Part shown: one piece after another, positions 1-64,000 of the stretch
Numbering within the stretch: position 1 is the stretch's first letter
Layout: each line of letters begins with the position of its first letter
The notes under the pieces: model-generated
What the model was told of the DNA's origin: nothing
Seen by the model: only the letters and a program-made list of their open reading frames with translations
Databases searched by the model: none
DNA from: Lineolata rhizophorae
Lineage: Eukaryota; Ascomycota; Dothideomycetes; Lineolatales; Lineolataceae
Length of the DNA: 64,000 nucleotides
Direction: 5' to 3'
Assembly (NCBI GenBank): GCA_010093515.1
Contig: MU001676.1
Coordinates: 940,666-1,004,665 of the forward strand
Position numbers and translations under genes: made by a program

Positions 1-98
1 CGTCGCAGGCTTTGAAATTGGCCTTCCTTATAGGCCTGGAGTGCAAGCTCAATCCTACCTTCTTGTTGAGCTTTATCCATGTGTAATTGTTGAAACAT
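1..98 (-). CDS. 5' end of a pogo/Fot1-like DNA transposase (partial, cut by window edge)
   Basis: Reading leftwards from an ATG at 98 (or the in-frame ATG at 80), the frame is open to the window edge and encodes about 32 residues including QEGRIELALQAYKEGQFQS. This matches the start of psq-type helix-turn-helix DNA-binding domains of fungal pogo/Fot1 transposases (Tc1/mariner superfamily), which typically begin with a Q-E-[AG]-R-I-x-L-A-L-x-A pattern. These enzymes bind the element's own termini and cut and paste it. The DDE catalytic domain would lie left of the window, so completeness cannot be judged. The repeated motif just upstream (137-170) fits a terminal region. The assignment rests on one short motif; another psq-type HTH protein is the main alternative. 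Confidence 0.5.
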   Translation of the reverse strand, partial: MFQQLHMDKAQQEGRIELALQAYKEGQFQSLR

Positions 99-136
99 CG
101 CGCGTAGTAGTGGTGGTGATGGTTGCCAAGAAATTC

Positions 137-170
137 TGAGCGACTCGGTGGGGTGAGCGACTCGGTGGTG
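137..170. repeat. Two direct copies of a 14-nt motif, candidate terminal region of the transposon
   Basis: The motif GAGCGACTCGGTGG occurs at 138-151 and again at 155-168, 40-70 nt upstream of the transposase start. Short repeated motifs close to the termini are common in fungal pogo-like elements. The other terminus lies outside the window, so calling this an element end is inference. Confidence 0.4.
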
Positions 171-976
171 GAATACGTTACTGATTTCTTTTCCTCATCA
201 CCACTAGGTCTCGGGAGTGCACTTCATGAATTCGCAAATAAACTGCTACGTGCTGCCAAAATACTATTACAGGTTGATCTATAAATCATGTGGCTTCTGC
301 TATCTTCTTATTTCTAAAGTATTCCTTAGTATCGGTGGGGTCGTATAGTCAAAAATACCTCGTAAATACTCAATTACCGATAAACTCACGCGACTCTGCA
401 AAAAATGGGTATCTGAGATCTAAGTGCCTGAGCAGTAGTCACTCCTGGGATTATCCAATTTTGAAATGCCAAAGTAAAAGGCAACATCTGCAAGCGTATC
501 TATACTAATAGTCGCCGAATTTGAGACCGAACCTAAGAGCGGTGTCAAAAATTCGAGGTAAAGCCTGGGGTATAACAGGGATGTAGCAAAGGGATCTTGG
601 CTGAAATTGCGGACTCTAAACTGTTCTACTGATCTATGCTAGTGCGCAACTAATACTCATCACTAGGGCCTTAAAGAGTTGAAATACCCTCACTCTTATC
701 TCTTGTTCACAAGGTGAATATGCATAGCTCACATTCACGGCTTCCTAGGTGACCCCTAAAGATATAAACAGCCGTGAATGTTTTGAGGCATTTAATAAAT
801 ATATCGTGAATCTTACTGGCCAACGTATAGTATGGTTAAAATAAAAGAGATCTATATTATGCTTTGCCCGCTTTCAAGTAGTGTTGTTCTGGCTACAACT
901 AGGTACACCAAAACTTCTTGGTAAACTTGCCTCACAGACAAAGCCTTATTCTTCCGGCCTAGTATTTTCAGATAAT
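171..976. other. Intergenic, upstream of F1
   Basis: No recognisable gene. Short frames here (for example 290-508) have no family resemblance. It presumably holds the F1 promoter; I see no clear core element. Confidence 0.5.
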
Positions 977-1835
977 ATGGAAGGCCGTGAATCCGACCCC
1001 GGTCTTTCGGCCGGTCATCCAAAGGCAGAACTGGACATGGCCGCCAGGTTCTTTGCACACGAACTGCCGGCGGATAATTTGATGTTCCCAGACTTCGAGA
1101 CCGCCACAGCAAGCCGGGGCGTTATTTGTAGTCCTGAAGTGCACCACATCAACCAAAAAGAGCGCTTCGTGTATGTCGCCAAACTTCTGGAGTCCATGCT
1201 CAACGTTGTTGGGGTCAAAGATCATGATCCAAAAATGTCCAGACGCTTCAACGGCGTGGACGCTTACCCTGAGTACGCAATCGAAGCCGCCTGCTGGGAG
1301 CTATTTGTAGGTCTTCCTCCGCGCCCATTTACCAGGATATAAGTCATACTGATCTTAGCTTTAGGAACGCGTTGAGAAACTACATAACCAATCTGGACTC
1401 CCCCAACCCTTCTTGCATTGCCGTGGTAACAAATCGATTCATGATATCGTTACCGAAGAAGACATCGCTCTTCAGCTGCCCGTTCGTATGATGCAAATTT
1501 GCATCCTCTTACGGGTTAGTGGCCGCTTGTTCCTTGGTATTCCTAATAATCCGGCCTTTCTAATAGACAATGTTTGTGTAGGAGTGGAAGTCGGCATGCG
1601 ACAACGTCATCAATAATTATTCCATGGACCTCATTGTGATTGCGCCAGAGAAGATTCGTAAGGTTCGTATATCAGCTTAGCTCCACCAAATAAGCGGATA
1701 GTAGCTAACTCGTTGACATAGCGCAAAGAAGGCAACAAGCGTGGTAATTGTCGCAAGCAAGAGCGCCTTAAAGCCGGTAAGGCAGCTGAAAAGGCAGCTA
1801 AAATTGCTAGGAGGCGCCAGGAGAGGAATGGGTAA
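977..1835 (+). CDS. F1, WLL-RYH family protein (orphan family), 224 aa
   Basis: Exons 977-1306, 1365-1514, 1582-1662 and 1722-1835 join with all three introns in phase 0 and no stop, giving 224 residues. I start at the first in-frame ATG (977); the frame extends upstream to 881 without another ATG. Exon 1 ends in a helical block and AACWELF; exon 2 (50 codons) opens ERVEKLH; exon 3 (27 codons) opens EWKSACDNV and contains LIVIAP; exon 4 opens with the family motif RKEGNKRGNCRK and ends in a short K/R-rich tail (ARRRQERNG). It is the shortest member and lacks the long low-complexity N-terminus of its relatives. Function is unknown; the basic tail suggests nuclear or nucleic-acid association (inference). 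Donors are GTAGGT, GTTAGT and GTTCGT. Confidence 0.8.
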
Positions 1836-3423
1836 ATAACCCGCGTGGCATCTCCCATGGGCAACTGGGATTTCAACATTCCGGCGTTACAGAAATGGAT
1901 ACAGAGGCTACTATTCTGGTATTAGGAACGTGAACGGGAATAGCCTGCAATGACCAAGTGACTTGGATAAAATAACTTTCTCTGACTTGATCAAACGAAT
2001 ATTCAAATAAAGCACATGGGCATTGACCCGTGGCATCCTATGGTTCTAAATGTGACGTAGCCCGTACACTTTTATGCTATGTCTTGGTCAGCTCCTATTC
2101 ATCGCTCAAAATTTATTAAGCTGGTAGTTATGCGTTCGACTTTCTTTTACAAGAGTAGAAGATATTCAAAGCTACCGGAATACTAACCGTAGTGCCATCA
2201 CTTAGTATAGCCTCTGAGCTATAACGTTCTAGTCTTTAGGCTACCATGCTTGACTCTGGCGAAGGTGACGGGATATAATAACATAGAAAAACTGACCCCT
2301 GAAAAGGAGTCTTAACAGTCGTTAAACGCGGGGTTTTTTTAGTGATGTGTCACTCTTTCAAGTTAAAAGGAATTAGACCTCTGAAATTGATAGATTAGCA
2401 TCTGAAATATATTAAGGCGTTCAATAGACCCTAAGTTGCATACAGTTTCATTATCACAGAACTTCGAAGATATCTATCTTTAAACGTCTTTTGCTAAAGT
2501 AGCCGTTATTAAGATATTAAAGAGACCCTGTAAATCTGGCTAAAATGAAAATCTATAAACACTTCAGTAAAGCTTAATATCATTCAGGTGTGATTGCAGG
2601 CCACCAAAGTACCAATGCAGCTAAACCTGTCAGGAACATGCTGATACTGTGGCAGATAAACTTACCGCGTCATAAAGAGTCCTAGCTAGGGGAAGGTAGA
2701 AGCAGCTCAATATGGTACCACCGCAGCTAGCAACAACCCCGTGGCGGTATGGTTGATAGCACCGTACGGCAGCGCTTGCCACTAGCAGAGGATCTTACGA
2801 AATTGTACCTACGAACATCGAAAGGTATCGAGCATTTTGATCGGATCTAGGCGTTTCTCAAAACATTTTGTTCCCTTTAGTGAGGGAGCTAAATACTAGC
2901 ACAGGTATGCTCGAGAAGTGGACTACCTTCCGTAGTATTTTCCGCACCGAGAGCGCTGCCATCAACTGATCCGCGTCGCTAGATATAACAACCATCCCTT
3001 GTACGAATGCAGCTCCCTATGGAGACCCTAGGCCTAGAATAGTAGCCCCTAGCACGTAGAATCTTAGGCAGAGGCTTAGGTGAGGAAGAATTATCTTGTC
3101 AACCGTGGAAACCATTTTTATTCGAGTAGTGGCCCGCCGAGCTGCACCTCACTGAGTTCTACGTACAAATCTAGCGCGCTTCAACACATCAATTTCTTGC
3201 TTGGTCAAAAGAATACTGACATAGTATTGGAAGTAAGTCAAGTGCCACACCCTGCTAAAGCGATAATGAACCTCAACAGCGTGTTTCTCTCCAAGATTTA
3301 TGGGACATGTGGGGCTAGATTGCGGCTTACAAGGATGCTAATAGAGACAGAATTTCATATACCAACGCTACCGGTGCGGACACATTCCTCCAAAGATTCA
3401 TTCCAGACAAACTACCAACCCAG
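1836..3423. other. Gene-free stretch between F1 and the decayed copy F2
   Basis: No credible coding sequence on either strand; only short frames without family similarity. No repeat or RNA gene recognised. It may hold further-decayed sequence, but I could not align anything convincingly. Confidence 0.5.
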
Positions 3424-4678
3424 GTGACTAGAAAGAGGCAAGTAATATTGTACGACAGAAACGACGCACGCCACAAGGTAACGAGAGGCAGTATTTCGTC
3501 AGCGTACAACACACAGTCAGCACCAGAATTGGAGAGCCCGTATATGATACATTCAAAAGATAATCCTCCCTTGGAACGAACCCCAAGGTTCAGCTCTCTA
3601 ACCATGCTGACGAACGCGCAAGTAGCAGCCATTGGAGGATCAAAGAACAAGCTTAACAAATTCTCTCCAATGGTATCGCTTAACTCTACGCTATCTAGCC
3701 AATGAAGAACATACCAGAAATTAAACACGAAAGCAAGGGCACAAAGGAGCACCTTGGGTCCCACGGGCACACGCGCGAAGATATTGAAATGGCATGCCAG
3801 GAACTTCTACTAAACCGAGTCTGCCGATCTCAAAAGTCATCACTAGCAAAATAAAGGTAACGATCTTTACATGATAGCAAGCAACATGACTAAAATAACG
3901 TTAGATCGCATCGAAGCGTACGACTCACCGGCTACCTTTCTGGGGATTTATAGGTATGGAATAGACCGAAGTGACTGGCTTCTCTCCGCTTTTGGCTCTA
4001 CCTATGAAGTCTCCCAACCTTCCGATTAGTATTATAGAGATCCAAACTTTCCTCAAAACACGATACAGCCATGCAAGACGAGTCAAAAGCCTAGCTCGCA
4101 CAGCTTTTGATACGGGACTGGCAGTCGGCCGCAGCCAGCATCCTTGACGACAATTCTATCGACATCGTAATTTCGGCACCACGCTCAATGAAGACAGTCT
4201 GTCATGAAATTGTCGCAAATTTGGACTCAGTACATTGCTGAGATTTATTGGGGATGAAGTAACGAATCTGAAGGGCGGTATTGCCGGACAAGCCCTCATC
4301 CGTGGTAGATCGTCTGCGCCAAGCAAGGGCAAAGGTCAACGTATATTAGGGATTTTCCGCTCCCAAGGATAAACAGGATCAAGCCGCCTTAGGGATAAGT
4401 TAAGTCGGGCGCATTTATTGGAGGCAAACGAGGGTTGAAATGTTTTTCTTAAAGAAGAGTAGTCTTTCTAATTTCTTTATAAGATCCGGTTCCTGGCGGG
4501 GACAGTAACAACCGACTCAGACGCTTAATCAGCTGGAATCTCCGTGAAATCGGCCAACGGAAACGTCCCACGGAAACATGCCCGCACGTCCGGAAAGAAG
4601 CCTGTTCGTAGCAACTCTGCCAGAAAGACTCGAAAGACTGTCGGCAGTTATGGGCGCCTAATGACTTCTTTAGGATGA
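3424..4678 (+). pseudogene. F2, decayed WLL-RYH family copy
   Basis: Family blocks occur in order but no longer form a gene. At about 3770-3809 the frame reads TREDIEMACQELL, matching the end of family exon 1, but the expected GT donor at 3810 is CT. At 3904 comes DRIEAY, matching exon 2, with the acceptor junction one base short; the later exon-2 block LPISIIEIQTFLK is in another frame. At 4116-4196 a 27-codon exon-3 equivalent is intact (DWQSAAASILDD, then DIVISAP), but its acceptor AG is CG. A K/R-rich open stretch at about 4528-4678 could be the old tail. The ends are uncertain; 3424 is the start of the open frame leading into the exon-1 block. A transcribed gene with unusual splicing is possible but unlikely. 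Confidence 0.65.
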
Positions 4679-5326
4679 CATAGTAAGCTTTGCTTGCATC
4701 CTATTGGATCAATCCGGGAACTACGAGTCAGCTTCTATGATGGAATCATTTCAAGCATATATCTCTCTGCTGATCATTTAACTAGCGATTTGCTTCACAA
4801 AAGTCGCAGTTTTTGAATACCATTGAGAACACCGTCTAATTTGGCGTTTAACGAAGATTTTAGATAAGAGGCTAGAAGCTTCTTTATCAAACTAAAGTAA
4901 TAGTTCCATATCCACAGAATTGTAGCAAGCAGGTGCACTGCATCATAAAGGCTCCCTCGATTTTGCTCGGATTTTTATGGCTGCTGGGCCGGCAACGCGC
5001 ACTAGCAAGCACCAAACCTGAACAAGCACGCTTTAGGTCACCATCTGCAATTTCACTGTGGCTGTTGCTGACGACAGGGTCGTTTCAAGTGCGCTCGGTC
5101 TGGAACCATTAACCATTCTTCGGTTACTATAACGTCCGCTGTCCCCTCCAAAACTCGCCGCCCACAAATCTCTGCCTCTCTCGTTCCAAAATTTAGACCT
5201 GCAACATTTCGACAGAGCGAAACCGCTTCCGCGCCGCTACCATGTGAGTATTTTGGATAGAAAATCCAGTACACCCTTTCCCGCACCTCTACCTATCCCC
5301 TGTGGGGACAAATAGCAGTTGAAACG
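4679..5326. other. Intergenic, upstream of F3
   Basis: No coding sequence recognised. The last 250 nt before the F3 ATG are more GC-rich and presumably contain its promoter and leader. Confidence 0.45.
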
Positions 5327-6723
5327 ATGTTTACTGCAATCAAAATCAAGAAGTACGAGCAAGACATGGAGTCCACGTCGGACATGACCGACTATACCGC
5401 CATGAAGGTCGACGCCGCAGCGCCCGGCTCGACAGGATTGCCAGCAAGCGCCGCTGCCAGCGGATTCGCGGCAGCGGCCGGCAATGCGGAAGCCCTCGCT
5501 CCCGCTGGCACGGTCGAGCCGCGTGCGACAGTTGGTGGCGGCGACCTTCCTGGCAACAGCACGGGCGCCAGTGGAACCACCCCAACTGCCGGCCCATTCG
5601 GCAGTTCCTTCGCCGGCACGGATGCGTACCATGGGAATGGAAGCGACGCCGCCTACGACAACCAAGGTGCTGGGTACCAGCACCACGGCGCCGCTTACCA
5701 GAGCCAGGGCGCATGCCGCGACGATAACAACCCCGTCCAGACGGGCAGCGGGGTTCCACTGCAGTTCAACAATGCTGTGGAGGCTCTTGCGGCACGCGAG
5801 ACTATCCATGGGCCTCCGTACTCCATGCCGAGTGATCATATTCGACGCCTGCTCGTCAAGGGTCTCGCGGATAGCATGATAAACCTCACAGAGGTGCAAG
5901 ACACGGATGCGAAGGTCCGCGAGCGCTTCGGACCAGATGGCCACGATCGTACGGATATTGAGATTGCCGCTTGGGCACTTCTTGTAAGTATTGACTGCTT
6001 GCTTCTGCTTGTCGCGGCTGGCAATGGCCTGATCGTGAGGTGTGTTTGGACAACTGCTTTAGCGACGCACGCACGAATATTAGGACCGTGTCGAGCGCTT
6101 CCATTCGGCAGAGGGTATCCCTGCGCCTTTTTGCTACGGCAAAGCCAAGGACAAGTCAGTGATGGCGCAAGTAAAGGATAGGGATATGAGCTTGGACCTC
6201 CCGACTCGCGTTGTTGCCCTCTGCGAACTTTTTAGGGTAAGTAAAGCCTCACATTTCGTACGGCTTAGCTGCAAGCGTACCTGGAGGCTAATGCACGATG
6301 ATACAGGCATGGAAATCTGCCGTTGTGAATCTCCTTGACGGTCACCACGTTGATGTGATCATCACCGGACCAAAATTGATCAAAGGTGTATGTGATGCCT
6401 GAGCATTCCCATTTGACTTAAATTTGGCCTAAGCGAGCACGTTAACTAATGTAAAAATATAGAGAAAGGAGGCCAACCTCAAAGCGAATCGCACGAAGCA
6501 CGATATGATCAAGCGGGGCCGCAGTGCTATGGCTAACAACAAGGACACCAATGCCAATGACGCCGGCAACTCTGAGAAAACCGACCGCGGCGATAACAAT
6601 GAAACCGGTCAGACCAACAATAGTAATACAGTCGGTGGCGCCGAAAATGATGAGAATACAGACTATGGCAGTGGGTATGGCTTCGATGGAAAAGCATTTG
6701 GGGCCATGAACTTTCAGGCCTAG
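5327..6723 (+). CDS. F3, WLL-RYH family protein, about 383 aa
   Basis: Exons 5327-5983, 6084-6236, 6307-6387 and 6463-6723, introns all phase 0. The first ATG (5327, MFTAIKIKKY) is used; an in-frame ATG follows at 5366. Residues 20-160 are Ala/Gly/Asp-rich low complexity. The conserved helix (SDHIRRLLVKGLADSMINL) and EIAAWALL close exon 1. Exon 2 (51 codons) opens DRVERFH and ends LCELFR; exon 3 (27 codons) opens AWKSAVVNLLDG and contains VIITGP; exon 4 opens RKEANLKANRTK and ends in an Asn/Asp/Gly-rich hydrophilic tail. Unlike its neighbours it has no strong NLS-like cluster beyond the motif itself. Its closest resemblance is to F4. Function unknown; the gene structure is well supported by alignment to its paralogues. 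Confidence 0.82.
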
Positions 6724-7547
6724 TGAGCTGCTCGGCAGTCAAGAATAGGTCTTTTGGTGAAGGAACATCGAGCACATAAGGTGTCTTGGACCTTTTAGAC
6801 TTGTTAATAGTTACGATCGATCGATTCTGTGAGCGTTTTTGTGTAGCATAGCTGGAGTTGAAACTTGGTGGTAGCCTCTTTATGGTATAGATCAATGCTA
6901 GAAGGAGATATTGCTCTCTCAAATCCTAGTGTCTTGTGATCTACCAACGCGAATGCAAGATAATGTGCCGTCTGCTATACAACTACGTTGAAACAGTCGC
7001 CGCAAGTGATACTGAAATATGAGAAAAGGCAGACCACCATTAATGCCATAGACATCGTTGAGGGCCGCCGCGAGCATCGTGCCTATTATGCCTCATGTAG
7101 CGAACGGGGCTTAGCATGCGGCTACGCATACCTTCAAAGCGCTGAAGCGAGGAACTTAAGCAATAGCCGGATATTCTCCGAGAATGAAAATGCTTGCTTA
7201 AAACTAAGAGGATGAAGTATTTGTGAAGCTGGACTCTACTCCTGGGCGTCGTATCCTAGGACTAGCTTACAAGGCTATGCGCTATGTGCACTACGCCCCA
7301 ACTTCATCCGCATAACTCTGAGCACGCAAAACCAAACGATACCTGGGCTCTTTGATTCGGAGAAGCATGTGAGCTGCATTCCACCTGACCAACGCGCCCT
7401 CTGCTAGCCGAGCACGGCAAGCGGGCGGCTCCCCCAAAACAATTTCCGGCACCCTTAGACTATATAATCCATAAACGCAAGTCTGATTTTCCAATAGGTA
7501 AGTTATCCCAGTGGGAGCAATACTCGGCTGACTTCGTTCGACAGGAA

Positions 7548-7572
7548 CGGCCTGGGTTCGAAACCCAGGCCG
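7548..7572. repeat. Perfect 25-nt palindrome with tRNA T-arm-like core
   Basis: The sequence forms an 11-bp perfect stem (CGGCCTGGGTT / AACCCAGGCCG) around CGA. The centre GGGTTCGAAACCC looks like a T-arm/B-box, but no matching acceptor stem, D-arm or anticodon arm lies next to it. An 18-nt part (7544-7561) recurs exactly at 19354-19371. Confidence 0.7.
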
Positions 7573-8282
7573 GTCAGTAGATAGCTTAGATAGATTCCCC
7601 CCTCCGCCGCCGCCGCCCCTGCCCCATCATGTAAATAGTTCAAAAAAAATTTTTTGACTCGTGATTTTTTTTTGGGCGCTGATCTGATCTTCACAGTGGA
7701 AGACGGTTTGGTAGTGGGTGCTGGGAAAATCGGTGTCATGTTTGACAGAATACAACGTCTTAAACGTCGTCAAGGTTGCAAGAGTCGCACGCAGCACAAA
7801 CACGATGAGGCTTGAAACCCACACATTCATAGGCTCCGAAAATCAGTTTCATATAGGACTAGAAGAGTTGAGTCTTCGGACCCTACACTTGATCGCAAAG
7901 TTGAATCCTTGTGGTCATCAAAGTGTGCGAATCTGCCAAATGTCTATTGTCAATGGCCCAAGGAAATAGACGACTGGATAGGTAATTTCCAAGTCAAACT
8001 TCGCTCATAAGCACTGCGAACGTGGTTGTAATGGTGGATGACAATAATCAAACGAAGGAGAGGTTGGCAGAACTCAAAGTGCTACGCTCAGAGCGTACCA
8101 GTAATTTTCAAGAGCAGGCTGAAAAACATCGGTATCTAGGGTGATACTAAATCTAAGGAGTAGTTGGTTGAATCTAAACTATTCCCTAGTTGACATTGTG
8201 AACGTCTATTTGATAGTTTCCAGTAAGGGTGCTTCAATTCATAGTCTCGCGATGGGACGACTATCATTCAGATAAGGTGATT

Positions 8283-8392
8283 TACCGTAGCAGTAGGCTA
8301 AGAACTTAATGAAGCGAAATCGTAGAGGGAAATTGCGAAGCCTATTTGGAATGCTACTACCCTCTACGATGGTTGTAGAAGCCATTACGGTA
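8283..8392. repeat. Nested inverted repeat, about 110 nt
   Basis: The inner arms ATCGTAGAGGG (8319-8329) and CCCTCTACGAT (8360-8370) are perfect complements around a 30-nt loop. The outer arms TACCGTA (8283-8289) and TACGGTA (8386-8392) are also complementary. It could be a short non-autonomous element remnant or an RNA hairpin; no target-site duplication was recognised. Confidence 0.5.
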
Positions 8393-9482
8393 GGGTGTAG
8401 ACAACCGAGGTGTCATATGAACAGTGCTAGACCCCATCTAATTCAGTATGGGAGAATTTTGATCTCTTGAAGCGGCTATAAATGGTCGGCAGCTTGTCGT
8501 GGATAGACCGCGAAAGCGCCGTTTTGTCAACCAAGACAAAGAGCTAGGCATCCGTAAAACAAAAAAAAATAAAAAGAAATAGTGGAAGACTGTGCTTCTA
8601 AGTGATTGCCAGTTTTATCATCAATCTTTACTCGGCGTTGCCCACCCTTGTTGAAGCAGGAGATAGATCGTAGCCGCCTCCTATTGAGCTTAGTTGAGCC
8701 CCCATTCATAGAAATAGGTTGCGGGATCACAGTCAGGCGCCCGCATAGTCAATTCGCCGAAACCGGAGTCATCGAGCTTAACAGTAGAAGCGTATTTGCA
8801 CCGAAGGCGGGCTATCGTGATCAACGGCAGAAGCGAATAGGTGCAGATGACGATAGGAATGACGGGCGCCTTCATGCAATAGGGCGGAGAAACCAAATCA
8901 GCGGCAGGACCATGTGTGAAGAAGCCTCATCTGACCCAATAGCTTGCCGCCTTTGAGGCCAACAGGTAGTAAATCAAATTAAATTCCAGTCTCCAAGGGT
9001 ACAAAGTCCCCCTCATAGAAGCATTCGTGAGCCTTCAAACTTCGTCAACTTCGTCCTCTTCAGGGTGGTGGGTGTAGGAGGAAAGCCGGGGAGGAAGGGG
9101 CACGGTGTCCATAGACATCAATAGAGGATGTCTTATTGTCCCTGACACGGCCAGAAAGCCTGGCCGGCCGGATCAGGCAACCAGATTTGCCTTTTCAAAT
9201 GCGTACCTTCGTCGCTTCCTAGGTAGGAAGGCATAGCGCGCTTCAGACGCAGGCAGAAAGGTATAACCGATCGCACAGAGCGCCCACACACCCTTTTTCC
9301 ACCTCCACACACCAGAAAGCGCTCCAACTTCCACCATCGCGAAACAATCGCTGACAGCTTTCTCTCTCGCTGATAGCCTCGTCCGCGACCAGCAGCGCTC
9401 AAACTTCTTCCTTCTCGTTCCGCCTTCGGTACCTCTCATTCACCTAACGCGAAGCTGTCGGTGCACAAAAAGCACCAACAGC

Positions 9483-12092
9483 ATGTCATCGTCGTTCGGC
9501 CAGGGACGCCGCCAGACATCGGGGCGTCCCCAGCAACAGATGGACGAGTGGGGAGCTGCCGTCCCAGGTGGCTTCTCGTTCGGCCAGCTCCATGAGGGCA
9601 CCTCCGCCGCCCCCGGCACCACCACTGTCGTTGCCCCCACCGGCGTCGCTGCTTCTGGGTTCACCCTTCCGACCGGGTACCAGGGTATGAATTACGGCAA
9701 CTTGGGTTGGGCCCAGGGCAACGGCGCCTGGGACGCGGCAGCCGGGAGGACAGACCAGACCGGCGGGTTCGGTGACGGGTTCGGCCTGGACGCCAACATG
9801 GCGGGTTTCGATGGCAGCTGGAACACCGGCGGCTACGACGGCGGCGGGTACACCGGTGGCTACGAATTCGGCGTTGGCGCGCAAGCTTTCGAAACCGGCT
9901 ATGACGCCGGCGCTGCTGCCCAGCAACAGCAGCAGCAGCGACAGCAGCAGATGGCCCCGGCGGCTGGTCCCATGGGCCAGGCTCAACCGGCGATGACAGC
10001 GGCGGCGACGGGCGGCAGCGAGCTCCCGTACATGAACGACCCGGCTTTCTTCGCCCACCTCGAGGGTTTGTCAGCAGAGGGCTGGGACCGGGCGTTCAAC
10101 GCCAATGCCCACGACTTCCACCAGCAGGTGGAGTCGTCCGCAGACGAGCCTGGGCACCATCAGCAGCAGGGGTGGGAGCCCACAAACACCGACGACGGAC
10201 CTGAAAACTGGGCAGGCGCCGGGCCGGGCGCTTTTGACAACAGTGCTCCGGCCGGACCGCCCGCAATCGAGAACGACAATGGCGACGGCGGCTTCGACAA
10301 CTTCGCGCTGGCCGGTCTCCCCTCCTTTGGGGGCTTAGACGGCAGCGACGCCGCCAGCCTTGGTGAACCCGCGGTCACCACCACCGCTCCAATGACGCAT
10401 GCCGTCACGGCGAGCGCTCCTGTTTTCAGCCCAGGCGCTCCGACCCCTGTTGCTCCCGCCGCTGGTGGTCCCGCTCCATCCCCCCTCCCCTTCATTCCCG
10501 ACCACCCCCCCTCCTCCTTCTTCTCCTCCTCGCCCACCCTTTCCTCTCATCCCGCTCTCGCCTCTCCTTTCCCTCCCCACGTTCCCCCTCCGGCCTCGTC
10601 TTCCCTTCACCCTCCTCCCGCGCACGCGCCCTCTCTCTCGCCTTCGCGCCCCGCCCTTCCTGGGTCCGTCAGCACCCTCTCCTCCGCCGGCCTAGCCACT
10701 CTCTCCGCCGCCGCCACGCCATCCCAGGCTGAGCCGACCCCGCACAGCAACCTCACCGGCAGCCCTGCGCCAGCTCCCGCGCGCCACGGGCCTCAGACCG
10801 GGAGCGGCGTTCGCCGGCGCGGTCCCAACCGCAAACCTTCTGGCCGTGCGGCGGCAGAAGCTCAGGCGCATGCTCTGGAACCCCACCCGGTGGATCCGCG
10901 GGGATTTATCGAAGCGTCGACCCGGCCAGTCCCGTTTGCCGTCACCGCCGGCACTGCACCCCCGGCCCCTGCTGGCTACCTTGGCTCGTACCCTGGCCTC
11001 GGCAGTGCCGTTCCCGCCGACCCCGCCAACGCAGCTCAGGCCTTGGACCCGGCTGTGGCGCGTCTTATCGCCCCGCCGAGATTCAACAGCCTCGCTGAGG
11101 CGCGGGCCGGTCGGGAACACATGCGCGGCCCCGCGGAGCCCATGTCGGACAACTTGCGGCAGTGGAGTCTGCAGATGCTGAAGGCGGCGATGGCCAACGT
11201 GGACCGGGTCAAGGACAAGGACTACCGGATGAAGGGACGTTTCTGCGAGGAAGGGTACCGTCCGGAGGACATGGAGATCGCCTGTTGGCACTTGTTGGTG
11301 AGTTGTGTTGGGTGTTGTTGCTGTTGCGGCTGATGTTGTGTTTAGTCTTTGATGTTTGTCTTGTGTTCTGCCACAGCCCTGCCACTGCTTCCGCGACTGC
11401 TCCCGCTGTTGCTGTTGCCACTGTTTTTGCTGTTGTAGCCGCTGCGTCCGGACGAGAGCGAGGGCGCTTACTGGGGTTGGTCGGGGGCGATAGGACCTTG
11501 TGGAAAGGTACCACACCGAAGCTGGCATCCCAAAGCCGTATACGTGGGGCCAAGGGGATAGATCGATCTTTTGGGAGGTCAAACAGTACCAATTCGACCT
11601 CGACTTGCGCTCGCGCCTCGTCGAAATCGGAGAACTGTTGAGGGTATGCGTGAAAACCTGCGATCTTCCCACAAGAAATTCCTGCTAACATGCCGTGAAC
11701 AGGACTGGAAGTCCGCCGCTGTCAACGTGATGGAGGGCCACAACATCGATCTGATCGTTGTGGCCCCCCAGACTGTCAAGAAGGTACGCCGTTGTTCCCT
11801 AACCGAGATCGAATGGAAAGGAAAGAATGAATTGATAATTAACATCATGGCGATGTAGCGCAAGGGATCCAACCACGAGTGCAACGTCAAGAAGCAGGAG
11901 TACATCTCGAAGGGGCGCAAGCGGCTGCGTGGCGAGGACGTCGACGGCGACAACCAGGAGGACGCTGTACAGAACAACGCCTTCGACAGTGACGGATACA
12001 TTCTCGCGGGCGCCACTCCCGATACTACGACTACCGAATCGACCAGGAAGCGACCTGGCAGGCCTCCTGGCAAGCGCGCGCGCAAGGAGTAG
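9483..12092 (+). CDS. F4, WLL-RYH family protein with long low-complexity N-terminus and AT-hook-like tail, 759 aa
   Basis: Exons 9483-11297, 11494-11643, 11703-11783 and 11859-12092, all introns phase 0. Residues 1-500 are low complexity: Gly/Phe/Tyr-rich (about 60-130), a Gln run (about 147-156), then Pro/Ser/Ala-rich (about 300-430). The conserved block starts at about residue 555 (SDNLRQWSLQMLKAAMANV) and ends EIACWHLL. Exon 2 (50 codons) opens DLVERYHTEAGIPKP; exon 3 (27 codons) opens DWKSAAVNVMEG and contains LIVVAP; exon 4 opens RKGSNHECNVKK. The C-terminus, TRKRPGRPPGKRARK, has an AT-hook-like GRP core within an NLS-like basic cluster, suggesting chromatin or A/T-rich DNA contact (inference). 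At 196 nt, intron 1 is the longest of the gene. The function of the conserved domain is unknown. Confidence 0.82.
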
Positions 12093-13249
12093 ACTCGATG
12101 GGCCGAGGCGATTGTCCAAGGACGGTCAGATTGGGTGGAGAGTTTACTGGACCGTGGACTTTCATCATCTTCGCGGAGAGAGATGTACGAGGAGTGAACT
12201 ATTGTTGCTTGTGCCGCTGCTCACACCATTGCTCCAGAGAAGGCAGACTATGCCGTCGACTCGCAGAAGGACATGGCCAACATGGCTTTCTCAAATGGCA
12301 TGCTTGGGTGGAACAGGGCATGAACAAGGAAGTCCATGCTGAATCCCTTGTGCAGGACGATGTCGTTGCGCCTGATACTTCAGTGTTCCGCTCGGATATG
12401 AATTGGACCGGGTTATAAGAAAAGGGCATCCTGTCGAAGTCCTTGGGGAGCATTGGATGGGCTGCAGGTTAGACATGTTATGAGATTTTATTCCCTTGCA
12501 CAAACGGTTGAAGCAGAGGAAATCCACGTATCCCACACTGGATTAGGAGGCAAAAGTGAGCATATGGAAGGGATTGGACGGGTTAGGAGATTTCTACAAA
12601 GAAATGCTTGAAGAGCAGTTGGCCAGGAGACGGTGCTAGTTGATAGCTCGTCCACCAAGCCGAGTTGCGACCAACCGAGCGACGCGAAGCAGATGCGGCA
12701 TAATTCATAAAGACTTCGCTTTCATTCCTCCGCTATACGAACCAACTCTCAAATTCGCTATGCCCGCCACAACAATGAACCGTGCTGCAACGCGCCGGAA
12801 TACCCGGAAGAAAAAGCGTGACGTCGGAGGACGGAAGGAAGTCGGAAGAAGGTTTGGCTCGAGCGCCGACGGCCCCGGCCACAGAGGGATCCATCGCCTG
12901 GCGCGCTGTGGTCCTGTAGTTTGCCGTAGCGCTACCACCGTCTTGCTGGCGTCACTGCGCTTCGCATCCTAGCGCCGACTGATCCTGACGGAGACAGGTC
13001 AAAATACGGAGTATCTGAAGAGGAAATTCCGCCCAATTCCGCACTCTCCCCTCTGTCATTGCATCTCTTCAAGCTGCTTGATGTAGCTCATTTTTCCTGC
13101 ATACGTTCGGCTGCGAGCGCGGCTGCTCTTTCTGCCCTTTAATTCTCGCGCGCTGTGCTTGGGAGAAAGAAGAGCGCCCCTAGCTGCGGTCCGGGGCGAC
13201 TCGAACGACGGCGCGTCACATTGGGAGCTTTGGCGGCGTCCTTACCGCT
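12093..13249. other. Intergenic between F4 and nde1
   Basis: Only short unsupported frames. It contains the 3' region of F4 and the likely promoter of nde1 (GC-rich from about 13100). No repeat or RNA gene recognised. Confidence 0.5.
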
Positions 13250-15618
13250 ATGATCCCGGGACGAGCAACGGGTGGACGATCCACGATGAGGGTTCCCGTG
13301 GGTCCGGCTCCTCGATTCAACCACGGGAGATCTGCGGGACAGTTCCAGGGCCTCCTGCCCTCGCCAAAAACGACGACGCGTCGGGGCGTCAGCATCCTCA
13401 CACCACGCACCACCCACCGACCGGCGATATCGCGAGGGTGCTCCTCGTTGCACCCACGATGCCGTCTCTCCGCGCCATTTCAGATCCGCCTTGCCGCTAC
13501 CGATACTACCGGCGCCGCCGCGGAGGCGGCCGTTAAGAGAGGCCGCCTCTGGCCCCTCGTGTACCGCGGGCTCGCCTTCACCGGCTTCTTCTTCCTATCC
13601 GCCTCGTCCGTGCTTGCCGCCATCTTCATCTACGACGCGACGACCTACCGCGAGGCGCCGACCTTCGAGGACATATCGCTATCCGAGTACGCGCTGCACC
13701 CGCGGCGGGGCGGGCCCAAGAACCTGCCCATCGCCGAGCACCTGGTCGACGACGACGAGTCGCCCGAGATGAAGGCCCAGAAGCACAAGCCCAAGCTGGT
13801 CATCCTGGGCACGGGCTGGGCTAGCGTCGCCCTGCTCAAGCAGCTCAACCCCGACGATTATCATGTCACCGTCGTCAGCCCGAGCAATTACTTTTTGTTC
13901 ACGCCGATGCTACCGAGCGCGACGGTGGGGACGCTGGAGCTCAGGAGCCTGGTCGAGCCGGTGAGGCGCATTGTTACGAGGGTGAAGGGACATTTTATTA
14001 AAGCCATGGCCGAGGATGTCGAGTTTTCGGAGAAGCTGGTGGAGATATCGGCCGTGGGACCGGGTGGAGAGAAAGAACATTTTTATTTGCCCTACGACAA
14101 GCTAGTCATTGCTACTGGTACGTGGGTCGGATCTATTCTGCCTTAACCGCATGCTCCGTCTCCGTGTTAAGTTGCTAATCCAATTCGACTACCCAGGCTC
14201 CGTCACCAACCCCCACGGTGTCTCCGGACTCGAGCACTGCCACTTCCTCAAAGACATCTCCGACGCACGCTTGATCCGCAATACCGTAATCCGCAACCTA
14301 GAAACTGCTTGTCTGCCGACGACCTCAGATGAAGAGCGCAGACGGTTGCTCTCTTTCGTCATTTGTGGCGGTGGCCCCACTGGGGTCGAGTTCGCTGCCG
14401 AACTGTACGACATGCTCAACGAGGATCTGTGCCGCATCTTCCCCAAAATCCTGCGCTGCGAGATCTCGGTACACGTTATTCAGAGCCGGGGCCACATCCT
14501 GAACACGTATGACGAGGCGTTGAGTCGATACGCTGAGGTGCGTATTTTCTGACGTCGTCTGGTATCTAATAATTGTGTTGCTTCCGGGTGACGGCTTAGC
14601 TAATGACTCATAAAACCATAACAGCAACGCTTCGCCCATGAAGCCGTCGAGGTCCTCACAAACTCGCGCGTTAAGGAAGTTCTCTCGGACCGCATTCTCT
14701 TCACGCAGAAAAACGAAGCCGGCGAAATCGTTATCAAGGAGCTGCCTATGGGCTTCTGTCTGTGGTCCACGGGCGTCTCGCAGACCGAGTTCTGCAAACG
14801 CATTGCCGTGAAGTTAGAACCGCAGAAGAACCGGCACGCTCTGGAGACTGACACGCACTTGCGTCTTATTGGGGCCCCCCTCGGCGACGTCTATGCGCTC
14901 GGCGACTGCTCCACGGTCCAAAACAACGTCTCCGACCACATCGTCACCTTCCTGCGAACGCTCGCGTGGGAAAAAGGCAAGAACCCCGAGGACATGGAGA
15001 TATCGTACTCGGACTGGCGCAACGTGGCCAAGCGGGTGAAGACGCGCTTTCCGCAGGCGGCCGACCATCTGCGTCGCCTGGACCGCCTCTTTGAGCGCTA
15101 CGACGCCGACCAGTCCGGCACGCTCGACTTCGGGGAGCTGCACGCGCTGCTGCGCCAGATCGATTCCAAGCTCACCAGCCTGCCGGCCACGGCTCAACGC
15201 GCCCACCAGCAGGGCCAGTACCTTGGCAGGAAGCTCAACAAGATGGCGCAGGCCGCGCCTGGCATGCGCCTGAATCAGCTGGATTACGGTGACATCGACG
15301 AGGCTGTCTACAAGGCGTTTGAGTACCATCATCTCGGCAACTTGGCTTACGTGGGGAACGCGGCCGTGTTCGATATCAATGGCATGGGGTTGAAGGGCGG
15401 GCTGTTGGCCGTGTATCTCTGGCGGAGCGTGTATTTCGCCCAGAGCGTGAGTCTGCGGACAAGGATTCTGTTGGCTATGGATTGGACAAAGAGGGCGTTC
15501 TTTGGTAGAGGTGAGTACAGCGGACTTCGGCGCGTAGCATTCCCAAAGAAGGGAAATATGAAACACTTCACTTGGCATAGGTATGCTGATGTTGGTCATA
15601 GATCTCATGAATTTCTAA
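13250..15618 (+). CDS. nde1: External alternative NADH-ubiquinone oxidoreductase (type II) with EF-hand
   Basis: Exons 13250-14117, 14197-14537, 14625-15510 and 15602-15618 give 703 residues. It oxidises cytosolic NADH at the outer face of the inner mitochondrial membrane and passes electrons to ubiquinone without pumping protons. An Arg/Ser-rich presequence is followed by a membrane segment (GLAFTGFFFLSASSVLAAIF). The first Rossmann fold (LVILGTGWASVALLKQL) binds FAD, the second (SFVICGGGPTGVEFAAEL) binds NADH. An EF-hand (DADQSGTLDFGEL) lies within the C-terminal half, as in the Ca2+-responsive Neurospora NDE1. The last exon encodes only the end of the terminal DLMNF, typical of the family. 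The start could instead be the in-frame ATG at 13286. Its 3' end converges on esf1. Confidence 0.93.
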
Positions 15619-15996
15619 AACGAGCGTGTTTGGGTTCGTATCCGGGCGAGATTCGGCCGTTGCTCCTTTTGGTTCCATTTGGTGGCAAACCTAGAGGCAT
15701 CGAGGATGGGAGGAGGTGGATTCCCTAGCTACAGGCGTAGGACGGATAACACGGGCATTATATATGTGTCAGACTCGTGCTAAGACACCAAGCGTTTTTA
15801 CTTTGTTCTTTTGTCTTTTGTACAGCGGGTCTGTCGTCAGTGCGACAAAAGACAGATTAAAGTATAGTTCAACAGCGTCTTTGCAGGTCTCCCTTACCAT
15901 GCGCCATGCACTCTGTGCCCACCGACTTAGATTGAACAGTGCCAAAAGATACAAAACCGCAAGTGGCCTAGTGCAAACCCGCACCAAAATGGCCCA

Positions 15997-18513
15997 CTAT
16001 CTCGTCCCACCCTTGACTTTCTCCACCAGTCGCTTCAAATTATCTCCGTCCGCTGCAGTTGTCCCTGTCCTTTCTCCTACCTTTGCCTTCTTACTCTTCT
16101 CCTCACCTCTCCCGTCCATCTTATCAACGCCCTCCCTCTCTTCCACAACCTTCCTCTTCCTCCTCCCTTCCTCCAGCAACTCCCTCATCGCCTCCGTCTC
16201 CCTAAATCGAGGATTCGTCGGATCGATCGCAAACTCATGACTATCGTACAAACGCGCAAACCTCGGATCCTTGACATTTATCTTAAACCCATCCCTCTTC
16301 TCCCCCTCCTTTTTGTCTTCATGCTGCTGCCCCTCTTTACCTCCCTTCTTCCCCTTCTTCCCCCGCCTCCGCCTCTCCTTCTCAGCCTTCATAACTTCCC
16401 GCATATCGAAGTGGCGCGCGGCTCCCTCCTCCACGCCAGTCCCAGAGGCGTCCACATCCTCTCCCATGAGCAGCTCGAGCTCCTTCCGCTCGGTTTCGCG
16501 TTTCTTCTTATGCGCAGCCTCCTCGTCGCGACGCCGGGCCTGCTCAGCTTTACGCGCGGCCTTCTCAGCGGCGCGAGACGCGCCAACTGGGTCTGTGAAG
16601 AAGGGGTCATCGAAGGGATCCGCATCTGAGCCCGGTCCATCAGGCTCAGTAAGTGCATCGTGTTTACGAAATTCCTTCCCGGCCTTCGCAGGAGCAGCGC
16701 CGTCGTCATCGAGGCCGTTTGCGTCCTCATCATGGTCCTTGCCGTCAGCGTCATCCACGTCGAGACCCGGACGTCTCGCCCTTGCGCGTTCGCGACGTCG
16801 TGCTTTGCGCTCGCGCTCCTTGCGGACGTACTTCTGGATAGTGGTCTCCTCTGGCTCATTTTCAAAGACCGATTTCTTCTTATCGCCGTCATAGTTGGCC
16901 AGCGCAGAAGAGAAAGTAATTTGCATGTCGCCGATGTCTTTTTCGCCCTTCCTCTTGGATTGAGGTTGGGGGTCTGCCGAGAGACCTAGCATAGCTCTTA
17001 GTGCCGAAGCTTTTGCCTGCTTCTTGCCGTCTGGCGGCGCATTCTTCTCTGTTCGACCATGGCCAGAATTCTGGACCCCGTGATCCTTCTCATCATCCCC
17101 ACCTAGACGAATAATCCTCGCATATTTCTCGTCCACCGCGCCTTTCTCCGCACCCTCATCATCTCTCCCATCCTCACCCTCATCACTACTGTCACTACTC
17201 CCTAAATACGCCCTCAAGTCCTCTTCCACCTCTTCACCCCTTGCCGCCTTAAACGCCCGTTTCTGTACCTCCTTCCTCCGCATATCATCGGCATCCCACG
17301 TTAGCTTGACGCTACTATGTTGCAGCGCATCTGTTATAAACTCATTCGGCCTGTACCCTTCGGGCACCTGCCCCTTCTCGCACACATCACGCGGAGTGTC
17401 TTCCTTGAGGGAGACGCTGTCGGGTACGAAGCGCAGATCGAAGAAATTGGCTGAGGACAGGTACTCGCGGCCATCCATGGCATCGTAGAGCGCCTTTGCG
17501 CAGGATGCCGACGAGCATGTGATGACGGCATAGTAATAGCGTAGCCTCGAAAGCTGGTAAGCGCGGAGCGCTGTGGAGGAATAGTCTTCGGCGCCTTGGA
17601 CATCCTGCTCGTCCTTCCCATTCACGGCACGGCGGCCCGCCGCCCTTCGTTGCAGCCGCGCCTTGATGCGTGCGTCCTCAGCAGAAGAGTCCGAGTCCAC
17701 CGCGCCATCATCCTCATCCTCGCTTTCACTTCCTGCCCCATTCCGGTCGTTCTTCTCCCCTTTATCCTGCCCGAATATCTCCCGCGGTGGCCCCTCTACC
17801 TCCTCCCGCTCCAACCGTTCCCGCCCAAAGTCACTTGGATACACCGCGACGCTCAACACGGCGCCATCCGGTGGCGCAAAACTCTGCGCTACGGCAAGTA
17901 GGTCTACTGCGCCGATGTTGTCCCAGTCCAGGTTGACGGCAGCCAGGCGCGCCGAGACGTCGCCGAGGGGAACGTCTGCCTCGCGGGGTGCCGGGCCGGG
18001 TGCGGCAAGAGTGACCATATCGGCGTCTTCAGTCGCGGCTTCGGATTCGTCCTCCCCATCTTCCTCGGAGGAAGACGCTTCGTCTTCGGAAGTAGAGAAG
18101 CCGCCTTCGCGCGCAGGGTCGTACGCGCGGTCCACGCGGCGCAATTCGCGCTGAACTACGTCGTCGTCATCCGGCTCGTCGCTTTCCTCTTCTGCCTCGT
18201 CCCTCCCCACCTTCTCCTCCTTTGCCTCCTCATCCTCATCTTCGTCACCCACCCTATACAACCTCTCCAGTTCCTTCCGTCCCTGCTCCTTCCCTATTTT
18301 CCGGCCGTACCGATCTATGGTAGCCTTGCGCGAGAAGTCTTCATCTTCTAGCATGCGCGCGAAACGCTTATCGAGCTTGACGCGGGTCTGCTTGCGCGAG
18401 GGTAGGCGGAAGCGCGGGTCCGTGTGGATGTTAGCAAAGCGAGGGTCGGATATTATGTTTGAGGTTTTTGAATTGGAGGCGCGCCCTTTGGGCGCTTTTT
18501 GTTTCGGGGGCAT
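15997..18513 (-). CDS. esf1: ESF1 homologue, pre-rRNA processing protein, 838 aa, intronless
   Basis: One open frame starting MPPKQKAPKG; upstream in-frame codons exist but lack family similarity. Esf1 is a nucleolar component of the small-subunit processome needed for 18S rRNA maturation. Visible features: the N-terminal DPRFANIHTDPRFRLP repeat and KLDKRFARMLEDEDF block; long acidic Glu/Asp tracts; a central conserved region around LAAVNLDWDNIGAVDLLAVAQSF; and the C-terminal NUC153-type segment (INVKDPRFARLYDSHEFAID, then DPTNPRF). Highly charged linkers are usual for this family. It converges with nde1 and reads away from the repeat-bearing interval at 18.5-20.9 kb. Confidence 0.93.
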   Translation of the reverse strand: MPPKQKAPKGRASNSKTSNIISDPRFANIHTDPRFRLPSRKQTRVKLDKRFARMLEDEDFSRKATIDRYGRKIGKEQGRKELERLYRVGDEDEDEEAKEEKVGRDEAEEESDEPDDDDVVQRELRRVDRAYDPAREGGFSTSEDEASSSEEDGEDESEAATEDADMVTLAAPGPAPREADVPLGDVSARLAAVNLDWDNIGAVDLLAVAQSFAPPDGAVLSVAVYPSDFGRERLEREEVEGPPREIFGQDKGEKNDRNGAGSESEDEDDGAVDSDSSAEDARIKARLQRRAAGRRAVNGKDEQDVQGAEDYSSTALRAYQLSRLRYYYAVITCSSASCAKALYDAMDGREYLSSANFFDLRFVPDSVSLKEDTPRDVCEKGQVPEGYRPNEFITDALQHSSVKLTWDADDMRRKEVQKRAFKAARGEEVEEDLRAYLGSSDSSDEGEDGRDDEGAEKGAVDEKYARIIRLGGDDEKDHGVQNSGHGRTEKNAPPDGKKQAKASALRAMLGLSADPQPQSKRKGEKDIGDMQITFSSALANYDGDKKKSVFENEPEETTIQKYVRKERERKARRRERARARRPGLDVDDADGKDHDEDANGLDDDGAAPAKAGKEFRKHDALTEPDGPGSDADPFDDPFFTDPVGASRAAEKAARKAEQARRRDEEAAHKKKRETERKELELLMGEDVDASGTGVEEGAARHFDMREVMKAEKERRRRGKKGKKGGKEGQQHEDKKEGEKRDGFKINVKDPRFARLYDSHEFAIDPTNPRFRETEAMRELLEEGRRKRKVVEEREGVDKMDGRGEEKSKKAKVGERTGTTAADGDNLKRLVEKVKGGTR

Positions 18514-20874
18514 GGCGAGTGACTGCGGCGTATGTACGTATGTTTGAGGCAGTTTAGTGTAGAGCGCGTGTTGGCAAAAAGAAACTTGGCGTGGTGGAAT
18601 TTGAGTTTGGTGGCTGGACCAAACTTTTTTGACGTGCAGTTGCGTGCCAAGATTTCGCGCTTTATCGATAACGCCGGAGCTGCTAGTCACGTGCATAAAA
18701 CATGGGCTCTGCTACTGCGAGGATAGGATACGAATGCTAACACAACGATTACTACGAGCTGCGATGTTCTAGGTCGCAGATAAAACAGATGGCTTTGTTC
18801 CCTATTAGCGATGGGCCTTTAGGATGCGAACCAATTAGCGGCAATCCGCAACCTTCGCTGGCCAACCTCACCTCCCCTAGGGAGTGCTGGCCAACCAAAA
18901 GGCGAGCGCAAAGCTTAGGCCTACTCAAAGTCTGGTACAAATCTTGAATACTGTTATCCACGTTCGATTTTACGTTCTCGATTACCAGATTTGGACGGAT
19001 GCCAACCGGTATCGCGCTGGCGGGTATTGAGCCATGTGGAAAGGTGACAGGGACGGCCTCGTAGGCGCAAGGCACGGGCCCGCTCAGACTTTGGTACCGA
19101 TCTTGAATTTCTTTGTCCACGTTCGATTTTACAGTTCGACTACCGGGTTCGGAGGAGAAAGAAAACTGCTAGCGCAGTTGCGGGCATGGATGACCCATGT
19201 GAACCACGTGTAGGCGTGAAGTGACAGGAGAGGCTCGTGAAGTTGGCAAACCAATGATCGCCCAAGTGCGAAGCACAGGCCCGTTCAAACTCTGGTACCG
19301 ATCTTGAATTTCTTCGTCCACGTTCGATTTTACAGTGTTCGATTACCGGATTCGGAACGGCCTGGGTTCGACACGGCAGCCTGTCGCGCCCTTGGCCGCC
19401 TGCCCCCCGCCAACTATGCCACTGCTCTGCCGCTCTTCCTTCCAACCCTTCTGCAACACGATCAATCGATCTCGTCGGTGCCCCAAGCTGAGGCGCCGCG
19501 GCAGCCCTCTTGACATAACCGGTCGGGACTTCGCCACCACTACGCGCGGCCAATGCCACGCGCCCAGCCTGATGCGCCTAGCCTGGGCCGTCCCACGCCT
19601 TACCGACCGGCGCGCCTCGCGGGCGACAGCCGACGCCGCAAGACGAGGCATCTCGACGCAGCTCAGCCTGGCGCAGTGTCTTTGCCACCTCCCAACAAGC
19701 CTATCCGGCCGCATCGATTTTGCGCAACCCGATCCACGCAAGAAGCTCCAGGCTCTTTCTCCTCCATGCTCTTCGCTAACCGGACTGCGCCCCGGGACTC
19801 GCGACGCGGCCGCCATCTTGGTTGCTTTCGTCGACGATCGCGATAAGGCAGCTTGCGCACAGCTTGCTGCACTTTGTCGTGCTATCGCCCGAGCAGGTAT
19901 ACGGTCCGCGGCGGACCGAAGGCTGAGGCGGGTTGAAGCTAGTGTTGGTGGAGAGATGTAGACATGGTACTGTGGGTGGGTAGATCGGCGCTTGGATGAG
20001 GATGATACGCAGATATCGCGATGACATAGACACGCGTCCGTCTCGGAGCCAGGCAGTGGATGGAGTAATGAAGGTGATTTGGATGGTCCTGGACGACGTA
20101 ATCGCGTAAGTTAAGCGCGCGGTTGACAATGTGGATACGGCAATGGGGAAACGACTTAGGAATGACGCTTTTTATGACACCGAAAAAATAGACTCACGAT
20201 GACACGATTGCGGCCACCCTCCGCTATACCATCATCGACTTCCCAGAGCTCGGGCCTCGACAAAATTGCCTCTCCATGTAGCTCAACCCCTTCTATAACT
20301 TCGCCTCACTTCTCAAGGTCGTAACCAATAAAACCTGCAAAAATCTCGTGCCTAACCGGCCTTAACATCACAAACGACCTCTATTGTCGCTCTTCGCTTC
20401 TCCCAGGCCATCTTTGCTTCGATCCTACCCTCGAAGTCCATCTTCGACTTGCAGGGCCAGCGTAATGGGAGTAATGTAAGGACGGTGGCGTCGGAGGATC
20501 GAGGGAGGTAGTAGAAACGGGTTGTGAGAAGTCAACGTGTAGCGTCTAAGGTCTATCGTTTCGTGCATTTGCACATTACATCTAAGGGAGTAGAAGATAC
20601 AGAGAGAAAAATGACTTGGCCCATATAATTCCTGCAATGAAAGCCTCCCTTCATCTCTATGTTTGTGCGATGAGATTGAAAAGGAAAAGCAAATAAGAAC
20701 GCTGCTGTCCTCTTTCTCTTATTATTAAATGGAAAGAGAAAGAAGGGAAATAGAAGGCATGATCGAAGAAAGGAGTGCACCTCCCGATAATATTACAATC
20801 TCAAGCCAAAAACACACCAACAACCACCGCGTCCAGCTATTTACATGTACCTTCTTCGCTCTACCCAACCACTA
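18514..20874. other. Interval between esf1 and mdv1
   Basis: No recognisable gene. The first 200-300 nt should hold the esf1 promoter. A three-copy imperfect tandem repeat occupies about 18885-19360. A GC-rich stretch (about 19360-19960) is open on both strands, with predicted proteins that look like unselected Arg/Pro/Ala-rich sequence. The last few hundred bases are the mdv1 3' region. Confidence 0.5.
18885..19360. repeat. Imperfect tandem repeat, three copies of about 160-200 bp
   Basis: The block CCACGTTCGATTTTAC starts at 18959, 19117 and 19318. Each copy is preceded by a version of CTCAGACTTTGGTACCGATC and followed by a version of GATTACCGGATTCGG; more distant parts (CATGTG...GTGACAGG) also align between copies 1 and 2. 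Periods are 158 and 201 nt. On the minus strand the copies read as degenerate VKSNVDxEIQDRYQSL, so the unit may once have been coding, but no copy is a gene now. Confidence 0.7.
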
Positions 20875-23036
20875 TCAACAACTCCACACGCCCACAACGC
20901 CATCCTTCCGTCCCTCGACTAAGAACCCTTCCTTCAGCCTCACTCTCTCCACATTCGCAATCGACCCGGCCTCCACGGCGTCCGGCGCAACGCCCGGCCC
21001 GCAGTTCCAATGGCGCCCATCGGCCTTGTCGTACACCTTGACGACGTCCTCGCCGGCAGCGGCGACGATACGGCGCGCGTCGAACATGAGGCTCGTAATA
21101 GGGTTGTCGTAGGCGTAAGCGTCGAAGATAGAGCCGGTGCGGAGGTCCCATATCTACGTGGTAGAACAGTTAGACAAGGCTGGGAGTGGGAATAGCATGA
21201 GAGCAAGAAAGAGGAAAAAGAAGCGAACAACAGACTCACCCGCACACTCCTATCTAAGCTCCCCGTCACCAAATGCACGTCATCAAACTGTAGCGCTGAT
21301 ACCGGCCCCGTATGCCCCACCAAACTCCTATGCACCTGCCCGCTCCGCAAATCCCATAGCCTGACCATGCCGTCTGCCGTCCCGCAAGCCAGCGCAGCAT
21401 CGAAGCACTGCAGCGCGCCGACAAAGTCCGCCGATGCATCGGGTAACCTGCCCCCGGCATTTCTCCATTGTCCTCCGCCAGAGCTAGAGGTGGACGAGTT
21501 GGTGTTCAGCGTGGCCGACGCCTGGGCGGCTGCCCAGAGCACGTCGAGTGTCTGCACGCAGCGCCCCTTGACAAGGTCCCACTGGCGCAGCGTCTTGTCA
21601 GCGGAGCCCGAGACGAGCGTCTCGCCGCGGAAATGCAGCGCCGTGACCTCTGCGACGTGGGCTTCGAGTGCGAACAGCGGGCAGTCTTGCATACTAGTCG
21701 GGGGCGGTGGAGGGGGCGCGTCCTCGTCGTTACCGAACGTAAGGCCATCGTCTTCATCCACTTCCTCTTCCTCCTCCTCCTCGTCCTCGTTGTTGCCGTC
21801 TCGCCCCCGCCGCCGATACGGCGCATCCCTTGGCGCGTACTCAGCCCTACTCAGATCCCACAGCCTGATACTCGCGTCCATGCTCCCCGTTGCGACGATG
21901 TTGCCCTCGACCTGCAGGCAGCGGACGGAGCTGAGGTGGCCCTCGAGCAGGCCCATGCAGCGCCCCGCGTGCAGGTCCCACACGCGCACCGTGTCGTCCA
22001 GCGCGGCCGTCACCATGGTCCCGAACGGGTAGTCGAAGTCGAGAGCCGTCACCAGGTCCGTGTGCGCCGCCAGCTCCTTGATGCGCGTTCCAGGCTCCAT
22101 ATGCGTGTGTAGGATGGGCGTCGAGACCCGCCGCGCGCGGTGCGCGCCGGCTGCCCCGCCGGGTCGCTGCCGCCGCTTGGACCGCGGCGACGAGGGGAGC
22201 TTCTGGTATATCGACTCGGACATGAAACCCGGGGATGCGGGGTCGTCATCGGCGTCGTTGTCGCCGTTGGCACCCCTCGTGGTGGGTGTTTTCTGGCCCG
22301 CGGCGGCGGCTTCGTCTTCGTCCTCCCCCTCCTCTTGCAAATCTTCCAGCTTGTTGGCCACCTCGAGCAACTCATGCTCGAGGTCCGCCTCCTCGCCCTC
22401 TAGGTCCGCCAGCCGCTCTAACACGATCCGCCGCATTTTATTTAGGTTCGCAATCTTAGTGTCGATCTCGGTGATTTCTGCCGCGCACATGTTCTTCCGG
22501 ATGCCCATCATCTCCAACCTATGATTGAGTCCGCGCTTCCGGTTGCGCATCTGCCTAGCGCCCTTGCTACCCTTAGGCTCCGGCTCGACTTCGGAGCCCA
22601 CGAGGGCCTTCTGCCCTCTTCTCCGCCTGCCCCTATGATGCACCGGTCCGTGTCCGCCCTCTTCTGCCCCACCTGGAGCATCCTCAGCGCCCTCCACCGT
22701 CGCCCGGAACCCTTCAAATAAGCTGTACGTGTTGCGCCCCTCGGGTACGTTGCGAAGCAGTTCGTCGCTGACGTAGCTTAGGGCGCGGTGCTGGATTTCG
22801 GGCACGGACAGTGTGCTCCGGACCAAGTCGCGCGGTGTCGTTTGGGCAAAGGCAAACACGCCCCGTTGCATACCCGGCCGCCGTAGCTCCCGGTGCAGGT
22901 CCCCGAGGGCGTTGGCGTAGTGCTGCGACACGCCGGTGTTGTCGATGAGGTGGGTGGCGGTCGCCGAAACTTTGCGAGAGAAGGCTTCGAGGTGGCGGGA
23001 CTGCGGGGGGTGACCCGTGGGATTGGTGTGGGTCAT
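20875..23036 (-). CDS. mdv1: Mitochondrial division protein 1 (WD40 adaptor), 691 aa
   Basis: Exons 21240-23036 and 20875-21153 (minus strand), intron phase 0. Mdv1 bridges the mitochondrial outer-membrane receptor Fis1 and the dynamin Dnm1 to drive fission. Order: an N-terminal extension for Fis1 binding ([39 protein letters not shown]); a central coiled coil (about residues 170-240, [19 protein letters not shown]) for dimerisation; an acidic linker; then WD40 repeats with visible W-D dipeptides (VRVWDL, IRLWDL, LRQWDL, VRLWDL and, across the intron, IWDLRTG). An acidic insert lies between repeats. The frame continues past the donor into unrelated sequence, whereas the second exon restores the last WD repeats and ends GVVGVWSC. 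Length fits filamentous-fungal Mdv1. Confidence 0.93.
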
Positions 23037-23846
23037 GGTTAGTTAGATGTTTGGAATGTTTGTGGGAGGGAGGGACGGAAGGGAGGGGTCGGCTAGACCA
23101 AATGGGAGGGAAGGGTTAAAAGTTGGTGTGGAAGTTGCGCTAAGGACGAGGAGGAACAAGACGCACAGAGAGCATATCCTCGTCGTCGTCGCGAGGGCCA
23201 AGATGCGCGTCGCGGCTACTAGCGGTGGCGCCGGCGGCCGGCGGCGAGCCATGACGGCTCGGGGGGCGCGCCATGGGAGCTAGCTTTCCTGTTTTGGGTG
23301 CCTGGCAGGTACTTCAGGCAGGTCCCTCGAGTTGCGGTCACGGAGTCGGAAACAGAGTCACAGAGCAAGGCACATGATGTGAAACGGAAACAATGGCAAC
23401 GGAGAGCGGCTAGTGATTACATGAAAGTAAACGCCAAGTTTGTCGCGAGAATAGACGGAGAAGGGAAAAGAGAGGCAAGTGACCGAGCGACGCGGAGATC
23501 GTCGCGTGCTGCGGGCTTATGACGGCCGAAGTCGTTGGCCGGCGCGCCTTGCTGCCGGGGTGCTGGGGCGGTAGGCGGCTTGCGGCTGGTGCTCGCTCGG
23601 CAGTCGGGAAGTGGCTCGCGTCCGGAGGTGTGCACCGCCACAAACCCCATCTTTCGAAGCTCCGTACTTCGGCGGGAACAAGGCCGCGGGCGCCTTATAA
23701 GTCGCAGGTTTGCGATAGAATTTGGAGGACGTAAGCGGGACGGTTGGCCCGAGGATAAACTCTTTCTCCTCTCACTATTGTATCCGACGCGCGTAGGAAC
23801 GAGTAATTTCGTCGATTGATTGCCATTTGGTAGCTGAGCGCACGCC
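23037..23846. promoter_or_regulatory. Divergent promoter region of mdv1 and aro7
   Basis: About 810 nt between the start codons of two divergently transcribed genes. No supported gene within it. A G-rich/purine-rich strand at 23050-23120 is notable; no specific binding site can be named. Confidence 0.5.
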
Positions 23847-24782
23847 ATGGACTCCGCGATCGACCTCTCCGACGCCGCTAAGGCGCTCGACCTCGCCAAC
23901 ATCCGCTTCCAACTAATGTACCTCTTCTCTTCTGCCCCCGCCATCGCCATTCCAATGCTTACCTCCCAATTTCTTCCTTCAGCCGCCTCGAAGACACGAT
24001 AACATTCCACCTGATCGAGCGCGTCCAATTCCCGCTGAATGCCACAATATACACTCCCGGCGGCGTCGCCATCCCGTCCTCATCTCTCTCGCTGTTTGAC
24101 TGGATGCTATTCGAGCAAGAAAGGCTACACTCGCTAGTCCGCCGCTACCAATCTCCAGACGAATACCCCTTCTTTCCCTCAGCGCTGCAGACACCGATCC
24201 TCCCTCCGCTCGCGTACCCGGCAATCCTGCACCCCAACGACGTCAACGTCAACGCCAAGCTCAAGAAGAGCTATATCGACCACATACTGCCGGCGGCCTG
24301 CGCCAAGTTTGGCCGCGAAGAGCGCGGCGACGCCCAGGAGAACTACGGCAGCGCCGCCACGTGCGACGTCGCGTGTCTGCAGGCGCTGTCGAGGAGAATT
24401 CACTTTGGGAAGTTTGTCGCCGAGGCAAAGTTCAGGAAGGAGACACAGTGCTACGTCGACTTGATCAAGGCGGAAGATAGGGAAGGGATTGGTCGTGCCA
24501 TTACGGACGAGAAAGTGGAGAGAAAAGTGCTGGAAAGGTTGAGGTTGAAGGCGAGAACCTACGGCAAGGACCCGGAGGCTGGGGAGGAGGACCCAGGGAA
24601 GATAAATGTGGAGGCTGTGGTGGCTATGTATAAAGTGAGTGTAGTTTTCAATTCTGTTGGAGCGTGCGGCAAGTCGGTAAAAGGATGTGCTGATAAAAGT
24701 GCAGGACTACGTTATCCCGCTGACAAAAGAGGTCGAGGTCGAGTATCTGATGCGGCGCCTTGAAGGTACTGAGTGGCAGTAA
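23847..24782 (+). CDS. aro7: Chorismate mutase, 266 aa
   Basis: Exons 23847-23917, 23983-24634 and 24705-24782. The enzyme converts chorismate to prephenate, the branch-point step to phenylalanine and tyrosine; the fungal AroQ-type enzyme is an all-helical dimer regulated by tyrosine and tryptophan. The start [16 protein letters not shown] and the spliced [17 protein letters not shown] carry the active-site helix with its conserved Arg. Further family blocks are [40 protein letters not shown] and the C-terminal [20 protein letters not shown]. Length agrees with fungal homologues (about 255-270). The last acceptor (GCAG at 24701-24704) restores the C-terminal block that reading into the intron loses. 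Confidence 0.95.
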
Positions 24783-25311
24783 CGTAGGACTAGGTTAGAC
24801 CAGCATTATAGACGTTTCGTTACCTGCGGAAAATCGTCGACCGGTCGTCGCAAAGGTCGAAGGAGGATACCGGAAAAAGAGGATTTAGAAAGCCCCATGC
24901 AGTTCCCACGATCGTATAGATATTTTTCTTCTTGTTGCAGTTTCAATGCCCGCCTGTCAGTCAAATGGCCTACGTAGTATTGCGCAGTGGCTTGGATGGA
25001 AAGTGCTGATTGGTTAACAATCTTAAAACCCATGAATGAGCCAGCCGGCGAGTGTGCGCACTCATCCGCTAGCCAAAATTTCATGGCCTATCGAAGGGAA
25101 ATGATACGATTAAGCCGATAAAAGCTTCTTGTTCGTCGGACTTCGGACTCAAAACACATTTTAAGACACGCAGCGTTTGACAGAGCCGCCGCCCCGACCC
25201 TGTCGTACGGTTTTGCGCACGGACCGCCTGTGTAGCAGCACTCCTTAAGCTCGCAGCCCGCCGGACCATCGAGAGCTCCTGTACAACCTTTTCGAAAGTA
25301 TCAGACAAAAT
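24783..25311. other. Intergenic between aro7 and alg3
   Basis: About 530 nt holding the aro7 3' end and the alg3 promoter. No gene or repeat recognised. Confidence 0.5.
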
Positions 25312-26948
25312 ATGTCCAGTATAGTACGAACAGCCCTCGCGGAGGCGCAAAACCCGCGCAACTCACGATGGGTGTCGAGACTGTTGCTCGTGGCCGACGC
25401 CGCCCTGTGTGGGCTCGTCATTTGGAAAGTGCCCTGTCAGTCCCGCCTCCAGGACCTCCTCGCTCACATGATTTATTGACTGCCTCCCTCCTCGACATGG
25501 TGGCGTTCGAACACTGACTTCATTATTAATGCACAGATACCGAAATCGATTGGAGAACCTATATGGAGCATATCGAGCTGTACATCTCGGGCGAGCGCGA
25601 CTATGCCAAGATAGAAGGCGGCACGGGGCCGCTGGTCTATCCCGGGCTGCATGTTTACATCTATCGTGCGCTGTATAGTCTTACGAATCACGGGACCGAT
25701 ATACGGCTCGCGCAGATTATCTTCAGTGGGGTCTATTTGACTACCCTGGCTGTTGTTATGGGGATTTACCGGATGGCTAACGTGAGTTCATCTGTTCCTT
25801 TCGTATTTTCTTTCGTATCCTTTTGCGTTTCCATTTTATACTTAAGAATTTATCTTTCTTTGCCTCATTTCCTTTCATGAGTCACACATCTCCACCTCGA
25901 TCATAATAATAATCCTACGCTCAAACACATCCTAACTACCCTCAGGCACCGCCCTACCTCCTCCCTCTCCTGGTCCTTTCCAAGCGTCTTCACAGCATCT
26001 ACATGCTTCGCTGCTTCAACGACTGCTTTGCAGCCCTAGGCCTCTACACCGCTATCTATCTCTACCAGCGACGTCAATGGTCATTCGGCTCCATTGCCTA
26101 TACGTGCGGCCTCGGCGTCAAAATGAGCATGCTACTTCCCCTTCCCAGCATCCTTATGATATTCCTTCAAGCCCTGGGCAAGGATCGCACCGTCACGCAA
26201 GTCTTACTGATCGCGCAGATGCAGGTTCGCCCCCTCTACGTTCCCCCTCTCCTAACTTCACCCAAGCATCATAAACCACGATACTGACTCACCGCGTTCG
26301 TTCCACCCGCGAAAGATCATGTTCGGCTACCCCTTCGCCCGCGCCCAGCCCCTCTCCTATCTAACCCGCTCCTTCGACTTCTCTCGCGCCTTCCTCCACA
26401 AATGGACCGTAAACTGGCGCTTCATCCCGCCCTCCATCTTTCTCTCACGTCCTTTCGCTCTCTCCCTACTTGCCCTCCACATCTCTCTACTCGCTGTCTT
26501 TGCCTACACGCGCTGGACCCGCCCCTCGCGCCGCTCCCTGCCCGACCTCCTTAAGCTCGTGCTCCTCACGACCGCCCTGCAGTCCGAGGACGTCGTCGAC
26601 GAGCAGATCGCGCCGCGCGTGACGCCCGCCTTTATTGCGACAACCATTCTAGGTGCCAACGCCATCGGCGCGCTCTGCGCACGCAGCCTGCACTACCAGT
26701 TCTTTGCGTGGATCGCGTGGGGGACGCCTTTGCTGCTGTGGCGCGCAGGCCTGGGGCCTGTCGGTACGGTGCTAGTCTGGGCCGCGCAGGAGTGGGGCTG
26801 GAATACGTTTCCGAGCACGAATGGGAGTGCGGCGGTGGTGGTTGCCGCGCTGGCGGTGCAGGTTGGGGGGGTGTGGTGGGGGACGAGGTTGGATGGGATT
26901 GAGCGTGAGGGTGAGAAGAAAGAGGTGGGGCATGAACACGAGGAATAG
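25312..26948 (+). CDS. alg3: Alg3, dolichyl-P-Man:Man5GlcNAc2-PP-dolichol alpha-1,3-mannosyltransferase, 426 aa
   Basis: Exons 25312-25435, 25537-25781, 25946-26224 and 26316-26948. Alg3 is a multi-pass ER membrane enzyme adding the first lumenal mannose to the N-glycan precursor. The spliced [16 protein letters not shown] is the family hallmark, restored across intron 1. It is followed by [19 protein letters not shown], the loop [18 protein letters not shown] and, in the last exon, [19 protein letters not shown]. About ten hydrophobic segments are visible. The C-terminus ends in a hydrophilic, charged tail ([15 protein letters not shown]). It lies in the same orientation as aro7 and the Lon gene. 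Confidence 0.94.
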
Positions 26949-27840
26949 ATGGAATTATGGAAGTGATCAATTTTTCTTTTTTTTTTTTTTTTTGGTGGGG
27001 CATAGATTAGCACGGGGGTTAGAGCTGTACTATAGTTCAAAAAGTTTTCATCCGGTTGTTTCGTTGATAGTCGCCCCGTTTATGGACTTTACGGTTATGT
27101 TCGATTCCCGCAGGCCGGCGAATTTTTGAGGGATGGCGAATTAAGTCCTACAGAAACCATTATAGAAGTCGAAATCGACCATTGCCTGGCTCTATACCGC
27201 AAAAATAGCGTTCCTTTCAAATTTGGGTCCAAGGTCACGTGACTTGACCAAACATGGTATGGATGAGTCGACCATCGCGACATCTTGGGAATCAAAATAA
27301 TTTTTTTCCGTCTTTCGAAGTAAAATTGAATGGCAGTAGATCGCTCAACAGGCAGCGAATCACCTTGCCTCGTTGGAGCCATAGCACAGAAAGCGGACCA
27401 AGGGCGGTCTCGAGAGGCAGAATCGGAGGAAAGCACAACCGTGCTGGGGAGCCGGGATCCGGCGGGGACTGTCCGGTTACCTCGGTCGACGGATTACGCC
27501 TTCCAGCCTGTCTCATGAGCTCCAGAACCTCATCGAAACTCGACGTCCATCCCGAACCATCCACCCCCTCTTCTAGCTTCATTAATCACGCCTTTCATTT
27601 ATTCTCTCAACACCCTCATTTTCTCCTCTATAACCCGCAAACGCGGAATACTTCAGTTAGTTTGGACTTGTAGCCTTGTTTGTAGCAAGCAACTTGTGAT
27701 CCAGACCGGCTGGCTTCATCCTACCATCAACAGCCGCATCGCCTTGTCACGTCCATTTCCCCCACTTACCTAGTCCTCTGTATATACCGTCAATTTCGAT
27801 TCTCATTACTCATTCAACAGAGCGCAAACCCTGCACCGCC
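26949..27840. other. Intergenic between alg3 and the peroxisomal Lon gene
   Basis: Contains a T-rich homopolymer run (about 26970-26993) just after alg3. A 139-codon open frame from an ATG at 27254 resembles no family I know. The final 200 nt are pyrimidine-rich, typical of a fungal promoter and leader. Confidence 0.5.
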
Positions 27841-30800
27841 ATGGCCAAGAAATCCAAGCCTCCCCAAACCCAACTCCTTCCCCTAGTCCCTCTCCAACAC
27901 CCCACCATCCTCCTCCCAGGCACCGCTCTCCGTCTCCCCCTCGCTTCGCGCGCCGACCTCGCCGCCCTCCTCGCTCGCCTCTACGCCCGCGCCGCCCAGC
28001 CCTCCTCCGCGCAGGTCACCATTGGATGCGTGCCGCTGGCATCGCCCCTGCTCTCGCGCGACGGGAAGCAGCTGCTGCGGCCGGTGGAGGGGGAGAAGGC
28101 AGATGAGTTGGGCGTGGAGGCGCAGGATAGGGATATGGGCACGCTGAGGGAGAAGGATCTATTTCGGTATGGGACGGTGGCGAGGGTGTCGGGAGTGCAG
28201 GGAAGGAGGGCTGGGGAGGTAGCGTTAGTGGTAGAAGGGGGAAAGAGGTTTAGGGTTGAGAAGGTGATGAAGGAGAGGCCGTATTTTGAAGGTGTGGTGG
28301 AGGTGTTGGATGAGGAAGGTAAGTAAGCTCTTTTTTATCTTCTGCAATTTTCGTTTCGTTCGTCTCCGCTTTACATTTTGCTTGGCTTCTTGTGGTCAGT
28401 ATTGATGCAATGTTGTAGGGGATGCGTGAGATGGTGTGAAGGCGTGAAGGGCGCATGGATGCGAATTTTCTCTGAGGTCGCTCCACGTACGTTTTCTGGC
28501 ACCTCTCCTTTCATAATGTCCGTTAGATTAACTTCATTCTCTCGTATTTTTATGTTTGAGTGGGATCGTTATGTTTTCAGCCTGTCTCTGGCAAGATCTT
28601 CATCTGAAGCTTTGCTCAAATCCAATGTCCTGATGTTAATCTCTGCCGGCTTCAAATATCTTTCTTGGTTCTTGACCAACATCTTCTCTCTTACATACCT
28701 AAACGATTGTTAGCATCAAACACTCAAATCTTGCTAACGTTTTCTTTATTAGTTGTCAATCCGTCCGACCAGAATGTCCAACGTCTTTTCTCTGAGCTTA
28801 AGCAGCTCTCGAAGGAGCTACTTGCCCTCATTCGTCTCTCTTCCATCTTCCCTAGGGGCCCTTCGCTTACGATTTCCCCCCTTTTGGCTCGCCGTCTGGA
28901 ACAATACATTACGAACAGGGAAGTCACTGACGCAGGCTCCTTGGCCGACTTCATGATCAACATTGTCGATGCTACCCCTGATGAGAAACTTCGCGTCCTG
29001 TCCACCTTATCCATCCCCGCCCGCCTTGAGCTCGCCGTGGACATTATGCAACGCCAGGTCCAGACCGCCCAGGGCGGCGGCCGCTTGGTTGATGTTACGA
29101 AGAGTAATAACAACACTCCTTCCGGCGGCATCGACATGGAGCGTTTACGCAAGCTGCAGCAGGAAGCCATCCTGCGGCGCGGCGGCGGCGCCTTCGGCAT
29201 TGGAGGGGTGCCTCCTGGGCTAGGTGGGCCAGGCCAAGGCAATGACGATGGCGAGAATGAGGTCGAGGAGCTAAAGAAGCGACTCGATGACGCTAATCTA
29301 ACGCCTGAGGCTCAGAAGGTGGCAACCCGCGAGCTAGCGAGGCTGCAAAAGATGAACCCGGCGCAGGCAGAGTACCAAGTCTGCCGGAACTACTTGGAGA
29401 ACTTGGCGGAGATCCCATGGACGCGGATGACGGAAGACAGACTCGATGCGGCGACGCTTGCGAGAGCAAGGAAGCAACTCGATGACGATCATTATGGGTT
29501 GGAGAAGATTAAGAAGAGACTGTTGGAATACCTAGCAGTGCTGAAGCTGAAGCAGGCGGTTAATAGTGACTTGGACGCCCAGATCAAGAGAATAGAGGAC
29601 AGAGCGGAGGTGGCTAAGAAGGCGGAAGATGGACAGCAGAAGAAAGCCGAAGGCAAGGGCAAGGCTGAGAACCAGTTGGGCCAGTCCGAGGAGGAGATGA
29701 AGCTATTGAACCGCAAGAAGATGGTTGATAAATCACCGATCCTGCTCTTGGTCGGCCCGCCTGGCACGGGCAAGACAAGCCTAGCCAAGTCCGTCGCCAC
29801 GTCCCTAGGGCGTAAATTCCACCGCATCTCGCTGGGCGGGGTCCGTGACGAAGCAGAAATTCGTGGCCATCGCCGCACGTACGTTGCCGCTATGCCCGGG
29901 CTCATCATATCCGGGCTGAAAAAAGTTGGCGTTGCAAACCCTGTCTTCCTGCTTGACGAGATCGATAAGCTCGGCATGGCGAATTTCCATGGCGACCCTT
30001 CGGCAGCTATGCTTGAAGTGCTCGACCCGGAGCAGAACTCTGCCTTCGTGGACCACTACGTCAATATTCCAATTGATCTGTCGAAGGTCCTGTTCATTGC
30101 GACGGCGAACTCGCTCGACACGATCCCGCCTCCGCTGCTGGACCGCCTCGAGACCATCTCGCTGCCAGGCTACACCACACTCGAGAAGCGTCACATTGCG
30201 TCACGACACCTGCTGCCGAAGCAGATCGCTACCAACGGCCTGCAGCCCGATGCGGTGAAGCTGGGCGACGGCGTCCTAGACAAGATCATCGCTGGCTACA
30301 CTCGCGAGGCTGGCGTGCGCAATCTCGAGCGCGAGCTAGGGTCTGTCTGTAGGGCCAAGGCCGTCGAGTTCGCCGAGGCGAAGGATGACGGCGCCCTAGA
30401 ACGGTACCATGCTGAAGTTCTCCTAGCGGATCTGGAGAAAGTGCTAGGCGTGGAGAAATTCGACGAGGAGATCGCAGAGCAGAGCGCGCGGCCGGGCGTT
30501 GTAACGGGCTTGGTGGCGTACAGTTCTGGTGGGCAAGGCAGCATCCTGTTCATCGAGGTGGCCGACATGCCTGGCAACGGACGGGTGCAACTCACAGGCA
30601 AATTGGGCGACGTGCTCAAGGAGAGCGTCGAAGTCGCACTCACGTGGGTGAAGGCGCACGCCTTCGAGCTCGGCCTCGCGCCGGATCCGGCCGAGGACAT
30701 CATGAAGAGCCGTGCTATCCACGTACATTGCCCCGCCGGTGCGATACCCAAGGACGGCCCGTCGGCGGGCTTGGCACATACGATTGCGCTGGTCAGTTTG

Positions 30801-31202
30801 TTTAGCGGCAAGAGCGTGCCGCCACACATTGCCATGACGGGGGAGGTGAGCTTGAGGGGCAAAGTCACGCCCGTTGGCGGGATCAAAGAGAAGTTGATCG
30901 GAGCCTTAAGGGCAGGGGTGAAAACGGTGTTGCTGCCTGTGGGTAATAGGAAAGATGTGAAAGATTTGCCCGAGGAAGTACAAGGGGGTTTGAGGATCGA
31001 GTTTGTTGGGTAAGTACCTTTCCATTTGTGGCGCCGGGTTGTGGCGGCGTCGCGGTGGTGTGGCGTTAATAGTGGGTTCTACGCAACACGAAAGCTAAAT
31101 CGGCCCGTGTACAGGCATATTTGGGAAGCCATGCGCCACGTCTGGCCGGATTCACACTGGCCGGGCGAGCGCCATTGGCACGAGTTCGAAAGCCGGCTGT
31201 AG
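27841..31202 (+). CDS. pln: Peroxisomal Lon protease, 940 aa with C-terminal SRL targeting signal
   Basis: Exons 27841-28318, 28753-31009 and 31115-31202. An ATP-dependent AAA+ serine protease and chaperone of the peroxisomal matrix that degrades misfolded or oxidised proteins. An N-terminal LON substrate-binding domain is followed by coiled helices and the AAA+ module with Walker [10 protein letters not shown] (about residue 493) and Walker [11 protein letters not shown]. The proteolytic domain has the Ser-Lys dyad, with the nucleophile in PKDGPSAG (about residue 828). The last exon restores [20 protein letters not shown] and ends in SRL, a type 1 peroxisomal targeting signal; reading into intron 2 would stop without it. 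Intron 1 is unusually long (434 nt), but joining its ends gives the expected [23 protein letters not shown] separates it from mitochondrial Pim1. Confidence 0.94.
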
Positions 31203-34200
31203 ATGCAGCAAAGACGCCACCATGAGGTTTGTAGTGGGATGGCGTTGTCGGTTCAATTTGTCTTCCGTGTACATGCGCCATGTACAGTAACAACGAAAGC
31301 GTAGATTTGTCGGTTACCCCTGTTTTAGGCTAATTTCTCTTTTGCACAGGTTTGGAGTGGGCGGGTGGAAGGTGAGTTAGGGTGTTGTGTTTTTATAGTA
31401 GTATGGGGTGGTATAAAGGTGGGCAGGGCAGTCAAAGGCGAATGGAAGTTGCTTTAGTCTGCTCCCCGCTGAACCGGTCCGCTTCTGGGGACGTCATTGG
31501 GGTTTTCCTACCGGTTATGGGATGAAGTATCCCCATGTTATGAAATGTCCATTTGGACAATTGGTGATTAGCGTGGGAATGCCTCTATCTTCAACATACT
31601 TCGGCGCTCTAGTAACAACGGTTATCTGTTGATTCATGAGCGATTTGGAAGGTAGTATTAAATTTACTATTTTTCGTCCCCTTTTTTTCTCTTTTAATTG
31701 CCATCGCAATTTAACTATGCTCATTATGTATTTCATTTGCCTATTCCCATCCTCCAGGGACTTGCTACATGCTATTTGAATAGCATATATGCTGGTCAAA
31801 AATGGCTTTACTGTATTGGATGAGAGTTGCACTACGGATTTATGAAACAAATTGCACCCAAGGATCTCAAGAGTTATCTTCAAATTGCTGACCAAGCCTA
31901 TTTCAATATTCTCATCATTGAACACATCCAGTAGCCTTATCAGTGGCTATAATCATTACCTGGCCGGTGGACACCCGACATCTGCAGGCATCACGCTTCA
32001 AGAAGTTAGAGATATTGTGGACATCATTTTGATGGAGAAGAGAGAGAAGCAGTTCATTTCATGATGGTCGAGGCCAAGTCTCCCTTCCAGGGCGCTCATA
32101 TGCATATCTAATCCCATGAAACTCTGAAAACCCCGAAAGCCGATTCCAACTCCAGAGGACAGCAAATGAACCCGAACCCCATTACTTTTGGTTGATGGAG
32201 GATGATAGTGGATGCAGGACGAGCATCATTATGGCTCGTAGCCACTCCTCCAATGATGCCGATGCATGAAAAAAAAAAATCGAACTCCTACGGTCCTCGG
32301 CCGGACATCTTAAAACGCATAAACACCAATGACTCGAAGTCAACCGTCGAAAACCGCAATGCAGACACCCATGGCTCTGAGCCGATTCCTCTGGATGCAA
32401 GCGTAAGTCTCGAAAGGTTGGTTCTGATGGCTCGCAGCCATTCTTCCAAGGAGAACACAAGGCGGTACCCCCATGGCCCGTGATCAATCTGGAAGGCAAA
32501 AGAAAGTGGCGGCACGCCGCCAATCGTCCGAAAGTGGCAAAGCAGAAAGCAGGATTTCAATCGCTTTTGGCTAGTCGCATGCTTCATAAAACTCAATGCC
32601 AGGAATCCTCGGTCGATCTTCCAAAGCTCCAACTTCGATGTCTCTCCGCTTCCTGATGCTTGGGTCTCGACCCTGATCACCTTGACTTGGTCCTGTCCGA
32701 ATGCATTGCCGTACATATCCGAGGCCCTTAAAATCTTGCAGCTAACTCGAGAGATACCAGACTTAACTATGGGTCCCCCAACCCATTTCAGTTCTGGTTC
32801 ATGATCGAAGAAGTTTGATTTCGGATTTTCGGCCTTTTTGGTGTCATTATGTGGTGGCTTTCGGAACACTTCCCCCAAAGTGGCCGTCGCCTCGCAAATA
32901 TTCGGACCCAAGCAGGCAACTCATTCGTTTGATTACGGTCCTTCGGAAGGATTCTCTTCGCTGTTCTCAAGTACTTCTCATGCAGCTTTCTTGTCTTCGC
33001 TCTTTGGTGTCCGACGGCTGGATAGGACTCTGATCATTCGCGCCTTCGAGATTTCAACATCCCTCGGATACCCTGTCGATCGTCCTCGAAACTCAAAACA
33101 ACTGCCAATCAGCAAGCAAAAACCCTGACCAAAGCCGACCCTAAGGTGAAATATTTGACAGATGAAATCGGCTCGTCCTGACTCGGAATTGACGAACGCA
33201 GTGAAGGAAAAGGCAGAGAGAGGTAATGAGAGGGGCTGAGATTCGCAACAGCTAGCAGCCAGTCTTCCTTGGAACGCAACGCATAAAATGGCAAGCCCAC
33301 CCCTGACGCGCGAAATTCACAACTTTCCGGCCGAACAATCTCTTCTCGAGGGATCCTTTCTCCTCAACACCCTTCTTCAAATGGCCTGGTGCTCACCAAG
33401 TGTGCGGCTCCACAGCAATCTTGAGCCTAAAACACACCCTGCTGCCCCTCGGAAAGCCAAAAGAAGATGAATGCGTTGGCAGAGAGGAGAGGAGGCGTGA
33501 AACTAACAGGAACGATCTACGTCTGGAGACATGCTTTCTCCTCAACACCCTTCCTCAACTGACCTGGTGCTCGCCGGGTGTGCAGCTCCACAGCAATCTT
33601 GAGCCTAAAACACACCCTGCTGCCCCTCGAAAAGCCAGAAAAAGAAGAATGCGTTGGCAGCGAGGAGAAAAGGGCCCCCAAAAAATTCGAAAGATCCTTT
33701 CGCCAATGACTCACCTCAACACCCTTCCCCAGCTGGCCTGGGGCTCACCGGGCGTGCAGCTCCACAGCAATCTTGAGCCTAAAACACGCCCTGCTGCCCC
33801 TCGGAAAGCCAGAAAGGGAAGAATGCGTTAACGGCGAGGAGAAAGGACCCCCAAACACGAAAGACTTTCCCCAGGGATCCACTCCCCTCAACAACCTTCT
33901 CGACTGGCCTGGTGCTCACCGGGCGTGCGGCTCCACAGCAATCCTGAGCCTAAAACACGCCCTGCTGCCCCTCGGAAAGCCAGCTGAAAAGGAGTGCATT
34001 GAGAGCGAGAAGAGAAGATCCCTGAGGAATAAAATGCTGGCTGGTACACGATCGCAATACAAGCTAGGCGACACACGTTCGGGAAGCCGCTCTTTCCATA
34101 CATCCGCCCCAATAGCCTGGTGCTCACCGAGGGCGCAGCTCCACAGCAATCTTGAGCCTAAAACGCCCCTTGCTACACCTCGGGAAGCCATTGGGGCGGA

Positions 34201-34725
34201 GCCATGAGAGAGGAAAGGCGCCGACCGAACGATGAGACCCTGACATGAGCGCGGAATGTACAAAACCAATGGTCAAGACAAGAAGTGCAATATACGCGCA
34301 AACGCAAGAAACGTCATTTCAAGGGTGGGCAACCAAATGCAGAAACGCAACGTGGATGTGAAAGCATGCTAACAGAAACCAATACTCAGCCCGCAAACCC
34401 CGCTTTCTACCCTCCCAACCCGAGCTGTTGCCGCTAGTCTCCTCGGGTTCCGTTGAATAAACAATGCAATGTCGGCAAGTTGAAAGGCTCATGCGGAACT
34501 CGCAAAATTCTCGAACCAAGGACGCGTATAGTCGTTAGAGCGGAGGATGCCCGCAAGCTTACTCCGATTTTTTGGTCTTTTTCTCTTTTCCTTTTTGGCT
34601 TGTTGTTCTTTTTCAACGATTCAACTCTGGACCGATCGACGCTTCTACACGTGCGGAACGTAGGACTCCACCGAGACCCTTTCGGACTACACATCGTCAT
34701 AGCAGCCCTGAACGAGGACGCCACT
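31203..34725. other. 3.5-kb gene-poor interval with tandem repeat
   Basis: No supported gene. 31.2-33.3 kb is lower in GC with scattered frames. One minus-strand frame (32288-32911) lacks an ATG start and family similarity; its product contains SLEEWLRAI, which recurs in another frame about 200 nt away, suggesting an old local duplication. 33.36-34.2 kb is a tandem repeat (listed separately). The end is the 3' region of F5. Confidence 0.5.
33355..34205. repeat. Tandem repeat, five copies of about 171-208 bp
   Basis: The core GCTCCACAGCAATCTTGAGC starts at 33407, 33585, 33759, 33930 (one mismatch) and 34138, spacings 178, 174, 171 and 208. Each core is preceded by a version of GGCCTGGTGCTCACCGGGCG and followed by CTAAAACAC and GCTGCCCCTCGGAAAGCCA; between the cores lie diverged purine-rich segments. 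Copies 1-4 are closest; copy 5 is more divergent. Reading frame is not kept from copy to copy, so this is best called a minisatellite/satellite array rather than a coding repeat. Confidence 0.85.
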
Positions 34726-37352
34726 TTATGCGTCCTCTTCGCTCTCGTCTCCGCCGTTCTCTTTGTCGTCCTGTACATCGTCTTCTTCATCTTGATCAAG
34801 GTACGCTTGTATTTCGGCCGCGAGACCAGCATCGTCGTCCTCTTCGCTATGCTCTTCGTCGTCCTCTTCGCTATGCTCTTCGTCGTCCTCTTCGTCCTCT
34901 TCGTTGTCCTTTTCGTCGCCCGTCTCCCGCCCAAATTCTGCTTCCATTTCCGCAATGAGGGCGGCTCCGGCATCCTGTTGTTCATCGGCATCCGCCTGCC
35001 GCTCAAACTCTTGTTCCATTTCAGCGGCTAGCGCGGCTTCGTCGTCCAGGCCGCTACCGTTGTTCATGCCGTTGCTGGACGGCGGCACCTCTTTTTCATC
35101 AAACAACGAGTCCATCTCGCTGCTATCATTGGTGTCATCGTCCAGCAACATTTCTTCTCCGCCGTCATTGAACAGCTCGTCGAGGCCGTCGTCGACATTG
35201 TCTTCGGCAGCGACGGAGAAGGTGCCAATATTGGCTGGTGTGACAGTCGTAGCTGTCGCCGGAATAGGACTGTTTTGGGCGTTCAAAGCCCCGGTTGGAG
35301 CAAAAGGGGTAGGGGTAGGAGCGGTAGTCGGGGCTGGAGCTGGACCAGTACCAGGAGGCTGAGCGCGAGCGCTTGTTACCCCGTTGAAACCGGGGAACAT
35401 CAACCCGCTGCCCGTGAGCATGGCGGGATTTAGAGTGGGCGGAGGAACTGGGCTCAGCCTGCGGCGCTTGTTGGTGTCCGAGGGACCAGCAGCGGCACCG
35501 TTGTCCTCATTCGCGCTCTCCGTTGACAGGTCGTCTTCCTCACGCGCACGCTTCCTTGACGCGGCGGTCCCAGCTCTATCGTTCTCGGCGACAGGGGCAG
35601 TTCTGCGCCTCCTAGGGGCTAGTGGGGGCAGGCCTTTCTCCTCCCGCTCTTTCGCCCTTTTTTCGGCCTCCAATTGGCGGTTGTACTTGGCCGCCGCCGC
35701 CTTACTCTGTAGACAAAGCAAGTAAGTAAATTATCATTTCGCTTTTCGGGGCGATAAAAGGGGAAACTTACGCCACAGGCTGTCAGAGGCCCAATGACAT
35801 ACTGGTTGGTTTTCCAGCCCAGCATTGTGTCATTGCATGCGTTCTTCCAGTGCCGGAGCACATCGACCATTGTGAGAAAGCGCTCCCGGAAGTCCATCTT
35901 CATTTCTTTCACGGTCGCAAAGGGCCTTCGTTCCGGCTCCTCGTGTGCGTTCTCCGAGCTCTGGAACATGAAGCAGTGCGAGGACCATTCGACGGCAAGA
36001 CCGGTTTGGTGATACCGGATCATGCTGTTCTGTTTTCAATACATGAGTAAAGACTCCATGACAGTACTATTACGAGGGATGCCGGATCAAAACTTACCAA
36101 TAGGTTCCACGCTGAGGCCTCCATCTGGTCCAGCCTCCAGCACTCCGCCTGTCCAGGCTTAGGGTTGAAGAACTTGAGGTGTGCCGCATTGGAGCGGTCC
36201 CAGAGACTATCCATATTCCTCATTGCCGCCACAAGGATCTTGACCATCTCCTGCTTCATCTCGTTCGATGGCAGGTCCTTAATGGCCGGTGCTTCCTTTA
36301 GGATTGGCATCGCGGCCTGTGCGGCACGGGTGTTCTGGAACGTCAGAGGGATCTCCTCTGGGCACTCCTCGTTCTCGGTGCGAGCGAGGAGCAAAATTTC
36401 CTCGTCGAACCACGTCCCATCCGGCTCGGGGTTGCGGTCCCTGTGTAAGATACAGGCCGCTGGCTGCTGAGCCTGCTGCGCCTGCTCCTCCTGCTGCACA
36501 AGCTGGGGGGACTTGTACAGCGGCGTCTTTCCCTTCGAGCGGGACATAGACGGGGCCGCAGGCGCAGGGCTAGCAGGGCCGGTGGGACGGGCCGATCCCG
36601 TCACCTCCCCCGTAGGGGTAGTTCTTGCCCTCTGCTCGAGATGTTAGTATTGGTTCGCTAAGATGAAGACAGGATTTGTGAGATTTGCCTACCTTTGCTG
36701 GTTGCTCCGATGGATCATCGGAGCTCCTCTTGCGGCTCTCGGCCGCAGGCGGGGGCCCATTCAGCCACAGGGCAGCCGACTGCCTCATGGTCTCGCGCCT
36801 GGACGCCCTAACCCTCTCCAAATGAGCATCATCGATGATGCGAGGAGGCGGGGCTCGGGTCGCCGGCTGCGGTGGACCCGGCGCGACGGTACCCTGGGCC
36901 TTCTGGCGCTCTGCCGCCGCGGCCCTCTTACGCCGGGTGTTCCCGAGCAGATTGAACATCTGCTGGCTGAAGGAGTTGTTCGAAAACTCCCAGCCGCCGG
37001 GTGCCAACTCCGGGTAGTAGCTAGGGCGCGCAGGAGGGGCCGGTCCCAGGTCCGGGAGAGGGGAGCCTGAGCGGGCGGAGCGTGACGAGCCACGAGCCTC
37101 TTGGGCAGCAGGAGCAACAGCAGGCGCCTCGGCCGCCTGCTCTCGCGTTTGAAATGCCTGCTCGACGGACTGGGCCGGAGCCTGACCGTCGTCCATGGTC
37201 TCGTCCGCCGCCATCAGGTCCACGCTCTCGTAGGAGCTCTGGCGGCGAGGAGGAGGGTTGGCCGGACCGTCTTCATCATCCAACAACGTCAGGTCGATCT
37301 CGACGCGTTGCCCATTGGCAGACGCGTTTGACACAGCGCCGTTGTACGCCAT
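34726..37352 (-). CDS. F5, WLL-RYH family protein with acidic C-terminus, 810 aa
   Basis: Exons (minus) 36693-37352, 36098-36631, 35772-36029 and 34726-35706, phase 0. After a low-complexity N-terminus come the block shared with F6 and F7 (DRNPEPDGTWFDEE ... MPILKEAPAIKDLPSNEM), the helix MVKILVAAMRNM and ASAWNLL. The third exon opens NSMIRYHQTGL and runs without interruption into HWKNACNDTMLGWKTN...YVIGP. Here the two central family exons are fused, yet the second part is still exactly 27 residues. The last exon opens SKAAAAKYNRQL, a weak version of the usual RKxxNxxxNxxK. It then has NLS-like clusters (PRRRRT, SRKRARE, NKRRRL), a Pro/Thr-rich part, and Asp/Glu-rich repeats (a 24-nt unit duplicated at 34834-34881). 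The tail resembles an acidic activation or histone-binding segment (inference). Function unknown. Confidence 0.8.
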
Positions 37353-38660
37353 GATAGGCGATTTGCAACGCGCGCTGGGGTGAGAAAGGTGACGAGGTGG
37401 ATGGAGAGGGTGGGCGGAAAGAAGGAAGAAGAGGGTTGGAGGTAAAGAGGTGGAGGATCGGATGGATGGGCAGATCGCCAGTTGGAAGCTTTCTGGATAG
37501 CGAATCCAGGTGCTGGCGATGGTGGTCGGAGGTCTGCTTGGAGAGAGAAAGAAGAGAAGGAAGAGTTGTGGGCGAGCGGAAATGTATTTGTTCTGCGCTG
37601 TGTGCGAGGCTACCGAGCAGGCAGGCACGACCCTCCGAATGTGGTAGGCATGTCTAAACGAGATCTATGGGTGAATTGGCCGCTTAACATGCGCAAGCGA
37701 ACAATGGCAGAACTATTGAGCTATAAATCGGAGCTGCCTAGTGTTATTCACTTGGGCAGCATTCACCAGAGCAGCAGGCGCGGCTCCGACGAATGATGTG
37801 GAGGAACCAGCGCTCCGGACACTTGCGAATTTACCATCATGCCATTGCCGCCGTCCACGATGCCTTCGGGAAGCCTAAGTTGCAGCCACGTGCATCTCGA
37901 GCCTTCTATGATATCTCTGGAATCCGGCCATGATATAGCCGTATACGTGGAAAGAGACAGTACTGTGTTCAAGGCAGAATATTAGCTTCCAACTTGCCAA
38001 TATCAGGTCAGTTTCAAACTTCACATCTTCGATATTGACCACTCGTTATAATCCTATGCATAGGAACTGATAGGCTCATATATTTAGGAGAGGGCAATTG
38101 TTTACAACTCATGATACTAGCTACCGATTACAATATTGACCTGTGAACCTGAATGGAGCCAAGGAACGGGAAGCAAGGAAGCTAACAACTGCTGCTGTGC
38201 TGAATTGATTCTACAGAAAGCCGCCTTAGTCGCGGACAATGCTATGGTAAGTAATTGTCTAACCCAACCCAGCGCCAGATTGCCAGAAGCTGCTGATGCT
38301 GTACAGCGTCTCGAAACTCGATTGGAAAAGTGGCCAATCATCGCCGTATGCCGATTATGGATACTAGTGCAGTTGCGGGAAAGAAGCTCAAGACGCGGAA
38401 AATCCGTCCATAACGCAGCGTAGTCTGGTGAGTTGCTCATAGTCAAGGCTCGAGTCATCATTTCAATGATTCCCAGAGCCAGTTATGGCCTCAGTTACTG
38501 TTTCATCTTCCGGTTCGTTATCGATGGAGCGATTGAATCGTATAATTACATGCTGCCATCGAATATTGATACAATGGTTGAGAACATGCTGACAATTGAA
38601 GAGAAGGAGAGGCGCAGGCGCGTTCGAATCGCTGAAGGGGCCTTGGGTCCACGACGAGAG
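37353..38660. other. Interval between F5 start and F6 end
   Basis: The first 300 nt upstream of F5 are purine-rich on the plus strand (promoter side). At 38136-38423 on plus is a frame with intron-like features (GTAAGT at 38247, TGCTGATGCTGTACAG before 38308), giving KAALVADNAM joined to RLETRLEKWPIIAVC and ending at an in-frame stop. I recognise no family and do not call it a gene. Confidence 0.4.
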
Positions 38661-40713
38661 TCAATTTTGCTGCGGAGGTTCTGGATAGTGATGATAATTT
38701 GCTCCGCCCTGGTAGTTCCAAGCTCCACTAGGAGCACCGTAATGACCATATGGCATCGTGGCCATGATATGTGCAGCTTGTGCACTTGTTGGACTGGCCA
38801 GTTGTGGAACTTGGCCCGCATCGTTATGGCTGTAGCAACTTATAGCGGTTGCTGGCCCGTGTACGTAATCGCCAGGAAAATATGAAGCCGCAGGAGCCGC
38901 AGGAGCGTCCCGAAGAGCTTGTTCGCTCCATGGTCTATACCGCTCTTCGTAGTACGGATTTGTTTTGGAGGGCTCGCCCGGTTTCGGTATAATGGGCGTG
39001 AATCGTGAGTTCAACGTCTGCATATTGTACCGAACGTCTTCCTCATCCTCATCAATTCTCCGCCTCTTTTGACCTACCCTAGAGTGTCGTCCACGCGTCG
39101 GAGCCACGTTAGGGATCTCGTTACGTTTTGCTTTGGCGAAGGAAAGCATCGAGCCTTTGTGCTCGTTTGACGTTTGATTGTCTCCCTTACGCTAACAATG
39201 TGTCAGCTCTCCGCCAAATGTGTCGAGAATATGTACGAACTTTGTCAAAAGTACGAGGACCTATAACGAATAGGTTTACCTCCCGCCCCTCCATAACGTC
39301 CTTGCAGGTTTTCTTCCGGGACTATGATCCTGTGAGTACACCTCGAGCAAAAGGCATCGTAGTCCGAGTGAGAACTCGCCTTGAGGCAACGGACGATCTC
39401 CTTCGTTCGTTGGTCGAACGGCATCTTCTGCTCTTCAATGCTAGCGAAGCTCAGTCGAATGGTTTCGATGCTTCGATCGTCACGCGTCACCGAGTCGCGA
39501 GGCGTATGTGGCTTTGTGCACGATTGTGGCGGAATGGTCAGACCCTTGGTATGGTAGCGGATGACCTGGTTCTAATACTTTCTCAGTATAATGGCTTCCA
39601 TCAACGTTGATGAGAACAAGTTGAAGTTGCGACAACAGACAGGACCTTCTAGGACAGGCAGGACTTTCGAGAACGGACAGGATTTGCGTCATTGGGAAGG
39701 ACTTGTTGAATGAGCAGATCTTACGTGGACAAGCAGGATTTGTGTGAATAGGCAGAGCTTACGTGACCAAGCAGGACTTGTGAGAACAAACAGGACGCCT
39801 ATGAACAAGCAGGACTTCCAAGAATATACAAGAAATTCGAGGAAAAACAAGATTCGCGAGAATAAACAGGGCTTGCAAGAGCAGGGAGGACTGCGAGAGC
39901 AAGCAGAACTTGCAATAACAGACCCAACTTACGAAAACAAACATACATTAACCGGCCTGAAAGATAACAACAAAAGAGGTTAACGCTCTACTAATAAATG
40001 GATAATATAACAACATATCAACAATGTAATAAGAATCAAGGCGCACGGTAACAAGTTATAGTAAGTCACACCATACATACCAACAAGTTCCAACAGCCCG
40101 CTAAGATCTGCTTGTTGCTCCAGTACTTCGCCTTCGCATTGGAAGGGTTGAACCAAAGAAGTGCCTCCGCGCCAGCCTTATCGTGTGTCTCTGTTATATC
40201 CCGCATGGCCCGGAAGAAGACCTGTACAAGACGCTTCTTCATGTCGTTTGAGGGGAGAGAAATCAGTGGTGCTTCCTTCAGGATTGGAAGTGCACGAAGA
40301 CCAGCAGAGGTATCATCGAATTCCATATCTGGTGAGGGAACCGTCGCCGCCGGTATTTCGGTCAACTGGCCCAACAACTCATTATCTTCCCAGGAACCAT
40401 CCGGCTCCGGCACGCGATCCTGAGCAGCTTCATTGAGCATGATGATAACCGGCTGTTCTGGGTAAGCCCTCAGGCCTTCAGCCAGGTGCATGTTGCTCGA
40501 GAAGCCTGCGATTTGCGATGACGCAAGCTGGGGGTCAACGGGCGCGGAATGCGAACGGGGAGAACTGCCTGCAAGAGCGTGGAGATATGCCGGGTCTACG
40601 GTGCTGTTAGGACCGATGCAGACGTCCTTGCGGTCTACAATATGGTATGTGTGCTGGAACTGCTGCTGGCCCTGTGTTCGATCGTCGGTCGCTCTTGCCT
40701 TGCCCTTGTGCAT
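38661..40713 (-). CDS. F6, WLL-RYH family protein, 478 aa, with a GC-AG intron
   Basis: Exons (minus) 40081-40713, 39380-39571, 39241-39321 and 38661-39191, phase 0. It starts MHKGKARATDD. It shares with F5 and F7 the block DRVPEPDGSWEDNELL ... LPILKEAPLISLPSNDM, then helix RLVQVFFRAMRDI and AGCWNLL. Exon 2 (64 codons) opens NQVIRYHTKGL and ends VRCLK; exon 3 (27 codons) opens SRKKTCKDVMEG and contains LFVIGP; exon 4 opens RKGDNQTSNEHK, then has an NLS-like KRRRIDEDEED and a Pro/Gly/Tyr/His-rich tail. Intron 2 begins GC (AAG|GCGAGT) where paralogues have GT; the alternative GT nearby would break the phase. At 509 nt, intron 1 is largely made of degenerate short repeats. Function unknown. Confidence 0.78.
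39605..39950. repeat. Degenerate minisatellite inside intron 1 of F6
   Basis: At least a dozen imperfect copies of a unit of roughly 20-25 nt resembling AACAAGCAGGACTTGCGAG fill most of the intron. Clear copies include GACAAGCAGGATTTG, GACCAAGCAGGACTTG and GAACAAGCAGGACTTCC. Copies differ enough that the array is old or was never homogenised. Confidence 0.7.
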
Positions 40714-41580
40714 CGTCGTGATTGAAGGATAGTCGGTGTTCGTCCGTCACGAGCAGGAAATCGACGGTTTGACGATTTGACGGCTCGACAGGATGACGAT
40801 CCAACAGCTTGCTGGACACAATGAAGGAGCGAAGAAACGGAGCTCGAAGGGAAGAGAAAGCTAGAGACGCGACCGATTAAATACTATTGCCCACGGCTTT
40901 GTGACTAACCGGCGAATTGCAGCCTCGTTGCCAGCACCGCGGTTGATAGGGCAATTGTCTGGGTAATAAAAGAAGCACTTTCCCAAGAGAGTGGAAGGGA
41001 AGGCAGTAGGTAGCAGGGGGAGGCAGGTGTGACTAGGTTAGCGGGCAGCGTGGTTGACCAGCAGAGAAATGTTGCGTGAAGTGAACGCCAGTCGCGGCAT
41101 CATGACGTGGTTCATGGGTCTAGACTACCATTGTCATCGGCGTGGCTACTGCCTGATTGGTACAGTGCAGCAGAGAAAGGAGGAGCCATTGTGTCTCGCA
41201 ATATTGGGAAGCGTTCCAGTACTACGGTAAGGCAGCGTTGTGCGGAGAAAACTGACGTGGATCTGTCCACGCATCCACGGTTCGACCCGTCCATAACGCG
41301 ACAACGGCGCACGCCTGACCTTAGCGTGGCTGCCTTGACAGCCTTGCTGCAGCTAAATCGGAAGCCCAATGTACCAGGAACGATAAAGTAAGAAAGCAAC
41401 ACCTCAGCAAGTTGTGAAACTCAATTCTTATTCCAGCAGGGATGCGCTATCCTCCTTCTCCCGTACGTATCTACAGTCGGCAAACATCAAAACCGCAACA
41501 TTAGAACGCCTCCTATCGTACAATTGAAGTCGCCCCCTCTTTACGCATCATGTTCGCTGCCCGCCGTGTTCGCTGCATAT
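40714..41580. other. Intergenic between F6 start and F7 end
   Basis: About 870 nt with the F6 promoter region and the F7 3' region. No supported gene; GA-rich stretches at 40980-41030. Confidence 0.45.
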
Positions 41581-44020
41581 CTATGCCTGTCGCTGCCGCT
41601 TCTTACTACCACCGTCGTCTCGGCCTTCGTCTGCTTCCTCGTCTCTACCCCGCTTTGTTCCGCTGCTGCCAGCACCACCCAGCCCGAAATTCTCCATATC
41701 TTCGCCCGATTCTAAGCCGCTTGGGTTAGGCGGAGGCCCATAGCCAGGCAAATCATTGCCCGAGCCGAACAGCTCCAATTCCTCGTTTGTTATGGCAGGG
41801 TCCAGATATCCCTGTATGCCGGAGGGGCCCAGATCGCCGATATTCGCTCCATAATTCATGGTAGGCGCCGTTGGATCGGCCTGGACGTTGTACTGGCTAA
41901 TCCAGTTCGACGGGCCAGCTGTGGTTGGCGTACCATAGGCGGCTGGATCCAATGGATCGCCAAATCCAGTTGTCGGCTCTTGGGCCTGGCTGTAACCGCC
42001 CTGGGCCTGGACATAACCGCCCTGGGCCTGGACATAACCGCCCTGGGCCTGACCATAAACACCCTGGGCCTGGCCATAACCACCCTGGGCCCAGGCACTC
42101 TGGGCCGGGGTTCCCCCTTCAATATAACCTCCAAGCCCGTACTGTTGGGAAGGTTGGTGCTGTGGAATCTGCTGGTGGGGCTGATAGCCCGGGTAGGCCA
42201 GAGGTTGACTAGGCCCATGGTAAGGATTGTCCATCTGTTGCTGTTGCTGGAATCCTTGTTCCAACTGGGCTACATATTGAGCGTAAGTGTGCTTCGGGGG
42301 ATTCTGGCCGCCCTGCTGTAGAGTTTGGGCTGGCAAGCCCGTGTCCTGCGGCAGCTGTTGGGCCTGCACATCTTGTTGGGCTGCACCGCGTGAGTTTTGC
42401 CGGCCTCGGCGTCCACGTCCCGCCCTAGGCCTGCCTCTGGTACCACGTCCGCGCTGGGTCTGGCTCGCACGCGGGGTCTGGCTCCCACGTTGGGTCTGGC
42501 TTCCATGCTGGGCCTGGCTTCCACTCTGTTGGTATTGTGGTGTTTGACCGTGTGATGGGGGTTGTTCGGGGGGTTGTTCAGCTGAGCCAAATAGAGCGCG
42601 TGTAGCCTCATCTCCAAGCAATTTCTGTGCTGCTTCTTGTTCCTTTTCAGCCTCCTTGCCCTTATTGCCTGTTCGGGCATTCTTTGCATATTCTAGCTGC
42701 TCTTTTTTGGCTAGGTTTCCCTTTGTATTCATTCTCTTACGCTGCCGTGGAAGTCAGCAGCTAGCAATACAAAGAGCAGAGAAGGTATGAACGAACCGTA
42801 TCATATTGCTCAGGGCAGATGACAAGCTGGTTGATCTTCCAGCCGTCCATGACATCCACGCAAGCTTGCTTCCGTTTCTAAGAGTAAGAAATTAGTATCT
42901 ATAAACGTCAAAGTTGCTCTAATCACATCATTTACCTTTAGTACGTGGACAATAGCTTCCACCCGCGCTTCAAAAGGTATCTGAGCATCGGCATTGGAGT
43001 ACCAGGACCACGGCTTAACCTGACTGGTACCTTGGAGAGGAGGCGCGGCAAGACCTTTCTGGTGATACCGGATGATTTGGTTCTGTTCATTGTGAGTTAG
43101 TTTCACCATTTCTAACCCCGGTAAACGGCGTTGCTTACCAACAAGTTCCAAGCAGCGGCCTCGACCCGGTCGTTGGCCCAGTATTTGTCCCAATTGGCGA
43201 CACCAAATGCCCTTACCGCTTCTGAGCCGGGGGCTTCAGACACGCTTTCTACATTCCGAATGGCAGCTACCAAAACCCTAACCAGTTCGCGTTGCATTGC
43301 GCCGGAAGGTACTTCCGGGAGCTCTCCCGCTTTCTTGATGATTGGGAGTGATTCAAAGGCCTCCTGGATGGACTGGTAAGACAAGGGTACGCTGTACGAG
43401 GCGACGTTGGCATCCATCAGCTTCTTCAAGAACGGTTGGTCGGTCCAGGGGCCTTCGGGCTCCGGGTGGCGGTCGCCAAGCTGGTTTGGGACAACAAACT
43501 CGGTTTGGTCAGCGCTGAGTGTTGGTAAGGTATGCTGGCCAAATTCTTGTTCGTGGTATTCATTGATCCTCTCCTTCATTGAGCGATACTTTGAGCGAAA
43601 CTCCTCCACGGTAGGAACATGATGTTGACCGCGCTCGGCTGTATGGGAATGCTGTTGGCCCTCAAGGACCTGAACATATTGTGGATTGCCGATGGTGGTG
43701 CACTGTGGATTGCTGGCAGCAGTGTACTGTAGGCTGCCAGCGGCTGTATACTGTGGGTTAGCCGCAGTGTACTGTGGGTTGCCGGCAGCGGTATACTGTG
43801 GGTTAACCGCAGTGTGCTGTGGGCTGCCGGCAGCGGTATACTGTGGGTTAACCGCAGTGTGCTGTGGGCTGCCGGCAGCGGTATACTGTGGGTTGCTGGG
43901 CCCGGTGTACTGTAGGTTGCCGGACGCGGTGTATTGAACCGGTTGGCCACGGTTCATCGTAGCACCTTCTATATTAGCTTGCGGCTCCTCGAATGGCTCT
44001 GTGATATCCGGATGCTGCAT
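41581..44020 (-). CDS. F7, WLL-RYH family protein with two coding minisatellites, 756 aa
   Basis: Exons (minus) 43139-44020, 42936-43082, 42797-42877 and 41581-42741, phase 0. Residues 25-110 are repeats of the type NPQYTAAGSPQHTAV. Next come the block DRHPEPEGPWTDQPFL ... LPIIKKAGELPEVPSGAM, helix LVRVLVAAIRNV and AAAWNLL. Exon 2 (49 codons) opens NQIIRYHQKGL; exon 3 (27 codons) opens KRKQACVDVMDG and contains QLVICP; exon 4 opens RKRMNTKGNLAKK, then a charged helix. A Gln/Arg/Gly segment (GRGTRGRPRAGRGRRGRQ, RGG-like) and GGYVQAQ repeats with a G/Y/Q composition like prion-like or FUS-type domains follow. It ends in a bipartite NLS-like KRGRDE...KKRQRQA. The composition suggests a condensate-prone, RNA- or DNA-associated nuclear protein (inference). 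Function unknown. Confidence 0.8.
41980..42084. repeat. 21-nt coding minisatellite in F7, five copies
   Basis: The unit CTGGGCCTGGACATAACCGC+C (21 nt) repeats from about 41980 to 42084, with two identical copies at 42001-42021 and 42022-42042. On the coding strand it encodes GGYVQAQ-type heptapeptides, so copy-number change keeps frame. Confidence 0.85.
43700..43935. repeat. 45-nt coding minisatellite in F7 exon 1
   Basis: A 45-nt unit (15 codons, about NPQYTAAGSPQHTAV) occurs as two identical copies at 43801-43845 and 43846-43890, flanked by diverged copies and half-units. The identity points to recent duplication. The period keeps reading frame. Confidence 0.85.
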
Positions 44021-45077
44021 TGTGCTGCTAGGTTAAGAGGTTGAATATCGCCTAACAAGTGTAGGTACACCGATAGAGCTTCAATGTAAGGGACAAAGTG
44101 AAAAAAGAAGGGTTGTACCGGGCGGTAAGGAATACCAATGGACACGCGTGTCGCAGTGTTGCCGGTGGGCCAAATAAGTCCAAGGTCTCCAACCAGTGAG
44201 TACTGTGGAGGATATGATAGATACCGGGGAGTGAATTTTATATGTGAATTTGTTGGATAACACCTGTTCGCTTGCATAGCATAGCTCATCAGTTACTAGC
44301 TAGCCGACCACCTGTCACCCTCTCTAGATCACTACTATTCGCTACTAGATCTAACAATCTCTTATAGAACTTTGTTTTTAACTAGTCGCCAATGAATTAT
44401 AATATGTTGGCTCTTTCATATGTCATACTTCTGCATTTGCTGAACTGTGCTATGTGCTGGCCACTCAAGCAAACATATCTTCTACATTTTGGGACACGAA
44501 CCTCTGAAAACCACAGCTATTTCACGTAGTCAGCTTGAAATGTGATATGTGTAGCTCCGCAGCTTTTTTGACAGGAATATTCACGGGTGTGATGGGCATA
44601 GGAATGGTTTTGGTGAATGTTCAATAAGCGACAAGATGATAGACCTTAGGATTCTGCCCTTCTACGATTCATGAAGGCTAAGTGACCTCACAATGCTGTT
44701 CTATTTGTAGCCCAGCAGTTCATTGCTTTAGAATGCTGAGGTTTGACCATCACATTCTCTTGAAATTGTTCCGTATCGAAGTGTCTTTCGGCAACTCCTC
44801 AACCTTGGCCGGGGCTTTTGCATAGCTCCCGATAGACAGAGAGCTGAACATAAAGTGTGGAAATGCTCGGCCAGGGCCACTGCACTACTTGGATTTCTAC
44901 TCTCTAAAGAAACATACTAGCACTACCACAAAAGCACCTCTATAATTGTACAATGCCTCCATAAAACTATCCAATGTACCCAGACAGAAAACATCAAGCA
45001 ACATTACCGACCGGCCTAGGATATGCACCATAAAACCCATTCAGCAGCCGGTATTTGAAACACCCGTTGTAATCCTC
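44021..45077. other. Intergenic between F7 start and F8 end
   Basis: About 1.06 kb without a supported gene; AT-richer at 44300-44700. It should contain the F7 promoter and F8 3' region. Confidence 0.45.
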
Positions 45078-46689
45078 TCATTCCTGGCCTTCATTGCCTT
45101 CTTCTTCGGATTGGTGGTCTGCCGGGCTAGCGGCGCGAGAGCCACGGCGCTGACGATGGCAAGCCATAGAGGCGCCCCACGGAGCTTGCTCGGTCGGGTC
45201 TCTAGGCATGGGAGAAATAGGCATGCCATGATTCTAAATGTGGGGTTAGTTACTTGTCGGCTTCGCTCACTTAAAAGAAGTGATCGCTCAGAACCCAGCA
45301 AAGGGTTGTTTCGGAGAATTTGGCTGGGTAGACTGCTTACGTATCCCTGAAAGAATGGTGACATCGGACACGGATTGAACCCATGGAACGGATGCGGCGC
45401 CATACCTAGGCCATAGCCAGCGGGAACCTGCTGAGCATGTCCCGGGGCCGCTATGCCTAGGGTTGGGGGTGGGACGTGGGGATTCGCTAGGAGCGGCGTC
45501 CAGACTTGCGGCAAATTGATACGCTCTTTGCCCGTATTATCGCTTGCGGAAGACAGAGCCGGTCTCTGGTCCAGCTTAAGACGCTTTGGGGAGGAGTTAG
45601 ACTCCTGAACCTGGCTGATTCTAGTACCATGACTGTCGTCTTGCGCAGGTTTGTCGTGGGTCCCGCTGTTGGATTGGCTACGAGCCTTACGGGCCTGAGC
45701 TAGAATGTCCTTCTTCCCACGGTTTGTTCGCTGGTTCAGATTTTTTTGCTAGGTACGGGTAAGTAGGCACTGATCAGTTTCAAGCTCAGTGAATACGTAC
45801 GCCTTCCGAACGTATCGGCGCAGCAATGAATTGATCGATATTCCGCAACATAACGTCGACACAAGTTTGCTTCCGCTTCTGAACGAACCCGACAATATTA
45901 ATCAATGTACGTTGAAAGCGCACGTCAGGCTTACTTACCTTTAGGCAGTCCACTATCCACTCCATTCTAGGCCCGAACATGGCTTTCTTTTCGCTCTGGG
46001 GGAGTTTCAAGTCTTTGTACACCGGGAAACCGAACCGATGATAATGGATCGTACGTTCCTGTTTACTGTTAGTATCGAGAAAGATACTAATAAGTCGGGC
46101 CATCTACCAGAAGCGTGTGCGCGGCGGCTTCGATCTCTAGATCCGACCAGCGCAGCGGTTGGCCATCCTTTCCAAACCAAAGAAGGGCATTGGAAGACAC
46201 GTTATCACATGCAGTAGAGGTGTCCTTCATAACGGCGACCAGGATCTGGACTAGCTCGTGCCTCATGGCCTGAGACGGCTCGCCGGCTTCCATCGGTGGA
46301 CCACGCATAAACTCGAGGGTTTTTTCTCCTTCCGCGCTCGATCTATACGCTAGAGGGCGCAGAAGAGCGCCGGGAACTTTGGAATGGAGCTTGGAGAGAA
46401 GCGCTTGGCCATACCACTGGCCATCGGTGGCCGAGCCAACCTGAGTGGCAGCGTCCTGCTGGCTATTCCCGTCGCTGTGCTGCTGGAGGTGGGCCACAGT
46501 CGGTTCGACCGGGCCAGGCTGCACAGCTGGCGTTGCAATGTCCTCGGCCATGCCAGTGTCCTTGCACTTGCCAGTGTCCTCGGGCTTGCCAACGTCCTCG
46601 GGCATACCGATTTCGGACACGCCAGTGCGCGAGGCCATGTCTGAATCCTCAGACGGGGGCCGCGAGAAGAAATGAGGCAAATCTGGCAT
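45078..46689 (-). CDS. F8, WLL-RYH family protein, 447 aa
   Basis: Exons (minus) 46108-46689, 45939-46058, 45801-45878, 45341-45748 and 45078-45233, phase 0. I start at MPDLPHFFSRPP (46689). Residues about 15-60 contain a Thr/Gly/Glu/Asp repeat (PEDVGKPEDTGKCKDTG). The conserved region has a weaker upstream block (DGQWYGQALL), then EPSQAMRHELVQILVAVMKD and AAAHTLL; Trp is replaced by His in this last motif. Exon 2 (40 codons) opens ERTIHYHRFG and ends VDCLK; exon 3 has 26 codons and opens KRKQTCVDVM. Exon 4 opens QKNLNQRTNRGKK, the family motif with Gln for Arg, followed by NLS-like SPKRLKLD. A fifth exon is inferred because the donor GTAAGC and an acceptor TTTAG join MSPFFQGY to NHGMPISPMPRDP, whereas reading through gives an unlike tail. 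Function unknown. Confidence 0.76.
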
Positions 46690-48530
46690 CTTTGTATGAG
46701 TATAATAACCCAAATGAAAGCGGATGCCGATATCCGCGTGAAAAGTGTTGTGAAACACGTCTAGAATGAAATAGAGGAGTTGCAGGGAAGGATTAGGGAG
46801 CAAACAGCGAGAGAATACGGGCCTAAACATACCTTATTTGCACGGTCGGCGGCTGGCACTCGGCGTCTGGCACTTAGCAGTCGACAGCGGTCAGCGGCGG
46901 TCGGCGGCGGTCGGCGGCGGGCGAATAATGCGGTATTGGGGAAGCTCGGTCTAAGTGAACGATTTCTTAAACGTGGAGCTCTCGGGCGAAGAGTTCATCA
47001 AATGCCAGTGGCCACAGAATATCGATTGTGTCTAAGGTTACTTGGTGTGGAGGAGCAAGCTGAAACAATTTTTCTGTAAGTGTGCAGCTGCTAGACTGAG
47101 TTCAGATCGGTTAGAGCATGTTCACGTGCCAGGCCAGGCAGACTTCTTTCAGACGTCATTCCACAGCAAAACGTCATAGCATGTCCTTCGTGCAATTGAA
47201 GAGTCTGTCGGAGAAACATGAGATCGGCTTTTAGTTCTTTCTACATATATCATGTTCCAGGGGTGTCCTTTGGCTGCTTAAGGCCAGTTTTCAAGGCCGT
47301 GGTAGCTTCCTTAAACATATTGAAGGGGAACACATCATTGAATTTTCTAACTCGAAACAATAAGACCAGCTAGTAGGTTCATACGTTTCATTATCTTAGA
47401 AGAACGGACTATAGGAAAGTTGCAGGTTTGGAAAGTTATTTCGGTTTACCAGCTTGCTAAGTTATAACCTGCATTGTAGCTCCCTACGCAGGGCATCATA
47501 CCGCAATTTGGGGAAAATGGTGGATGTTCCTGCTCAATATGACTTAAATATTATTCATTTCCATGTGTTCCGTAATATGTAGCTTGTCTGGTCCGAACAC
47601 TGCTTAAGTGAGGTTATTCCTGTGCCCGTTCTGGAAGTCGGCGTGCGAAACCAGATAGATGTCCATCGTCGTACAAGATGCGATTTCATATATTTCTGGT
47701 TCATCTTATTCCGCGCTGTAAAATGTAACCTGACGAGGTAATAGGGTATTTGATATATTATCTGGCCTAGCACGGACAAATGCGATATTATAGAGGGAAA
47801 ATGCTGTTCCATTTTATTTGACGTCTGATATCGGCCACTGGATGGTGGTTGAATTTGGCTCTTTGGAACCAAAGGCTAGCGCTCCGTAGATGCGGACGAT
47901 GATAGGTTGGTTCAGGGGAATCTAACTGTGTTCGGAAACCTCACGGCCTGGTTTGTGGCTGGTGGGGCCGGGGTTCCAGAGAAGTGGACCGGTGCACGAC
48001 CCTAGCTTCGGATTTGCCGGCACAACTGGTGCTACTGTACCTTTGCAGGCGCCGAGGCTTCCGTGGTTCTACAAACAAGTATAATAACGTTTCTAGTACA
48101 AAACCCAACACACATTTACATTGAGGATTCTTTATATGCCAAAGTGCACACCCTTCAGCCAGACAATTGCTTATGGTAACAGTAGTGGCACTCATAACCC
48201 TCAAAGCATCCTCGTATTCAGATAATCCGTACGTTGAGACAGTGGTACCTTCGGCGTGGACTGCTTCCTATATCCTATTATGCTACTGCACAACGATTCT
48301 CATGCTGGAGAATTCTAACCAAGCATATCACGAAACAAGAATGCAAACATCCAACGTGGAAAGAGCCACCAAACTTTTTAAGACCCTTCGTTGTCCCATC
48401 GGCACTATCAGACCTTAGCTATGTCCTCTCCCACTCAGGACCTCAAACCTTGCCCGCCAGCCCGAACGCAGGATAAAAAAGCCCCTCCTTTCCACCGCTT
48501 CACTTTCTAGACATCCACTGAGGCACCCCT
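46690..48530. other. 1.8-kb interval between F8 and lea1
   Basis: No supported gene. A GGTCGGC-type short tandem repeat lies at about 46887-46925, upstream of F8. The rest is AT-richer sequence without convincing frames; the last 50 nt are the lea1 3' region. Confidence 0.45.
46887..46925. repeat. GC-rich short tandem repeat upstream of F8
   Basis: About five copies of a GGCGGTC-like heptamer/nonamer unit, some 200 nt upstream of the F8 start codon. It could affect promoter structure; that is inference only. Confidence 0.6.
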
Positions 48531-49575
48531 TCACGGCCTCAACTCCACCTCCTTGGAGCCCCTCAAGTCCTCCAGCAGCTCCCTAGGAATCTTTCCTTCA
48601 TTCAGCACCTGCTCTAGGCGGTTGATCTCCGAAATATCTTTAGCCTGGCGGGCCATGGCGGCGATCTTCTGACGCTCTTCGGGCGTAAGGTCGACCTTGA
48701 ACGTCTCAACCTTGTCTCCCGCGTCAGGGATGCCGGCGCCGACCTCGAAAGTGTTGCCTTCCGGGGCGTCAGAGACATCGGTCATGATAGCCTTGGCCTG
48801 TGCGGTTGGCTTTTCGACGGTCGGGCCGAACTTCTGCCGCGCGAGGACGCGCTCGTTGTCGCGAATGCGCTGATAGTCAAGAAATCGCAGGCTGCGAAGT
48901 CGCCAGATCAGGTAAAGACGGTAATTCTAGAACTTTGTGAGCCACTTCGTTCTCTAGGAGCAAGAAATGCGTCGCAACCGGGAAGGCAACCAAGCAGGAG
49001 AATGAGGAGACTGAAGAGGAATCACGTGAGACGTACTTTGTCAGCCGCCACGGGATTGTCGACCACGACAAGAGTATCCAGGAGAGGGAATTGCGCGAGT
49101 GGTTCGAGATCGCCAAGCTTGCGAATGTTGTTTTGCGCCAGAATAATGGCATGAAGATTCGGGATCGCCTTAGTAACCTTCGGATCGATGTAGGTGATGC
49201 GGTTGCGAGAGAAGATGAGCGTCGACAGGCGGGGGTTTAGCGGGAAGTTTGCGATGCGCACAATCTCATTGTCGGTAAAATCGATGCAAGTATTGTAGTC
49301 CTGTGCGGCAAAAAGTAAATCGCAGGCCGGAAAGACGGGGAGGGTGGCAAAGAAAAAGTACGTACGCCTGTAAGACCCATGTTCTCAATCTGCGGGATTT
49401 GGTGTCCTGTTACGGTATTGTACGAAAATCGCCCTGAAATCAACAATGCTCGATTCGTTCAGGTGGTAGTATCTGTTCTTTTCAGCGGGGCCGCACCTCT
49501 AAGATCAAGCTCACGATCGCCGATGGGGTTGATGTACGAGAGCGAGTTCGCAATGAGCTGCGGCGTGATACGCAT
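48531..49575 (-). CDS. lea1: U2 small nuclear ribonucleoprotein A' (Lea1), 268 aa
   Basis: Exons (minus) 49497-49575, 49366-49433, 49037-49300 and 48531-48926. U2A' is a leucine-rich-repeat protein that binds U2B'' and stem-loop IV of U2 snRNA in the spliceosome. The start MRITPQLIANSLSYINPIGD is characteristic. Exons 2-3 carry LRRs (HQIPQIENMGLTG, DYNTCIDFTDNEIVRI, LSTLIFSRNRITYID, LHAIILAQNNI). After the third intron, NYRLYLIWRLRSLRFLDYQR is the LRR cap, followed by a C-terminal charged helix (DISEINRLEQVLNEG). The third acceptor (at 48927) was chosen because it restores the NYRLYLIWRL cap. Convergent or tandem neighbours suggest no special regulation. Confidence 0.92.
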
Positions 49576-50118
49576 GATGAAAAGCTTGACGGAACGCAAA
49601 TGTTGGTTTCGTGGAGCTGAGTTGTTGGAACTCGCAAGAAGGTGGAAGAGGGAGAATTTGCGGATGGAACAAGGTGTGGAGAATTTTCGAGGGAATAAGG
49701 TGCAGAAGCAGTTTTGTGGGAGGTCGATGCGGCTCTATACGTTGCGCGCAAGGCTGAAAAGCGAATCGCGTTAAGATGCGGAAACTAGCCTTATACGATC
49801 TAGCGTGGAGACATCAACCTGGCCAAAGCTTTGGTTCCACCAGAGGACCAGGGGTCCAATGCGGCTGCGCCTCCCCGAATTGGTTCCCGGCTCTCCGGAG
49901 CGTCGTGGTATCTTTATTTGAAGGTGAAAATAGACGTAGAGATATGCATTAAAAAAAAAATTTTTTTCTACGGACTTGCTAGTCTTGCACGTCGACTCGC
50001 TCTCGGGATATTGTAGCAATGTAGTTGTGAACAGCAACAGCGAACTTCACGGAATTCCAAACTGAAAGCGTCTTTCATTTTTGAGGAGCTCATCTGTCTT
50101 ATATCAAGCTCTATTCTT
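49576..50118. other. Intergenic between lea1 start and rio2 end
   Basis: About 540 nt: lea1 promoter and rio2 3' region. A short A/T homopolymer run at 49949-49968. No gene recognised. Confidence 0.5.
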
Positions 50119-51753
50119 TCATATAACCCATCCCGCGGACGCTTTGGCCGACCGTTGACCCTTCTTCGGCATTGTCGCTGAAATCGAGCTAGGCATAACA
50201 GAAGACTGTCCAGCCGCCCTTTCTTCGCCGGGATCTGGTATATCCAGCACCTTCATAGCATTGACATCTGATAAGTTGTACCCCTTTACGCCCCGTAGAG
50301 AGAGATCATCTAGCTTGTCATCTTGAGCATCTTCTTGCCCTTTTTTCTTGTGATAATTCTCTTCGCCCTCCCCATTTTCGTCGCTTCCCTCTTTTGGACC
50401 GTCGTCTTCGCCATCTGTGTCACCATCCTTCTCCGCATCTCCATCAACGCCAACGGCCCTCATATAGCTTTCCAACTCCTTTGCTAATTTACGACTGAAG
50501 CCAGCGGCTTCAACCTCAACATCGAGTCTCTTGCCATTCTTCCCAAGATCCTTGACAGCGTCGGCAAAGAACGGGCCTGGCTCGTCTGACTCGAAACCAA
50601 ACCGGCGAGAGAAAAACCGCGTTACACAAGCGACATCGCGGTCGAAGTAGAACTGCGCATTAGGATGGGAGACAGAGACGACCTGGGGGAAGTCGATGAG
50701 GGTAGGTATGAGGGTAATTCTTCTCCCCTTCTTATCCGGTCCAAGTTCCGATGAAGGTTGCGACTCTGTCGGCTCTGCCACGATGTCGTCTTGATTGTCA
50801 GTGTCGTCCATCTTCTCCTCGATCAAAATGTTAAACTCGTTGAAGTCACCATGAATCAAGCCCACACGCGCCAGCTTCACGACCAGCTCCATCAGTTCGG
50901 CATACAACCTCCTCACCGCCACCAAATCCACGCCTTCCCTATCTTCTCCCTCCTCTAGCCCATCATCAGCCGCCTCTTCCCTGCCCATCGCTCTCTTGCC
51001 CTCCGCCAATCTAATCACCCGAAGCGGGAACGCATTAACCCGCCCCATGACCACAGTATGCCTGTTCCACCCCACCGGCTTTGGCACTCTAAACCCATTC
51101 TCCCAGAGCGCCTTCATAACTACCCATTCCTTCAGCGCCGCCAGCCTACTCATGTACATCCAATTGCCCGCGGCACGACCGCGCAGATAGTCGCGATTGG
51201 CTTTGACCGCTCGAAATGAGATGCGGCCTAGCCGGTGGATCTTCAGCACGAGTGGTGTGTTGGAGCCGTCTGTCACGGCGTAGATGTCGGATTCTTTGCC
51301 CACACCGATTTGGTTACCAAGGGAATAGAGAACGGAAGAGGTGCGGTGCGCGTGAAGGGCTAGGTAATCCAGACCGCCATAGGTAAGACGATAGCCATCA
51401 TCTAGATGCGTGGACAGAGTAGTTAGTATCTTCAGCCCACCAGTCTAGATGAGTTCGGCGGAGGTTGTACATTTTGCATTCTTAACTTTGGCGACTAGGC
51501 CGGCCTTGGCTAAATTGGAGATGCACTTGTGCGCGCCGGTGCCGCCGGAGTGCAATCCGGCTATCTGCGCTATTAGGGGAGTTGGAACGACTTCGTGGTT
51601 GCGACTGCCCATTTCAACCTATCGCAGAGAGACGCTGGGTTAGCAGTTAGTCCCTTTTGGAAGACGATCATCGGCCGGAAAAGCGCGTACTGCAGTCAGC
51701 GTGCGCCAGTCCTCTGAAGCGAGGTAGCGCAAGGATTTTACGTTAAGCTTCAT
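50119..51753 (-). CDS. rio2: RIO2 atypical serine kinase/ATPase, 497 aa
   Basis: Exons (minus) 51691-51753, 51471-51618 and 50119-51401. Rio2 acts in the cytoplasm on pre-40S particles, where its ATPase activity drives late 18S rRNA maturation. Exons 1-3 rebuild the N-terminal winged helix: MKLNVKSLRYLASEDWRTLT, VEMGSRNHEVVPTPLIAQIA and YDGYRLTYGGLDYLALH. The kinase domain has the flexible P-loop IGVGKESDIYAV, catalytic loop LIHGDFNEFNIL and metal-binding IDFPQ, all diagnostic of Rio2. A typical FFSRRFGFE segment follows, then an acidic C-terminal extension. The gene is divergent from rpn1 across about 440 nt. Confidence 0.95.
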
Positions 51754-52193
51754 AGCGCCTGAGTACGTGAAAAATAAACTTGTCGCCTAGTTAGAATTAT
51801 GAAGTCGGCAAAAGGTGGTTAGTTTTATTTTGGTCGTCGAGCGTGGTGTTGGGCTTTTGTGGTTGACCTCACCACGGCTGCTCTTGATTGGTCGTCACCC
51901 TCGGGCCGCATGCCAGGGTGTGTCTGCTGACACAGCATCCAGCTAGAGCCGCCCGGGAGCTTCACGAGCCTTCGGTCGGAACTTTCAAATGCTCGCCATC
52001 ACTCTCACCTCAGCACTCTCCCTTCAGCTTCTTCCTTTCCTTCCTTAAACCCCGATTCTTTTGCCCTAGCTCTGCTCACGCGAGCTCCCCGATCCTTTGG
52101 TAGAGCTTGCACGCAGCCGCTTTCCCTTCTGGGCGGACGCCGACCATAGCAGTAGACGGATTATCGTCGCGCAGCTAGCATCTAGCAACCGCC
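51754..52193. promoter_or_regulatory. Divergent promoter of rio2 and rpn1
   Basis: 440 nt between start codons; rpn1 side is pyrimidine-rich (about 52000-52060). No specific site named. Confidence 0.5.
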
Positions 52194-55100
52194 ATGGCTC
52201 AAGAGGACGAGAAGAAGCCGACGATGGCAGAGAAGGGCAAGGAAAAGGCTGTTGATGGTGTGGATGGTGCAAAGGATGGCGAGAAGGGCAAGCAGGATGA
52301 GAAGGAGGGCATAATGCCGCCAGGTGTGTACATCGTCGCTGCCGCCACCAGTCGTGGCGGCTACTCGAGATGAGGAACGAGAGTTCTAACGCACATTTGT
52401 ATAAGCAGAAGAGCTTAGTGAGGAGGATCAGCAGATGAAGAACGAGCTGGACATGTTAGTGGAGAGGTTGCTAGTATGCATTCATTCCCGATGCTGAGCA
52501 GCTTGCTTGTTGGGACAACTATTTGCTGACGGGCACGTAGGAGTCCGATACAAGCCTATATAAACCGGCGCTGGAAGCGATCAAAAACTTCATCAAGACA
52601 TCGACGAGTTCCATGACAGCGGTGCCCAAACCGCTGAAGTTTTTACGGCCTCACTACGAGAAACTCGAGAAGGCCTACGAGTCATGGCCAGAAGGAGAAG
52701 ACAAGGTATGGAAACATCATGCAGCGCACATCAACCCCAACAGCTCTGCCCTAGTGTTTCTCAGCTCACAGTGGTCGCTTCGTCTAGGCCTCCATGGCAG
52801 ATATGCTTTCCGTGCTCGGCATGACGTATTCCGATGAGGATCGCCTCGACTGCCTCAAGTATCGCCTCAAAGCACCCTCGAAAGACCTTGGTTCCTGGGG
52901 CCACGAATACATGCGCCACCTTGCGCTTGAGATCGGACAGGAGTATCAGACGCGCATTAACGACGATAAGGCAACGGATGACCTCACGGATCTCGCGCTG
53001 ATGTTGGTGCCCTTCTTCCTCAAGCACAACGCTGAAGCGGACGCTGTGGATATCCTATCCGAGCTAGAGATGATCGAGGAAATCGAGCAGTACCTGGATG
53101 AGAATACTTTTGGGAGAGTTTGTCTGTACATGGTCAGGTATGAAGCGTCGTTCTCAGCCCCCGGTGGAGTTTGCTAATTGCTTTGCAGCATGGTTCCTCT
53201 CCTCACATACCCCGACAACGAACGTTTCGTACGAACTACGTACAATATCTACCGCAAATACAAGCAGTACACGCGCGCGATGATTCTGGCCATTAAACTC
53301 AACTCTCCCGAGCTCATCGAAGAGAGCCTTCGTGCAACCGATGATAAAGCCATCCAGAAGCAGATGGGCTTCATCATCGCGCGTCAACGTATCCAGCTCG
53401 ACATTCCGGACTTGGCCGAAGACGACCCGGAATTGTATGACTGCATGAGCAACACAAATCTGTCGAACTACTTCAAGCTGCTCGGCAAGGAACTCAATGT
53501 GCTGGATCCGAAGGTGCCTGACGATATCTATAAAACTCACCTAGAGAGCAGCCGCACCGCGGGGCTCACCAACACGGACAGTGCGCGACATAACCTCGCG
53601 TCGGCGTTCGTGAATGGCTTTGTCAATGCAGGCTTTAGCAACGACAAACTTCTGCTCAGTGCGGAAACCAACAAAGGGTCATGGGTATGGAAAACTAAGG
53701 ACGAAGGCATGATGAGCACGGCAGCAAGCTTGGGTCTGCTCCTTCTATGGGACGTTGAAGACGGCCTCGACAAGATCGACCCGTATACGAGCGTCCCTGA
53801 GGACTACATTAAGGCAGGTGCAATGCTTGCCATTGGTATGGTAAACTCTGGGGTGCGTATGGAGTCTGAGCCCGCAATGGCGTTGCTACTCGACAACAAC
53901 AGCATCCGCAACAAGAACACCCACATCCGCGTGGCGTCCATAATGGGTCTTGGTCTTGCGTACGCGGGCAGCATGCGCGAAGAGCTTCTCGAACATCTAC
54001 TACCGCTTATTGGGGATACTGCCGTGGACATGCAGGTGAGTGCCATGGCGGCGCTGTCGCTTGGCCTCATTTTTGTCGGTTCCGGTAACTCGGACGTCAG
54101 CGAGGCAATTGTGCAAACACTCCTAGATGAAGACCGTGCCCGCATGCTCAAGGACAAGTGGACGCGCTTCATGGCGCTTGGTCTAGCTCTGCTTTTCTTT
54201 GGCCAGCAGGAAGAGGTGGACGTCATCTTGGAGACGCTCAAGGCGATCGAGCACCCAATGAGCCGCTCCGCGCAAGTCCTTGCTGAAGTGTGTGCTTGGG
54301 CTGGTACAGGCGCCGTGCTGAAGCTCCAGCAGTTGCTGCACCTATGCAACGAGCCCATCGACGACGCATCTGACGATAGCGGTGAGGCCGAAGGGGAAGG
54401 TGCTAAGGACAAGGACAAGAAGGGCGATGAGCTGCTGCAGTCGTATGCGGTGCTGGGCCTGTCGTTGGTGGCTATGGGCGAGGACATTGGACAGGACATG
54501 GTACTGCGGCAGTTCGGCCACTTGATGCACTATGGCGGTCCGAACATCAGGCGTGCGGTCCCACTCGCAATGGGCCTCATCTCGCCCTCCAACCCGCAGA
54601 TGAAGGTCTACGACACACTATCGCGATATTCGCACGACAACGACCTGGACGTCGCCATCAACGCCATCTTCGCCATGGGTATGCTTGGCGCGGGTACGAA
54701 CAACGCCCGTTTGGCGCAGCTGCTCCGCCAGCTCGCGAGCTACTACTCGCGAGAGGCGTCGGCGCTATTCATGGTGCGCGTCGCTCAGGGTCTGCTGCAC
54801 ATAGGCAAGGGCACTCTCACGCTCAGCCCCTTCCACACTGACCGCCAGATTCTGTCGCCTGTGTCGGCTGCTGGTCTGCTCGCAGCCGCTGTCGCCCTCA
54901 TCGATGCACGCGACTTCGTCAGCGGCGCTCCGCACCACTACTTGCTCTACTTGCTCACGGCCGCGGTGCAGCCGAGGTTCCTAATCACGCTCGATGAGAG
55001 CTTGAAGCCGCTGACGGTGAATGTGCGAGTCGGGCAGGCGGTCGATGTGGTGGGCCAGGCGGGTAGGCCCAAGACGATTACGGGCTGGCAGACGCAGAGC

Positions 55101-55286
55101 ACGCCTGTGTTGCTGGGATATGGGGAGAGGGCGGAGTTGGAGGACGAGGAGTATATCTGTTTGAGTAATATCATGGAGGGTGTGGTCATTCTGAGGAAGG
55201 TGAGTTGACATGCTTCCTGGCTAGTGTCTGCATGGTCGCGTGGGCCGTAGCTAATGTGCGCACAGAATCCGGAATGGCAAGACTGA
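52194..55286 (+). CDS. rpn1: 26S proteasome regulatory subunit Rpn1, 913 aa
   Basis: Exons 52194-52323, 52409-52473, 52541-52705, 52788-53137, 53189-55199 and 55266-55286. Rpn1 is the base scaffold of the 19S particle, binding ubiquitin, shuttle receptors and Ubp6. Visible: a Lys/Glu-rich N-terminus ([17 protein letters not shown]); [20 protein letters not shown]; the [17 protein letters not shown] helix; and, in the long exon, proteasome/cyclosome repeats ([73 protein letters not shown]). The C-terminal domain includes [20 protein letters not shown]. The last exon encodes only NPEWQD, matching the family end. Length agrees with homologues. Confidence 0.96.
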
Positions 55287-56607
55287 GCGAGGGGTAGGTA
55301 GCAGCTATGCTGGTCGGAGAGCGTCGTTGTTTTCTTTTTAACGTATTGTGACACGGAAAGGCATAACTTTGGGCTTCGGACATGCCGAAGCCTGAGTGTA
55401 ATAGGTAGGCAGGGGTTAGATGGTGGATAGCGCCCGTGATGAGCCCTAGCCTTGTCGCCGTCCACTGTGACTTTTGTTCTGTACAGATAGATAGGGGCTC
55501 GGCATTCGGTCAATTCATGGCTTGCATTCTGCGAGGTTGCTTGCTTTGGGTGTTGAGATGGATGCTTTGTGTTGCTTGACATGATGTGTGCTCTGCAAGC
55601 GACTGGGACTTTCCCTAGGCCTTCCGAATGACTCCCAGCTGGGGCTGTTGAGTGTATGCACAGCACTTGATGTCCGTTTCACGCCACTACATTAAATGGC
55701 TTTGAACTTTAGGAACTACTATCCTTGTAGGTTTGTTACGGTTGCGAAGAAATAAAGACTAACTGACTATTCGAGAAGCCATTTATTTCATATCTGGCTT
55801 ATGAGTGATCTGTCAAGTACAATTCACGGAATACATCGTCCAAATTTCAAGTAGTATCGCTAAACTTTCATGAAAGTGTAGAGTGCCTATGTTCTCATTG
55901 CAGGACGTCTTAGATATCTTTTGGTCGGCTCTATCCACGCTCGAATACAACGGGCTCCACTATATAGCATATAGTATCAATTTTCTGCGGATAGCAAACT
56001 AAATTCAACTATAGGCAATCATCCAAAATAGACTGAATTTAGCGTCTAACAGAATGAGTCGCAAGGTTAAAACATGGCTGGAAAAACATAGACACATATA
56101 TGGCCTAGACCAAAGTATAAAAGCACCCTACGTCCTATCGGCCAACACCTACTTACCTACTATTTCAGCACGCCACAACACAGCATAGCAGCATATAAAC
56201 TCAGTTTTCACCCCAGGGCGGAGAGCATGATCCTTGATAGGTCTTTGTTGGAGTCTGAAAGGACTGACGGGAAAATGGTAAGCTCACCTACGTACCGTTC
56301 CTGTAACTTAGAGGCGAATATGAGTTCCAGAGTACCCTTAATCAGCAATCTACTAAAGCAAATTTCGAGCAAAATATGCCGTGGATGAGAGTAAGAGCTC
56401 AGAACTGAGAAGGGTCATCGTTTGATAAATAACGAAGGCTTGTTAAGGAGAACGCCTTATAGAAGAGTTTGGTAGCAATATTTTTGTATCAAGTTTGACC
56501 CGAAACCGAATGCCCTTCATAAATTGTAACAGCGATAGTATGAAAGTCAACGGGTGTCTAGTGTTGTATATTTTGTCATAGCCAGATGATGCGCAGTATG
56601 TGGACAC
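55287..56607. other. 1.3-kb interval between rpn1 and the F-box-like gene (convergent)
   Basis: Lies between two convergent 3' ends. Apparent minus-strand frames at its left are antisense to rpn1 or unsupported. AT-rich from about 55700; no repeat or RNA gene recognised. Confidence 0.5.
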
Positions 56608-57694
56608 CTAAACAAGGTTCTCAGATGACCGGTAGAGGTCCGCCAACCCCTTTTCTTCACCGATTTCAAAAATCCACGGTGGAAAATCCTTTTGCCCGCC
56701 CGACTCAACATATGGAAACCCGGCGAAACGAATGTGCCAACCTCTTTCCTTCAACTTCAACGCCGCGTTGTAAGGCTCGACATAGGACTCAAGAACCATT
56801 CCGTTCCCAGCATCAAGCCCAAACTCCATGAAGTCGTCTCGCAAAAACTCCCCTTCAGCGACAAACCATGTAAGGTTTCCTGGGCGGGTAGCAAATACGA
56901 CACTAGCATCGACGCCGCGTCCGATCAGCTTATCGGGCTGACCAAGCCCCCAGATTTTCGTGATGATGCCCCATATTCGATCCGTCTTATGGGGCCACGA
57001 TAGACTCAAACAGATGAACGAAAAGCGCTGGAGACGTGGAAGGCCATCTAGAAGACGATGGTCATAATACCAACAAGGCTCGGGCACGGTGTCGGTTACG
57101 ATGCCCCGTGGATTCGTGGACGTCCTCTGCCGCACACAACTATTATGCAAGGTATTCGCCGTGAAAGACCGGTCCTGAACAATGTATGCTTCAAAGTCCT
57201 CCGGCTGGGTTGCCGCTCTTTCGTTGAACAACACTTGGTCGTCACCGTTGATTGAAATGTCGGTGATCCAGTCGCGGTGCCGCTGGCCGATGTTATGGAG
57301 CCACAGCTGGGCGACGACCCAACCACCGTGATGCGTGAAGCGAAACTTATTTTGGCCGTATAGAATCGACACAGCTTCAGCGTATATCTGCTTACAGGTA
57401 CGCAGCAGTGGCACGCTGATACGGGCGGCCGTATCTTTGCGTGCGACGCGGTCTCGTTGCCAGAGCGTCTCTTCACCGTTGGAACGAAGCTGGACTTCCT
57501 TGTTGGTGCGACAGTGTCGGTTGGGTAAGCAAGCCCACAGGTCGATGGGATGAGGCGATACGAGAGCAAATTCGTAGATGGCGTTGCGGAGCTCCGCAGA
57601 GAGTGCCAAGAAATAGCGCTTTGCTGTAAAAAAAGGTTAAAACTTACAATAGTATAATTATACAATTGCACTTACCGTGATTTTCAGTTGCCAT
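56608..57694 (-). CDS. F-box-like / 2EXR-type fungal orphan, 344 aa
   Basis: Exons (minus) 57676-57694 and 56608-57623. The tiny first exon supplies MATENH, joining to AKRYFLALSAELRNAIYEFAL, an N-terminal helix of the L-P-x-E-[LI]-R-N-x-I-Y type found in many small fungal F-box-like, 2EXR and DUF7730 proteins. A second typical motif is LLRTCKQIYAEAVSILYGQN. Such proteins are highly expanded in Pezizomycotina and mostly uncharacterised; SCF-type substrate recognition is often supposed but not shown. The rest (DWITDISINGDD, RLQRFSFICLSLSWP) fits this superfamily's C-terminal region. Divergent from nyv1. The class is reasonably sure, the exact family less so. Confidence 0.75.
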
Positions 57695-58238
57695 TATGAT
57701 ATGTGGTAAGAGCAAATACATTCATTCAGCGGTAACGGAGAGAACACGAGAGTTAAGTTCTAGGCTTTTGTTGTGTCTGCCTCGCACCGCCAAGAGCACA
57801 GCCTAAATAAAAACGCCCTGCGCTGCATGGGTCAGAGTAAGCACTAGATAAACATGCCCGAAAGCATTCTATTGAGTGTGCACAAACTGCGTCAAGACTA
57901 TACACTTTAACCTTTTACATGAGTGGGAAGTTGGAGCCAACATGATATGTGGTAGGAGTACGTAGTAAGCTCTCGCGGCTGTTCTGAGTAGTACGCGTGT
58001 TCACGTGATGCACCGCCCTACTGTGGCGTAGCGTGGCGCAACAAATGCAACGCAACGTCAGTCATGGTTCGTGCTTCAAGGCATCATCGTCGGTCACTCC
58101 ACAACGCCCACAACTCGACCCCATCACTACGCGCCGCTCATACGCAAAAAGCATTCGACAAGGCCTTCAAAAACTTTAGAGCTTTGACGCTCCGCATCGA
58201 ATATCCTTTCCGCCCCCTTCTGCGACCCCACTCTCACC
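57695..58238. promoter_or_regulatory. Divergent promoter of the F-box-like gene and nyv1, with a uORF
   Basis: About 540 nt. It contains an upstream ATG at 58064 whose frame (61 codons, to 58249) overlaps the nyv1 start. Confidence 0.45.
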
Positions 58239-58249
58239 ATGGCCTCTAG
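58064..58249 (+). other. Upstream ORF overlapping the nyv1 start codon
   Basis: The ATG at 58064 opens a 61-codon frame, in a different register, that ends 11 nt inside nyv1 (ATG at 58239). If the transcript begins upstream of 58064, it would reduce nyv1 translation. The transcription start is unknown, so the role is inference. Confidence 0.35.
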
Positions 58250-59082
58250 CGCGGGCTCGTCCTCTAACTCCACCCCCCTCCTCTACACCTGCATTGCGCA
58301 CCACACCACCATCCTCACCGAGCACGCCGCCAGTGCCTCCTCGCAAACCTCCTCGCTCGCCTCGCTCATCCTGCCTAAGATATCGCACGCTTCGCCGCAG
58401 AAGCTCACGTACACGCACGGCCAGCACCTGATCCACTACATCGCGTCCGCGCCGTCGGAGCACCCGCCGCACGCGGCGTCCGCCGGCGGGCTCGCGTACC
58501 TGGTCATCGCGCCGGCATCTCTCGGCCGCCGCATTCCCTTCGGCTTCCTGCTCAGCGCCCAGAAGGCCTTCCTCGCCGAGTACCCGCCCGAGAGCACCGA
58601 TTTCGCCAGCTTGCCGCCATACGGCTGCGGCGCGTTCAATGGCCGGCTGAAGAGGCTGATGCACGACGTGGGCGGGACGGAGGGCGGCCAGTCGGACGCC
58701 ATCGCGCTGGCGCAGGCCGAGCTGGCGGGCGCGAGGGACGTCATGACGGAGAATATTGAGCGGGTGCTGGAGCGCGGGGAGCGCATCGATTTGTTGGTGG
58801 ACAAGACGGATCGCTTAGGAGGGGAGGCGAGGGAGTTCAGGGTCAGGAGTAGGGGTCTGAGGAGGCGCATGTGGTGGAAGAATGTCAAGCTTATGGTACT
58901 GCTTGTTGTCGTCATCATTTTTTTGATCTACTTATTGGTTGGCATAGGGTGTGGCTTGCCTGGTAAGTGCTCTTCTCTAAGTCAAGGCAAAAGGGGTTCT
59001 ATGAATAAGTATTTGGGCATTTACGAGACGGTCCGGCTAATCTGCGTCTCTTACAGCCTGGTCGAAGTGCGTCGGCCACTAA
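58239..59082 (+). CDS. nyv1: VAMP7/Nyv1-type longin R-SNARE, 249 aa
   Basis: Exons 58239-58962 and 59057-59082. A vacuolar/endosomal R-SNARE that pairs with Q-SNAREs to fuse membranes. Residues 1-135 form a longin domain (PLLYTCIAHHTTILTEHA ... GLAYLVIAPASLGRRIPFGF). Residues 157-215 are the SNARE motif with the zero-layer Arg in NIERVLERGERIDLLVDKT (R179). A single C-terminal membrane anchor spans about 217-236. The short second exon adds AWSKCVGH after the anchor, giving a short lumenal tail ending as in other fungal homologues. Without splicing the frame runs on for about 85 unrelated codons. The ATG context (CTCACCATGG) is good. Confidence 0.92.
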
Positions 59083-59927
59083 ACGATACCGCTCATACTT
59101 ACCTCTCTATCCCTATCCGATATCCACTTGGAATGGGAGGTGTCGGGTTGACCAGAACCGCACGCCCACGCTTTCCAATTACCGATTGTTTTACTGTTAA
59201 ACCAGGACAGTCTCATTCGGGTTCTTCAGGAGTCAGCGAGTAACTAATTTCTTCAGGCGTCATAGTGTTCTGTTCATAGCCCTGTATAAAAGTCGAAACA
59301 ACAAAATATGCTTCCATTGTGCAATGTGGTATCCCATTTCTCATACCTAGAACTCATGCCATGCAAAGGCTAATAATGCTAATGCAAACCGGGAAACGAA
59401 AAGGCGAAAAGAAAGAAAGGAAACGAAAGAAAAGCAGGGAAGGCTGCCCGCAAACCCACCCACCCAAATTATATAAACCAAACGCCCCCAAATGCAAATA
59501 CATATACATATACATATACAGAGCACGTATACGCGAAACGCACGCACTCACGCATACTAAAAATACTTAAGCCACGGCGTCCGTCCGCCCTAACCGGAAC
59601 CGGTAGACCCATGGAACACAACTCTACTAGAACTAAATATTACGTCTGCTACAAGCATTATGCAACAGCCCGCTACCGCCACCCCCAAAAATGAAAGCAG
59701 TCTGCCTTTTTGGGGGGCTTTTTTTTTGGTTTTTTTTTGAGCCCGAAATACCCTTGTTCAGAAACGCCGCAGAAAGGAGGACAGAGAAGAGAAAGAGATC
59801 CGTCCTTGAAGAACAATCTAGTCATCGGGTCCGGCACATGCTCTCCCTATTTTACTCGTGTATATGCGTACAGTGAAAACTCGCAAATGCGGACACTCTA
59901 GCCGCTAATATGCATGCAATGGAATCC
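59083..59927. other. Convergent 3' interval between nyv1 and ura2
   Basis: About 850 nt without a gene. It includes a small ATATAC repeat (59498-59520), purine-rich stretches (59380-59450) and T-runs (59718-59740). Confidence 0.5.
59498..59520. repeat. ATATAC hexanucleotide microsatellite
   Basis: Just under four copies of ATATAC in the convergent 3' interval. Confidence 0.8.
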
Positions 59928-62900
59928 CTACGACGCCATCACGAGCGCCAGTAGCGCCATGCGGCAGTACAATCCGTATCTCATCTGCGCCATGCGTCAG
60001 TCTCGCGTTCTCGTGCCGGAACTCAGATGGGAAAACTAGCACTCACCTGTCTAAAATACGCCGCGCGATGATCGAAATCCACCTCCTCGCTAATCTCGCG
60101 ATTGCGCGGCAGCGGATGCATGACCACCATCTTGGCCTTAGCCCCGCTCAGCACGCGATTGTCCACCACGCACGAGTCCTTGACTCGTTCGTACAGCTCC
60201 AGGTCCTCGAAGCGCTCCTTCTGCACCCGCGTGCAGTACAGCACGTCGGAGCGCGCGACCACGTCGGCCGTCAGCGCGTCGGCCTCGGCGAGCAGCTGCC
60301 CGCGGGCCCGCAGCGCCTCGCGCACTTTCGCCGGCAGCCGCAGCTCGGGCGCGGGCGCCACGAGCTGCACGTGAACCGTGTAGTGCTGCAGGAGCTCGAC
60401 GAGCGAGTGCACGGTGCGGCCGAAGCGGAGGTCGCCGACGAAGGTGATAGTCAGCCCGTTGACGGTCCCCAGCTCCTCGCGGATGGTGAAGAGATCGAGA
60501 AACGCTTGGGTGGGGTGCTCGGCGGGGCCGTTTCCAGCGTTGATGACAGGCACGTTGGCGAAGCGGCTCGCCGTGTCGACGGAGGACGGGTCCGGGTGCC
60601 GAAGGACGAGGGCGTCAGCGTAGCATGCAAGCGTGCGCACCGTGTCGGCAAGCGACTCGCCCTTCTGCGTCGATGAGTGCACCTCGTTGACGACGACGAC
60701 GGCGCCGCTCAGGCGCTTCATGGCCGTGTCGAACGAGGCCGACGTGCGCGTCGACGGCTCAAAGAATAGCGTGCACAGCACCTTGCCGCGGAGGACGTCG
60801 AGGCACCCGTCACGTTGCGCACCGAGCCGCATCTCCTGGGCCACGGTGAAGAGCTGGTGCAGCTGCGCCCGCGAGAACTGGCTGACGGAGAGTATGTCTT
60901 TCCCCTTGAAGAGCGATGTCGCGAGCAGCTGGGCGAGCGAGGCCGACGAGCTCGGCAGCGCGCGCGGCGCACCTGCGTGGTGATGGTGGTGTCCGTTGAC
61001 GAGCAGCGGCTGCGGCTGCGCTTGTTCGAACGTCTGGTAGTCGATCTTGCTGAGCTCGAGGTCGTAGTGGCGGGCGATGGCTTCGATGAGGATCTTGGCA
61101 TTCTTGACGTTGGTCACGAGCGGTGTCTGGTAGTCGACCGCCATGCGCCGGGTACGGTAGCCACGGCTCATGTAGTTAGCAGGTCGCCGGAACCGGTTGT
61201 TCGAAGGCAGGTTGATGTACAGGTCGATTAGGTTGTTCGATAGGTGCTGCGTTAGTGAGTACTCGGGCTTCTGGTCGCCGTCGCCTGAACCGCCCAGGAC
61301 CTCGAGGAATTTGACCGGGATGCCGTGCTCCTGGAGGAAGTCGGCTGTGCCAGCCGTCGCGAACAGGTTGAAGCCCAGCTTGTGCAGCCGCTCCACTGAC
61401 GGCAGCATCTCCATTTTGTCCTTGAAGGAACCGATCGACAGCAAGATGTTCTTGTTCGGCAGCTTGAACCCCGTCGACAGCAGGGCCTTGATGTACGCCT
61501 CGTACTTGGTGCGGCCGAAGCACGCCACCTCGCCCGTCGATGCCATCTCCACGCCCAGCACCGGATCCGCCCCAGACAGCCGCGAGAACGAGAACTGCGG
61601 TACCTTGACGCCGACGTAATCCGGTGGTATGTTCGTCGGCGGGTACTCGACGACCGGCAAGTCCGCAATCGCCTTGGTCGCCATCTCGATCAGATCGACG
61701 TTCATGACCTTCGAGACGAACGGGAAGCTCCTCGACGCCCTCACGTTGCACTCGATGACCTTGATCTCATTATCCTTGGCGATGAATTGTATGTTGAACG
61801 GGCCCGTCACGTTCAGCGCGTCACCAATCTTCCGTGTCGCGTCCTCGATGCGGCGCACCGTCTCCGGGTCAAGGTCCTGCGGCGGCAGGATCAGCGTCGC
61901 GTCGCCCGAGTGGACCCCGGCGTTCTCGACGTGTTCCGAGATGAAATGGCCGATCATCTTTCCGTTTAGCGCCACTGCGTCCATCTCGATCTCCTTTGCG
62001 TTCTCGATGTACTTGGTGATGACGACGGGGTGCTCGCGCGACACGTCAGCCGCCTGCTGCAGGTAGGCGGCCAGGTCATGCTGCGAGTAAACCGTGTTCA
62101 TGGCCGCGCCCGAGAGCACGTACGAGGGCCTCACTAGGACCGGGTACGAGACGCCGTCGCAGAACTTCATCGCTTCCTCGATGCTCGTCAGCTCCTTCCA
62201 GGCCGGCTGGTCGACCGAGATGCGGTCCAGCATGCGCGAGAACTTGTACCGGTTCTCGGCCGTGTCGATCATCTCGGGCGACGTGCCAAGGATTCGCACG
62301 TTGAGCCGGTGCAGCGGTAGCGCGATATTGTTGGGCGTCTGCCCGCCCATTGACAGGATGACGCCGCTCGACCGCTCCAGCTGATAGATGTCCAGCACGG
62401 TCTCGAGCGTGATGTTGTCAAAGTAGAGCCGGTCCGCCTCGTCATAGTCGGTGCTGACAGTCTCCGGGTTATAATTAACCATGACCGTCTTGAAGCCGTT
62501 CTCGCGCAATGTACGGATCGCGCGCACTGAGCACCAGTCAAACTCAACCGACGAGCCGATGCGGTACACGCCTGAGCCCAGCACCATGATGCCCTGGTCC
62601 TCGAACGTCACGTCGTGCTCTGACCCGTTGTACGTAAGGTAAAGATAATTAGTGCAAGCCGGAAACTCGGCCGCCACCGTGTCGATCTGCTTGACGACGG
62701 GCGTCACGCCCGCGTCGACGCGCATCCGGCGCACGGCGAGCTCGTTGGAGCCCCAGAAGAGCGCGAGCTGGCGGTCCGAGAAGCCGAGGCGCTTCGCATG
62801 CGTAATGAGCTCCGGCGACACGTTGCTCGACTTGAGGCCCTTCATGCACTGCCCGAAGTCGCTGAGCCCCTTGAGCTTGCTCAGAAACCATCTGTCGATC

Positions 62901-64000
62901 TTGGTCATCTCCCAGATCTTGTCGACCGGGTAACCCGAGGCCATGGCATTGGCGATGGCGAAGAGGCGCTGGTCCGAGGGCGTCTGCAGCTCCGTGTCGA
63001 TAGACATGAGAGCCTCAGTCGCGTTGAAGCCCAGGTTGTGCGGGTCGATGGCCCGGATCGCCTTCTGGATGGCTTCTTCAAAGGTCCGTCCGATGCTCAT
63101 CACCTCGCCGACCGACTTCATCGACGACCCCAGCAGCGTCGACACACGCGTAAACTTCTTGAGGTCCCACCGCGGAATCTTGACGACGACGTAATCGAGA
63201 GACGGCTCAAAACAAGCACACGTGACTTTTGTCACCGAATTCGAAATCTCGTTCAGCGGGATGCCCAAGCCCAGCTTAGCCGCGATAAACGCAAGAGGAT
63301 ATCCCGTAGCCTTGGACGCCAGCGCCGACGAGCGCGAAAGTCGCGCATTGACCTCGATGATGCAGTACTCCTTCGAGAACGGATTCAGCGCGTACTGAAT
63401 GTTGCACTCTCCGACGACACCGAGGTGCCGGATGACGTTGACGGCCGTGGTGCGTAGCATGTTGTAGTCCTCGTCCGACAGCGTCTGCGACGGCGCCACG
63501 ACGATGGAATCCCCAGTGTGGATCCCCAGCGGATCGAAGTTCTCCATGTTGCACACGGTGATGCAGTTGTCGCGCGCGTCACGCACCACCTCGTACTCGA
63601 TCTCCTTCCAGCCCTTCATGCTGCGCTCGATCAGCACCTGTGGGCTCGCCGCGAACGCCTTATTGCACAGGTCTAGTAGCTGCGCCTCGTTCTCCGCGAA
63701 TCCGCTACCCAGCCCGCCCAGGGCATAGGCCGCGCGCACGATGACCGGGTAGCCGATGTCGTTGACAACGCGCATGGCCTCGTCCACGGAACTCGCGGAC
63801 GCCGACTTGGCGCACTTCTCACCGATCGACTCCATGCTGCGGGCGAACAGCTCGCGGTCCTCTGTCGTGACGATGGCTTCGATTGGCGTGCCCAGAACCT
63901 TGACGCCCAGGCTCGCAAATTCGTCCCTGAGTTGAATACCGACTTGGAGCGCCGTCTGCCCGCCAAATGTGACATAAATAGCGTCTGGTCTCTCGGCCTT
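59928..64000 (-). CDS. ura2: Carbamoyl-phosphate synthase / aspartate carbamoyltransferase (partial, 5' part beyond window)
   Basis: Exons (minus) 60047 to beyond 64000, and 59928-59984; the last exon restores the ATCase C-terminus [16 protein letters not shown]. It is the multifunctional first enzyme of pyrimidine synthesis (pyrABCN in Aspergillus, ura2 in yeast), normally feedback-inhibited by UTP. In the window: most of the first ATP-grasp half ([40 protein letters not shown]), the second half ([18 protein letters not shown]), the regulatory MGS-like domain ([17 protein letters not shown]), then the ATCase domain with carbamoyl-phosphate loop [16 protein letters not shown] and HPLPRNREI. 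Between MGS (ending near DYQT, about 61035) and ATCase (from LFKGKDIL, about 60910) lies only a roughly 40-residue linker with a run of five His; the inactive dihydroorotase-like domain of other fungal proteins is absent. The GATase domain should lie to the right. Confidence 0.95.

Follow-up and report, generated by a model that had tools for sequence, protein, structure and literature searches.

The locus examined here raises the question of whether two sets of genes that face one another across a block of housekeeping genes belong to a single family and, if so, what that family is and how it came to be laid out in this way. The window, by which we mean the whole stretch of 64,000 nucleotides of Lineolata rhizophorae DNA that was analysed (C7:940666-1004665), carries a plus-strand cluster, F1-F4, and a minus-strand cluster, F5-F8. 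A sequence-only reading had seen in these clusters seven apparently intact genes and one decayed copy, and it placed them correctly, with F1 starting at 977 on the plus strand and F8 at 46689 on the minus strand. The features are as follows.

F1: 977-1835, plus strand, gene with exons 977-1306, 1365-1514, 1582-1662 and 1722-1835; 224 residues.
F2: 3702-4196, plus strand, decayed copy with two recognisable pieces, one like exon 1 (about 3702-3845) and one like exon 3 (about 4107-4196).
F3: 5327-6723, plus strand, gene with exons 5327-5983, 6084-6236, 6307-6387 and 6463-6723; 383 residues.
F4: 9483-12092, plus strand, gene with exons 9483-11297, 11494-11643, 11703-11783 and 11859-12092; 759 residues.
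Block between the clusters: 13200-31013, no strand assigned, defined by Pfam matches, with its outer limits taken from the list of open reading frames and the sequence-only reading.
F5: 34726-37352, minus strand, gene with exons 37352-36693, 36631-36098, 36029-35772 and 35706-34726; 810 residues.
F6: 38661-40713, minus strand, gene with exons 40713-40081, 39571-39380, 39321-39241 and 39191-38661; 478 residues.
F7: 41581-44020, minus strand, gene with exons 44020-43139, 43082-42936, 42877-42797 and 42741-41581; 756 residues.
F8: 45041-46689, minus strand, gene with exons 46689-46108, 46058-45939, 45878-45801 and 45748-45041; 495 residues.

The intervening block encodes an NDH2-type NADH dehydrogenase, ESF1, a WD40 protein, chorismate mutase, ALG3 and a Lon protease. 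No tRNA was found in the window, nor any known RNA at the gathering score. The window also contains an open reading frame for a RIO2 kinase, for which the best PDB match is 4gyg, presumably the Chaetomium thermophilum protein, at 326 bits as compared with 204-226 for the seven others listed.

The models of F1 and F3-F8 are hand-built: each was drawn up from the sequence in comparison with the other copies and then checked by script, and the positions of the splice sites therefore agree partly by construction. Once spliced, each of the seven gives a frame that opens with ATG, closes with a stop codon and has no stop in between. The 21 introns are all in phase 0 and all end in AG, with 20 of them starting with GT and one, intron 2 of F6, with GC. 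In 13 of the 21 a match to the branch-site pattern CTRAY falls within 45 nt of the 3′ end, where 3.5 would be expected from shuffling, and this count supports the introns independently of the hand placement of the splice sites. Three intron positions are common to six of the seven genes, and block 3 of the conserved core forms a separate exon of 81 bases in five of these six and of 78 bases in F8. The proposal that all copies share the same splice architecture holds, therefore, for six genes and fails for F5, which lacks the second intron, so that blocks 2 and 3 lie in one exon, and carries an additional one far upstream at its 5′ end; F6 also departs from the pattern in its GC-AG intron and in the length of its intron 1 (509 bp).

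What the copies have in common is a core of approximately 150 residues made up of four ordered blocks, present in F1, F3-F8 and the decayed F2. When each of the seven spliced proteins was scored against a profile built from the other six genes, F2 being excluded from the training, the scores ranged from 100.5 to 158.5 bits, with F8 the lowest, against 6.7-9.7 bits for the best of 2000 shuffled cores. With exon-by-exon profiles, blocks 1, 2 and 3 each beat 1000 shuffles in all seven genes, block 2 of F8 narrowly (9.4 vs 8.4). Block 4 beat them in five genes, with margins of 0.6-3.6 bits, and did not in F5 (1.4 vs 14.8) or F6 (8.9 vs 9.3). Scored block by block in this way, blocks 1-3 are strong and block 4 amounts to little beyond a basic segment, such that the idea of four ordered conserved blocks can be upheld in every gene for the first three only. 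Given the intact frames, the phase-0 introns, the branch sites and the leave-one-out profile scores, there is hardly any room for doubt that F1-F8 are a genuine, strongly diverged gene family.

The two pieces of F2 lie on the same strand and in the same order as in the intact genes, and the frames around them are interrupted by stops. The exon-1-like piece was found with an E value of 0.0055 by the core profile and of 0.01 by the exon-1 profile alone (3702-3809), and the exon-3-like piece with 0.0013 by the core profile and only 2.1 by the exon-3 profile alone. BLAST also matched the site, with E values of 0.008 using F4 and 0.08 using F1 as the query. Together with the open frames of the other seven and the profile scores, these pieces bear out the description of seven intact genes and one decayed copy. 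RIP as the cause of the decay was considered and is unsupported, the composite index being negative over F2 (-0.04, -0.54) and positive only at 2001-3000 (+0.23).

To what extent is the family confined to this locus? The genome searched comprises 30,968,845 bases in 48 contigs. Searches with the seven cores found only this locus, apart from a fragment on contig C9 and a match on contig C4; these were single-protein queries run exon by exon with the best candidates scored, a procedure that very distant members could escape. The C4 match (BLAST E 0.034) was rejected as a further member, as the profiles give it no support. No more copies were seen in the flanks, covered for 80 kb on the upstream side and for 70 kb on the downstream side, where the best score was E 0.43. 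The C9 fragment, at C9:832272-832484, is a 214-bp match to F6 with 79% identical DNA (search E 0.003) that covers intron 3 together with the adjoining end of exon 3 and start of exon 4. In the 3.5 kb of sequence taken from this place, neither block 1 nor block 2 was found (best E 0.41 and 1.5). The count of eight copies consequently stands for the locus itself, to which a partial copy of F6 elsewhere has to be added.

Since the C9 fragment holds an intron it must have moved as DNA, and this, together with the decayed copy and tandem repeats nearby, is what might be expected if the genes were what is left of a transposable element, either domesticated or active. We consider such an origin very improbable, however. 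Pfam scans of the family genes revealed no transposase or integrase domain, the repeat scans yielded three short, imperfect inverted pairs only, the spliceosomal introns are at conserved places and every full copy found sits at the one locus.

The family was said to match no named one, and the searches agree. Pfam-A gave no match above the cut-off for the seven proteins (two whole, five partial), the seven cores or ten exon pieces, the best sub-threshold E value being 0.013; as a control, nine of ten neighbouring open reading frames matched at E <= 1e-5. With the seven cores there was no match in NCBIfam (best E 0.12) and none at 0.1 in PHROGs, libraries that, being prokaryotic and phage-derived respectively, say little about fungi. 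A profile search of the PDB with the same cores, based on sequence only and taken to a limit of E 10, found no convincing relative; one match, at E 0.44, runs partly through an apparent expression tag. No relative was seen in prokaryotic genomes or in plasmids with one piece of F5 as the query, or in viral contigs with one piece each of F7 and F4. The literature searches brought up nothing on the F1-F8 family among titles and the opening lines of abstracts, and a paper on it may still exist. We presume that uncharacterised proteins with the order R...K..C..L..G...V..P...K..N...N..K are encoded in many filamentous ascomycete genomes. The blocks of F1-F8 look like those of these hypothetical Pezizomycotina proteins, a likeness to be taken as a lead. 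As similar unnamed proteins are presumably common in the Pezizomycotina, we make no claim that the family is new.

The sequences of the cores bear on how the two clusters arose. Plus-strand cores are 36.4-40.5% identical to one another and minus-strand cores 29.3-38.5%, and a core of one strand is 20.5-28.0% identical to those of the other. At such identities, 20-41% overall, recent homogenisation by conversion would seem unlikely; that the family evolves fast, as had been suggested, would follow from them only indirectly. In an unrooted maximum likelihood tree of the seven cores (F1, F3-F8; LG+G4, 200 bootstraps) the plus and minus copies are split with a bootstrap of 100 on the longest branch (1.34), and the branches inside the clusters have bootstraps of 61-77. 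If the root were on the long branch, the split between a group A and a group B would predate the duplications in either cluster, and if it were inside one cluster, the other would be its offshoot. It had been suggested that tandem duplication plus one inversion or translocation would explain the layout. With two strand groups separated at a bootstrap of 100, it is not simply the product of a single array of interchangeable copies having been cut in two by a late inversion, and the order of events in that history would need rethinking; if an old A-B array had been inverted once, carrying the housekeeping block with it, the facing layout would still be accounted for. We can envisage an ancestral tandem pair giving rise to the founders A and B, which would have been parted either through an inversion or because the housekeeping block was inserted between them. 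Each founder would then have multiplied locally. One of the copies would have decayed, and part of F6 would have been carried, as DNA, to a different contig.

The family has multiplied locally, has lost one copy to decay, has a fragment elsewhere in the genome, is strongly diverged and lacks a named domain, all of which one might also see, by analogy, in conflict genes, whether selfish spore killers or genes for telling self from non-self, whose copies multiply and decay within a local cluster like those of wtf or Spok. Fungal drive genes of this kind kill the spores that do not inherit them. Comparing descriptions rather than sequences, the likeness to wtf and Spok is that of multi-copy fungal gene families; F1-F8 differ in being strongly diverged, intron-bearing and found at a single locus. 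An active arms race would be expected to leave recent full-length duplicates, of which there are none here, the cores being 20-41% identical, and all seven genes have kept their open frames and introns, so that conflict genes appear a distinctly unlikely explanation.

Outside the core the copies differ widely in the length and composition of their tails. Those of F1 are short (59 residues N-terminal of the core, 9 C-terminal), F4 has a long A/G/P-rich N-terminal part (533 residues ahead of the core) and an AT-hook-like basic C-terminus, the C-terminal tail of F5 is very acidic, and F7, in which 359 residues follow the core, has in-frame repeats in both tails, a G/Q-rich composition and an AT-hook-like stretch. 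Order-promoting residues are scarcer in the tails than in the core, a difference that is greatest in F3, F4, F5 and F7. Two unspliced pieces that were folded gave models of low confidence (mean pLDDT 53.8 and 58.0). The only well-predicted element is a helix across the junction of exons 2 and 3 in F5, with a pLDDT of 92 for its best ten-residue block; helices were also predicted in the exon-1 part, where the blocks reach a pLDDT of 47-61 only. The core is probably mainly helical.

The sequence-only reading had also suggested that these are nuclear proteins. Patterns of the form K[KR]x[KR] are more frequent than in shuffles in F4, F5 and F7 (a count reached by 0.05-0.1% of shuffles), marginally so in F8 (6%) and no more frequent than chance in F1, F3 and F6, so that the proposal finds support in three of the seven, with a fourth on the margin. 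Some of the patterns counted fall within the core or at an exon junction, and a bipartite nuclear pattern was found in none of the seven proteins. AT-hook proteins combine a GRP core in a basic context with binding to DNA. F4 and F7 resemble AT-hook chromatin proteins in having GRP cores with basic flanks, each stretch being reached by 1.4-1.6% of shuffles before any correction; they are, however, only two of the seven copies, and no AT-hook model was matched in the Pfam scans.

The nuclear-type patterns in F4, F5 and F7 also speak against these being secreted or host-directed proteins of a fast-evolving cluster, and, as judged by eye, none of the seven N-termini looks like a signal peptide. 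Such proteins could account for a local cluster of divergent genes with no known domains, but we regard this as very unlikely.

Some of the proteins of the family may, then, act in the nucleus. A nuclear, chromatin-associated role for the family as a whole is the one that we tentatively favour, at somewhat less than an even chance, on the strength of the K[KR]x[KR] patterns of F4, F5 and F7, the AT-hook-like stretches and the low-order tails. Counted against it are the weak signals in F1, F3, F6 and F8, the low confidence of the models, the fact that no DNA-binding domain was recognised in the Pfam scans and the lack of a shared upstream motif, words shared by the seven upstream regions of 700 bp being no more numerous than in shuffles. 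In such a role the core would act as a protein-protein or dimerisation bundle, and contacts with nucleic acid or chromatin would be made by the lysine- and asparagine-rich segment after it (RKxxNxxxNxxK) and by those tails that are basic or AT-hook-like. Partners would be recruited through the acidic, Q-rich or A/G/P-rich tails, in the manner of many transcription and chromatin cofactors.

The same basic segment might instead bind RNA, making these RNA- or ribosome-associated low-complexity proteins. Block 4 is indeed basic and K/N-rich, and the Q/G-rich tails and the RG-type stretches of F7 would fit. Against this, the Pfam scans recognised no RNA-binding domain and block 4 is the weakest of the four, failing to rise above shuffles in F5 and F6; an RNA-associated role is accordingly rated as unlikely. 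Returning to the nuclear role, what we most likely have here is a Pezizomycotina family without a name, whose proteins are partly disordered, have a helical core and are perhaps associated with chromatin. A more far-reaching version, in which the core would be an undescribed fungal nuclear domain and the opposed clusters an old, locus-bound system of conflict or genome regulation diversifying through its disordered tails, strikes us as rather improbable.

Gene families without a named domain are common in fungal genomes. This locus offers seven alignable spliced copies of one in a single genome, enough to build an initial core profile from, and it provides a defined place for testing. Should the core prove to be a nuclear domain common to many filamentous fungi, it would give a name to a class of proteins now called 'hypothetical'.

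A fragment of F6, a minus-strand member of the unnamed F1-F8 gene family, was found on another contig (C9) of the source genome (G000), where it is 79% identical to F6 and runs from exon 3 into exon 4 with the intron between them included. Within the window, a repeat scan revealed a tandem array between the Lon gene and F5, and an ORF adjoining the RPN1 gene has a Pfam match to DUF7730 (E = 6e-12).

G000:C9:832272-832484 (2272-2484 of L060, a stretch of C9): F6 fragment, 214 bp
33344-34226: tandem repeat, five copies of a 152-nt unit
56611-57636: ORF with DUF7730 match

The units of the array are spaced at 171-208 bp and are 61-100% identical to the first copy; with its first 330 bases as the genome query, the sole match was the array's own locus. 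The composite RIP index rises above zero in just one 1-kb stretch of the window (2001-3000, +0.23), which has a GC content of 42%.

Intron 1 of F6 (509 bp) contains four short direct repeats of 38-nt units at 39651-39801. The neighbouring F7 carries in-frame tandem repeats, of the NPQYTAAG type in its N-terminal part (43674-43918) and of the GGYxQAQ type in its C-terminal part (41981-42112).
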